Source: Gossypium raimondii (Eukaryota > Streptophyta > Magnoliopsida > Malvales > Malvaceae). Taken from it: 64,000 nt of DNA. The stretch covers positions 16,554,001 to 16,618,000 of the forward strand of contig NC_068569.1 of NCBI RefSeq assembly GCF_025698545.1. Reading direction: 5' to 3'. This document shows positions 1 through 64,000 of the stretch, piece by piece (position 1 is the stretch's first letter; each line of letters starts with the position of its first letter). Both the position numbers and the translations under genes were made by a program. A model generated the notes under the pieces. It was not told where the DNA came from, did no database searches, and saw nothing but the letters and a program-made list of their open reading frames with translations.

Positions 1-119
1 TATTATATAATATACATACATTTTATACTATTTATTTATTATAACATATATATTAAGTTAGCATATATATATAACACATATTACCAATGTCATCCACTAT
101 CACTAAGTAAATGTATATT

Positions 120-260
120 TACTATTCTAGTCCCTTTAATTTACTTAAATCTATAATTCAACTTTTAATACCTATACGATTTGGTCCCTACACCTTAACA
201 ATTTCTAATTCCATGAAAATTGACTATCCAAAATTTAATTCGCTACAAGACTAACTTCGT
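120..260. repeat. AT-rich dispersed repeat fragment, unclassified
   Basis: This stretch has the phrasing of a common plant dispersed repeat, with a 'tagtccctttaattt' then 'ggtccctacacc' rhythm that recurs in diverged form near 39.5-40.0 kb and 57.8-58.1 kb. No coding potential is visible. The assignment rests only on resemblance between copies inside this window. Confidence 0.3.
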
Positions 261-299
261 AAATATTTATATTAAATATTTACGAACTCATTTTACAGG

Positions 300-1965
300 A
301 AATCAGTCCCGAGCTTCACTTTCTTGCACCCCTGACTATCGGGTCGTTGCAAATGCTTTGTGGAAAAAGGTGATAAAATCAAAGTATGGTTAACAAAGCA
401 AAACTGGAGATTGAAGATGACCAAGACAAATGTCAGTAGTTTGGCATGCTATTGTGGAAAATTCCAAAAGTGAGAAAGTGTCTAATTGGATTAGGCAGAA
501 TTCTTTTAGATGGGTGCTTGGAAATGGGAAATTGGTGTTATTTTGGGAGGATGTGTGGTGCGGGAACTGATCACTAAAAGTGGAATTTCTAAGACTCTTC
601 AAACTAGCAACGGTTAAGAATAGTTTGGTTTGTGAAGGGGCTACGAATAATAGCTTTGAAGAGGTACAATGGGATAAAGTTTTTTCGAGAAAGTTGTTAG
701 ATAGAGAGAGTTGCATGGTGGATAGATTGAAGTCGTTGGTGGGGACTTTAGAACTGAACGCAGATATGGAAGATCGGATATTATGGATTCACGATAGTGG
801 GGGGAGTTCTCAGTGAAGAAGTTGTCGTACTTGCTGTCTGTTGATGGAATGGGTGCTATTGATTTTCCGTTTGATAGAATTTGGAAATTGAAGGTTCCAC
901 CAAAAGTGCGTAATTTTATGTGGATATTGGCAATTAATCGTGTACCAACGAAAGATTTTTTTATTAGGCGGGGGAAATAGTTGGATCCATTATCTAGTGG
1001 TTGTGCATGGAGTGATAGAGTTACATAAAATGTTAATCATTTGTTTTTTCTATGTCCTTTTATTAATAATTTTTAGTCTCGTATTTTGGTGGAGTTTTGA
1101 TTGGAATAATGAGGTGAATTTTGATGAGTTCTTTACTTTGTGCTGGAACATGCCTTTGATAGGTCTGCAAAAAAGCTTATGGTTAGTGGCGATTGCGGCG
1201 TCTTGTTGGACTGTGTGGCTATCTCGAAATGGTAAAATGTCTGAAAAGTTGGTTACAACTCTTGACGCTTTATTGTTTCATTCTAAAATGAGAGCGTTAA
1301 TGTGGGCCAGAGTTGTCCATAATGAATGTATCTTTGATTGGTGGAGCTGGCCAGTGAAATGTTGTATGGGTGGAAGATCGATGACGACTCGGGACTTAGT
1401 TTGGGATCCTTCTCCCATGGGTAGGATAAAGTTCAATTTGGCAGGGGTTGTTAAGAATGAGATGTCCATAATGGAGTGTTGAAGGATGATAAGAGGGTGG
1501 TTTAGGCTTTATTTTCTAGTAGATGTGCAGCGGGGGGCTTGGCAATGGCAGTTCTAATGGCAATTAAAGAAGCTGCAGAAATGGTTATAGAGTTGATTCG
1601 GAAGGAGCAGGCCCCTTTCATAGAATGTGATTCAATTACTGTTTCGGATTGGTTGAAATATAGTCATCTTCGGCCGTGGTCATTTACGAATTTGTTCGCG
1701 AATATTGAAGGAAGTTTAAGGCGAATGGCTGAGGTTCGGATTGAAGTCACAAATCAAGATAAGAATGGAATGGTGGAAGCCTTGGCTAGAGCATGTTTGT
1801 CGAGGAATACCTTGTTTAGAGCATATTGGTAATCTATTTTGGGGTTTGCTATTTCTTTTGGTTGTTGGCATAGTTTGGTTGCTTTTGATTCCTTGTTCGA
1901 ACTGACATGGGTTGGGTGATCCCAACGCCTTTTTCTGTAATCAATTGGCTGAGTAAAAAAAAATA
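300..1965 (+). mobile_element. 5'-truncated, decayed LINE (non-LTR retrotransposon), 3' part
   Basis: Broken reading frames in one direction give, in order, a reverse-transcriptase C-terminal stretch (WVLGNGKLVLFWEDVW near 510-560), a zf-RVT-like region (IWKLKVPPKVRNFMW near 880-925), and an RNase H-like domain (about 1400-1830, with IKFN near 1430 and IECDS near 1625). This order is typical of the 3' half of plant L1-type LINEs. The copy is interrupted by stops and frameshifts, so it is dead. It ends in an A-run after about 1955, consistent with a LINE poly(A) tail. The 5' end near 300 is a truncation, as is usual for LINE insertions. I found no convincing target-site duplication. Confidence 0.8.
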
Positions 1966-3108
1966 TGAACAAATTATGTAGCAATCATAATGTCTGATTG
2001 TATGTATATGTATCCATTATTTATTAAGTACTTTATGTCCCAAAGTATTTGGTTAACCTATCAAAATGTGGCACCACCACTTTCTTAAAAAGAAAGAAAG
2101 ATATAGTTGCTTTAATGAGAGAAATAAACCCTAGTGCTCAATATGTACCATTGATATAAAACTTGCTACATTACCAAAAACCGACATAATTATATTACAA
2201 TTCCTTTCTTTTTATATATTCGGACCTTATTCATGGCTTCGACTCTTTTTAATTACTTTTGAAAATATACCATAAAACGCAATTTGCTTCGGTAGATAAA
2301 ACCCTAACCCAATGTCTAGAAATGTTAGATCTTTTACCCTATCATCCGAAGAAACAAATACATGGGGCCAAATTTGCGTGTGTAAACACACCATTGATGT
2401 CGTTCAGTGTCTCAGACTTTAAAATGCTCAACAACTGGAGAATACTTTAATTGCCATAAACTCAAATTCCATGGTACAACCTTTTGCGTCCTGATTGCCC
2501 AAATTTGTACATGAAGATAATATAATAATGTTATCAACTCAACGTTAACGATCATGCATGAAAGAAAATGTAGAATGTACTAAGATACGGGATATTACCA
2601 TGTGTCGAATCTGAATTCCTCTAGTCCTTTCCTTTCGACACGTATTGACATTGATTTGATTTACGTAATCTCCAAATGACAAGGAAATCTGTCCTAAATC
2701 CAACTGTGTTGTCAATCAGTTAGGGCATGTGTCGCCTTCTTACAAGGTTGGAGTCACCTAGCCATGGTATTTCTATTGCTCACTTGTAAAGCATTGGACG
2801 TTCTATTCTTTTTGAAGTTCAAAGAAACCTTACATTGGTGTCTGAATAAATTGTAATTGAGAGATTCGGTAACAGTCTTAGTCAAAAAAGTTAAATAAGA
2901 TGGTGTGTGTCTAGAGAACCTCACTGAATTTAGTGAACAATGTGGACGATCAAAGTACAGATTTAGTTTTCAAAGCTATATGTAAGTGTGTCTAGAGATC
3001 CTCACTGAATTGATAGTTCATTTTGTCTATACAACTCACTAATTCTTTTAATCCATGCATATTATTTAAATTTCATAAATCAGAGTTTCTTAACTGTAAA
3101 AATACCTT

Positions 3109-3205
3109 CGTCGTCCGGAGTTAAAACAAGCCTATCCACCTGTTCTGGTAGTAGCGGGATCCTCAAGACATGCTGCCATAAATCACCACCGGTGCTGCCC
3201 TCTCC
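3109..3205 (-). pseudogene. Orphan exon-like fragment, unknown protein
   Basis: On the minus strand an AG precedes an open stretch reading roughly GEGSTGGDLWQHVLRI followed by PLLPEQVDRLVLTPDDE, and a GT follows directly. It reads like a real internal exon with balanced amino acid use, but no flanking exons could be joined to it. I do not recognise the family. It may be a captured or leftover exon of a lost gene, or chance. Confidence 0.25.
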
Positions 3206-3949
3206 TTCCAACAATGAGAAATTTTAAAAATGCTTGTATTTTAGATTTTTTAATTTTAAAGGTGCATTCAATAATTAATACATCAACTTATTACAGTCCC
3301 TTCTAAAATGCGGTTGAAATAACCCAATACAATATAATAATAACAATCAAGGTAGCATAGACTGTTGGCAATAAGATAATAAAGTTTTAATCAAATCCAA
3401 CTTTCTCGATACAAGAGATTAGATAGACTTGTTCTGATCTGATTCGATTCTTCATATATGTTTTCTAAGTTATGTAATCTTTATTAATGAGCTAAATATA
3501 ATTCACGATCTCGGTTTAACCTAAAATATGATTCAATAAATTGACAATCTCCTAAATATTTCAACGAAGTCTTTTATATATTGTTATAATATTGATATTA
3601 TGATCAAAATAATTAAAATATTTTAATTATGTCTATCAATTTAAATAATATTTTTTACTTTAATTATATTAATTATTTTAAATACAACACACGTTGCACT
3701 AAAACTAATACTATAAAATCATATTGACATGGGACATAACAGACGTTTAATCTATACAATAATTTTTTCATAAAAAACCTAAAGAACTAATAATATTTTG
3801 AGTACATTTTGCTTTCAAAAATTCAAAATATTATAGGAAATGAGTGGCATTAGCTAATTTACATTATGCTTTTTGTCTCTAACTGTTATCGTTTGAGGTA
3901 ATATATACAGAGGTATCGGAATGAAGTTAATATATATGAACATACTTGA

Positions 3950-4140
3950 ATTTGGTAATTTGTACTGACTTGATATTTAAATTTTTTTAGAGTTAATTGA
4001 TACCTAAATTTGGAAACTGTAACCTAACTTATTACATTTTTTAGGTATTTGATTAACACCATTAAAATGTGTTGACGTCACTCTGACACCTAATAACATA
4101 GTGACACGTGATAACTTCACATTTTGACACGTGACAAAAA
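3950..4140. repeat. Dispersed repeat fragment with ACGTG motifs
   Basis: This block carries phrases such as 'tgttgacgtcactctgacacc' split by 'gtgacacgtg' and 'gacacgtgac', similar in style to the repeats near 6.8 kb, 7.5 kb and 55.7 kb. No terminal inverted repeats or target duplications were found. The two CACGTG cores lie far from any gene and are more likely repeat sequence than regulatory sites. Confidence 0.3.
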
Positions 4141-6312
4141 ATAGAAAATATTTAAAATTATGACAAATAATTCTTCAATTCATCTGAATCTAGACAACTG
4201 TATGTTCAAGTTCATTCTAGACATACTTTTTAGTGTTTTTATGTTTTTATAACATATCATAGTTTTATATCAGTATTTTGAAAAAGTAATAAGTAATGCT
4301 AAGGTTAAGTTAAATGATTTAAAATTCAAATTTATTGTAACTTTAAGTTAAGTGAGTAACAAAATTCCAATCCATAAAAGGATAGCGCTATGTTTATTTT
4401 CCAGCTTTTTAGCGCAATATGGCTTTCTGTCGTTTCTAAGTTGTAAGTGAAAATTGAGGAGATTTGTTTTATTGTTAAAGTTACATTACCTTTCAAAAAA
4501 CAAAAGAAAAAGTGAAATTTGACGACTATTGGAGCTGAAATTAAGTTGTATATTTTAAGATAGTAAAATATAATTTTATATTTCTATCATTTTAAACGAT
4601 TAAATCAAACTCTTACCATTTTTAAGGGACCAAATATAATTTTATTATTACTAATTAAAATTATAAAAAAACTTAGATTAAAATTATTCCATTTTAAGAA
4701 GGACCATTCTCTATTAAGCTCTGTAACTGTATCTATCTCAATGCTTTTATTGGCAATGCCTATCTCTATTGCCATTGCTACAACAATAGTTGGCGTCTTT
4801 ATCTCATATTTATATTTTAATACATAAATATATATTTAATTTTCAACTAAATAAATTTAGAGTTAAAATTAAATAATACAACATATATATTAAAGAATTT
4901 TAAGACATGACACAAAATATAATATGAAAAATAATTAAAATAAAATGACACAAAAATTGTGTATCAAAAGTTACATAAAATTAATTACAAAGCAACATAT
5001 AAAAATTATAATAATTGATACACAAAATATAAATACAGTAGGAAGGTAATTTCCATTAAATTAAATCACTATTACAAATTATACAAAAATAAAAGATAAA
5101 ATAATACACAATCTACCAAAGAATAAATTAATCTTTATATTGAATCATTATGAACTCACAACCTTGTTAATGTATACATAAAAGGAATAATTATTAGTGC
5201 GAAATTCATGATATTTTGAATAAAAAATATAGGAAAACTTAAGCAGCTTTATAATATTTTAAATTAAAAAATTAGAGATTAAATATTTTATTTTAGTCCC
5301 TAAAAACTCTTTTAAATATCTAACATCACTCACCACAATTACCCTCTTAAAATCATTAAAGATGGGTGATTTAGCTAAAAATTAATCACGGTCAATTTTC
5401 AATCAAGCAATCCCATGAGTTGAGATCGATTTTATAGATAGTTATAGATTTGTCAAACCTCCCCACTCTTTTTCATATATATTTTCACCGATAATTATTT
5501 GATACACCGTCTATGAAAAAATTCTACAAATAAATTAAATGTAAGATAAATGTTACATTTATTTATATATTTTACTTTTTCTATTACATTCTATAATATA
5601 TTTGTTACACTCTAATGTCTTTTTTGGAGTGAAAATGGTGATGTCCAACATTAATTTTATTGTAAAATTCAGGGTATAGTGGCACATTTAACAAGGGAAC
5701 TTGAATATAAGTTTGATATTCCCATTTTGTTTGGGGCCCAAAATCTAATGAATGATGAAATTTGGTTGAACCATTTTAGGCTAGCACCTATAGTTTCGTG
5801 CAGATATTAGCGATTAAATAATATGCTTTACACTTTTATTAGTGCTAATGAAGGAGTAGATGATTTTCTTACATGAATCTTAAAGTTACAAATTTGCTTT
5901 GATTTAATGCAGAATAATATATATAAATTTTATTGTTTTCTTTCTAAAAAGGTTTGTAGCTATTTTATTTAAAAAGAAAATCAAATATATCACAAGGCGG
6001 GAAGAGTGATGCCAAAAAGGGAGAAAGAGAAACAGAATCAATTTAATGAAAACCCTAGATAAATGGGCGTAATATCGTGTGTAGTTGTTGCCCGAAATGG
6101 GTCCAAAACAATTCACATGCGCTTGAAAATGGGGTAATTCTAATTGAAATCCTTCATAATTATTAACAACTTCATTTAAGTTTTCTCTAAAGTTATTTTA
6201 ATTTTAAATTTTAATTTTCGCCATCAATTTCAAATTCTCGGCTTTATCATTACATAATACTTCCAAAAGCCTAGCTATAAGTATATATATGTATTTCTTA
6301 GGGTAAATGACC

Positions 6313-6335
6313 AGCTAGCTAGCTAGCTAGCTAGG
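6313..6335. repeat. (AGCT)n microsatellite
   Basis: A short tandem array of the self-complementary unit AGCT, about five and a half copies. It is a potentially variable simple repeat with no coding context. Confidence 0.85.
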
Positions 6336-6782
6336 CACTTGGAACATGTTCCATGCTTTCAAACTATATAGACATAAAATATTATTATCCAATGTAGGTT
6401 GAAGGACACATCGAGCAATAGTATTTGCAAGTAAATGCTGATCATTTCCTAGTTGAATACTTACAAAATGAATGGACTGGCTCAGGAATACTGCTTCAAG
6501 TATGCATCAAGGATTCAAGATGCATGCATGGCTTCCCATCATGATAAAAATCTTTCTCGGATTTTATTCCCTGTGCAAAGACTAAGTAACAAAATTCGAA
6601 ATCATACATGCATTAGTGTCCTCTTGTCACATTGCAATATATCACTGCCTTGGCTGCATTCCATTAATACAGTCATTGATTTTTCACGTTTGTTTTAGTT
6701 AAGGAACTCTAAACGTCGTGGGTCTTGCATTCTATATAGTACCATTCATTCATCATATCAAACCGAATTTGTAGTAATTGTT

Positions 6783-6990
6783 TTAGGGTATAATTCTACT
6801 CATCATTTTGCCACGTAAGACGTCTAAACTGACATTTAAAATTCATTTGGACTGCCACGTAGGACCCCGTTAAGGAAGTAACGGGGCTAACGGTAGAATG
6901 ACCACTTCGTAACAAAACAATAACGTGACTAAAACGTAAAATTTCAAACATAAGTGACTAAAATATAATCTAAAACAAACAAAAGTGGCT
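6783..6990. repeat. Solo arm of the fold-back repeat family seen at 55.5 kb
   Basis: Several phrases are shared with the right arm of the fold-back element near 55.7-56.0 kb: 'ggactgccacgtagga' (ggactgctacgtagga there), a near-identical 'taaggaagtaacgg' stretch, 'acaaaacaataacgt' and 'agtgactaaaatataatct'. Only one arm is recognisable here, so this is probably a truncated or internally deleted relative. Confidence 0.65.
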
Positions 6991-9900
6991 ACTTTTATAG
7001 TTTATCTAGTTAAAATATATTCATGATAATGCTCCTAAGGCAAACTTATTTTTATGCAGATAATTTTATTCATGATAAGCTCTATGTATTTTGGATAATG
7101 ACCATTATTGAAAGTAAGAGATTTAGGAATGGATGTATAAGCTTATAACTAAGCATGTTGATTTGGATTTTGGTTTCTCTTGTTTTTTATCCAACTATTA
7201 ATGAAATGCTTTTTACCTTAAAAAATTAAGAGTATATTCACTTATCAACTGTGCTTGCATTTTGTAAAACATAGCATTTTATGTTAGATTTTTAATTTTC
7301 AATAATCAAATACAGTTATTTTGATGTAACGACCTTCTCAACTCTTAAATAAGAGGTATAAATGCATTTTACATGTTTGGACTCGCATCTTTCTGCAATA
7401 ATAACAATATTGATGTCAACCAAACTAAGATTCAACGAGGTGATTAAAAAATTTTCAGGTGTATAAAAAATGGTTAAATCCATTCTTCAAACCATCGCTC
7501 AATTTTAAATTGGTCTATAAATTTTAACATATTTTTAGTCAGCTGTCAAAGTATTAAATATTATATCAATTGAGTCATTTCTCTAGTTTAACTGTCAATT
7601 TAGACATTAAACGCCCATTTGGATCTTATGTGGGTCATGTAATACTAATTGTAAAGACACACTCATATATATATCAAATGTATAAAAAAATGTCAATAAG
7701 GATTTTTTTTCTTATTACAATATATCCAAGTTGTTCATGTAAATAATTTAATCCACGTCTGATTTAATATTCAATGTCCAAACTAGTGGCAAAGTTAGTA
7801 GAAGACCTAACCAATACATACTAATACGTATATAACTCAATTTAAATATTTTAAAATTTGAACACCAATTAAAAACCTAGACTATAATTTAGAGGTATAT
7901 AATACAATCAATAATAATAAAACAACGGTACGAAAAGCATATAGGATATATATTATAGCAAGTGGGCAAAAGCTAAGCATGTCTGGATTAAGTTCATGTA
8001 GGGAATTATTAAAGATGTGCAATGTATCAGTCGTAAAAGATTTTGGCTATAGATTTTCGCTACATTATCAACTTGCTGGACCCTATTCACACACACGTAT
8101 GGATAGAGTTGAAGAACATTCAATTTTGATTTTCATGAGAGGCGCGACTTTTGGGAGCTGCTGTAACAACGCCAAGATAACGTATCAGCATCAAATTAAT
8201 AGCCGTCAATAATGAATTTCTTCCTTCATCAACAACTTGTTCTCTATATTGGATAAGCCAATTGTTAAGCTCGAGATCATCTTTATTTTTATTTTTTCAA
8301 AAAAAAAAAGGGTTGAGAAATACCAATTTTAGTTTTATCAACAAGTTTCTTTTTAGTTAAATTAACAATAAAATGGTATGGTTATTATTAGTTTGATTTG
8401 AATTTGGAAAATAAGCAGTCAACCTCAATATGAAAAATAGCAATAGGAATAGGTGGAGGGCGGGATCCACGACCACATTGTGTGGTGGGGCAGCAATGCA
8501 GTTGCAATTCTGGGACGTACACCTCCAGATATTTTCTTCTCAACATGGCTGCTTGTTTGCTTGATGTGAGATTTCGCGCCTCGCCGCATTATTATATATA
8601 AACCCCAATTTATATTTGATTTTCATTCTTGAATTATTGATTTTTGTTAATTTATTGTATATAAATGGATGCAATCTAACTTCTGAATTCTTGCTCATTA
8701 TATTGATCAAAGCCTATTAATTGAATTATTTGATATAAAAAGTAGATGAGATAAAAAGAGAAAAGAAGAAGAAGATATAATGTCTTAGCTGTTGGTCATA
8801 TTTGATATGGAATGTGAGGGTTGCTTAATACATATATCCAATCATCATGGATGGGGGGGGGGGGGGGACAGTGTGTGGGAAATATTGGTATGTAATAAAA
8901 GAGTAGTTCCAGCTGGAGGTATCTCCGAAAGTACATGAATTATTGGGTGGGCTTTAGGATTATTCATAATTTGAGGTAAATAGATGAGGGGGATCTTGAC
9001 AACTCTTACTTGCAGCCAATCGATTACATGGTGCATAGGCATATAATTGAATTTGAATGTGGGCTCACTCTCATCATCCTCTCTTTTTTCTTTTTATAAT
9101 TTTTGTTCCAAACGCTTTGATCAATATTTGATATGACAAGCTCTTTTTTTTTGGTTGAAGATTCAATGGCGAAGGCGAGTCCACATAAAATCAGAGTCTA
9201 AATCTATGATTTTATAGATCATATTGGTGTTTGTAATTGTCAAGGGTCGTTTTCGTGAGTTTTGGCCTGTCATCCATTACCCATTACCCATTACCCCGCC
9301 TCCTTTCTCTTGTCTTCTTCACCACACCCTTTTTTATTAATGCTGCAGAAAAACAAAGGGGATGGGGGGATTTGAAGGAAGGGGCAATGCGCATGTGTTG
9401 GTAGCTACAACAATGATTGATGATTGGCATTCACAAATGGTGCGGCCCAGACTTATGATCCCCAGTCCCACTCAAACTCGTGCCAATCCTTAAACTATAA
9501 TAAGTGTACCCAAAACATCTGCCAGTTCAAAAGTTTAATCTAAAGTGAAATCCTTAATAAATAATAATAATAAAGTAGAGACTGCTTTTCTTTATTATCG
9601 ATTTCCAAACATTGATTTCTCCAAGGATTTTTACCAACACTTGTTTTCACGTCAACTATTTTATTCAAAGTGACGTATTCAATCTTTTCTCTTTGTAATC
9701 AATCAATGATAGACAAGTCTTCTTGATATTACTGCTACTAATCATAAATTTAACTCATTCTAAATGACACCAAAAAAGAAAAAGAGCCGATATAAAGTTA
9801 AAAGCCTAAATTTGTTATTTTTTAAAAAATGTTAAACAAATGAAAGGAAAGTAAAGATTATTATAATTACTTTTTTTAAATTCTATTTTTATATAAAATA

Positions 9901-11827
9901 ATTTATGAACAATGATTAAGGGATGGGAAAATTTATTTTACATTCTCCTCGTAAAAAAAAATTGGAGTAATTCAAAGGAAAGTACTCTCCTTGGCTTAGT
10001 AAAAGATTCATCCAAAGAAGAGAAATGTGCTTATTTTCCCTCACTTTCCTATCTTTTAATCTAATCCAAATACAAGATATAATACCCAAATTTAATATTA
10101 TATATTTAAAATTAAAGTTTTAAAGGTATATTGATGTTTGAGCCTTTTAAAATATTTATTCTGAAATTATAGATTTCGGTAACACTTTTATCTAAACCTC
10201 ATTCATTAGTATTATTTTTATTTTTAATCAAGTAGGTATATTTATGCTAACTGATCAATTACATTAAATAATTCAATTAAGTTATACTTTTTGAAGTCGA
10301 GACATTAATTCTTTAATGCTTACTTAAAAGATATGGTGTTTTCTCTATTTTGGCAACCTCACAATAAATTATTGTTTAACAATTAGAATTTTAAATATTT
10401 AAATAGCAGTACATTTTTTAACTCCTCCAATTTTGTGTAGCTCTATTCATGGTTTAGGTAACCCACTCGTTATGGGTTTGGGCAGAATGTTTTGCCTTTG
10501 TTAAATTAATTTTAAAAATATTTTTATTTAAATTTCATTGTAAAAATATATAAAATTATATGCTTTAATTTTTAAATAATGAAATGAGCTATTTGAAATT
10601 ATTGGATTAATTTGTGCTCCATTTTGAAAATTTTCTAAATCATAAACTAACCTATCTCAACTCATGAACATCTTTAATTTCAATCTCCTTTTATCATTGT
10701 TCTTGACTTCACCCGTGTATTATAATCTCAGACTCAGATTTAGTGACTGGCAATTCGATGGGCAGAAACTGATGTGATGAAGGCCTATCACACCTGGGGG
10801 AACATTGTCACTAGCATACTCTTAATTCTTCCTATGTAATGGTACGGCCATGGTGAAGCATCCTCAAATGCTTGATTTGTCACTTCATAAAATTAGAACA
10901 ACACATCCCGAATTTCCTCTCAACATTTATTTCTACCTCCAAATGCAAAAGCCCAACAATATCCTAAGCTTTAAGAAGATTTAATTTTGTCTTGTATTCA
11001 CCTATATTCAGTAGTCTTGGAAAATCAAGTTAAATTAAATCTTTAAACGAGATGCAAAGCTCTGTTATTGTTGTTCTATAACTTAAGAGACATTGATGAC
11101 TATTACTTGTAATAATCATGGCAAGAAAACGCATTCCACCCATTCAGACACACGAACACATCCGCTTGTTAAATATGAATGAAAAGCTAAAAGTTACCGT
11201 GCCAGGATACGAATTTGAAAAGAGTTAATTTATAAGTAAATCCAAATTACATAAGTTTTCACCATAACGCAACCTCATTAGGCTTTTATACTTCCACTAA
11301 ATAATATCTTTCCAATTAGATATTTGAAATTTATTGGGTTTACAATATCAGAACGATTGGGCCTGAGGCCAAGACTTTAGCTATGGGTAGACAATAGGCA
11401 TATATGCCGGGACCGATGAGTCGTTCTAACTTGCCAAATTTATGGTGAAATTTTAGAAAGCAAAGGAAACAAGAACCAGTGTGCATTATCAACACTAAAA
11501 AGAAGACCCCTTCATTCCAACTAAAGCGAAAATTATCATGCTATCATAAGATTCTTGGGTGCAACAACACAAATGCATGATCGATAATTCAATAGTTATC
11601 AATTGTAAACCGTAAAATATAGACATAGCTGAAAATTGGTTGAATGACAATCACTTGATCTTTGTGAAAATTGGATGAGGGCAAACGAATACCTAATATG
11701 GTTAAGGCAAGTTTTAATGGCTGGGCAGTACAGAAAACACACTACCCAGCAGGCATTGTGAGTATCCTTATAATTCCAGCTGCTGTCCTAAAATGCACTT
11801 CAAACGCTACTTCTGGAAAACAAATGT
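6991..11827. other. Gene-poor region between repeats and the COQ10-like gene
   Basis: No gene can be supported. The region is AT-rich, with diverged dispersed repeat near 7480-7640, a 15-base G run near 8853 and a small triplet of 'cattac' repeats near 9276-9298. Part of 11.1-11.8 kb should be the 3' untranslated region or downstream flank of the minus-strand COQ10-like gene. Confidence 0.55.
8853..8867 (+). repeat. Poly-G homopolymer run (15 G)
   Basis: An uninterrupted run of 15 G in otherwise AT-rich DNA. Such runs are rare in plant intergenic DNA and are prone to length errors in sequencing, so the exact length should not be trusted. Confidence 0.9.
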
Positions 11828-14156
11828 TTATGTCCTTTCTCCATAAGAGTTCTCAAGGACTGGAACCCCTGGCCCATAAATCAATCGGCAACGTTCACTG
11901 AATGAGCTGATCATTCGGGACACCACTTCCTTAAAAAACATGGATGCCACCTGTTACACACACCAAAATATTAGGATGATCCAAGACTATTCAAGCTACC
12001 TCAGATAAAATTTTCCTTTTTTAAACCTATCTATTATAAAGCAATAAAATCAATAGTTAAAACTCTGTTGGTCCTTGGATATTTATATATTTGAAACCGA
12101 AAATATGCACTCTCAAGCAATAAAATGCTTTGAAACCCATCTAGCTGACAATATGGATGCAGTTATATTAAAAAAGAACAGAAGGGAAGAAGGTTCAGGT
12201 GGTTAACAAGAATCTAAAACAACTACTCAAGGGCTGGCAACATTTCATCAAAGGAGAAAAGAAATAATAAGTCAAAAAACAAACAGCAGAGTGATTGTTA
12301 CACGCATACCACAAGAGGGAAAATCAAGTATTGGTAATGACCTATAAACGCCCTATGGCCTATTAGGACATTACCTGCCGATAGAGTGGTGACTGGAACT
12401 TAAAGTCCACAAGAAAGTAAAGGCTGCAACTTCCTGGGACTGGTCCAGGATTGAATTCCCAAATGTTTATCAAATGATCGAAAAGGCTACTTTGTGATGC
12501 AGTTGACTGCAAAAACATTATACAGGGTCAGATCATCAGTAAGGGAAAAAATTAAATTCATGGACAAAAAAAAAAAGGGATCATCTATACAGACATGAGC
12601 CAAGTAATATCCTTTTTATAATTTACAAGTTCAAAATAGTAGCCCGCAGATGCCATAGATAGGGACTAAGAAAAGACTCTTCGTATTATCCAGCCAAGAG
12701 GAAACCCTAGTTAAAAGCAATCAATATGAAGTAGCATGCCATTGCAATCCTAAGGAGCAAAAGAGATCACATACATACTCCACGAGCATACAGGTTAAAC
12801 AAATAAAAATCCACTATAAGATAACTTGAAATGGTACCCAAAACATTCAGGCAAACTTTCGAGTTTGAGATTGTTTTGACTGGAAATAAGATGATTTCTT
12901 TCTAAGTTGAGGCTACATGGCAATGGATTCTAACTTCAATATTTTGGGAGAAGGGAGAGTGACAAAAACATGTGCTGCTGTCCAATGGCTTCATTCCAGT
13001 TTTGGTGAGGTTATGTTCAAAACATTAAGTATCATATCTCAATCATGCCCAGTTCACCCTAATCCAAAATTTGGCATCTGAATCCCCCTAAATGCATTGC
13101 ATAGAGTTCACATAAGTTGCACAGGAAACATTCTCAGACAGGCAACCAATCTACATCAAGAACTACTCTATTCCGTAAATATATAGGACAATGAAGGCTT
13201 TAACAGTTTGCAAGTAGCATATCCAGAGAAAGACAATAGCATGCTCAATGTAAATGTTGTCACTCATCTTCAATTTCATGAAATGGCAAAGCATGCAAAA
13301 AGGTTTACAACTAAACAGCGTATTGAAATTCAACTCCATTCTCAAAGTATCTACCAGATAAAATGTGTTGTATTTAGCATATAGCAATATTTTCAAGCAT
13401 CAAATATCCAATATCTTAATACAACAGACATCGCTAAGTAGATACCATCAGCTTACAGAACACATAAAAGCCAAGCAAAGAGAAAGCAGCAGTTTTAAAT
13501 ATAAGGGTGAAATTCACTGCTATTACCTTTACAAACTTTGGCCTGCTTAATTCTACATGAGAAACATAACTCTCAACCAGAAACTTAAAACCAATCTCTA
13601 ATTCAGCATCAAACGATCCATCTGGATAGTGTTTAATTACGTCAGACCGCTGACACCAAGGAACAAATCCGTGATACAAATCAACAGCTGCGACCACATC
13701 AAATAATTGTTCTGGCGAATACCTAGTTATCAACAAAATCATCATAATCCAATAAGAAATCTAATGCTAATACTAACTTAAATCTCTTAACGGAAGTAAA
13801 ACAAGCTTTATTCAAGAGAAGATTTTTTTATAAAATTACCCCATGACGATCCTTTCCTCGTAAACTTTAGATAAAACACCGCCTTCTTCGCCGTCACCAC
13901 AGCCTAAAAATTGTCTCCTTTGGAGAGTATAATGATTGAAAAAATAGTTTAATGGAACAACGGAATCCACCTTGCGAGAACCAAGTAACGGGTGAACCGG
14001 CGGCATTTGGATACCGGAAATACTAGTAACCCATCGGATTTGATCGAAGTTCCCGGTCCGCCCTCCGTTCTTTGCGTGCCTAACAAACTGGTTAATCACA
14101 TTTCTACGGGATATTACCGACCCGACCGCCTTTGAGGTCGATAAAAATGGCGGCAT
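11828..14156 (-). CDS. COQ10: Coenzyme Q-binding protein COQ10 homolog, mitochondrial (START domain)
   Basis: Four exons join cleanly: 14156-13840, 13722-13527, 12506-12375 and 11950-11828, with all introns GT-AG and phases compatible, giving 255 residues and a TAA stop. The first ~100 residues are rich in Arg and Ser with few acidic residues (RRN, RHAKNGGR), as expected of a mitochondrial presequence. The START/polyketide-cyclase-like domain follows, with YSPEQLFDVVAAVDLYHGF, then FVPWCQRSDV, then FDAELEIGF, and ends in SLYFLVDFKFQS and the C-terminal RCRLIYGPGVPV. COQ10 proteins bind ubiquinone or its precursors in the inner mitochondrial membrane and support respiration and Q synthesis, without a known enzymatic reaction. 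The length matches plant COQ10 proteins as I recall them. The start codon is the first ATG giving a basic leader. Assignment is by motif recognition, not alignment. Confidence 0.9.
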
Positions 14157-16722
14157 TGCAAGTTTCAGGAATTAGCCAATTAGGCACGAATTGAAACTGT
14201 TAGGTATAAAAAGATTGGGGGGTTAAAATCAATGATGAAGACTAATGTGTAGAAGGTAAGAGGAAATCTTTAAAAAAAAAAAAAAGGAAACCCTAAGTTG
14301 ACAGGGAAAGAGGGAAAGAAAAGATACGTCGTTTAGAAGAACAAGGACAAGTTTACCATAGAAATTTCTTTGTTTGGGACATGGAGTGAGGTTCCTGGAT
14401 ATTCCCGGTTTCAATTTCCAATTTAAGGGTTGCGTGATAAATTTCTAGATTAATATCATTTTTGGTTTCTCTCTGAAGGAAAAAAAAAACGAAAGAGAAA
14501 AACTAATATAAATTTTAATTTTCTCTAAATTTAAGAATTTGAGAATTTTCTCTAATTTTGATGCTGGCAATTAATTATTTCTAGAATTTTTATTTTTTGA
14601 GGAATTTCTAGATTTTTTATTATAAATTACATATGAAATGTGACGTAGATTATCAGGTCATGATATTGCAAAGAAAAGCAATTTAGACCAAAGAAATATA
14701 AAAAATTTAAAATGAAAATGATAAAATTAAAATAGTGAAAGTTAAATTATTAATATTATGTCTTCGCTATCTATAATTTCACAGGCAAGGCGTGAAAGTT
14801 AGTTTTTTATAAACAAAAAAAGAAGATCAAAGATTAGTGCTCAACCTCAATACCAAAGCCCATGGGCCATAAGGTCAAATGGCAGCTGATCTACAATTAG
14901 CTTAACCAAACCATAAAGCAGATTCCAAATTTACTTGTCCTTCCTTCTTTTTTGACAATGAATCTGTTCCACCTCCTCAACTTATAACAATATTCACACG
15001 CAACACACACTAAACGGTGTAAGTACGTACACGGAATCAAGAAATAATGATAAAACAATTTTGTTTAATCACAAATGCGAATACGATAATCACAATAATT
15101 AGTAGAATTAAATTATTACAACACAAACAGGCTAAAAATTGATACAATCTAAACTAAAGTCAACAAACTAGACTAAAAATTTCAATGTATTATAAAATTG
15201 ATATAATTGCGCATGACAAAACATATTTGTACTTAAAAAAAGAAAGTTTAAATCTTAAAAGACAATACCATAGAGAAGAAGAATCATGACTCCCAAAAAA
15301 TAATTAATTTTTATCAATAGTGAAATAAATGTATGACTTGCAAACGATCCTGGTCCAAATTAGTTCTTATGTTATTGAAACAAAAATCGAACGAAACTAA
15401 TTCTACACTATTTCATTTCTCGATCCAAATTGAATAACAACTTAGTTAAGAAATAATAGAGAAACCCCAAATCCAATCGTTATCATCATGGCTACGGTTT
15501 ACCTCAATAGTGCGATTAAAGCTTATGAGAGCTAATGTAATCACTAACTACTAATGCAAAATAATTTGGTGACGAGAATAGAGAGCATCACGACGCCAAC
15601 TTATAACGTGTATGTTGGATGGAAGATCCGGAAGATATCACAAGAAAATTTTTCCATCTTCTTATCGTATGGGTTTCTCATTTGTAGTGTTCCAATCAGT
15701 ATGGAATGATAGAACGATGCGAAGACTTCCAAATTACAATATCAATGATACTGAAGCCCTGAAGCTAATAAACTACTTTCAACTTTGTTAAGTTAGGATT
15801 GTAGGTATTTTTTCTTATTGTATTCCCTATATGTTTTCACTTTGTTCATAACAAAGATTTTGTCTTCTTATATTAAATAAATAAACGAACCATGGATTTT
15901 TGTTTTAACATTTTAATTAAAATCATGTTTGATTTTTATATATAATTTTTATAGTTGTGGAAAAACAAATAAGACCATAATTTAACTATTAAAATAATAT
16001 CATTTACAATTTAAAAGAACCATATATGAAAACTGCAAAATAGGACACAGCAAACTATCTGCAACGCATTGCTCTACTAAAAATTAGTACACTATGAAGA
16101 TGATAACAAAGTATCCATTCTGAGTTCAAAAACTGCTATGGCAATAGTATGCACATATAGAAGGACAGGGTAGACCAAAATATTCTCGGATCATACCATC
16201 ACTGCCTGTGCAAGTGTATAAATTTATATATCGCCAATGCTTCAAATTTGAACCCTATAACTCCTCTTTCTGGCACTAAATACTAATGTCGGCCGCACTT
16301 GTTTATATTTGCAAGGAAAAAAACTGCCCTCTATGAACTACTCCTATCTGTCTCTTTGTTAGTGTCATTCCTTTATACGTACGCAAATGCAAGTAACACA
16401 AGCATTGAGTATGAAGTCACAAAAGTTTTTAATATTTATAGAGTATCCTTGGGTTTGCTCACTATATCAGGATGTAACTAAACAAAACAGCTGCTATTTT
16501 CCAAATGAATATTCACTGGTGGAAGCTCTTTATCTAGCTGCCGTGCCAATACATGTTAAGCTAGGTACTTCTGCTAAAGCAGGCTTCACCTTAAGGATGA
16601 AACTAAAAAACAGAAAAATGAAAAAGTATTCAGAAACTTAGGACTAAAGAGGTGATCATTAATCAATGGCAATGCTAACAATTTGATCTCATCATTACAT
16701 GAAGCAACAGTTACCAAAGATT
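14157..16722. other. Intergenic region between COQ10-like and COR27-like genes
   Basis: The first ~300 bases upstream of the COQ10-like start should hold its promoter and 5' leader; I see no decisive TATA box. The 14.5-16.2 kb part is AT-rich without recognisable coding. The last ~500 bases before 16723 are probably the 3' untranslated region of the minus-strand COR27-like gene. Confidence 0.5.
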
Positions 16723-17914
16723 TCAGCTTCTTGGAGCTACATTCTCATTGCTAGCCTTTTCACCTTTTTCCTCATCTACGAAGTTCTGATCAGACACCTC
16801 TGCAAACAAAAACTCCAGCCAAAGTTCTGATAATCTTGAATAAAATGTTCATTTTGATACATATATATAGAAATGGTGATTATAATAGAGATGAAAAATA
16901 TTAGTGAAAGCACTTCAATTGAAACGTTGACATATGGACCATTCAATTTTAAATCATCATGCACACACCGATATACCAGTGCGGACATCTGTTGTAGTAC
17001 TGCCAAGTGGAATAAAGTTATCTTCACAATCTCGGCCAACTATGGGTAATGAGATGCATGAAAGTGTTCATTTAAATTGTTTGTTTTTACCTCTGGTTGA
17101 AGCATTGCCTTGAAGACTAGAGGAGGCTAAGACACATGACTTAGATCCAGATCTGAACTGCTGGATCCAAGGGCTTCCCACAAAAGAACGAGAGCCATTA
17201 GTTTTATTAGGTTGAAATCCAGGTCTTTCGAAATTGATCTTCTTCCAGCAACCACCTCGAAGAACTTTAAACTGCAGTATAGATGGGCAGAAAGCAGTAT
17301 ATAAGACTTTGCATAGGGAATTCAGAGGAACACCATCATTATGAAGGAGCAGAGATCAGCCTTGAACCTGGCCAGAAGAGGTACAGTGTATTTGCCTTGA
17401 TGATTTTGGTCTTTCCAATTTCTCCTTTTGTGAGTTCCAGCCAACAAGATTCACAGAATCATATAACTGGTTAATAAATGACGCTTCCATGGAATTAAGG
17501 TATAAACTGTGCTTTTCATCCGTCCATTCAGTAGAGGTAGACTCTGCCACCACAGAACTCTGTTGTATTATCATCAACACACATCATCAGCAAGTTATTG
17601 CAAAAGGGAAGAAATTAAAACAGTACGTAATTCTTGCCGGCAACCAGATTAGAAAACAACAATCCAAAATTAAAGTAAATAAATACCAAATGCTCAAAAG
17701 AAGAGCGGTTGTAAATGAAAAATTAAAAGAAGATGCATGCTTGAAAATAAACAAATAAAAAATTAGCCTATAAAAGTGTTTTGTTAGTATATTAGGTGGT
17801 TTTAAAGTGAAGCAAGGAAATTGAGCTGCAAAACCATATGAAAATTACACTAGTCAACTGAGAGGGAGACGCCTCTAGACTCCTCCGAGGCTCAATTCTG
17901 TTGATACCCTCCAT
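16723..17914 (-). CDS. COLD-REGULATED 27/28-like protein (COR27/COR28 family)
   Basis: Four exons join in frame: 17914-17849, 17559-17368, 17271-17091 and 16799-16723, all GT-AG, giving 171 residues and a TGA stop. The best family signature is in exon 2, EWTDEKHSLYLNSMEASF followed by INQLY, near residues 33-56; exon 3 carries the conserved GCWKKINFERP stretch. COR27 and COR28 are small plant-specific nuclear proteins, induced by cold and expressed with an evening peak, which link the circadian clock, freezing tolerance and photomorphogenesis; they are reported COP1 targets and repress clock genes. They have no known enzymatic fold. The protein is shorter than Arabidopsis COR27, mainly in the poorly conserved parts. 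The first exon boundary (AGT then GTAATT) was chosen because it keeps phase and an intact MEGINRIEPRR start; it is the least certain junction. Confidence 0.8.
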
Positions 17915-18067
17915 GCAAAAAAACACCTTAAGAAAAGATCCCCAGAGCGATGAAGACAAATATATTTGAAGGGAGGGGTAGAGATGATGGCAGGTGAGAT
18001 GTACTGAAAAGGTGATCAGTCGAGGAATGAGGATTGACAAAAGAAAGTTACACTTGTCATCACTTTT

Positions 18068-18075
18068 ACACGTGT
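18068..18075. promoter_or_regulatory. G-box/ABRE core (ACACGTGT) upstream of COR27-like
   Basis: A perfect palindromic ACACGTGT containing CACGTG lies about 155 bases upstream of the COR27-like start codon. G-box/ABRE cores are bound by bZIP factors such as ABFs and by bHLH factors such as PIFs. Its position close to the gene and to three other cold/clock-type motifs supports function; binding is not shown by sequence. Confidence 0.6.
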
Positions 18076-18092
18076 CATAGGACTTTCACATA

Positions 18093-18099
18093 GCCACGT
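18093..18099 (-). promoter_or_regulatory. ABRE (ACGTGGC) upstream of COR27-like
   Basis: Read in the direction of the COR27-like gene this is ACGTGGC, a classical ABA-responsive element, within GTGACGTGGC. It sits 18 bases beyond the G-box, giving the paired arrangement that ABRE-dependent promoters often need. Confidence 0.6.
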
Positions 18100-18118
18100 C
18101 ACTCCTTAAAACAAGCGC

Positions 18119-18127
18119 CAGATATTT
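18119..18127 (-). promoter_or_regulatory. Evening-element-like site (AAATATCT core)
   Basis: Read on the minus strand this stretch gives CAAATATCTGG, matching eight of nine bases of the evening element AAAATATCT, in the gene's own orientation. Evening-element-like sites bind the MYB-like clock factors CCA1, LHY and RVE. Confidence 0.55.
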
Positions 18128-18139
18128 GTTGGAGTGTTC

Positions 18140-18148
18140 AAAATATCT
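18140..18148 (+). promoter_or_regulatory. Perfect evening element (AAAATATCT) upstream of COR27-like
   Basis: A nine-of-nine evening element lies about 230 bases upstream of the COR27-like start codon, 12 bases beyond a second, near-perfect copy in opposite orientation. In Arabidopsis, evening elements together with ABRE-like motifs are reported to drive cold and clock regulation of COR27, so this arrangement supports the gene's identification. Confidence 0.65.
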
Positions 18149-19179
18149 CCTCCCTCCCTCGCTCTCTTTCTCTCCTTTTCGCTTAACTTCGGAGATAAGA
18201 TTAGCAGTACTTTCTTTTTTTTCCTTCAACTATTTCCTATTTCTTATTTCTTATTTATATTTGGAGATATTATCTTTAAATGGCTTTTATTATATGTTTA
18301 TGTAAAAGATATTTTTATAATAAGACCCTAGTCATCTAATCATAAGGACAATCCTATCAACTATAATTAATAATATCTTGACGTTTATAGGTACTAAGTT
18401 GAAATATTGAAGTTTGAACTTTGAATTAGGAATTTTATTTTTCTCATTTTCTTTTCAAAATCCTCTTCAGCCTTCCAAAAAGTAATTTATTATTAGGGAA
18501 AATTGTCGCATCAAAACACATTGGCAACTATGCTGTCAATATGATCAATTTTTACACTTTTACATTGGAGTATAAAACCATTTATCGAAATTCATTTAAT
18601 ATGTATATATCTTTCTTAAGTTTGAAGTGTCTATGATCAGCTGTATTAACACCACTAACGGTTAATAATTTTCGCAAATGAAAAGCCCTAATTAACAATG
18701 TCAACTTTTTTAAGAGTTTAATTGTTTTTTTTTTTAACTAAAGGGCCTTTTACCTTTAAGCCAATTTAAATGAGGGTTTTGCTGAAGTTTTTAGTTGAAA
18801 CTTGAAACATAAAGATGTTGATGTCCATTTAGGATTTCGTTAAACATTATACTTAATTCTTAAAATTTCATAAAACTTCAAATTGAATATTAGTCCAACC
18901 ATTAAAATATTCAATATTATTGTCACCGTTTAAAATCGAAATAATTATTCTAATTTCAACCAAGTGCAAAATATTTGGCTAAGTAAAAAAATCATATATA
19001 ATTCAACCTTCATGAATACCATAGTAACAGGTAACTCTAAAAGAAAACTTATTCAAAGCAATATTCTCCATATATACATTTTAATAAATAATAATAGAAA
19101 CAACAATCAGTACTTTAAAAATAAAATCCTCCAAAATTTCAGAGAATAAAATGGAATCAAACTAATATTTAATTTACCC
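18149..19179. other. AT-rich intergenic region
   Basis: Starts in a pyrimidine-rich stretch (18150-18240) and continues as AT-rich sequence with no supported gene. It may contain more of the COR27-like promoter. Confidence 0.5.
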
Positions 19180-19455
19180 AACAATTTTAGAGAAAGAAAA
19201 CAAAACTACAGCGGTCAAGATGACTTCCTTCCACCTGACTTTATGTCTTCCAAGACGCACTTCTTTCACAAATTCGATCCCATATGATAGCAAGCAACCC
19301 TTTTGGGCTTTGGCGTAGTGAGTGTTCATCAATCATCATGGGATGAAACAAAAAGATCAGACGGACAGACAGACAGTGCTCTGTCTGATTCAAGTTTTCA
19401 AGGGAACTAATTGATTATCAAGTGAAGCCTCCAGTTTCCACCTTTTGCAAATATA
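19180..19455. repeat. Copy A of a duplicated non-coding block (partner at 29.4-29.8 kb)
   Basis: Shares a long collinear, diverged match with 29420-29760. Anchor phrases common to both are 'caacaatttt', 'gtcaagatgacttccttcc', 'catatgatag' and 'ctgtctgattcaagttt', ending near 'aactaattgatt'. No open frame is conserved between the copies. It is probably either an unrecognised repeat family or a small segmental duplication. Confidence 0.75.
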
Positions 19456-19891
19456 CGAGTACTATAGTTGTACGTATCTGCTGCCTGACAACTTGTTTGA
19501 GCACTAAGCAAATCCTCCACTAATGTATAGTTTTGTACAAGGGGAATAAGGTGCCCGAGTTTTATCATACATACTTTCTCAAATTTGATTTTGTAATCTC
19601 AATTATGGATAAGCTTAAATCTCGGCCGTCGATGTAAAGTAAATTGTACCATTAGATTTAGGGACATAATTTGAATATATTTTAAAGTATTTATTCAAAT
19701 GTGCACTATTTTTCTATTCCATTCGTGACTTCTTACTTTTACTTTATTTTTGATGTCTTAAAAAATTTTCAAATTTTTTTTTTTTATTTTCCAAGAGTGA
19801 CTTATCTTTAGCTTTGTATTCTGGGGAAGGCCTATGAAAGTTGAATTTCGTCAAAACTGAACGTGATCAGAGTGGTAGTAACATTTCTGTT

Positions 19892-19899
19892 CAAGCGTC
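19892..19899. repeat. Left target-site duplication of the hAT-like element
   Basis: CAAGCGTC directly before the element, matching CAAGTGTC directly after it (20560-20567) at seven of eight bases. An 8-bp duplication is the hallmark of hAT superfamily insertion. Confidence 0.65.
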
Positions 19900-20559
19900 T
19901 AAGGCTGTAAATGAACTGGGCTTAAACGAACAAACCTCTGTTCATGTTCGTTTGTTTATTTTTAAGCTTGTTCGTGTTCAGTTTGTGTTCGTTAAGAAGT
20001 TCGAATTTTTTGTTCATGTTCGTTTATTTAAAATTATGTATGTTCATGTTCGTTTGTTTAATGTTCACGAACATGTTCATTTAACTTAATCGAACCTATT
20101 CACAAACATGTTCATGAATATATAATTGAACATGTTCACGAACAATATTAATAAATAATAAACAAACAAACAATAAATAAATACATACACGCATATATTG
20201 TTTGGATATAAAATAGTCAAATATAAATATTAATAATTATATTATAAATGAAAAAAATACAAACCAAGATAATTTTATTAATATATACTAATGGAACAAT
20301 AAACGAGTTTTAAGATAATTTTATTAATATATACTAATGGAATTTTTATAAGAAAATATCATTAATAAATAAACAAGTCAATAAACAAGCTTTTAAATGA
20401 GTTTGTTCGTGAACATAAACGAACCGAACACACCTCTGTTTGTGTTCATTCATTTATTAAACGAACATAAAATTTTTGTTCATACTCATTTATTTAACTT
20501 AATAAACGAATATAAACGAACGATTCAAGAACAGATTGATCTATTCATTTACACCTCTA
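19900..20559. mobile_element. Non-autonomous hAT-like element with fold-back GTTCGTTTG repeats
   Basis: The ends are imperfect inverted repeats: TAAGGCTGTAAATGAA at the left, and TAGAGGTGTAAATGAA when the right end is read on the other strand. The left half is packed with forward GTTCGT/GTTCATGTTCG motifs, the right half with their reverse complements, so the element could fold back. There is no transposase frame. Short-TIR elements with a 'TAG..GTGTAAA' start and 8-bp duplications are typical of plant hAT derivatives. It ends about 430 bases before the putative first exon of the WEB1-like gene. Confidence 0.75.
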
Positions 20560-20567
20560 CAAGTGTC

Positions 20568-20980
20568 TAAGAATTTTGGGTGCGAGAGTCCAAACAGCAA
20601 GCTTTTAATGGGCTGAAATTTATTGATAAGTCTCCCTACCTGACCGACCCTTGTTGGGTTCAGTACAGTGTTCACCTAAATGCTACAAAATGGCCGAGCT
20701 GCCCAAAACAGTTCCTGGGCTATTCACAAAGCTACCAATGGGCTTAAACCCACTAACCTCAGACAAGGCCGATATTATTGCCACACTTGGTTCTTTAATC
20801 TCGACACCCCTCAAATCACAATCCGTCCGTTATCTGGTATGTAAGAAGAGGCGAGGAATAGATAGGCACGTGTGTTCCCTCTGGCTTTTTTGCTTTTTCA
20901 TTTATTTTCCCTAATTTTAGCAGTAAATTTTCCTCACCATTCTCTATTAATTAATGATTTATTTTTCTTTAATTTCCAGA
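20568..20980. promoter_or_regulatory. Putative promoter region of the WEB1-like gene
   Basis: The interval between the hAT-like element and the inferred first, non-coding exon. It includes a 'ggcacgtg' (CACGTG core) near 20867. The chance frame here resembles no known protein. Assignment as promoter is from position only. Confidence 0.4.
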
Positions 20981-20984
20981 AATC

Positions 20985-22307
20985 ACTAATAATTATAGCT
21001 TACTTTCCACTCTTCGTCTGTCCTTTTGGTTCTGAGAAATCCGGGTAAGTTTCTTTCCTTTTCTTTTTTTTTTGGAATGGAATTTATTAATTAACTTTCC
21101 ATTTAATCTCTGACAAATCGAAGCTTTAATTATAAATTAAGCGACAATTTTTTTTTTTTTGCCTGTGGGAATGAAGATCTGAGAATTGCTGGTGTTTGAG
21201 TTGGTTGAATTTATTATCACGACGTTGACTTAAGTAATGAAGCTTACTTTCCTGATTTATTTTCCTTTTTTGTGGCTGACGGAAACAGTCGAGACTTCAA
21301 ATCATTTATGGCTTCTTAATTAGCATATTAGCTTCTTTTGCCTGCTGTGAGCTTTCCTTTACACTTATATTCCCAACTTTTAGCAATTGAATTCAAGGTT
21401 ACAGATTTTATAGATGATAACCGGTCAACTTATTCTAAGTATTATCATGATTATCACTTTTTGGATAAGAAGCAATCCTTTTATTTGAAAACACTGGTAA
21501 AGATCTTCAATCCTGATTAAATCAAGTTGTTTTATCTGCTTATAACAAAAGAAATAGGATTGAAAATGGTTACGCTTCTAATCTACGGCTAGGAATAAGA
21601 TTTAGGAATATGAAACTTATATTGTCAGTTCTTAGCAGATGAATGATCTAGGAAATGTTTGTTTGCTGATTAAATTGCTAGTTTATGTCATTGAGAGACC
21701 CTCTAATTTGTGGGGCTGAATTTGGGGTCAATTGTTAATGGGGCTCTGTTTTTGACCTTTTTAGAGGTTTGAGCTGAAAGCTGGCGTCTTTTTCCATTTA
21801 ATTGATAATTGAATGGGGCTTTTGCATGAAATTAAATTTGATGAGATGTTCAACTTTTGCTCCGTTTTCTTTGACATTGTTGGTTCATTCCTTGATGTGA
21901 TTAGTTGTTGTTGAGGTATTTACTAATTGAATCTTTACTTAAACATCTGTGCCTGATAAAAGAGGACATCTATAAGGTGCATGTGCTAGCTTAAACATAG
22001 ATAGAGGAAAACAAGTTTGAGATGATAAATTGTTCTAGCTTTCCAGGGTCCACTTGATTTTAATGCTTTCTTACTCTTGCTCCTAATTTCTTTGGTCAAA
22101 ACTTGTTAACATAATTTGAGGATCTACAATACATGAATGCAGTTGTAGACACTAATTCGTTTTGCTGAAATCTACTTTGCTTGTTAAACATATAATTGCT
22201 GATTTTCAGATCTGCTATTTTTTTTTTCTTGGAATTAGATGGATTACGCTGTGATATCTTGTTTCTTTTCCCTGTCCCTTAAACGGTTTTTGTTTTCTCG
22301 GTTTCAG
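20985..22307 (+). other. Inferred 5' leader exon and leader intron of the WEB1-like gene
   Basis: A consensus donor (CCGG/GTAAGT) after 21044 and an acceptor (GGTTTCAG) ending at 22307 lie before the coding start at 22328, implying a non-coding exon ending near 21044 and a leader intron of about 1.26 kb. The transcription start is not determined. The intron is T-rich as expected and holds no conserved coding sequence. Confidence 0.55.
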
Positions 22308-22327
22308 ACACCTTATTATTTTCAAAT

Positions 22328-25299
22328 ATGGAGAATGTAAAAGCAGAAGAGATGCCTCGTTCAGAATCTGTTTCGTCGCCTGTAGATATGGACCACATTT
22401 CTGGTGAAGGTCAAGCAATTTCGATTAGTAATGGGACAAAGCAACCTGAAAGTCATTTGTTGGTAACAGACAGTTCTAAATCAGCCTCTTTACAAAATGC
22501 TTCCGGTGATCCAGTTAGAGGACAAGAAGCCAGTAGAACAGAAAGTGCAGCTTCAACTTCGTCAGTTAAAATTGAACAAACTGAGACAGATCATCAGGGT
22601 AGACTGATGGAAGATATTAAGACTGGGGGAATACATGATGGTTCTGATGAACATCCCTCTCAAAATACTGGTTCCAATCCAAAGGTTGGAGATTCCAGAA
22701 ATGACCATTTAGAACCAGCCAAAACTGCTGTTGGATCTATTCATGGTGTTTCTGATGGACAACAATCTCAAGAAACCAATTCTGTTGTCAGTTCTTCTCT
22801 TGTTAATAATGACAATGGCGTGATTTTACCTTCTGTTTCTACCAATCAATCAGAAACTAGTGAGCTTACCTTGCCCCTTTCCGATATTGGTACCATTGCT
22901 GTTGGGTCCTCACCAGATACTTCTATTGGATCCCCTCTTGATAGTTCTCATGTTCTGCTTGATGGCGTTATTTCATCCTCTCCCAAGGTCAATGACTCTA
23001 AGGCAGGAGATGCTAAAAATGAGGATAATGTATACGAAATCAATGATCTTACCCTGCCTCATCAAAAGATTATCAGTTCTGCTGAATCCCCAAAATATAT
23101 TGGCCCTTCACGTAAAAAGCAAATTGATTTAAATAGAGGTCTCATTGATACAGCTGCACCTTTTGAATCTGTTAAAGAAGCTGTTTCTAAGTTCGGAGGA
23201 ATTGTTGATTGGAAAGCTCATAGAATGCAAACTTTGGAGGTATATTAGATATGTTAATATGGTCTTAAAATAATCTGCGTTGCTGCAATTTTTTTCATGT
23301 CTAGTGAATGTTGTTTATCTTGAATTTTATTATGCCTTTATCAATTATTATTGATCATCATAAATTCGTCTTTTCTCTCTGCCTACTTTGTTCATGTCCA
23401 CTAAAACTTAAATTTTATGTAACAGAGACGCAAGCTTGTGGAACAAGAGTTTGTAAAAGTACAGGAAGAGATGCCTGAATATAAAAAACGGTCAGAGGAT
23501 GCTGAAGAGGCAAAAATGAAAGTATTAAAGGAGCTCGATAGCACAAAGAGACTAATAGAAGAGCTCAAGCTAAACCTGGAGAGAGCACAAACTGAAGAAA
23601 ATCAGGCAAAACAAGACTCTGAACTAGCCAAGCTTAGGGTGGAGGAGATGGAACAAGGGATTGCTGATGAGGCTAGTGTTGCAGCAAAGACACAGCTTGA
23701 GGTTGCTAAAGCCAGGCATGCAGCTGCAGTTTCGGAACTGAAATCCGTTAAAGAAGAGTTGGAAACATTAAAAAAGGAATATGCTTCTTTGATGAATGAC
23801 AGAGATATTGCCATTAAGAAAGCTGAAGAGGCTGTTTCTGCTTCAAAGGAGGTTGACAAGACAGTGGAAGAATTGACTATTGAGCTGATTGCCACAAAGG
23901 AGTCCTTAGAGTCCGCACATGCTGCCCATTTAGAAGCAGAAGAGAAAAGGATTGGAGCAGCAATGGCCCGAGACCAAGATACTCACCATTGGGAAAAGGA
24001 ACTAAAACAGGTTGAAGAGGAGCTCCAAAGACTCAATCAGCAAATTCATTCAGCCAAGGATCTAAAATCAAAGCTAGACACTGCTTCAGCCCTGCTACTT
24101 GATTTAAAAGCTGAGTTAGCTTCTTATATGGAATCTACACTTAAGGAGGAAACTGATGGACACCACAATACTGAGTCACAGGCATCAGAGACAAGAACTC
24201 ACACTGATGCACAAGCTTCCGTTGCTTCATTAAAGAAGGAACTTGAAGACGTGAAGGTCAATATAGAAAAAGCAACTGCAGAAGTGGATTGTTTGAAGGT
24301 GGCTGCTATTTCATTAAAATCAGAGCTTGACAAGGAAAAATCTGATCTTGCGAACACTAAGCAGAGAGAAGGCATGGCTTCAATTGCAGTTGCTTCTTTG
24401 GAAGCTGAGCTGGAGAAGACTCGATCAGAAATAGCAGTAGTCCAGATGAAGGAAAAAGAGGCCAGAGAAAAAATGGTGGAGCTCCCCAAACAACTGCAGC
24501 AGGCAGCACAAGTGGCTGATGAGGCCAAGTCACTTGCTGAAATGGCTCGTGAAGATCTGCGCAAAGCAAAAGAAGAAGCAGCGCAAGCAAAGGCTGGAGC
24601 AAGTACCATGGAGAGTCGATTACTTGCAGCTCAAAAAGAGATAGAGGCTGCCCGGGCTTCAGAGAAGTTAGCTTTAGCTGCAATCAAAGCGTTGCAAGAG
24701 AGCGAATCGGCTAAAAGCATTGATAATGTTGACTCACCAGCTGGTGTAACACTTTCCTTAGAGGAGTATTATGATCTTAGTAAACGTGCAAATGAGGCAG
24801 AGGAGCAGGCCAACATGAGGGTTGCAGCAGCTATTTCTCAAATTGAGGTAGCTAAGCAATCTGAGTCAAGAAGCTTGGGTAAGCTGGAAGAAGTGACCCG
24901 AGAGATGGCTGAAAGAAAGCAAGCACTAAAATTGCTATGGAGAAGGCTGAGAAGGCCAAGGAAGGGAAGTTAGGTATTGAGCAGGAATTGAGAAGGTGGA
25001 GGGCTGAACATGAGCAGCGGCGTAAGGCTACTGAATTGAATCATGGAGAAAACCCTCCAAGGGCAAGCTCTGAGGGAAAGAAAGAAACAAAGAACTTTGA
25101 ACCTGTACCTGCTGCTCCTACTCTGGCCGATACCCTAGCAAGCCCAAAGGCATATGATCACGGGAGCACCACAGAAACTGAATCATCCCCGGAACCGAAG
25201 GTTGTAAAGAAAAAGAAAAAGTCATTGTTCCCGAAGATTTTAATGTTTTTGTCCAGGAAGAAGTCAAGTTCATCCAAGTCCCACGTAAGTAGTCAATGA
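22328..25299 (+). CDS. WEB1-family coiled-coil protein (DUF827), with a one-base frameshift
   Basis: Two coding exons, 22328-23239 and 23426-25299, joined at a clean phase-0 GT-AG intron. Residues 1-240 are acidic, Ser-rich and disordered. Then comes the family motif [20 protein letters not shown] and [20 protein letters not shown], followed by about 500 residues of heptad-rich coiled coil ([20 protein letters not shown] and on), and a very basic tail ([19 protein letters not shown]). WEB1 and its partner PMI2 are cytoplasmic coiled-coil proteins needed for blue-light chloroplast movement. An A-run at 24928-24931 is one base short of what the conserved stretch [15 protein letters not shown] requires, so as given the frame ends at 24973 (about 819 residues) instead of 25299 (about 928). 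This may be a sequencing error or a real truncation. Confidence 0.85.
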
Positions 25300-26139
25300 C
25301 GTGCTGAGGTATATTTGTTGTTGTGATTTTGCCTCCCTTTTTCTTGGGTTGTCACAGTGTCCATAAATGTTCAATAAGATTTGACAGATTTTTACTCATT
25401 GAGTGTAAATTCTAGTGATTTATTTGATGTATGATAAAGTTGAGAACATATTTTTGCATACTGGAAGGTTGTATGGTTCTGTATAGGCTTTCAGACGCTT
25501 GGACGTCAACTCTTGTAGAAGTGATGTTTGTTATGAGGACAGAATTTGGTTTGTTATTCACATTATGCGTATTTTAAGAAATTCCTAACCTCGTCTGCAT
25601 AAGCTAGTCACTTCTTGCCCGCAGGGAAGCTTCTAGCTTTTCATTAAGTTGTTCAATTTCATTCAAGGTCCTTGTAACATGAAGAACAATTTCCTTCGCA
25701 GAAAACTTGTAGTTTTAATACCCAAATTCTTGCTGTTGTTGTCGAAACTGCTGTTTATGTTTTTAGCAAGTATTTGATGAACTATAAACTGATAAATATT
25801 TTACTGATGGATAAGTTTTTAGATGCTTTTGCTTAGCAGAAAGAAAACATAACTTCAATAATAACTGTGGTGTGAAGAAAAATAAAAACAAAAGGAAGAT
25901 CAGAAAACTGGGGTGTAAATGGAACGTGGATATTGCTTTACTTAGTTCAAGATTGTAGAGTTTGGAGAAAGATTGTACAAGCATTTGCTTATTAAATTGT
26001 AACTATCTTGATGTTATTTAAGTATAAATATTTTTTAATTTATTTTCAATTTATTGGAAAAATATTTATTTTAATGTTTTTAGTGTTTTTAATGAATTAT
26101 ATTTTTAAAAAATTTTATATAATAAAATAAAATAATTTA

Positions 26140-26297
26140 ATATAAGTGGGCCGAGCCGAATCCAAGTTTTAGCATTTTTATTCGGGCTGAACTTAGACAA
26201 AAATTTAGCCCCATTTTTTGAGTTGAGCATGACCTATCAATTGAGCCTAAAATTTTATCAAGACCCAATCCGACCTATGTACAACTCTACTTAGGAA
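26140..26297. repeat. Fragment of a GC-motif dispersed repeat with hAT-like end
   Basis: Contains 'gggccgagccgaatcc' and ends in 'ccgacctatgtacaactcta', which on the other strand reads TAGAGTTGTACATAGGTCGG, similar to the TAGGGGTGTACATGGG ends of common plant hAT-derived repeats. The other end was not located. Confidence 0.35.
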
Positions 26298-27239
26298 TAT
26301 GAATATTTATTGACTTGAAAAAAAATCATATGTCATACCTTATGATTTTTTGTTTATCATTCAGTTTTAGACTTACCGTGAATCCATGGAGGGTTATTTA
26401 TGTCGAAATAGAGCACAGTTTTTAATCTTGGAGAAAATTCTGATGGTTTGTGTTGGTATAGATATGTAGTGAACTTACTGATGGCAGTCTGACTGATTAG
26501 CATTCAAGGAACAAGGGATATGCTTGAAAGATGATCTGAAGTTCATCCTCTAAATTCATAAATTTTGGAATTTATCTGCAGAAGATGAAGAAGCCTATTA
26601 GATATGGCCTTTTTAAAAATCAGTGAACCTCTCAAGATATGCCATCTCTAGAAATTAGATGATCAGGAATATGACACGATTCAAACGAGGGGAAAACCAT
26701 ATAAAAATCATATATTCCCTGGCCACTCACTGCATGATAAGGTTCTATGTCATGTCTTGGAGACACAGATTTTCCAATGGAAGAGTGTGGTTAAGTAGGA
26801 TTTAATCAATAAAAAGGTCACCAAGCTGGGGTGTGCTTCAAAGGGAGCACACCTGCCGGAGACATCATCCATTTCAACTTAGCCAATACGTGTATCCTTT
26901 GCAGCTCCTGGCAGAAAGCTCCAAGGGTACTAAATAAGTGTGGTCATGATTTATGGAAAACGGCAAGCTACGAATACTAAAGCAAGATGTTTACTCCTAT
27001 CTGAAAATGAGTTGCAGCTGAATGTAATGTAAAATTTGGAAAGCTACTTGTCTGCTAACGGAAACCTTTCGATTATCATAAATTTCAAATTTGTATTTTT
27101 CAAAAATCCGGATAATTGAAATATATATTTGTTAGTTTTCTGAAAAAGTCAGAAAACACAGTACTTTTGAAGTATCGAACGTTGCTTGAGCCCAATAGAT
27201 TTTACTAAAGTAACCCAACACTCTTCAAGGAAATCCAAA

Positions 27240-27440
27240 CAAACCCATAAAGTCAAATTAAGTCATCCTATATAGTTTGACTGAGTTAACTCATATGAAA
27301 TCGGGCCAAACCGAGTTAAACCAAAGTCAAATAGGTTCAATTCAAGTTGAAGAAATCTAAATCAAGTCAAATCAGATTACAAAAGATCAAATAAGTTTGA
27401 ACTGAGTCAAACCAGTCGAAGTAATCAACTCAATAGTCAA
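27240..27440. repeat. Degenerate tandem 'gtcaaa' tract
   Basis: A run of loosely repeated units such as 'aagtcaaat', 'gagttaaacc' and 'gagtcaaacc' at roughly 10-20 base spacing. No coding is conserved. It looks like the remains of a tandem repeat or a transposon terminal region. Confidence 0.4.
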
Positions 27441-29419
27441 ATGTTGACCAAGGTTGATCGGTGTGTAGTTGCACATATAGGTGCATAGAGGATATTGGCC
27501 GCGTGTGGGCGGCACATGAGGCCACATTTTGGCACATGGAGGCATATGAAACTTTGTTAAGACATATGGATTGGTTTTTCCAGCACATGAGAGTGCATGT
27601 AATGACTTTTAGTTCATGTTTGTTGAGGACTGCAGATTTTTCAAGCTTTTTATGATTCACAAAATGCATTTGGTGTTAATATTTAACATAAATTAGTGTT
27701 TTATGTATAAATAATGCATGACTGTTGCATTTTATTGCTTTGTTGTGTATTATGCAATGCTAAATGCTATGTTAAATATAATACTATACAACATTTGATC
27801 ATAATTTTATATTATCGTATAAATTCGAGTAATTTAAAGTAGTCACAATATTTATACTATAAAAAGCATACAAATTAAGTATATATTTAGATCTTATGAT
27901 GATATAAAAGTAAATGTCAATTATAGTTAATGATATTGTAATGGAAAGAGGATGTCCTTTCATATTTTGAGTGCATTGACCTTGACTATACTCTTTGAAA
28001 GAGAAGTCATCAGTACCCACTAAAAGGTGTATCCAAGTAGAGATTGTTTTATTTGAATGGTGAAAGCAATTTAATTATTTAAGTATAATGTTTATCAAAT
28101 CTCACATGATGGATAGTATTCATGGGTCGATACCGAATTGTGAGAAAGTCTAGAATAATATGGTAGTTATTGATGCTTAATTTGAGACATTTATACTTAA
28201 TTTAAATAACACATTAATGAGTAGATTGATATTTATGAAGCTTATCGATAAAGGGATTCATAAGTCCGTTATAAAAATGCTTAGAATCTTCAAAGTTAAA
28301 AAGATTAACAACAATCTCCCGATACATACATTTTAAATACAAGATTCCCTACTATATAAATAATGCTAAATGACCCGACAATGAACTTCTTACCATATGT
28401 ATTTAACATGAGGAGAGATTGTAGTAAAAATCAGTAGTTTTCCATTAAGCGTTAATGTATTCTAATCTAATAACATGCCAGTCAGAAATGAGAATGCCAA
28501 GGCTGTCAATCATAACATATTTGCCAAAATTCCATTCTGTCTCAACATTGCCAGAAAAACCCATGACTTGGATTCAGGCCATCCATCTCCTCTCCTCTCT
28601 ATTCAAGCATTTTCTCTATCTTTTCTTTTTCTTTTTTTAATAAATAAAATTGTCTTCTAATCTTCTTAAACCTGGGATATTTTTTCAGGGTTTTTTTTTT
28701 TTTTTTTTGCATCAGGGGAATTACGTGGCCGTACTTTATTATCATCATCATGTATTAAGTTTTAGCAAATATACTATATTTTTTTATGAATATTTCAAAA
28801 TTAAAATTAAAATCTATGAATCTGATATTTTATTTTAACATTCAAATATCAAAAATTTAATATGATTGGTCCAATAACATCATTTCATTACAACAACTAA
28901 ATTTGTTGTATAACTGATTCATCATATTTTATTTTTAACATTTATAACAACTTTTCATTTATACCAACAACTCTCGTAAAATATGAAATACACTCTTTAT
29001 TAAATTAGTTATCTATAAAGATATTTTACCTAAAATTTTAATAAAACTAATTCAATACTTAAGTGAAATAAAATAATATATTCTAATTAATATATTATTT
29101 CAATAATGTTTAACTTTATATAAACCTATATTAATTATCTTTAATAAATGAAATTCTTTTTTAAATTCTATTCAATATACCATCTAATTTTCACTAATTA
29201 ATATTATTAATATATTATAGTTTTTTAATTTTGAAATTTTAAAATATTCAAATCTTGTTATAGGTATGTTGTTATGAGTGTATAACAACCACCTATCTAT
29301 ATCATCTAAAATTTGGATAGACAAATGAATCTGTTTATAAAAAAGTTGAATGTAGTATTTATTTTACAGACAAAAATGGATTCAACATAATTTTGGGTTT
29401 TAAAGTAGCAGCTTATACA

Positions 29420-29760
29420 CAACAATTTTTGGAGAAAGAAGACCAAAATATAGTGGTCAAGATGACTTCCTTCCACCTGACCTTATTAATGTCTTCCTTC
29501 CAAGAACCGGTTCATCACAAATTCAATCTCATATGATAGCTAGCAACCCTTTGGGCTCTCGCTTACTGAGTGTTGTTCTTCATGAGATGAAAACAAAAGG
29601 TATCACACAGACAGACTATGTTCTGTCTGATTCAAGTTTCCTCCTGTTTCTGCATTTTGTTCACCCTCTGGTATCACTGTTTCTTGAAGATCAATCTGAC
29701 CTGTTTCAATTGAAAGGAACTAATTGATTGTCAAATGAACCCTTTATTTTGCAAACATAA
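29420..29760. repeat. Copy B of a duplicated non-coding block (partner at 19.2-19.5 kb)
   Basis: Collinear with 19180-19455 in the same orientation, sharing 'gtcaagatgacttccttcc', 'catatgatag' and 'ctgtctgattcaagttt'. It carries roughly 70 extra bases near the right side (29640-29710) that copy A lacks. It is about 10.2 kb from copy A. Confidence 0.75.
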
Positions 29761-30420
29761 AACAGTTGTGTCATCATATATGGAGATGATATTTCCATAA
29801 ACAATCAATTCGTAATCTGATGTTTTGCTCCACAAGAGGAAAGTGGGGAGGAATCCACACACGATCGTTGCAATTTGTCCTATGCTAAACAACTATTCTA
29901 GATATTATAGACAGGTTTTAGGGCAAATGGAATTCAGATATTTTGCTTACTTTGAGAAAAGGGGAAAGAAAACAAAAACAATATAGTATATAGAACAAAT
30001 TGGATCTCATGTGCAGAGCAAGCATGTGTGTTCTTATGCTGGATAATGAGGCATATATACGTTTTGATCAACCAGCAACCAGCCATACACGAATATAATA
30101 AGTCGGGTATTCTCAGTATTCTCCAATGAGAAAATATCATACCTAGCAAGGAAATAAGAGATGGGGCTTTTGAAGGGCCGCTGGCTGTCCTGTCAGTACC
30201 TGTAATGCATACCTAAATTATTAAGTCTAATCCCAAATAGTGACATGTGTGGCAACTCACGAAGTCTGTCATAAAATTCTCTGTTTGTACAGTTATCATA
30301 TTCATAGCTGCTGTGCGAAAAAGAAAAAGCATTTCTGAACTGCTATCATGAAGAAGGAAAAAGAAAAAGAAAAAAAAACCAGAATTGCACTCCCCGTCAT
30401 CAAGTAGTTTTAGCGACACA
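29761..30420. other. Downstream flank and probable 3' untranslated region of the NDR kinase
   Basis: AT-rich sequence with no supported gene, immediately 3' of the minus-strand kinase. The end of the kinase transcript must lie here. Confidence 0.5.
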
Positions 30421-33965
<3,545 letters not shown>

Positions 33966-35289
33966 TTTTCCTCAAAAAAGTTGTAATTGAAGGTTTTCTA
34001 TTTTCACCAAATACCAACTTTCAACTTTAAATCAAAAAAATTAAGTAATAATAACCATTCCAAATACAACGGTAAAAAGCTGTTAAATGAAGCTTGTTTG
34101 GTGACACAGTATCGAGGAGAGATCTAGGAGCTGTCACTTGTTATTTGCTTGTGAAAATGACTCAAAGAAGAGCAAAAGGATTTACAAATATTCTTTTAAA
34201 AAAATGAACCACCAAATGTTTAATGCGTGAGCGTGTGCCCTGGCGCGCGCCAGATTTGTTTTACAGATATAAATTCACATACAGCTTTGCATTGCAAGGC
34301 TGTCTGTAACTGTTAAGACTGCTACTGCTATTGTTTCTATCTGTTCAGGCTTTTCAAAGGTTTAATTTTCTTTTTGAGGCTTTATATTTGGGAATTGAGT
34401 GTAATCAACGCCATCGTTTTCCACCCGTAAACTGAATGCCTGCTAGGAAACCTCTTCTTTTTTTCTTTTAAGATTAGAGCAAAAAATTGAAAAAGAAAAA
34501 GGTGCGCGCAATTTGGTGTAGATTTTATGAACTGGCGACTGTACAGTGTCGGCGGAGATCTAACGTACGTGTTATATGTGCGCGTGAATTGTACGAGTTC
34601 TGGTTTTAAAATAAACGGTGGAGCGGTGGGTGGGAACGTGAAAAATGAGTTTGGCGGAGAAATGAATTCGCGTGGAGTGGAGGAAAAAGGAGATTGACGT
34701 TGACGCGCGTGGGTTAGGCGAGCGGAAGAAGGGGATGAATTTGGTATGATCGATCCCAACTCGACATCCGACATGGTCCTGGAATGGCCTCTGACTCTGC
34801 CATGTTGTGTGCGTCAAAATGCTTCAATTTAGCAGCAACATGCCACGTGGTTTTTCTGAAAAGGCCTAATTCTACGTTTAATCACAGTAATAAAAGTTAT
34901 GCATCAATTCCTCTATTTCTAATCTATTTTTAATTTCAGTAACAAAAAAAGAAGGAATTTTGTAATTATGTTATCGCTCCATACTTTGTTTCTTAGAAAA
35001 TAATTTTACTTTAAAAAAAAAAGTTGCACCTAACTACAGCTTAACCGGAACAAAATAGCAAGTATTTCTTTACAAGTTTATTAACTCAATGTATCTTTTA
35101 CCTTAATATTCGGAAAGATTCTCGTATGAAAAAGAAAAATAAATGAAAATGATTGATATTAATTACTTTTATTCACAAAAAAGACATGGATATATATATG
35201 TACAGTAATGTTTCTGAAATTTCCAACTAGATGTTAATTTCTGCCATTAAAATATTAGCTTGACTATTTGTTTGGCGGATGGGATTTCC
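33966..35289. other. Intergenic region upstream of the NDR kinase
   Basis: Promoter and 5' leader of the kinase are expected in the first several hundred bases. It contains a 14-base GC palindrome at 34240-34253 and a GC-richer patch (34500-34800) with no conserved coding sequence. Confidence 0.5.
34240..34253. promoter_or_regulatory. Perfect GC palindrome (CTGGCGCGCGCCAG)
   Basis: A 14-base perfect palindrome in AT-rich surroundings, about 280 bases upstream of the kinase start codon. Its centre contains CGCG, the core of the CAMTA-type site (VCGCGB). Function is inferred only from composition and place. Confidence 0.4.
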
Positions 35290-38200
35290 CTAGAAGAACC
35301 GAAATTCGACAAATTGGGTACAATTTGTGAGAAATGTAAATGCACATGTTCGGAGTCCATTTAGCTTGGCCCGTATGAAATGTTGGTGTCTTCTTGCCAG
35401 GCGCACGGTAGCCACTAGGAAAGCAAAGGCTGAGTTTCCACCTGATACAAAAAACAGGCCAGCGACTGGGCGAGGACCTAAGCTTGAGCTTAATCCGTCG
35501 CTCACGCCCGTAGATTGTGAACATGAGTTGTTAGAGATGAGCAAATATTCTTCCAATCGCGGCATTTCTCCATTTTCCATCACTTTTAGGATTGCCTCCG
35601 AAAACTCAAATGCCAAACGAGAACCTTTCGGGAACACCCAAAGCAGACAAAAATATATTTTACAAAAGATTCATCAATGGAAAATCGACGGTATATGGAA
35701 AGTGGTAGGAATTAATTACAAAGCCAAAACCACCAAGCTTGAAGGTAGGTCCTGTCATGGTGAACCCTTTACAGTACTTGGCAAGGAAGACTTTTGCATG
35801 AGGCACAACAAAGAAAGCAGCTTGAATATCTCCATTTCTAAAGGCATCCGGATAGTCATTAATGGAATCGATTTTCCTAATGTTCTTTGGCTTAAAACCC
35901 AACACATTGATCAAATACCCAACGATAAATGAATTCCTATTACATCCAACGCTTGCATTTGTTCTCAAAAGTGTGTCAATGTCTGAAACAGATGGTTGGA
36001 GGTGTGAGATTGTCAACATGGAGGTAAGACTTGCGGTGAAGCCTGCCGATATTATTAGAATTGCAAACAACCATGGGGCCAGCACAATTCTAGATAAATT
36101 GCTCCTTAATGGTTCTCCTGCATGTGATCATATATCTCAGACTTCTCTAATGAAGCTAAATGGAACATATTTATAAAACTTAAATGACTTTTAACTGAGC
36201 TTACTGTGTTCAAAGAATAAAACAGTGACAGAGAACCAAAGTACTGCCCCAAACCTCGTGAGATCGGGGTTCTCCGCATGTTCAATTAGCCAAATAACAA
36301 ATCCTATGAAAGTATGCATTGCTATAGTTATCAGCCACATTCTCCTTGTAAATGTCTCCAAGAACACCCACTGTTCTTTTGACTTGTCTGGTTTTGCAGT
36401 CACTACCATAATAAGTCCGGATTCAAGGTATGGCTGTGAAAACTCTGCGTATTGATATCGATATGCCATTATTTCTGTATCTCCAACTGCTGCATCTAAG
36501 TCCTACCAAGTTTACATGAATCTATCAGTGTTCACCAAGCACAGTTGGAAGATTATAGATAGCTATAGCATAGTGAAAGGAAGAAACCTGACCTTGCTAT
36601 AGACTTGTTCCACCATATCATCATATGAGCCGTAAAACGGAACGAGCACGTAAGGTAATCGATAAGGAAGGCGTTTGACAACAGCTTCAAACACTTCAAC
36701 TGAGAATCCTGTGACATATGAACCATTAATGCCTTGGTCGTAACTCACTTTAACGAACAGATTAAAAGCTCCCCTGGCAGGAACCCCAATTTTCAGTGGC
36801 TTGTCCTCGTCAAATTCAAAAGAAGTCCATCCCTTTGGAACAGTTTGTAAGCCGCCAGGCCAATAAATCGGGCCTAATTCTTTCATGGTCATGTTGCCAA
36901 ACGTAGTGTTCTCTCCTTCATGTTTGTTGGAGTTTTCCGTGAACCCGGATTGTGGTTACCAAATTGCAACCTCTCTGTAGCTTTTACCTACCACATTAAT
37001 GACCTGAAAGGTAGGAAGATGTTTCAATAATGTGGTATTTCTGAATCTTATTCTTCCGCTTAAACCTTCAAAGTTACTTGATAACATTTGTTTAAACAAT
37101 TCTTTGGATGTGGCATTAGCTGGTGATTTGTCCATGGCTTCAGCAATTGTCCAAGCTGCATCATAAGCTCGCAGGGCATAAATACTTGGGTTCGAAAACT
37201 CTTCTTCTTCAGCGTATCTTGTCCCGTAGTGCTTTCAGAATTTTGTTTTGAACCGTCTAAAAGACTTGCTAGAGTCGATGAACCTGGTTCTGAAACCGAG
37301 CACGCCTTGCATGTTATAAAGAGCTGAAGAATCAATAGAATCAAGAAGGCTGGCGATTTCATCACCGACAATCCATACATATCCTTTTTCCATCATACAC
37401 ATTTGCTTAGCCTTCTCGAAAAGCGAGATAGCGAACCGTATAGAGGACTGTACTCGAATGAAGACCCTGTTGCTATTGCTCCTCAGTTTCCTGAGCTCTT
37501 GTTCGATGGCACCATTATGTTCCGAGACAGATGATTGAGAAGGGAAAGATAAATGATGATCAATCTCTGAACCAACAACTCTAAGTGAGTCAGAAAGCAG
37601 AGTTATAACAGAATCAGTAATAAAATCATTGTTATCTTGGTAAATTACAGTCACTTTTCTCCATCGGAAGTAGTTTACGATGGCAGCAATGCATTGTATG
37701 TTGACCTTGATGTCATTAGCCATTTAGAGGAAGAAGGGCAACTGGTATGTTGGTAAGATGGATGGTGAAGAAGTTAGGGATATAATAGGCATATCCCTGG
37801 TGGCCTTTTCGATTTCAGATACTAGAGTTGCTTCTGGCGGTGTAATTGTTCCGATGATTGCTTCCACTTCTTCGCTACCAATGAGCTCCAACGCTGCAGT
37901 AGATGTAGTATTTAAATTGTGTTATAGCTATGGTCAAGAACTCAGTAGTATCAAAGCTCCAAATTACATACTTGCTTACATGGTATGAGACGATTGGATA
38001 ACATGTAATTGTCCTAACTTAGCGCAACAACCCCTGATGATAATCAAAAGTCACCAAACCCAAATCCATCCAAACACCAGGGTTTTGAAACACGAGTTTA
38101 AATATCGTTACAACAATTGAATTTTATTTAATTTATATTTAAATAATAAAAATAATTTAACTAAGATTCTAAATAAGAGTTATTAATTATTTTTATTTAT

Positions 38201-38735
38201 TTGAATTTTTAAAATATTTATGAAAAAACAAAAACGTCACTAAATAGGAAATTAAAATCTATATAAGTAAAAAACTCAAAACTTAAAATTAGCTTGAAAA
38301 AATCAAACACAATTCTAATAACCTAACCAACAACATGTTGATCCTCACATACCCCAATAATAAGTATATTTATCAGACTAATAAGCGCTCTTCTCTTACT
38401 GACTTAAGTATGGTATTGGACCCATAGTTTTTGTTTTTTCTTGCAAGCCCAAATTTCTCATAATCTAGCGAAACCAACCATCCTTGACGTAATTTTATGT
38501 GCTAAAGAGGAAGCAATGCAGTTTAGGATATTAAAATGATTTACCAGAAGAAGCTGCTCGAGCTGAGCTTCCTTGACCAAGTTAAATGATGAAAATCCTG
38601 GACGGCCATTTCCATTGCTATTCCCTGCTCCCGTCATGTTTCATTGGCGCATTCCCCCTCATCTTTGCCATTTGATTCAGCGATTGCTCTCATTATTAAT
38701 AGCAAAAGCAGGAGGAAATATGAGATTCGAGACAT
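35290..38735 (-). pseudogene. Glutamate receptor-like (GLR, clade 2 type) pseudogene
   Basis: Ordered pieces of a plant GLR are visible: a signal peptide (MSRISYFLLLLLLIMRAIAE), the start of the amino-terminal domain (GREQGIAMEMAVQDF-like), its middle (EEVEAIIGTITPPEA), the ligand-binding lobe (KIGVPARGAFNLFVKVSYDQ), the pore region (FGAVLWFSVTVLFFE), the [12 protein letters not shown]-like third membrane segment ([13 protein letters not shown]), the second lobe, and the last membrane helix. GLRs are membrane cation channels gated by amino acids. This copy carries in-frame stops at 38634, 37724, 37235 and 36956, has lost part of the amino-terminal domain where AT-rich DNA (38030-38560) stands, and has GG instead of AG at the last acceptor (35638-35639). 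The other introns (after EQVYSK and after FFEH) still look sound. So it is a recent or slowly decaying pseudogene. Confidence 0.85.
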
Positions 38736-39500
38736 ACTGTTCAAGTCTTCGCACACCTTTTCTTTCTGAAGGAGAAAGATAAAGGAAGTCTGGGTTGTGG
38801 ATATTAATCTAGCGTATGCTGAAGGGCGATTCAACGCTAGAATTAGTATTACTCTTTACGAAAATGACTTGACATTGACGCTCCACACAGGTTTTTCTTC
38901 CTTTTGGCATTTCTTCATTACGCCAGGACCAATATCATTTTGAATCCTTTGACCAAAAATTACAAAGCAAACATTCTTAATCAAATCCAAGTTGTGATAC
39001 TTGCCGATTAACATATGGAACGGTAATACTCTACTTACTTGCGTGAATAAAATATTCATTAATAAATTTTATAAATAAAAATTCATCATTCAACAAATCT
39101 AAAATAAATAAAGAAAAAATGATCTCATACGTTAAACACTAATATTATACACAACAAAATCAATCATAATGTAACAGCGGAAATAATAAATTTCAAAGAA
39201 ATATATTTATAATGAAGTAATGTTCAAAATTATCCCTCTGATTTAAGTGGGTGTTTGGTACTTTCCCATATTATGATTTGAATGGAATGTAATTGATGAG
39301 AATATTTGGAAAGTATTAACTAAAATTTGGAGAAGTTACATTAACACATTTGATATATTCAGCACTTTCCTAAGAATGTAATATTACTTTATAAAATTAC
39401 ATTTATTAAATAAAAGATAATATTCATGTATTTTAATATTTTCAATCATCTTTATTCTTAACAAATATTTGAATTAAATATTTAATAATAATATCTTATG
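38736..39500. other. AT-rich intergenic region
   Basis: Upstream flank of the GLR pseudogene. No gene, repeat end or clear regulatory motif is seen. Confidence 0.5.
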
Positions 39501-39529
39501 AACCAATATTGAATTAATCCACCATGTAT

Positions 39530-40030
39530 GTTTTTTTACTATATTATGTTATTAGCCTCTATATTTTATCAAAGTTGTGGATTTAGTCCATGTCTTTTCG
39601 GATTTCAAAATGTCAGTCATCATCAGGCGGTAACTATTAAATTCATTAAGTTTTGCTATTTCCAAAATCTATTGCGAGAAACATATTACCATATGTGTAA
39701 TGTCATGTCAACTTGTTATTTCCACTATTAGTCATTAAAAATATCGTTAACGATTAATGATTGTTATTTGAATTAAAACTGAAATTTTAAAATTCGAAAT
39801 GTATCGAGATTTAAAATAATCCAATTGGAGAATATGGAGTAAATCTACAACTATGTGCATAATACAATGCTAGTAATTGCACTGAACCAAATGAACTTAA
39901 CTGCTATTGATTGGGGTAGGATTAAAATTTTAAAATTCAAAAGTACAAGGACTAAATTTGATCAAGTTAAAATATAGGGACTAAATCCATAATCTCTACA
40001 AATTACAGGGACTAATAATATTATTTAACC
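39530..40030. repeat. Imperfect fold-back repeat ('ggatttagtcc' arms)
   Basis: The left end carries 'atattttatcaaagttgtggatttagtcc' in parts, and the right end carries the reverse-complement theme 'gggactaaatccataat' and 'gatcaagttaaaatata'. The arms are diverged and the ends are not sharp. Similar phrases occur near 57.85-58.05 kb and at the start of the window, so this is likely an abundant dispersed family. Confidence 0.4.
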
Positions 40031-40559
40031 ATTATTTTCTCACGTTTTGATTCAGCCTGTTACATGAATACATTCAAAAACAAATTACATATTAACTCAC
40101 TTAAAATTGTATTAATACTAAATTTGATATCAATAAAAATATTTTTAAAAATATTTACTTAATGACACTATATATGTATAACTTGTTTAAAAGAGGATTT
40201 ACTTTGAAGCTATAGATACTAGAGAATGAGAGAACAAGCAAGAACTGTGTTTTTCTGTTCTCTCTTTTTTACTATGAATAAGTACAAGTGAAGAAAAATT
40301 ATTTTTATGTGAATCACTTCCTATTATTTATCAACCCAAGGTCCAGTATTTGGCCCAAATAAATAAACAAAACAAGAAGAAGAGCAAAATAAGCAAAAAC
40401 AAAAGGCGGGCAACCTGTACCAAGAATCGTTCTCTCACAATCTATTTTGTCAGCTGAGATTTGCGCTTGCCAAAACACTTCATATTTTTCATATGCGTTT
40501 TTCATGTCACAATCATATAGTGTATTGGAGAATGAAATTTGACTGATAAAATTTTGTTG

Positions 40560-41250
40560 AAAGGTAGAGGGATGGAAGTTTCAGATTAGTACCCCCTCTC
40601 CCTTTCCTCAATTCATCAGGAAACTATAGAGCACTTATTTTGGGAACGTCTAATCTCTAAATAATGGTGGTCAGCAGCAGTGTTCGCTAACTCCCCTAAT
40701 TTACCAACTAGATTGGGCAGTTGGAGAAACTGGGATTTAACCTCCAATGCTTGGTTCCATAGTCCAAAAATTCCTTGGACTATGATCGTTTCTTGTATGA
40801 CGCGGGAAATTTGGCTCCGATGAAATGCTTTGGCTTTTTGGGGCAATCCACAATTAATGCGATTACTCGAGCTGTTGAAGGACCTGGAGAGTTCTTTGCC
40901 CTCTCACCATAACACCTCTACCATCCTTTGTCCCGGTGGCTTGGAAGACCCCCTTAAGAGGATGGTACAAACTTAATAAAGACGGCTCCCACCTAGGACA
41001 ATGGAGCAATCAGAGTTGTGGGCCTTCAGGGATGGTCTCTTGATGACTAGAGACTTCAACATTAGCAACTTATACATGAAAGTAGATGCAACTACTATCA
41101 TACATTTCTATGTCTAATAAAGAGAATGCATTTAATTATTTCTCGTCCTGACTGTTATGACTTCTAAGACCCTTGAGTATGTTTTTAGGGAAAACTGCCG
41201 ATACTCCAGCACGACCTCCCTTAATGTATTTTAGTTTTTTTTTTTTTTAA
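40560..41250 (+). mobile_element. Second decayed LINE 3' fragment
   Basis: Short broken frames give zf-RVT/linker-like pieces (IEHLFWERLIS, NWDLTSNAWFHSPKIPW) followed by the beginning of an RNase H domain (WKTPLRGWYKLNKDGSH near 40950-40990). This is the same domain order as in the 0.3-2.0 kb LINE, but the two are different copies or subfamilies. It is full of stops. Its ends are not sharply defined; a T-run at 41231-41250 closes the region. Confidence 0.6.
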
Positions 41251-42231
41251 CCTGTGTTTGACCAACAGCAGGTTAGAATGTAGAAAAGTTGATGAATTTA
41301 TGCTTAGTTTTAGATAGAGATTTATGATGGGAATTTCTAGTCTGTTATCATGACATTTTATATTGTCAAATGTATGGAGGATCCTCCATGACTTTTGATA
41401 CGTGTGTTTCGGAATTCTCTTGGGATTGATTTTGTGTGGGATTAGTTTTCTTATGTTTAGACATGTGGAAGTTTGCAATACGGATTGCTTTCATCACCTC
41501 TATGTGGCAGGTAGGACAACCCATTCGATATTGAGTAAATTCCCCATGTATATATGTATTTGTTAAGTTCTTTTGTGGTATAAAATTATAAAGCCCAGTA
41601 GTAAATGAACCCCCCAAAAAAAAACGCAGGTAGTATAATTAAGTGCCGGATGTAGTTACTGGAAAAGCATATTCCTAAAATAGTAAACCATCTCTGCTAA
41701 ATGGCTTTGACACACCCTTAATTCATGATACATCACTGGATTTCACCATTTGCTCTGCTGCTGCTCTGTCCCTCTCAACACATAAACGCGGCCATGTGCA
41801 CACACTCATGCTGCTTAGACTGCACCTTGTCTTTCTTAAAAACGGAGGATATGCCAGTCAGCCTTTGCATAGTGAATTGCATATCTGTCCCATTTACTTC
41901 TTCACTATCATCATTTTAGCTCTTCCTGATTGTTTTACCATTAGGTAGGGGCATTAGGTGTTGGCATACCAAGCTTTCACCTCGGCTAATCGCTAATCAT
42001 TGCCAATTAACATATGCACCTCTCATTTTCATGAAACTTTCCACTTATAGGTGAAAAGTAGAGAAAGGGTTTGTCGTTTTTAATTCCGACAATGAAACAA
42101 TATTTTAATGAATTGGGTAGTTCACTTCAAAGTATGGAACAAGACATCCAAGTATTTATTACCAATACAAAACCATATCTTATGTTATAAAATTCTGCTT
42201 TTCTCTTCTCTTTCTTTGCCTTCAATTTAGG

Positions 42232-42260
42232 TATATATATGTGTATATATATATATATAA
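42232..42260. repeat. TA-rich microsatellite
   Basis: 'gtatatatatgtg' followed by an uninterrupted run of TA dinucleotides. A likely polymorphic simple repeat. Confidence 0.8.
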
Positions 42261-43105
42261 AATAAAGAGTTTTTTGTCTTTTACTTACATGGTATCACTC
42301 CACAATCAAACATCCTTAGTCATGTTACAGAGATAGCTGAATTAGAAAGGTATTTATTTCTTGACTAAAAATTAGGTGAATTCTTGTTTGTAGTTTCTGT
42401 TATAGGTAAATTGTTGCCACATCTTATCTCATCAACCATCATGCTTTTGCCTTTGATTTGAACTAATCAAATACAAAAATGGGATCCTCTTGGCCACACA
42501 CGAACTCAGAAGACAAGGTGCTATTTCTTAGGTAAATAACCTGTCTTTTAGTAGCTTAGTTTTATATGTTTCGTCTTTTTGGTGGCTTACTTCATACTCA
42601 ATTATATGTAGAAATATGAATCTCGTCCAAGCTAAGAGCTAATAATATTTGACGTCACACTTCCTTTTTTCTATTTTGTAAGAAAAAAGAAAAAGGTATG
42701 AAGAAAATTATAAAGAAGTAATATTTTTACTATATTAAACATTAAACAATATGTTATCCAAAAACCAAAATCAATGCTTTATAACGAAAATTTAATTTAT
42801 TAATTATTTTTAATTCATAAAATTCAACGCTTTATCACGGGTATGAAGACGCCAGCCCGAATCTCATGTAATAAAGGAACAAATAAAAATTATTGGCTTG
42901 ATCGGGGCTATGAAAAAAAAAGGGGGGGGGGAATAAACATCACGCAAACATGCTGTTTAGACGAAAATACCCCCGGAATCCAATTCAACGCCTGCCCATT
43001 ACTCTTCTTTAGCTATTTCTCTCTTGTCGGCGCTATCCAACTAACAATACCACTACAATCCAAAACCAAACCAAACCAACCAAAAGAGTTCAATCACTGC
43101 ACGCA

Positions 43106-43113
43106 ACGTGGAC
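43106..43113 (+). promoter_or_regulatory. ABRE-like site (ACGTGGAC), copy 1
   Basis: ACGTGGAC about 770 bases upstream of the ABF-like start codon, possibly close to the real transcription start because a leader intron is likely. A mirrored copy lies 83 bases away. ABF genes are known to be induced by ABA, and ABRE-type sites would allow self-regulation. Confidence 0.4.
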
Positions 43114-43188
43114 GGTCCAGATCGTCCCACTTTTCGACTTATGATTGGTCAGAGCTTACATCACAATCCTCCTACCCCTACTCTATTG

Positions 43189-43196
43189 GTCCACGT
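43189..43196 (-). promoter_or_regulatory. ABRE-like site (ACGTGGAC), copy 2, inverted
   Basis: GTCCACGT on the plus strand is the same octamer in the opposite orientation. The two inverted copies in a short GC-richer stretch are the strongest regulatory hint upstream of the ABF-like gene. Confidence 0.4.
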
Positions 43197-43399
43197 CTCC
43201 CCACAAAAATTATTTAAAACAGTCCTGCAAGAAAAAAACTTATATATTTAATGTCTTAAAAGGGAAAATGAAAAAGACAAATCAACACTTGGCGCTTCCA
43301 CGACGCCCCAAACGCCGTCCACAGAAGCAACCAGAAGCACAAATTATATTAAACCTAAAAAACAAGGTGAAATATATTACCTTTTTTAATTTCTCTCTC

Positions 43400-43868
43400 T
43401 AACTTTAGCACTGTGTTTCTTTGTCTCTCTAGCTAGCTATAGCCCATTCTTCTCTTTGCCGTGTTCCACTTTTTTATTTCATTTAGAAAATTGGTTTTCT
43501 TTTGAATAATTAATCGACTCATATGTAGTATCTGATTTTTTAATTTTTTGCGGGTGTGGCTTGTTAAATTTCTTGAGCACATTGGAATGTTAGGTGTTAC
43601 TAGCACTTGCAGAACAAAAAAAGAAAGAGTTGGTCTTTACATCCCCTTTTGTGTTCATGTTTTTTTTATTGTTTTTCTTAGCTAAAGAATTACTGTATAG
43701 ATCTTGATTTTTGGGTTTTTCCTTCTTCTTTTTTCAACGTGTACTTCCCAAATATAGAAATATGTAAATCTTTCAAACTGCATGGGATTTATTTTCATTG
43801 AAGTAGTAGTTAAGGACTTTTATATAGCATAGTTTTTAGGATCATTTCTTTGACACTATTCTATACAG
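43400..43868 (+). other. Probable leader region with a 5' untranslated intron of the ABF-like gene
   Basis: A T-rich stretch ending in 'ttctatacag' at 43868, just six bases before the start codon, looks like a 3' splice site. A leader intron is therefore likely, but its donor could not be fixed. Confidence 0.45.
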
Positions 43869-43874
43869 ATTTTA

Positions 43875-46087
43875 ATGGGGACTAACATGAACTTTGGAAG
43901 TAACCCACCGCCGTCAGGTGATGGCGGCGGGAACAAACCGCCGGGCAATAACCTGCTAACTAGACAGCCGTCAATCTATTCTCTAACCTTTGATGAGTTT
44001 CAAAGCACTATGGGTGGAATAGGCAAAGATTTTGGGTCAATGAACATGGATGAATTGTTGAGGAACATTTGGAGTGCTGAAGAAATTCAAACAATGGCGT
44101 CTTCCGGTGGTGTCCTAGAGGGAAATGGAGGGTTACAAAGGCAAGGCTCTTTGACTCTGCCAAGAACACTTAGCCAGAAAACAGTTGATGAAGTCTGGAA
44201 AGATATTTCAAAGGAGTATTCATTGGGGAAAGACGGTATTGGAGGTGGAGGAGGCACTAATAATATGCCACAAAGGCAGCAAACTTTAGGAGAGATGACT
44301 TTAGAGGAGTTTTTGGTGAGGGCTGGTGTGGTAATAGAGGATACCCAATTGGCTGGGAAGGTTAATAATGAGGGGTTCTTTGGTGGGAATAATACTGGTT
44401 TTGAAATTGGGTTTCAACAAGGTGGTAAAGGTCCAAATTTGATGGGAACTAGGATTCCTGATGGTGGTAACCAAATTAATATTCAGGCTTCCAATTTGCA
44501 TCCTAACGTTAATGGAGTTAGATCAAACCAGCACCAGTTGGCTCAGCAGCACCAACACCAACAACCAATCTTTCCTAAGCAAACAGGGGTGGGATATGGA
44601 GCTCAGATACCTTTACAAAGTGGTGGTCAGTTGGGGAGTCCTGGAATTCGGAGTGGAATGCATGGGATTGGGGATCAGGGAATAAGTAATGGTCTGATTC
44701 AGGCAGGTGCACTGCAAGGTGGAGGGATGGGGATGGTTGGTTTAGGAGGGGCGGTAGGTGTTGCGACCGGATCACCTGCTAACCAGGTTTCGTCAGATGG
44801 GATTGGGAAGAGCAGTGGAGATACTTCATCAGTTTCCCCAGTTCCTTATGTGTTTAATGGAAGCATGAGGGGTAGGAAATACAGTGCGGTGGAAAAGGTT
44901 GCTGAGAGGAGGCAAAGGAGAATGATAAAGAACAGAGAATCAGCTGCAAGATCACGAGCTCGCAAGCAGGTGAATCTATTCTCTAGGTTACTCAAATTCG
45001 TTTAGCTACTCAATGAAACTTCTGTTTGAAATTTTATGCTTTTCGAGTTGATTAAAACGTAACCCACATTAAATTTCCAAAGTTGAGAAATCAGAATTAC
45101 CATCCCACCCATTTTCCTCTTGTTGTGGCTTAATGAGTTTTATCAGTCATTGACCTTCTGCTCATATTATCTGTGACTTGGTGCGTACCGAAACTTCATG
45201 GAATATTTATGCTGCAGTATGGTAATTTTGATAGCCATCTGACATGACATGGGAAGTTTTACTGGCTAAATGGAGCATTTGTTTAACAACATGGGAGGTT
45301 TGAAGCTGTGTATCGTATAAGAACCTAAAAAAACCCTTTAATTGAGGTTGACATTCTTGACCTTATTGATTTTGGTATAACTATTATCAAGCAAACCGGT
45401 TGTATCCCATGGTGGCTTTTAACCAGTGAAATTATTGTTGTCTCAAATATATGCATTGAAGTTTCTTAAATTTTTTTTTTTTTTTGGGGGGGGGGGGCGC
45501 CGGGGGGGTTCTCTGCTAGGCTTATACAATGGAATTGGAAGCAGAAGTTGCAAAGCTAAAAGAGGAGAATCAAGAATTGCGGAAGAAACATGTATTTTAC
45601 TTTTCTTTCTTTCAATGCACCCCCTTATCATTTGCACACAATAGTACTTATACATTCTCTTATCGTCTGTACTTTGGTTGTTTGCAGGCAGAAATCATGG
45701 AAATGCAGAAAAATCAGGTGATGAAGTTGTCTTTGGCACCTCTGTTTTTATTTATATACTAACAACTTAAGTTATACCCTCCTCAAACACCATGAAGCAT
45801 CGTTATTTGCATAATCTTACACCATGTACTCTACTTCACTACTTGGTTTACTTTTGAAAGCATTCTTAAGTGCACAATCCACGTGAGCTGTAAATTTTTC
45901 TTTTGCCCTATTAAATATTATGACCGACCTTACTAGAAAATGTGCTTTGAACTTGGCAACCTTTGAATGTTCTATATTCTAAAATCATGCTTAAATTCTT
46001 CGACTGCCATAGGTCATTGAGATGGTGGATATGCAACAAGGAGCTAAGAAGCGATGCCTACGAAGAACCCAGACCGGTCCTTGGTGA
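43875..46087 (+). CDS. ABF/AREB-type bZIP transcription factor (ABA signalling)
   Basis: Four exons join in frame: 43875-44969, 45520-45591, 45688-45717 and 46013-46087, giving 423 residues. All the group A bZIP marks are present: C1 near residue 30 (LLTRQPSIYSLTFDEFQST) with the RQPS phosphosite, C2 (DEVWKDI), C3 (LGEMTLEEFLVRAGV) with RQQT just before it, and C4 at the very end (RRTQTGPW). The basic region NRESAARSRARKQ ends exon 1, and the leucine-zipper heptads continue into exons 2-4. Such factors bind ABREs as dimers after SnRK2 phosphorylation at the RxxS/T sites and drive drought and salt responses. The middle is rich in Gly and Gln. The closest type is ABF2/AREB1 by gene neighbourhood. 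The start is the first ATG, fitting the family N-terminus. Confidence 0.93.
45471..45508 (+). repeat. T15-G12-CGCC-G7 low-complexity tract just before ABF exon 2
   Basis: Fifteen T, twelve G, CGCC and seven G end only 11 bases before the exon 2 acceptor. Polypyrimidine is expected here, a G block is not. The tract may be an unstable simple repeat or a base-calling artefact. Confidence 0.85.
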
Positions 46088-47042
46088 AAGTAAATCATGT
46101 TTACGAAGAAGCCTGTGATTCGTGGTTAAATTATGCGTGGCAGGTAGTTGTACATATTTAAGTGGCAAGGATGGTTGTTCTATCTTTAGGTTTGGAGTGA
46201 TGAATTAGTGCTGTAGCCTGTAGTGTAGAATAAGGATCTTCCAATATTTGCAATAATTTTTTTCCTGCTCCCACAAGGATGATGGTTCATTTAGTTACAC
46301 CATATCTGTAAATTTCCGAATATCCCCAACATCAATTGAACTAATTTGAGTTTATTTCATGAAAAAGCATGGTCCATTTAGTTAATGCGATGCCCAGTAC
46401 ATGTTCATCAGAGGATCATGATCTGAATTTTTTCATCTTGGCCGGTTGGATCGTGCTATGCATAGGCTTTTATTCTCTTTTACTAAACCATCGTCTCTCG
46501 GCAGAAGTAACCAATGAAAATACCCAATCTCTGTTCTTTGGGCCGTTGATGGCTCAACGAAGAGAAATACATGCAATAACGATCGGGGGAGGGGTGTAAT
46601 TCAGCATACAGCTTAGAAAACATGCCTGTTCATAATTTTATCGATATGCCCTAAATTCAAAAACCAATTAAAACATAATCGCAAATCGATAAATAAGAGC
46701 ACTAGACATACCTTACGGTTCAACATTATGAAAAAACAAATTGATGATAATCGCGGTGACCTCAGCCCCCAAGGCCACATCCGACATTAATACAGCTTGC
46801 TAATCAAAGGCTGAGCCCCTTCTTTTTGAGTTTAGCAAGTCAAGGGAATCAGATCCACTTTGAAACAACTCCTTTCAAGTTGCCATAGCAACCTTACCTT
46901 CACTAGTAGATTCACTGTTTTAGTTGCACAAAAGGATCAACCTGGTCCTTTTTTTGGGTTAAAAATCCATCTCCAAGTTACTTCCTCTGTGGCCGTACAG
47001 CAAGATAGCATCATTACATCCAAATCATGATATACTTTAATT
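46088..47042. other. Convergent 3' flanks of ABF-like and THO5 genes
   Basis: The two genes point toward each other, so this ~950-base gap must hold both 3' untranslated regions. The reading frame near 46369-46599 has no recognisable content. Confidence 0.6.
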
Positions 47043-50000
47043 CTAAAAAGGATAGCCAGTAGTGCATTCCATGTCCTTCCAGGATATCATTTTCCGACGA
47101 TCCCTTCCCCTGAATGATCTGGCGAGAAGCCTACCACTAACAGGTTTACACAATCCAACATCAATCACAGAACTACTCTTCCTCTTCTCGGAAGATGGAG
47201 TTGCCTCATCCATGTAATAGTCAAACAACATAGCAAGACAGTAGACTTGATGTGATAATGTATAGTTTTCATCATCTGGGGGTACCATCTTTAACATATG
47301 AAGATTTACCTACAACAATGCAACCAGAGAATGAGAATTTGTCGCACATGCTTAGGGAAGATAGTAGCAGTAGGCTCTCAGGCAATGCAGTTTAAAGTTG
47401 TTAGGAGAATAAGAAACTGGTAAAACTTTTTATCATTTCCGAACTTCATGATTCACCATAAGAAGCATGGGCTTGTAATTATGCTACATGTAATGTCATT
47501 CCATGTCTACTCCTGGAGAAAATACTCTAATGAATCACAATGCATTATCATGAAAAATAGCTACTTCAGAAATTCTAGTTGCTTACCTCAGCTTCCATAG
47601 CACGAACTTCATTCTGCCACCCGGAATAGTCATTCTTGGAAGAACTTTCTCCAGGAGAGTAAAGATTCACAGTAAACAAAGGAGGCCTGAGAGGGTACTC
47701 CATGCTGATCTTAATCTGCAACAGTTTAATTTGATGTCAGATTTCCATCTTTAATGAACATGATAAAACAAAACGAAGTAATTATTGACACCTTGGCTTC
47801 TAGTTTCATATTGTGTCCAGTTGTGTCCATTTTCCTCGTTAAAAGAAGAACAAATTCCTTGATACCACAGTCAACCCATGATTTTTCAGCTATTTCACAG
47901 CACTGAGTAGAAGAAGAGTTTTCAGTCTCTGTCTCTAGGGGCTCATCCACTTCACTATCAGTCTCTAGCATGAAGACACACTCATCGTCATGTTTTTTGA
48001 AACTAGGTAATTTTCCCCTACTGCCTGGGGACAAAATGCTCTTCGAAATCAAGGCCAACTGCTTGGAATGGTTAAGACTAGATCCCTTTAGTGGAGTAAG
48101 TTTAGCATCATTTGTGACGGATGGAACTGAAAGCAAAGATGGAAGCTCCCCATCTTCCCTAAAACCCTCCAGCTCTTCCTTCGAGATACCAGATCTTCCA
48201 TCCATATCAACATCCATGGGCTCTTGAACTGGTTCTGAGTCAATAATAGGTTGAGATGAAGCCTCGTTGACTTTGGATCCTACAGATGACCAACTATGCA
48301 AACTGCACAAGGGAGTATGCAAGGCCCACGGAACACTTTTACAATTCAGAGCAGGCCATTTAAGCTTCGAAAGTGAATCAAGCTGTTCCCTGTAATTCAA
48401 TGAAAGAATTCCAAATTTTCAACAAAAACCTACCATACTGAAGACAAAACAAGCTAAGAGAATTCCAACATAGAATAAAACAAATTCCAACACGCAAGAT
48501 GCATCAAACAAACAAGTTCCATTTAAGGCAGAGAGAGAAATTTGTACTAAACCACAAATTTGGGACTTTATATCATAAAGATGCCAACAAAGACACTAGC
48601 ACAGGAAATTATATTTTATAACCAAAATATTCAGATTTGACCACATTGTGGAATTCACTCCTATTTGCTTTCTTATTGTTTTCTTCAAGATCCAAACTCC
48701 AAACATACAGGACAGTGACTCACGCAAGAGCCAGCTCAGCTTTTATTCGTGAGCGGATTCTTTGCACAACTGTCTGCACTCTGTTCTGCTGGCGATACAA
48801 TGCAAGACCAGAGATAACAGCTTCACTTTTGGTTTCATTGTTTGAAGCTTCCAGACTATTAAGCAATGGTGAAACCTCAGGTAAGAAATCAATTCCTGCC
48901 AAATGCTGGGCCCACTTGTATGGACGTGAAGTTCTCTTTTCATCAAATGTAGCCCCATCACCAATGAAGAGCTTGGCTGACTGCAATATCATTCAGAACA
49001 GTCAGTATTACATGAAAAGGAAAGCTTAAAAATGTTAGTGAAGGTAACAGTGAAAGCAGGGCACATAATATCCATCAGACACAAACCTGGTGAGGCAGAT
49101 CCAGTCCGGTGTCATCAGGAAATAAATTACAGAGGATATAATACTCAGGTCCTTCAGATGATCCTTCAATCCCAACGCAAACAACATTCAACTTTAACAG
49201 GTACTCAAACTTCAAAGTAATAAGTTTTGTGGATCCAGGATCAGATGCCTCATCATCATATATGTGTAGGATAATTTTCAGAGGATGAACTTGATAGACT
49301 CCCGCCTGATCAATAGCCTCCTTGCTGAGAACCCTCTTTGGTCGTTTTCTCCTCCTCTGTCCATCATCTTCCTCATCTGGTATATCATCCTCCATCCTTG
49401 AGCTCTCTATACTATTAGATACGCCTGGCAATTAACAATATCAGTACTTGATTAAAAAAAATTGAAGCCATTTGCTAGCCCAGAACATTTTAGAGGCAGA
49501 GTTAAGAAGATAAACTTAAGTAAAATAAGTATCGGAAACATCATAAATAAAATTCTTTGCAGAAATAGACAGGATTAGTTACACTCACACTCCTAGGAGT
49601 TTAACCTAACCTAACAAAGTTAATTTCGTTACCAACCCTTATTTTTCAACTTGAATGATCACGCCCATTTGTAATAACCTACTTGTCCATTACCTTGGAG
49701 TACAGAAATAACTTTAAAGTACCATCTCAAGAGCTATCAACTATGGTCACTATGCATACAAACAGAAGGAAGATTAGCATTACTCACCATTGTCTTTATT
49801 TGCTTGCTGACGGGCAAAAGCCTGAGCATCCTTCAGACTTCCTATGATCTCCAGATCAATATCTTCACCAAATGCTTCCTTCTGGGCCATGAACTGTGAG
49901 TAAATCACATAGAGTGGAGGTGGAAGAAGTTCGGCTGAATTATGTTGCTTCAGTTTCTTTGTATGCAAAACACCCAATTGATTCTGAACAGGCAACGATG

Positions 50001-50913
50001 CTTTCTTAAGGGACTTGAGGTGTGATGGCAGACTCGACAGAAACTTCTTCCGATTGGCTATCATCTCCAGAAGACTTTTCTTCTGTTGTTCCAACTTTTC
50101 TAAAAGTTTGCATAGCTCTTTCCTCTGAGAAAGATAATATCCAAACGTTGGCTTAGCAAAGCAGTTTTACCCTAATTCCTTTAAACACGTTATATGCTTT
50201 ACTAAACACAGTTTTCATAACATCAAAAAAAATAGATAAAGAAAATAATATATTTATCAATTAAGCTTCGATTTAGTTAGCAAATACCTGGAATAACTCA
50301 TAATTAAGTCTCTTAAGCATCAAATTGTGCGAGCTATCATCAGACAAATTTGAACCCTTAATTTCTTCAGGCGCACCGCCAAAAAACTCCTCCTCGGATA
50401 CAAGCTCGATATCAGGATACTTAGATTTGAAATCTTTGCAAGTTTTTATAGCTTTCAAATAGTGACTCTTCTCGTACATTAAATTGTGAAGCTGCAGCGT
50501 CGTGAAATCAACCGGCGCCTTTGCGCGTTCCGTCTCTGCTTTCACTTTGTCTTCCTCCAACAATATGCTACGATTCGCCTGAAAAATAAAGAAAATCAAA
50601 ACACGAGGTTTCCATTTCAATTTTTTTTCCTTCTCTAATGGATAAATAGAGATGCGAGGGATAGAGAGGAAGAGACGAAGATAACCTGGCGGAGATTGAC
50701 GAAGTGAAGGAACATTTGGGTGACCTGTTCTCTGAGCTCGGATTTTGGTTTTTTTTCCTTTTTGACAGAGAGGATTTTGGCGACGACCGCTTCGACCGAG
50801 GCTTTGGTTTCTTTAAGCGTATCGTAAGAAGATTTCTGAGGCTTGCGCGGCGGAGCTGGTGACTCTGATCTCTCGTCCACCACCATTCCCTCCTCTATCT
50901 CTCCGTCCTCCAT
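47043..50913 (-). CDS. THO5: THO complex subunit 5 (THOC5)
   Basis: Eight exons join in frame: 50913-50686, 50578-50288, 50124-49788, 49424-49087, 48980-48724, 48389-47792, 47715-47587 and 47309-47043, all GT-AG, giving 814 residues, close to the Arabidopsis THO5 length I recall. Landmarks are YEKSHYLKAIKTCKDFKSKY and PDIELV (exon 2), the coiled-coil RKELCKLLEKLEQQKKSL (exon 3), LPPPLYVIYSQF (residues 250-270), a basic RRRKRPKR signal, HPLKIILHIYDD and LFPDDTGLDLP (exon 4). THO5 is a subunit of the nuclear THO/TREX complex, which couples transcription to mRNA export and in plants also affects small RNA biogenesis. The chosen start is the first ATG of the acidic MEDGEIEEG leader. Confidence 0.95.
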
Positions 50914-52880
50914 CTTCTTGCTTCCCCTCAGCAGCACTCTGCTTCAGTTTTTGGCTACAACAACAAATCCCAAGCAAAAAATCAGCTCCAACTTCGATTT
51001 GATTAAAACGGCGATCCCCTTAGTTGTTTCGGCCTTTCTTTGCCTTAGGGTTTGGGTATGTTAAAACTGGGCGCTCGAAGCCCAACTTTTGAGCCCAACA
51101 TTCTAAAGAGATAAAAATGAAATTTCATTTAAATGTTTTAATAAGTTGATCCAGTGGAGATTCCATCCACTGATCAGCTCATGCATATACTCCAGTGTCT
51201 CTTGCAGCCTGACCAGTGGTTTTGTTGTTGTTTCCGCCAACACGGGAGAAGGAAATATCCCTGCCTAAATCACATGAAAACCTATTATCCCCAACCACTG
51301 CAAGTATTTCCTAGGGACAAGTGCTGTGCCGTCCTTTATTAAGTTGGAATGTAGCCTGGACTTGTTCAAGGTCTGGCGATCAAGCCTGAAACTCCAACCA
51401 AAATATGGGAGTATGTGGGATAAAACTCGAATGATAATTCCTGAAAAATGTTTTTCCACGAAGCGAAGCTTGTTTGGTAATTGACTGACAGTTGATTTGA
51501 GCAATTAATTTTATTAGTTGTTGTTTATTTAAAAGTGTTTGATAAAATCTAGTTGAAAGTTAAAAGTTGATATATGTAAAATAACAAACAAAAGATATGA
51601 CACATTTTATTATTACGTATTTATTTTTTTATAATACTTTAATTTTATTTGGTGAAATTATTGAAATAAAACACTATTATCAATTAATTAAAACATTCAT
51701 TATGAAAATTAATTAGTAAATATTTTAAAATTTTAAATAAACAAATTTCTTAAGTTCGTTATTTGCAAATATTAATCTTGTGGAAATTGATAAATATTAA
51801 TAGTGTATCAATATAACTGTACACAATTATGTCATGTTCTTAGTGTATAAATTAGTGATAATTACGTCTCCGAATAAACTTGTCAAGTAACATATTTCAA
51901 TTAATATAAAGTTACATATAAAGTCATTTTACACAAGTAATTTGAAAATAAATTAAGAGTAAATAAATATTCAATAACATTTGAGAGCATGTGGCAAATG
52001 GAGTAATTTTTGAGCAAGTATGGTCAGATATATCATTTCACATATGTCATTCTCAATCAGCTGTGGAAAAAGCTGTTCATCTCTGCATTTTTTGCCTTTG
52101 AGGTTTTAGCTTAACAAATTCTTGCAAACATTCATTCACTAAACACTATAATTAGAGGGTTTGACTACTCAATCCTCCGTTTGTGCCTACATCAATTAAA
52201 AAAACCCAAAATATCATTTACCAAACACTCCCAAAATTTAAGATTTTTTTTTTTTGGAGTCAAGTAAGAAATTTTTAACCTAAGCCAAAGATTGCCCAAT
52301 TATATATAATATTTTTTTTAAAAATAATAATTATATTATTTAAATACATGGAAACATTTATGGATTGGTAATTGATATGGAGGAAGTAATTGGTATATGT
52401 GAATATATGATTAAACAATATAAATGATTAATGATATTTAGTTAAATGAATGGTGATCTGAATAAGGGAAGCATATGATTTAATAAGATAATTTCATTAG
52501 CTTTAAAAAAAAAAGAAGAGAAATGCATTAATAGGTATAAGTGCATGACTAAATTATTACATTACATTAACAGGTATAAAAATTTTGGGGTTTTAGTGGA
52601 AGGAATTTTATTTTATTTTTATAAAAATATTTCTTTTCCTTTATTTTTTAGGATTAATTTATCAATTATATAAATTAAAATGTTTCTTATAAGTCTTTTC
52701 TTTCCCGTTTCCATCTCTTCTACTAAACGCGAAGTTTTTTTTTTCATGTTTTCTACCCTTCTACTAAACATAAATGTTTTTTTCTTCTTTTTATTAACTT
52801 GAGTAGAAACCAAAAACTTCAACAATAACGAAAAAATTCCAACAAATTAGATTTTGGTTTGGGACAGAGTATATATTGGG
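50914..52880. other. Intergenic region upstream of THO5
   Basis: The THO5 promoter and leader should lie within the first few hundred bases. The part near 51.15-51.50 kb is more balanced in composition, but no protein could be recognised in it. From 51.5 kb the sequence is AT-rich. Confidence 0.5.
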
Positions 52881-53295
52881 TGGTGCCGCCTAACAGTGTC
52901 GGGAGACCACCAGTGCTACTTGACACATTGACGGTATCACTAATAATTTTTTTTTTTTGGTTTCTCTTTTTTCCCCTAGCAGCCATTTAAAAAAATAATA
53001 GTTCTGCTTAACACACCGGCGGCACCTATTAATTTTTTTTCTTTACAACATTTTTTTCTGACACAATTTCTTTTCTCACACTGGTGTCACCTGACAGACC
53101 GGCGGCACCATTTTAAAAAAATATTTTTTTCTTCACAATATTTTTTAAACTTTTTTTTAAAGTGGTGCCACCTGACAAACCGGTGGCACCATTAAAAAAA
53201 ATATTTTTTTAGTTTTTTCTCATTATTTATACTCGTATTTTCACTGGTATTTGGATACATATATGTGAGTGCCTCCTAACACAATGACGACACCA
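52881..53295. repeat. Degenerate tandem array with palindromic GGTGCCACC/GGTGGCACC arms
   Basis: About five diverged units, spaced roughly 80-130 bases apart, each built around a short GC-rich core in T-rich filler. The clearest unit (53164-53190) has GGTGCCACC, nine bases, then GGTGGCACC, a perfect 9-base inverted repeat. Others are at 52882, near 53017-53026, at 53083-53109, and a weaker one near 53269-53294. Each core could form a hairpin. The family is not recognised. Confidence 0.6.
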
Positions 53296-55476
53296 ATCAG
53301 ACATTGTAACAAACAACCCATTTACATAAATAATTCGTCTTCAACTCAATTTCGTAATTAATTACTTTTTTTATATTGTTTTAATAAAAACAACCTTTTT
53401 TTTTCTCTAGATGATGAGAGTTTTTTTTTTAATCCTTTTTCTATAATAATTCTTCATTGGCTAAGTAAACACCCAATCAAGGAAAAGGTAGAAGAAGAAG
53501 GAGCGACGTGTGAAAAGACAAAAGAAAAAGGTTTTATTTTTAAAATATGTATATATATAACATATGGCAGCACTACATTGGTCTATATTATGACGTCGTT
53601 AGATTATTGTAACATTTTTGTGATTGTTCAGGTACCAAATATTTATTGTCCATAGGTACCGAATTAAAAACATTAATGAATGAAGTATACTACATATACC
53701 AAACTACATATCAACCCTAGTCAGTCTCATTTAACAGGAGTTCATAAGGATCAAACTTGTGAAGCAATCGGTTTGTAACAATAAATTTTATAGGAGTGGA
53801 TAATAAATGAAAAAAGAAGGCTAAATTATTGAGATTGCAGTTGGTGGTTACAATTCGTGCTCCATATGCAGGTTTACTATGAATGAGTAAAGCTAGATGC
53901 AAGTTAAGGTGCAGGGAAGATTCATGAAATAAGTAAAGTAATAAATATTTAATGTTTAAAGAGATGGGTGAATATGGATGCAACAACTGGATAACCTAGT
54001 AATAAACAATTTTAACAAACAGTTGCCAACAACGTGAGAGCATGTGCTTGGTAGGAAGATATTACAGTCATGAGTAGGAATATAAAAATGGTCCCTTTGG
54101 AGGTTGGTTTCCAATAGAAAACAGAGATGATGCATGGCCTGGTTTTTCAACTTTTTTCGTGTTATGAAAAGAAGACAAATACCATCTTAAAAGGCAAATC
54201 AGATTGGGGTCAATGACTCGAGATACCACGCAATATGAACCAGAAGAAAAATATCCATTCAAATTATTGCTATCTGTGAAGTGTACCACAAAATAATTAA
54301 TTCGGGCAAAGCGACACCTGAACCTCAACCTCCTCCTCCCATCCATTCTACTCCAAAAAGGGGGTTGGGTCCATTCCTGCTTCAACCAAACACACCTAGC
54401 TAACCTCACTCACCAACAATGATAGCAACAACAATGCCGACCAGCACAAATCAATTTATTAAAAGATTAAATATCAAAATATTTGTACTGAAATCTTTTA
54501 AATCAGATTATTAATTTTTTGAATGATTAGAATGCATTTTAAAAAAAAATTAAATCACTAATTTTTTAAAGGAATTAAAAGACTGAAACTAAATTATTAA
54601 TTTCATGAAAAGAGTCAAAATAATAATAATTTTGTCATTATTCAAAAACATGGTTGCTCCTAGCAAAGTATATTATCAAACCGGGTCAGCAAATTTACCA
54701 ATTTCATCTCATGATATGTGCATATATGTATGTAAGTAGCTAAGTATAAATAGTGAGTACATATCCTTTATGATTTATTAATTAATCGTTTTATCTTTGA
54801 TTATTAGTTCTTCCGCCATTTTAATAATTTCAGTAAACATTAATTAAAAATTCAGCAGGATATGAGAAAAAGGAAGTGAGGGCTGCGAACTGCTGGCTAA
54901 TTGCTTTTAGTTTTTTTTCTTTAAATATGTACTTTATACCATTAAAGGTCACATATGCAAGCTAATAGCTTCGAGCTTCGTTGTAGGCCCCCAAGGCTGT
55001 GAGAGATGAAGAAAACTGTTAAAATTAAATATCCATGCAAGTTGTAAGCTGAGTAATACTAGTCGGATGAACGAAGATGACAGCTCCAGGTAGTGAGGCA
55101 GTTTTTTGCCCACTCAGGATGCAATGCTATGCAAGATTAAACCCTTGTTCATCAAAATTAAAATTTTATTATTTTATCAAAGGACCCCTGCATACTAATC
55201 CAAGTCAAATGATAATGTTTGGGCATCTATATAGTACAGTTAATTAATTCGGTGGAACTATGCTTTTTGTCTTTCTTACTTGTATTTGCAACCAACCAAT
55301 TTAAAGCAGTCAATAACACACATGATTTTTTATTATTATGATATAGTAAAAGTTAAGAGAGGAAGAGAGCTAATTGCGGTGAGTTTCGTTTATTATATAG
55401 TTAGAATGATTATTGATGTAACTTTAGAAACAATGTTTTATTTATATGTGGGGTTGTATTTGGATCAGCAGTTATC
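53296..55476. other. AT-rich intergenic region
   Basis: No gene or sharp repeat end could be supported. Short frames near 53.7-54.4 kb have no recognisable protein content. Confidence 0.5.
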
Positions 55477-56050
55477 ATGAGCAAGACAAGCCATCAAAAT
55501 AAAGTTGGAATTGACCCTAGATTAGAATTCCATTTATGACTTTAATACATACGAAGGTAAACCTACAAATTTGTTTCTAATTATATTTTAGTCATTTATA
55601 TTTAAAATGTTACGTTTTAGTCATTTACATTATCATTTTGTTATGAAGCGATCACTCTATACTATTACCTCCCTAACAGCAGTCCTACGTGGTAGTCCAA
55701 ATAGGTTTTAAATATCAACTTAGATGTTTAATTGCTAGGATGAAAATAGGTTGTTAATTAAATAAATTTAATTTGGACTGCTACGTAGGACATCCAAGTT
55801 GACATTTAAAACCCTTTTGGACTGCTATGTAGAATCGTCGTTAGGGAAGTAACGGAGCTTAACAGTGAGTGTCTATTTCGTAATAACAAAACAATAACGT
55901 AAGTGACTAAAACGTAACATTTCAAATATAAGTGACTAAAATATAATCTGAGACAAATAGAAGTGACTATTTTTATAATTTACCCTTATATATTCAAGTC
56001 ATAAATGGAATTGTAATTCCAACTTTATTTTGATGGCTTGTCTTGCTCAT
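55477..56050. mobile_element. Fold-back element with perfect 36-bp terminal inverted repeats
   Basis: The outer 36 bases at the left (ATGAGCAAGACAAGCC...) are matched exactly on the opposite strand at the right end, and the match continues imperfectly through about 250 bases of each arm (for example 'gttacgttttagtca', 'tttagtcac', 'ccctaac'). Only a short centre near 55.74 kb is unpaired. No coding sequence and no clear target duplication were found. A single-arm relative is at 6783-6990. This fits a long-TIR miniature element such as a Mutator-like or unclassified fold-back. Confidence 0.8.
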
Positions 56051-56830
56051 TCCCTGTTTCCATTATGATTTCTAATTTGTTGATCAACATCATTATTTCT
56101 ACTTACATTTTTATTTGTCTTTAATTTCTGAAATTATATATTTGATAAAATTTACAATAAACCAAATCATCTTTAATAAACATAAATAGAATCGATGAAC
56201 AATTCAACCAATAACTCGTAAATTAACACAGTAGTTTTATTTTTTAATATATATTTTCTTTTATTTCGAAAAATCCAAATTGAATTATATAATTCAATGT
56301 GTTAAAATGTAAGCTCCTTTTGATGGGTTTCCTTTTATAACACAAGAATTGCACCTTACCAATTATTAGCTTTGACCATCCTATTTTTCTCAAAATAAAA
56401 ATAATCATAAAATTATTGTTTTACAATACTTTCTCTATTATTCTATTAGTTAATATTAATAATTAATTATTCTTTCAAAATTTTGACATGGAAATTCAAA
56501 TTTTATTGTTCGTAATTATTTATTTTAAATATTGTTATTAAGCCAAGTGTCACTCAACTAACACTTGGGGTTGTTTAAATATATTAGATTAAATATTAAA
56601 TTTATACTATTATTTAAGGTGCTAATTGAATTGTTTCACGAGTCAACAAGGCACCAATTTAATTAAAGAAATTACGGAAATTTTCTTTCGTAATTAGAAT
56701 AAGTTGTATTATTTAATACTACTTTAGTCTTTTTATTTTAACAAAAACCAATAAAAATATACATATAGTGGTATTTGAACTCATGCCAATTGAATTGATA
56801 AAATCGTAAATATCTTAAACTTATCACTCA
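56051..56830. other. AT-rich spacer between two mobile elements
   Basis: No gene or repeat end was recognised. Confidence 0.5.
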
Positions 56831-56838
56831 ACCAAAGC

Positions 56839-57389
56839 TAAGAATGACAACAGGGCAGGGCAAGACGGGACAGGTTATTGCCCGCCCCAAACCCAACCTG
56901 AAACTTGACCAATCCACCCTAACCCCAACTCTTAAGAAAAAAATTCGCTTCGAATCCAAAATTTAATAGGAGACCAAATAAGATTGCAATTTTAATTGTT
57001 TTATTCCTTATATTAAAGCAAATAATATTATTTTTTTAGTAGTAGTAAACAACATTAAGCGAAAACAATAAAACCAAACAATTCTATGGAGGAAATCAGT
57101 ATTAGACTGTAAGATCTCTTGAAGCAAATAATATTGTTATTTTTAGTTTATATTTAAAATTTGATCTTTATTTATTTATATATTTATTTATTATCAAGAG
57201 TATTTTTGTAAATATCTCAAGACAAGGCAGGATGGATTTACCTCAAACTTGATCTTACCCTGACTATTTTATTTCTTTTGTAAGTTCACCCAACCTAGCC
57301 TGCCTGAATCTAATTTTTCAAAAAAATCCAATCCTGACAGATTGGGTTGGGTCACAACCTGTCATATTCGAGTTTTTTTGTCATCCCTA
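56839..57389. mobile_element. hAT-like non-autonomous element with perfect 8-bp target duplication
   Basis: ACCAAAGC stands on both sides (56831-56838 and 57390-57397). The ends are short inverted repeats: TAAGAATGACAA on the left, and TAGGGATGACAA when the right end is read on the other strand. Just inside are inverted GC-rich tracts ('cagggcagggcaag' and 'ggttgggtcacaacctg'). The 551-base body has no transposase frame. This combination is diagnostic of a hAT-derived miniature element. Confidence 0.85.
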
Positions 57390-57397
57390 ACCAAAGC

Positions 57398-59630
57398 TTC
57401 ATTTTGATATGTTATATACATTTTTATCTTAATATGCATAATTTATTATCTCCATTAGTTGTATATATTAACAATGTTGTGAATTGGTGTCGCAAGTCAA
57501 CTCAACACTTGATGACAATACAATGATAAACAATTGCAAACTTGTAGTGCATTTAGTATTGTTAATACGATGAATTTACGTGTTCAAATTTTATTTTACT
57601 CACAATTTAATATTTTATTTTATTTTAATATCATACATATTACATGTGTTATTGTGACTAATTAGTTTCGAACTATTTTTTTTGTATATTATTTTTAACC
57701 GAACATATGTGTTCTAAATCTGTAATTTCTACACACATACGTGTGTGATATGATTTCTAGTACTAAATAAAAGACTTTAAATTCTGCAATCATTCTATAC
57801 TCAGTGTAAATTGCAAGCGTGTACTTAAATTTGGTTCATATCAGTTTTTGTACTTTTTGGAGTTTGAAATTTTAGTCTTGACTCAAAAGTTATGGTTAGA
57901 TTTGCTATGTCAAAATTTTTATTAGTCTCAGATATATATAAGTTGTAAATTTAGTCCATTTTCTCTAATTGAATAAAATTTATCCTTAAACTTTTGAAAT
58001 TTAAAATTTCAATCGTAGATCAAACTGTAACAATTAAATCCCTTAACTAAAATAACATGACTTACATTGCATCATATATATATGTGGTAATATATTCCTA
58101 ACATAAAATATTAGAAATAATCTCAGTTAAATAAAAAAATTAATGATTATTAGTCGTATTTAAATTAAATTTTAAAATTTTAAAAATACAAAAAAATTAA
58201 AATATGAAAACCAAATTGTAATTTAACATAGTACTAGATTAATAATAGAATTTTATTTTAAATAAAAAATATTTATCTTTTATAATTTTTATATTTTTAC
58301 AATAAATTTAATGGCTTTTATTTTTAAAAATAACTTTTAATTTTAGAATTTTAAAAAATTTAATTAAATGTTGGCGTGTCATCCACATAGCAACTCACAT
58401 GTATGCATCATGCGTTGCGAACCGAATAATTAAATGATTAAATAGAGCTCATTTAACCCACTTGAACAGTTGAACTGACCTAATTCGTGAAAAACATGGA
58501 GGAGTCTATTTACTTGAAGCATTGGTGGCCTAGTGAAACACTCCAGTAAAACTAGAATTACCATGGTGAATATTTGTATTCTTAAAGGATCATGTAAAGT
58601 GTTTAGATCCCTCAATATTCTCAAACTTGTAGATATGCTTAATCTCAATTGTCGATATGATTTAAATTGTACCGTTTGATTTGGGGAGCTCAACTATAAA
58701 TGAAGATTTTTCCTCTTTCCTTTCATTTGTAATACTTAGTTGTAATCATTCAAAGTAATAGAAACACATTGAGAGCATTTATTCAAACATTTTCTTGTAG
58801 TTTTTTTGTTCACTTTTTTCTCATTCGCTTAAAAGTTTACTTCTACTTTATTTCAATGCCTTAGAAAAATTCAATTGTAAATTTTCATTATTCTAGAGTT
58901 AAACTAATTTAAGTGGTTTTGAAATTAAGTTTCTACTTAAAACCGCACTGTTTGTGAGACTTAAGTTTTAGACTCGTAATATATGTCATATAATAAAATT
59001 AAAAATAATAAATTTATTATTTATTTTAAAGTGATTTGAAAAAAATTAAATTTAAAGGTTAAGAAAACGAAAAGTTAAATGAAAGTAGGAGGAACAATCA
59101 TTATGGTATGGTAAATTTGTTTGATCAAATTTCCCAATTCTCCTTTTAACGGTTGCCTTTTTCTCCTTCTAGACATCATCATTTAATTCCGATAATTTGT
59201 CCTGCACGAAAAGAATAATTCATAATAAAACCAAGCATCTACTTATATATATAAAAACGAAATTTGTCATAGAACGTGACAACCCCGCAATTTCTCTAAC
59301 AAATGTATATCTTAAAGTCCTTATTACCCCTCTTTGATTAAATCTGAATTATCATATATGCAAGGGCTGTCAAGTCAATTTAAAGCCGGTCAAAATCCCA
59401 AGTTCTAAGACCATCAAACCCCGCAAATCGAAGGCATCAAACCCACTAATTAAGAAAAAAAACCCACTAATAAAAAAGGGTTTTAAAAAGGCTTTCGTCT
59501 TTAGCTCGAACCCGCCATATCTGACAACAGAATACAAAAAAAAAAAAAAGAAAGAGGGAGAATAAACAAAAGAAAATGGCCGGCCGACATTTGTAGAAAT
59601 AGAACTAAAGGAGTGAAGCTTTGAAGAAAA
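57398..59630. other. Gene-poor region and promoter of the remorin-like gene
   Basis: Mostly AT-rich, with a dispersed repeat fragment around 57.85-58.05 kb of the 'tagtc..ttttgaaattt' type also seen near 39.5-40.0 kb. The last few hundred bases should hold the promoter and leader of the remorin-like gene; no decisive promoter motif was found. Confidence 0.5.
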
Positions 59631-62600
59631 ATGGCGGAGCTAGGGCTTCAAGATCGAAACACAGTGAGATCAGGCTACAGAGCTGGAGCTGCGAGCCCTG
59701 ACTCCGTTATATTTACTCTGGAATCGAACTTCAGCCTCTTCTCGTCGGCTTCCGCTAGTGTTGATCGTTGCTCTTTTGCTTCCGATGCTCATGACCGCGA
59801 TTCCATCGCTTCCGAACTCTCTTTAGTAACTTCTCTAATCTTTCAACATTTTATTATCTAAATTTGTGAGTGCAGTAAGCAGAGCAAGCTGTAACTGCGT
59901 ACATTATGATCGACCATTTTTTATAAACTTGCATTTTTTTTCCTTACCTGATTTTTCTTTTTCAATTTTTTGAAAAGAGGAAAACAAAAATTGAAATTGA
60001 AATGTCAATGTTTTTTGCAGCATATGGCAGGACAAGAAAGTGGAGATCAGAATGAGAGTTTTGGTGGACCAGATCCAGATCCAGATCCAAACAAAGCTAT
60101 AACAGTCCCCAAGCACATTCGTCTCTCCAGAAAAGGAGAAAAAGTGAAAGGTACTCGAGATTTCTTTCATAAGTAGCTTCTTTTGAAAAAAGTTAAAAAA
60201 TCGAAATTGCACCGGAAAAGAAAACGAATAAGCCCAATTTTTTTTTAAATTCACTCACTGTCCTTGTCCTTTTGTCTGCCTACCCCTCGCCTCTCCCTTT
60301 TTCCCTTTCGCGACAATACGCAGTAAAAACAGAAGAAAACGGTCCAGCTCATACAGAGGACGAAACTCAACTCAGAGATTCAGCAAGAAACTCGTTTTCC
60401 CTAGCTCTTAAAGGTGTCCTTTAGTTACTTTTTAAAGTTGTATTTTTTAGCTTACTATATTTCAAAAAGTAATAATTACGAATTCTGTACATAGAGTGTC
60501 AGGACAGGAAGACGAGATCTGACGCTTTGTTGAAGAATCCTGATAGGCGAAGACCAGCTTCATTAGATCTAAATAATATCTCTGGTTTGTCTCCACGGTT
60601 GGGGACTGTGAAGAAAAGCTCTGTTGTGACACGGAAATTGGGTGCATTTCCTAGTCCCGGGACACCCAATTATCATCATAATTCGAGTGTTGGGATGCAG
60701 AAGGGTTGGAGTTCAGAGCGTGTGGCATTGCACAGCAATGGTGGAAGGAGACAGGGGAATGCTTCTGGGTTGTTGGCTTTTAACAATGGAAGGACTTTAC
60801 CTTCAAAATGGGAAGATGCTGAGAGGTGGATTTTTAGTCCTGTTTCTGGGGATGCTGGTTCAAAGCAATCTATTGTGCATCCGCAGAGAAGACCAAAATC
60901 AAAGAGTGGTCCCCTTGGTCCTCCTGGGATTGCTTACTATTCGTTGTACTCTCCTGCGTTGCAAATGTTCGATGGAGGGCATATGGGGAATTTCATGGCT
61001 GGTTCTCCTTTTTCAGCTGGTGTAATTGCAGCTGATGGTTTGACAGTTCATTCTCGTAGCCATGGTGGAGGATTTGCTGTTCAGACTGAGCCTTGCATGG
61101 GCCGTTCTGTTAGCGTACATGGATGCTCTGAGGCAGCGAATCCACCATCGTCTCAAGGTACATTTCCATCTCTATTGTGCAAAATTCCTGGTTTAGTTGA
61201 TAATATGAGCGTTGGCCTACTCCAGTTATCTCGATATTATGAGTGCCTTTTTAATTTTATGAGATCCATCACGGAAATTTCCTTCTTCATGTTTATTGTC
61301 TTGTCATCCAAATTGATAATATTAATATTAAGACTTTATATTTGATGCGTGGTCATAAACTGAAACTTGTCATTTAATAAAAATTAAAGACCTTGTATTA
61401 AATCCTAAATTTTTTTCTTGAGTTATTACCAAGTGCATACCTCTCGATATGGGAACTGTTTAAACGTTAAAGAACGTGAAAGTCAAGGCTGGTGGACATG
61501 AACAGAGTAGGCCTTTATTTCTCTACATACGCTTAGATTTATGAAACTGATGCTTCTTTTTCTTAATATGATCCATGAAATATCAAAATGAACATTCACT
61601 AAATCTAACCTTGATGTAATATCAAGAGATAGGTTGTCATCATTATGGTAATTACTAAGACTATTGTACTCTGTAAGTCATCTTTCCAATTGTTTTCTCA
61701 CCAAAGATGCAGAAGAAAACCTTGATGTCGTCAAGGATGCAGCCACTGATATTTCCCAAACGGTTTCAAGAAGAGACATGGCGACCCAAATGAGCCCACA
61801 GAGTAGCACCCACTCGTCTCCCAAAGGAAGGCCTTCTTTCTCTCCCTCTTCCCCTTCAGCTCTACCTATCATGGAACTGCAGAGCATCCATGGCTCTAAA
61901 TCATTACTGAGAGATGTGCCAGTAGATGAAAGGGTGACCCTGACTAGGTGGTCGAAGAAGCATAGAGCTCGAAACACTGGGAAGAGCTCAGAAATTGTTG
62001 ATGATTGGAGAAAGAAAGTTGTAGATACTTGTACATCAACATGGGATGTTACAGAGACAGGAAAGAGCATTTCCAAGTATGTCTACTTCACTACTACATT
62101 GCCTCTATTTTTTTTTTTTTGAAGTACAGATCAACAACTTTGGGAGTGACAATATGCCTTAAGGACTGGAGTAAGCATCCTCTGGGTTCATTTCTATAAT
62201 CAAGCACTAAAAGATACCTTCAGTAGCATGCTAAAAGTTTCCAATCAGACATTTTGTTCTCTGTTCACTCCCAATCACATTCTTCCTTGAGTAACAGCTT
62301 TAAATGATTGCAGTATAAGGATTAATTTAGGAGATATTATGAGCCTCCAGTCAGATTGTGTTGGATTTGCCTTTTGTCTTTTCTGTAGATCTTTCCTAAG
62401 AAACTGCATCCAACTTATCACTTTAAACAAGTAAATCTTAGTCTGGTTAGGTGAAAGGTTTTTCTGAAGTCTTCATGTCATCTTCAGATATCAGAAACTG
62501 ATCAATATGAGAGGACATTGGAAGAAATTGAAAATCCTTTAAAACAAGCATGGTAGATATTCAATATCAATTCGTTTCCTCCTCTTTTGCAGGATGAAAA

Positions 62601-63261
62601 GAGAAGAAGCCAAAATCACTGCCTGGGAAAATCTGCAGAAGGCTAAAGCCGAGGCAGCCATAAGGAAACTAGAGGTTTCTTTTCTCCTGAGTACTATTAA
62701 CAACTGTAGTAATCTATTTAAGTCAATGATCAACCTTGATACAGAAAAAATAAAAATCCTCTCGCAGTATGATTTAAATATTTCTTTCCGTTTCTTATCT
62801 GTCTAGCTTGCTCATTTAGGTATTAAAGCAATCATGTAACATCTTGATGAACTGGAACTGAGTAGATAGTGTCACTTGTTCTTTTACCGGCACAACTTTT
62901 GGTTTTGCTCTTAAATAGAATATACATGACAAAAACATAGACAAAGTGACAAACATGACCACTAAATATGATAATTTGTGGTGAAAATGCAACAGCTCTA
63001 GAATGACCAAAAACCTTATTTCTTCATCATTACTGACACAATGATATATTTCAGATGAAGCTGGAAAAGAAGAGATCGTCATCAATGGATAAGATAATGA
63101 ATAAACTAAGATCAGCTCAGAAGAGAGCCCAAGATATGAGAAATTCGATGCTGGCCAACCAGGCCCATCAGGTTACAAAGACCTCGCATATGGCTATATC
63201 TTTCAGAAGAACCCGCCAGATGAGTTCATTGAGTGGTTGCTTCACCTGCCAAGCTTTCTAA
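59631..63261 (+). CDS. Remorin family protein with long N-terminal region
   Basis: Seven exons join in frame: 59631-59825, 60021-60150, 60324-60413, 60495-61157, 61707-62076, 62593-62674 and 63055-63261, giving 578 residues. The C-terminal ~130 residues are the remorin domain: KREEAKITAWENLQKAKAEA, then AIRKLEMKLEKKRSSSMDKI and MNKLRSAQKRAQDM, a coiled coil. The protein ends GCFTCQAF, with cysteines suited to S-acylation, the usual remorin membrane anchor. The long N-terminal part is Ser/Pro-rich and disordered, with conserved ATQMSPQSSTHSSPKGRPSF and VTLTRWSKKHRA blocks and a small DPDPDP repeat in exon 2. Remorins are plant-specific scaffold proteins of plasma-membrane nanodomains. The long architecture matches the At1g45207/At2g02170 type, from memory. 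Exact subgroup function is unknown. Confidence 0.93.
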
Positions 63262-64000
63262 TGCATTTGCTTATCTATCTGTTACTGGTTGAATCAGGCC
63301 TGAAATGCAGGGTAATTTCTGCTTGGAATAGTGATTACTGATTTGTTTTCTTCTTTTTTCATTTGTTTCTTTCTCCCTTTTCGTGTTTGTGTGCGTGTGT
63401 GAAGTATAAACATTTATTCACCCTAAGTTTAGACAGTGTTAACATATGAAATATCATTACTGAAACAACTGAAATGTCATGAATTAACCGTATGTATGTA
63501 TTGGATTGATGAGTTCATTGATGTGGAGAGTACTCCAAATTCTATAACAAGTCCCAACTGCAGATCTTGGTAAACATATTAGCTATTCGTGTTGTTTAAA
63601 CGGGCAGCTTAGCACTTCATGTAAATAGACTGCTTCAAGTTTTGATTATATGGCATCTTGTTCAATAACAAGACACAAGATTACTTGCTTGTTTTACATT
63701 TAATTTTTAGTGAATGTAGAAAATGGAAGTGTGTCCACTTAGCAATCAAAAGTTTTACTTATTATATCGGTAGTAGAGTTTTATACTTACATGGTTTCAT
63801 CTTATCTCTTACCAGTTTGAAGAACAGAGACCACTGGAGACGATGAATATTGCACAAGAAGCAATTGTTACGCGGACATGAAAATGGTGTCGCCATAGTT
63901 TTGATTGAATGAAGCACTGCTACCTCCATAAAAATTCCTACGAGTGCAAGACTCCAATTGCCATGCCCCGAGACTTCCCACGGTTTCCTGAATGTTTTGA
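63262..64000. other. 3' flank of the remorin-like gene, and window edge
   Basis: The first ~200 bases are probably the 3' untranslated region. At the very edge the minus strand holds a short open stretch (SKHSGNRGKSRG then MAIGVLHS and a stop near 63940) that could be the last codons of another gene outside the window, but this cannot be decided. Confidence 0.4.

Follow-up and report, generated by a model that had tools for sequence, protein, structure and literature searches.

Background

Fractionated paralogous blocks, left behind by ancient polyploidy, have been described for cotton and other eudicots. They occur in several copies, whose retained genes differ from copy to copy but still follow the original order, and in this respect the locus described here is the same. 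The window, by which we mean the whole analysed stretch of 64,000 nucleotides (Gossypium raimondii, contig NC_068569.1, positions 16,554,001 to 16,618,000; C5 in the text below), does not differ from such blocks in kind, its peculiarities being an additional WEB gene, duplicated locally, and a glutamate-receptor (GLR) gene without a partner.

Genes of several of the families found in the window are also close together in Arabidopsis. Their locus numbers, as given in the available text of the respective sources, are At5g42900 for COR27 and At4g33980 for COR28 (PMC10315267, which also prints AT5G24900.1 once for COR27), At1g45249 for ABF2, At4g34000 for ABF3 and At5g42910 for AtbZIP15, an ABF-family gene (PMC7868070), At1g45207 for a remorin (PMC5302697), and At4g33080 for the NDR kinase NDR6 (PMC8409290); except for AtbZIP15, which had been overlooked, they agree with the numbers on which the original prediction was built. 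By this numbering, COR27 adjoins At5g42910 and the remorin is near ABF2, with lipases at At5g42930 and At1g45201, respectively. The cluster At5g42900-At5g42930 (COR27, AtbZIP15, OBL5) is like the block of the window in having a COR and an ABF-family gene, and has a lipase, as is found by the ABF genes on C3 and at C5:23.28 Mb; unlike the window, it is compact and made of consecutive loci, and to our knowledge it comprises no NDR, GLR or remorin gene. THO5 is presumably present both there and in the cluster At1g45201-At1g45249 (OBL3, remorin, ABF2), and we assume that the names THO5A and THO5B were swapped in the original prediction. The latter cluster resembles the block in that remorin, ABF2 and a lipase are close together, and differs from the window in being without COR, as COR27 and COR28 are numbered to chromosomes 5 and 4 (PMC10315267). 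In At4g33980-At4g34000 (COR28, ABF3), COR is near ABF, as on C12.

Results and discussion

Gene content of the block

All six families that had been named for this block (COR27/28, WEB, NDR, ABF, THO5 and remorin) are at the places given for them (Table 1); two further genes had been overlooked, namely GLR in the gap between NDR and ABF, which are thus not adjacent, and a COQ10-like gene beside COR.

Table 1. Genes of the block, with positions in the window
Gene	Position	Strand	Remarks
COQ10-like (polyketide cyclase family)	11827..14156, ends approximate	-	left neighbour of COR
COR27/28-like	16723..17914	-	spliced model of 4 exons, 172 aa, without internal stop
WEB1-like (WEMBL, PF05701)	22328..25299	+	young local duplicate; reading-frame shift near 24.9 kb
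NDR-type AGC kinase	30145..33965, ends approximate	-	Pkinase exons and exon reading
Glutamate-receptor-like (GLR)	35300..38735, ends approximate	-	between NDR and ABF
ABF/AREB bZIP	43875..46330, 3' end approximate	+	bZIP_1 in exon 1 under cut-off
THO5	47043..50913, 3' end approximate	-	tail to tail with ABF
Remorin, long N-terminal part	59631..63261	+	Remorin_C at 62.5-63.3 kb

Pfam domains were found in most of these genes. The COQ10-like gene has Polyketide_cyc (E 8.5e-11); its name and its later exons, at about 12.4 and 11.9 kb, were assigned by motifs that we take to be characteristic, and COR27/28 is likewise presumed from such motifs. The WEMBL domain, by which WEB1/WPR proteins are recognized, covers 23423-24973 (E 8.8e-216) and 22283-23248 (E 1.2e-17). 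Protein kinase exons are found at 31.7-32.8 kb, and the GLR gene contains ANF_receptor (4.4e-20) and Lig_chan (4.9e-11), its top PDB match being Glutamate receptor 3.4. On the exon 43854-45005 of the ABF gene, which carries just the start of the zipper, bZIP_1 scores 21.4 bits against a cut-off of 27.6. FmiP_Thoc5 is present in THO5 at 49780-50166 and 49075-49431 (E 6.4e-37 and 3.7e-20), with a third piece (48720-48992) under the cut-off, and the remorin has two Remorin_C matches (E 2.1e-8 and 1.9e-14) and a peptide, GWSSERVALH, that resembles GWSSERVPLR of At1g45207.2 (PMC5302697, in the text available). An Rfam scan of the window gave no matches.

A collinear copy on C6

Searches of the same genome revealed at C6:1.52-1.58 Mb the genes WEB, COQ10, COR, NDR and remorin (REM) in the same order and orientation as on C5, provided that the WEB of C6 is paired with another WEB copy, at C5:16.499 Mb. 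The anchors are WEB (+, 1522833), COQ10 (-, 1536810), COR (-, 1539726), NDR (-, 1546261) and REM (+, 1575362) on C6, and WEB' (+, 16499456), COQ10 (-, 16567437), COR (-, 16570726), NDR (-, 16585694) and REM (+, 16614476) on C5, with strands in agreement for all five common genes. The C6 homeologs are COQ10-like at 1536810-1537046 (81%), COR at 1539726-1540985 (65-70%), NDR at 1546261-1548088 and remorin at 1575362 (73%); another remorin is found at C12:14428858, plus strand (61%). With at least three anchors in order taken to define a paralogon, COQ10-COR-NDR-REM form such a run on C6, to which WEB is added via the C5:16.499 Mb copy.

Several members of the block belong to large families (the kinase search gave 199 matches, that with bZIP 31 and that with remorin 3), and one might suppose that they came to lie side by side by chance and that the neighbourhood does not go back to a common ancestor. 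Against this stands the collinearity of five genes with matching strands: the best copies of COQ10, COR, NDR and REM outside the window are all within 55 kb of the C6 WEB, for which the chance expectation, given that WEB, is about 5e-16 under a uniform model built after the result was known. This refutes chance for these four genes, COR adjoins ABF on C12 too, and for the neighbourhood at large we regard chance proximity as having next to no probability.

The Ks values between the window and C6 are in rough agreement for NDR (0.445), REM (0.377) and COR (0.618); they were calculated by the Nei-Gojobori method on tblastn pieces, those of NDR and REM being taken from stop-to-stop frames and possibly including a few intron codons. 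WEB deviates, with 0.826, about double the NDR and REM values. Its copies are the local one (C5:16499456, plus), 78 kb to the left of the window WEB and separated from it by a Ks of 0.26, and that on C6 (1522833, plus). At the site of the frameshift the window gene is one base shorter than the local copy, and it lies between COR and NDR, while on C6 WEB is ahead of COQ10-COR. The idea that WEB is foreign to the block was dropped, because C6 has it together with NDR and REM. A candidate relic of the WEB 3' part at C3:16992132 (126 bp, 77%) is too short to be given weight, and tblastn of the WEB exons gave no match in that region.

Copies of ABF and the history of the block

The ABF gene has copies at C3:16954577, C5:23280179, C12:2873087 and C13:3958718. 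Those in the window, on C3 and at C5:23.28 Mb are equidistant (Ks 0.408 for window-C3, 0.426 for window-C5:23.28 Mb and 0.414 between the latter two), and ABF is the only gene that these two regions have in common with the window. Both have a lipase near ABF, which on C3 is some 25 kb away; a lipase was predicted after the remorin, and none was found within 8 kb beyond the window. Near C5:23.31 Mb, tblastn matched 27 residues of NDR to a kinase, which we take to be unrelated. The own-genome searches gave no ABF, THO5 or GLR match in the C6 block, and since C3 and C5:23.28 Mb share ABF alone, remorin is the sole gene that connects the right half of the block with C6. All three THO5 matches in the genome were the exons of the window gene itself, so that no further THO5 copy was found; for GLR, a single exon as the query gave no close match elsewhere (best other match 40%).

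Taken as a whole, the block is ordinary fractionated microsynteny plus one deep linkage. We consider it quite probable that it is a retained segment of a neighbourhood in which large-scale duplication, followed by gene loss, took place twice or more. At the time of an old duplication, whose Ks is beyond the reliable range, COR and ABF would already have been head-to-head neighbours, the descendant pairs being those on C12 and in the window. The window segment would then have been copied in a more recent multiplication (Ks about 0.4-0.6), and C6, C3 and C5:23.28 Mb would be copies of that same segment, the first having retained WEB-COQ10-COR-NDR-remorin and the other two ABF and the lipase. The window would have kept most genes, including the sole THO5 and the sole close GLR found, and acquired, by local duplication, the WEB gene that separates COR from NDR. 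The Ks values of this supposed recent layer are spread, with 0.606 for ABF C12-C13 and 0.997 for C12-C3:60.8 Mb.

The original prediction had regarded the window as an ancestral neighbourhood. As the window is one copy of a repeatedly duplicated and thinned neighbourhood, this idea is largely right: the cluster is old, with five families collinear with C6 and a diverged COR-ABF pair on C12. What does not hold is a single, undisturbed pre-duplication order, for the window has itself been shaped by duplication and by local change, and both the timing and some of the individual gene matches with Arabidopsis need correcting.

An older COR-ABF pair on C12

C12 carries a diverged ABF and, about 6 kb away, a diverged COR (2880108-2881928, plus), in the head-to-head arrangement of the window; this COR shares three blocks with the window COR, in conserved order. 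The window-C12 Ks values, 2.37 for ABF and 2.30 for COR, are both near saturation, and the COR-ABF linkage is therefore older than the recent multiplication. No WEB, NDR, THO5, REM, GLR or COQ10 is near C12:2.87 Mb among the matches listed. Here a single genome separates two layers of duplication by itself and points to the Arabidopsis segments worth comparing. As COR and ABF, both stress regulators, were neighbours before the multiplication, position can be used to tell orthologs from paralogs in either family. The ABF genes of C12 and C13 may be counterparts of ABF4/ABF1 instead of ABF3; the C13 gene gave no matches as a PDB query.

COR acts in light, clock and cold responses and ABF in the response to ABA; the two might have been kept together by common regulation, with the other genes as passengers. 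Theirs is indeed the linkage of the deepest copies, head to head in both the window and C12, and it appears twice in the Arabidopsis numbering, but 26 kb and three genes separate them in the window, ABF has no COR match beside it at C3 and C5:23.28 Mb, and COR has no adjacent ABF on C6. Linkage is therefore not required for retention, and we find such functional clustering very improbable; that a common light/clock/cold-ABA regulatory landscape held the head-to-head pair together across two or more large duplications, both in this genome and in Arabidopsis, is somewhat less so, yet still improbable. In a literature search for at least two of the three loci, At4g34000 was not mentioned together with At4g33980 or At5g42900.

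Relation to the Arabidopsis segments

Retention after repeated duplication, the reading that we prefer, suggests that At5g42900-42930 and At1g45201-45249 would be relics of the window lineage, while At4g33980-34000 possibly belongs to the older paralogous layer represented by C12 and not to that of the window. The three chromosomes cited in the original prediction may thus mix two depths of duplication, At1g45 and At5g42 fitting the window and COR28-ABF3 the C12 layer; segments were assigned to layers from locus numbers, not from sequence.

The original prediction implies instead that the six-family order is intact in the window and was later distributed in Arabidopsis among chromosomes 1, 4 and 5, At4g33390 being what remained of WEB and At4g33080 of NDR. 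In its favour, WEB, NDR, COR and REM do share one duplicated block, NDR6 exists as At4g33080 (PMC8409290), and the window NDR has 107 residues ahead of the kinase domain, within the 102-113 of NDR4/6/8 (127-145 in the other five, by our reading of the table in PMC3499706). Its DFG-APE insert of 67 or 73 residues, depending on counting, misfits the 77 of NDR4 and NDR6 and is nearer to NDR8 (72), NDR7 (73) or NDR5 (67), as we understand the columns in the available part of PMC3499706. One length fits NDR4/6/8 and the other NDR8, NDR7 or NDR5; an NDR7-type gene is one candidate. Furthermore, the COR-WEB-NDR arrangement occurs in the window only, where WEB is a young duplicate, GLR and COQ10 are left out of the proposed order, and the At4 numbering spreads NDR-WEB-COR-ABF over about 90 loci in a different order. 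With 14 genes in the WEB family (PMC13364359) and eight in that of NDR (PMC8409290), as given in the text available, chance alone would place some family member this close in about 24% (WEB) and 15% (NDR) of cases, under a uniform model made post hoc with an assumed total gene number. The match of the window NDR and WEB to At4g33080 and At4g33390 is within the reach of chance and unproven, and we consider the intact order unlikely. At4g33390, the THO5 loci At1g45233 and At5g42920, and the numbers At5g42880 and At1g45545 did not appear in literature searches that needed co-mention of at least two terms and so would miss lone numbers. The WEB-like At5g42880 and At1g45545 are, we presume, a better fit to the At5g42 and At1g45 clusters.

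Gene content of the block and its counterpart on C6

The six families that the original prediction had read as an ancestral cluster, split in Arabidopsis over chromosomes 1, 4 and 5, are all present within 16.7-63.3 kb of the window: a spliced model assigned by its motifs to the COR27/28 family (COR), and matches to WEMBL (the WEB1-like gene, WEB), an NDR-type AGC kinase (NDR), bZIP (ABF), THO5 and remorin (REM). Two neighbours were absent from that list, a glutamate receptor gene (GLR) between NDR and ABF and a COQ10-like gene to the left of COR.

Coordinates of features in the window
Feature	Position (nt)	Strand	Remark
Broken frames	571-1832	plus
Relative of inverted repeat	6925-7004		80 nt
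COQ10-like gene piece	13434-13760	minus
COR27/28-like	16723-17914	minus	spliced model
Direct copies	19185-19244 and 29427-29486		60 nt each, 88%
GLR	35300-38735	minus
Inverted repeat pair	55569-55958		76 nt, 88% complementary, 238 nt apart

The window's own genome (750.8 Mb, 281 contigs) was searched with proteins of ABF, WEB, REM, NDR, THO5, GLR, COR and COQ10, each query comprising one or a few exons. The top copies of COQ10 (81% identity), COR (65-70%), NDR (pieces of 96, 74, 100 and 92%) and REM (73%) outside the window all lie at 1.5368-1.5761 Mb of C6, another large contig, and a WEB copy is found there at 1.5228 Mb (two pieces, 72 and 61%). Along C6 the genes run WEB+, COQ10-, COR-, NDR-, REM+; along C5, the contig carrying the window (C5:16554001-16618000), they run WEB'+ (a second WEB copy, beyond the window at 16.4995 Mb), COQ10-, COR-, [WEB+], NDR-, [GLR-, ABF+, THO5-], REM+, with brackets setting off genes outside the shared series. 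The uniform expectation for four genes landing within 55 kb of the fifth is ~5e-16, and the C5 region and C6 1.52-1.58 Mb are a duplicated block.

ABF, THO5 and GLR gave no match in the C6 block with these exon queries; no ABF-family match on C6 lies nearer than one at 4.79 Mb (47%). A second THO5 was not found in this genome, all three matches being THO5's own exons. The best other match of the one GLR exon searched is at 40%, and because this exon is without a close relative elsewhere in the genome, the gene may represent a receptor branch that is down to one member here.

According to Ks, obtained throughout as simple estimates on exon pieces, the window WEB and WEB', 78 kb to its left, are separated by 0.262, and stand at 0.826 and 0.841, respectively, from the C6 WEB. 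Because WEB', before COQ10 and COR, occupies the position of WEB on C6, the window WEB is best taken for a local copy that arose later, between COR and NDR. Measured against C6, WEB has roughly double the Ks of NDR and REM, which speaks against a simple one-event history for WEB. Near 24.9 kb the window WEB is one base shorter than WEB' and its reading frame shifts, possibly by an assembly error; roughly the last 100 residues are thereby out of frame.

Recent and older copies of ABF and COR

Close ABF copies are located at C3:16.95 Mb and C5:23.28 Mb, with Ks of 0.405 and 0.416 to the window and 0.414 between them, equal distances as expected for one multiplication. At both copies a lipase gene is convergent with ABF, adjoining it at C5:23.28 Mb and ~25 kb off on C3 (Lipase_3, 5.7e-35; the C5 lipase was identified by similarity to that on C3). 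When the window proteins were compared with these two 100-kb stretches (E 1e-3), only ABF gave matches, one 27-residue kinase match aside.

C12 and C13 carry much more divergent ABF copies, at or near saturation with respect to the window (Ks 2.37 and 1.55), with 0.606 between each other and 0.997 between the C12 copy and a third relative at C3:60.8 Mb; this layer is called old on the strength of Ks saturation. A weak COR match on C12 (sixth in the list, 42%, E 6e-4) lies ~6 kb from ABF, and the locus is a COR-like gene, since in the 7 kb read there three exon blocks are collinear with COR (54.5%, 42.6%, 62.5%). Its Ks to the window COR is 2.30 on 104 codons. COR and ABF stand head to head both on C12, where the reading left out 1.8 kb between the two genes, and in the window. 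The chance of a COR copy falling at most 8 kb from one of four ABF copies is ~8.5e-5, and this deep linkage should be of interest to workers on either family.

Comparison with Arabidopsis

Arabidopsis was compared by locus number only. In the literature, COR27 is At5g42900 and COR28 At4g33980 (PMC10315267), ABF2, ABF3 and AtbZIP15 are At1g45249, At4g34000 and At5g42910 (PMC7868070; also PMC10005393), the lipases OBL3 and OBL5 are At1g45201 and At5g42930 (PMC12712439), and NDR6 is At4g33080 (PMC8409290). The window remorin peptide GWSSERVALH is close to GWSSERVPLR of the remorin At1g45207 (PMC5302697). By these numbers, At5g42900-42910-42930 are COR, an ABF-family gene and a lipase, and At1g45201-45207-45249 a lipase, remorin and ABF2; At5g42910 and the lipases, unused in the original prediction, strengthen the case for a neighbourhood. 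The chance of both COR genes falling at most two loci from an ABF-family gene is ~2e-6.

Of the numbers given in the prediction, those of COR27, COR28, ABF2, ABF3, the remorin and NDR6 are in print, whereas those of the THO5 pair (At1g45233 and At5g42920) and of the WEB-like gene (At4g33390) did not occur in the papers found by searches for at least two terms together. At4g33080 (NDR) and At4g33390 (WEB) are ~90 and ~59 loci from COR28, a proximity that, for whole families, has a chance of 15% and 24%, respectively, and the ties of NDR and WEB to At4g33 are loose. The N-terminal part of the window kinase fits NDR4/6/8 and its insert fits neither NDR4 nor NDR6, according to a published table whose column meanings we infer; the lengths do not settle the choice among NDR types.

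The idea of an old neighbourhood with pieces in several Arabidopsis places is right in kind, as indicated by the C6 block and the locus numbers, but the window is one fractionated copy of it and not the undisturbed original. COR28 and ABF3, the pair on chromosome 4, may derive from the older layer represented by C12, and the "three chromosomes" may therefore combine two events. What is seen is ordinary in kind and well supported: microsynteny that became fractionated following large-scale duplication.

Repeats and mobile elements

Weak copies of the COQ10-like gene piece occur at 37 further places, spread across 12 of the 13 large contigs, mostly as query residues 53-98, which we read as an exon end plus ~20 residues of the next intron, and open frames of ~53 residues are frequent at these places. 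The piece looks like part of a gene that a DNA-type mobile element has picked up and multiplied. The inverted repeat pair, with relatives in the window and on C3, is a putative MITE-like element, and the two direct copies are probably pieces of one repeat family. The broken frames at the left end resemble by eye a non-LTR retrotransposon tail with an RNase H-like part; two frames within them had no Pfam match. Just beyond the window, at C5:16.620 Mb, the plus strand holds a 199-residue frame (positions 1706-2305 of the stretch read there), which we take to resemble the plant mobile domain found in genes derived from transposons.
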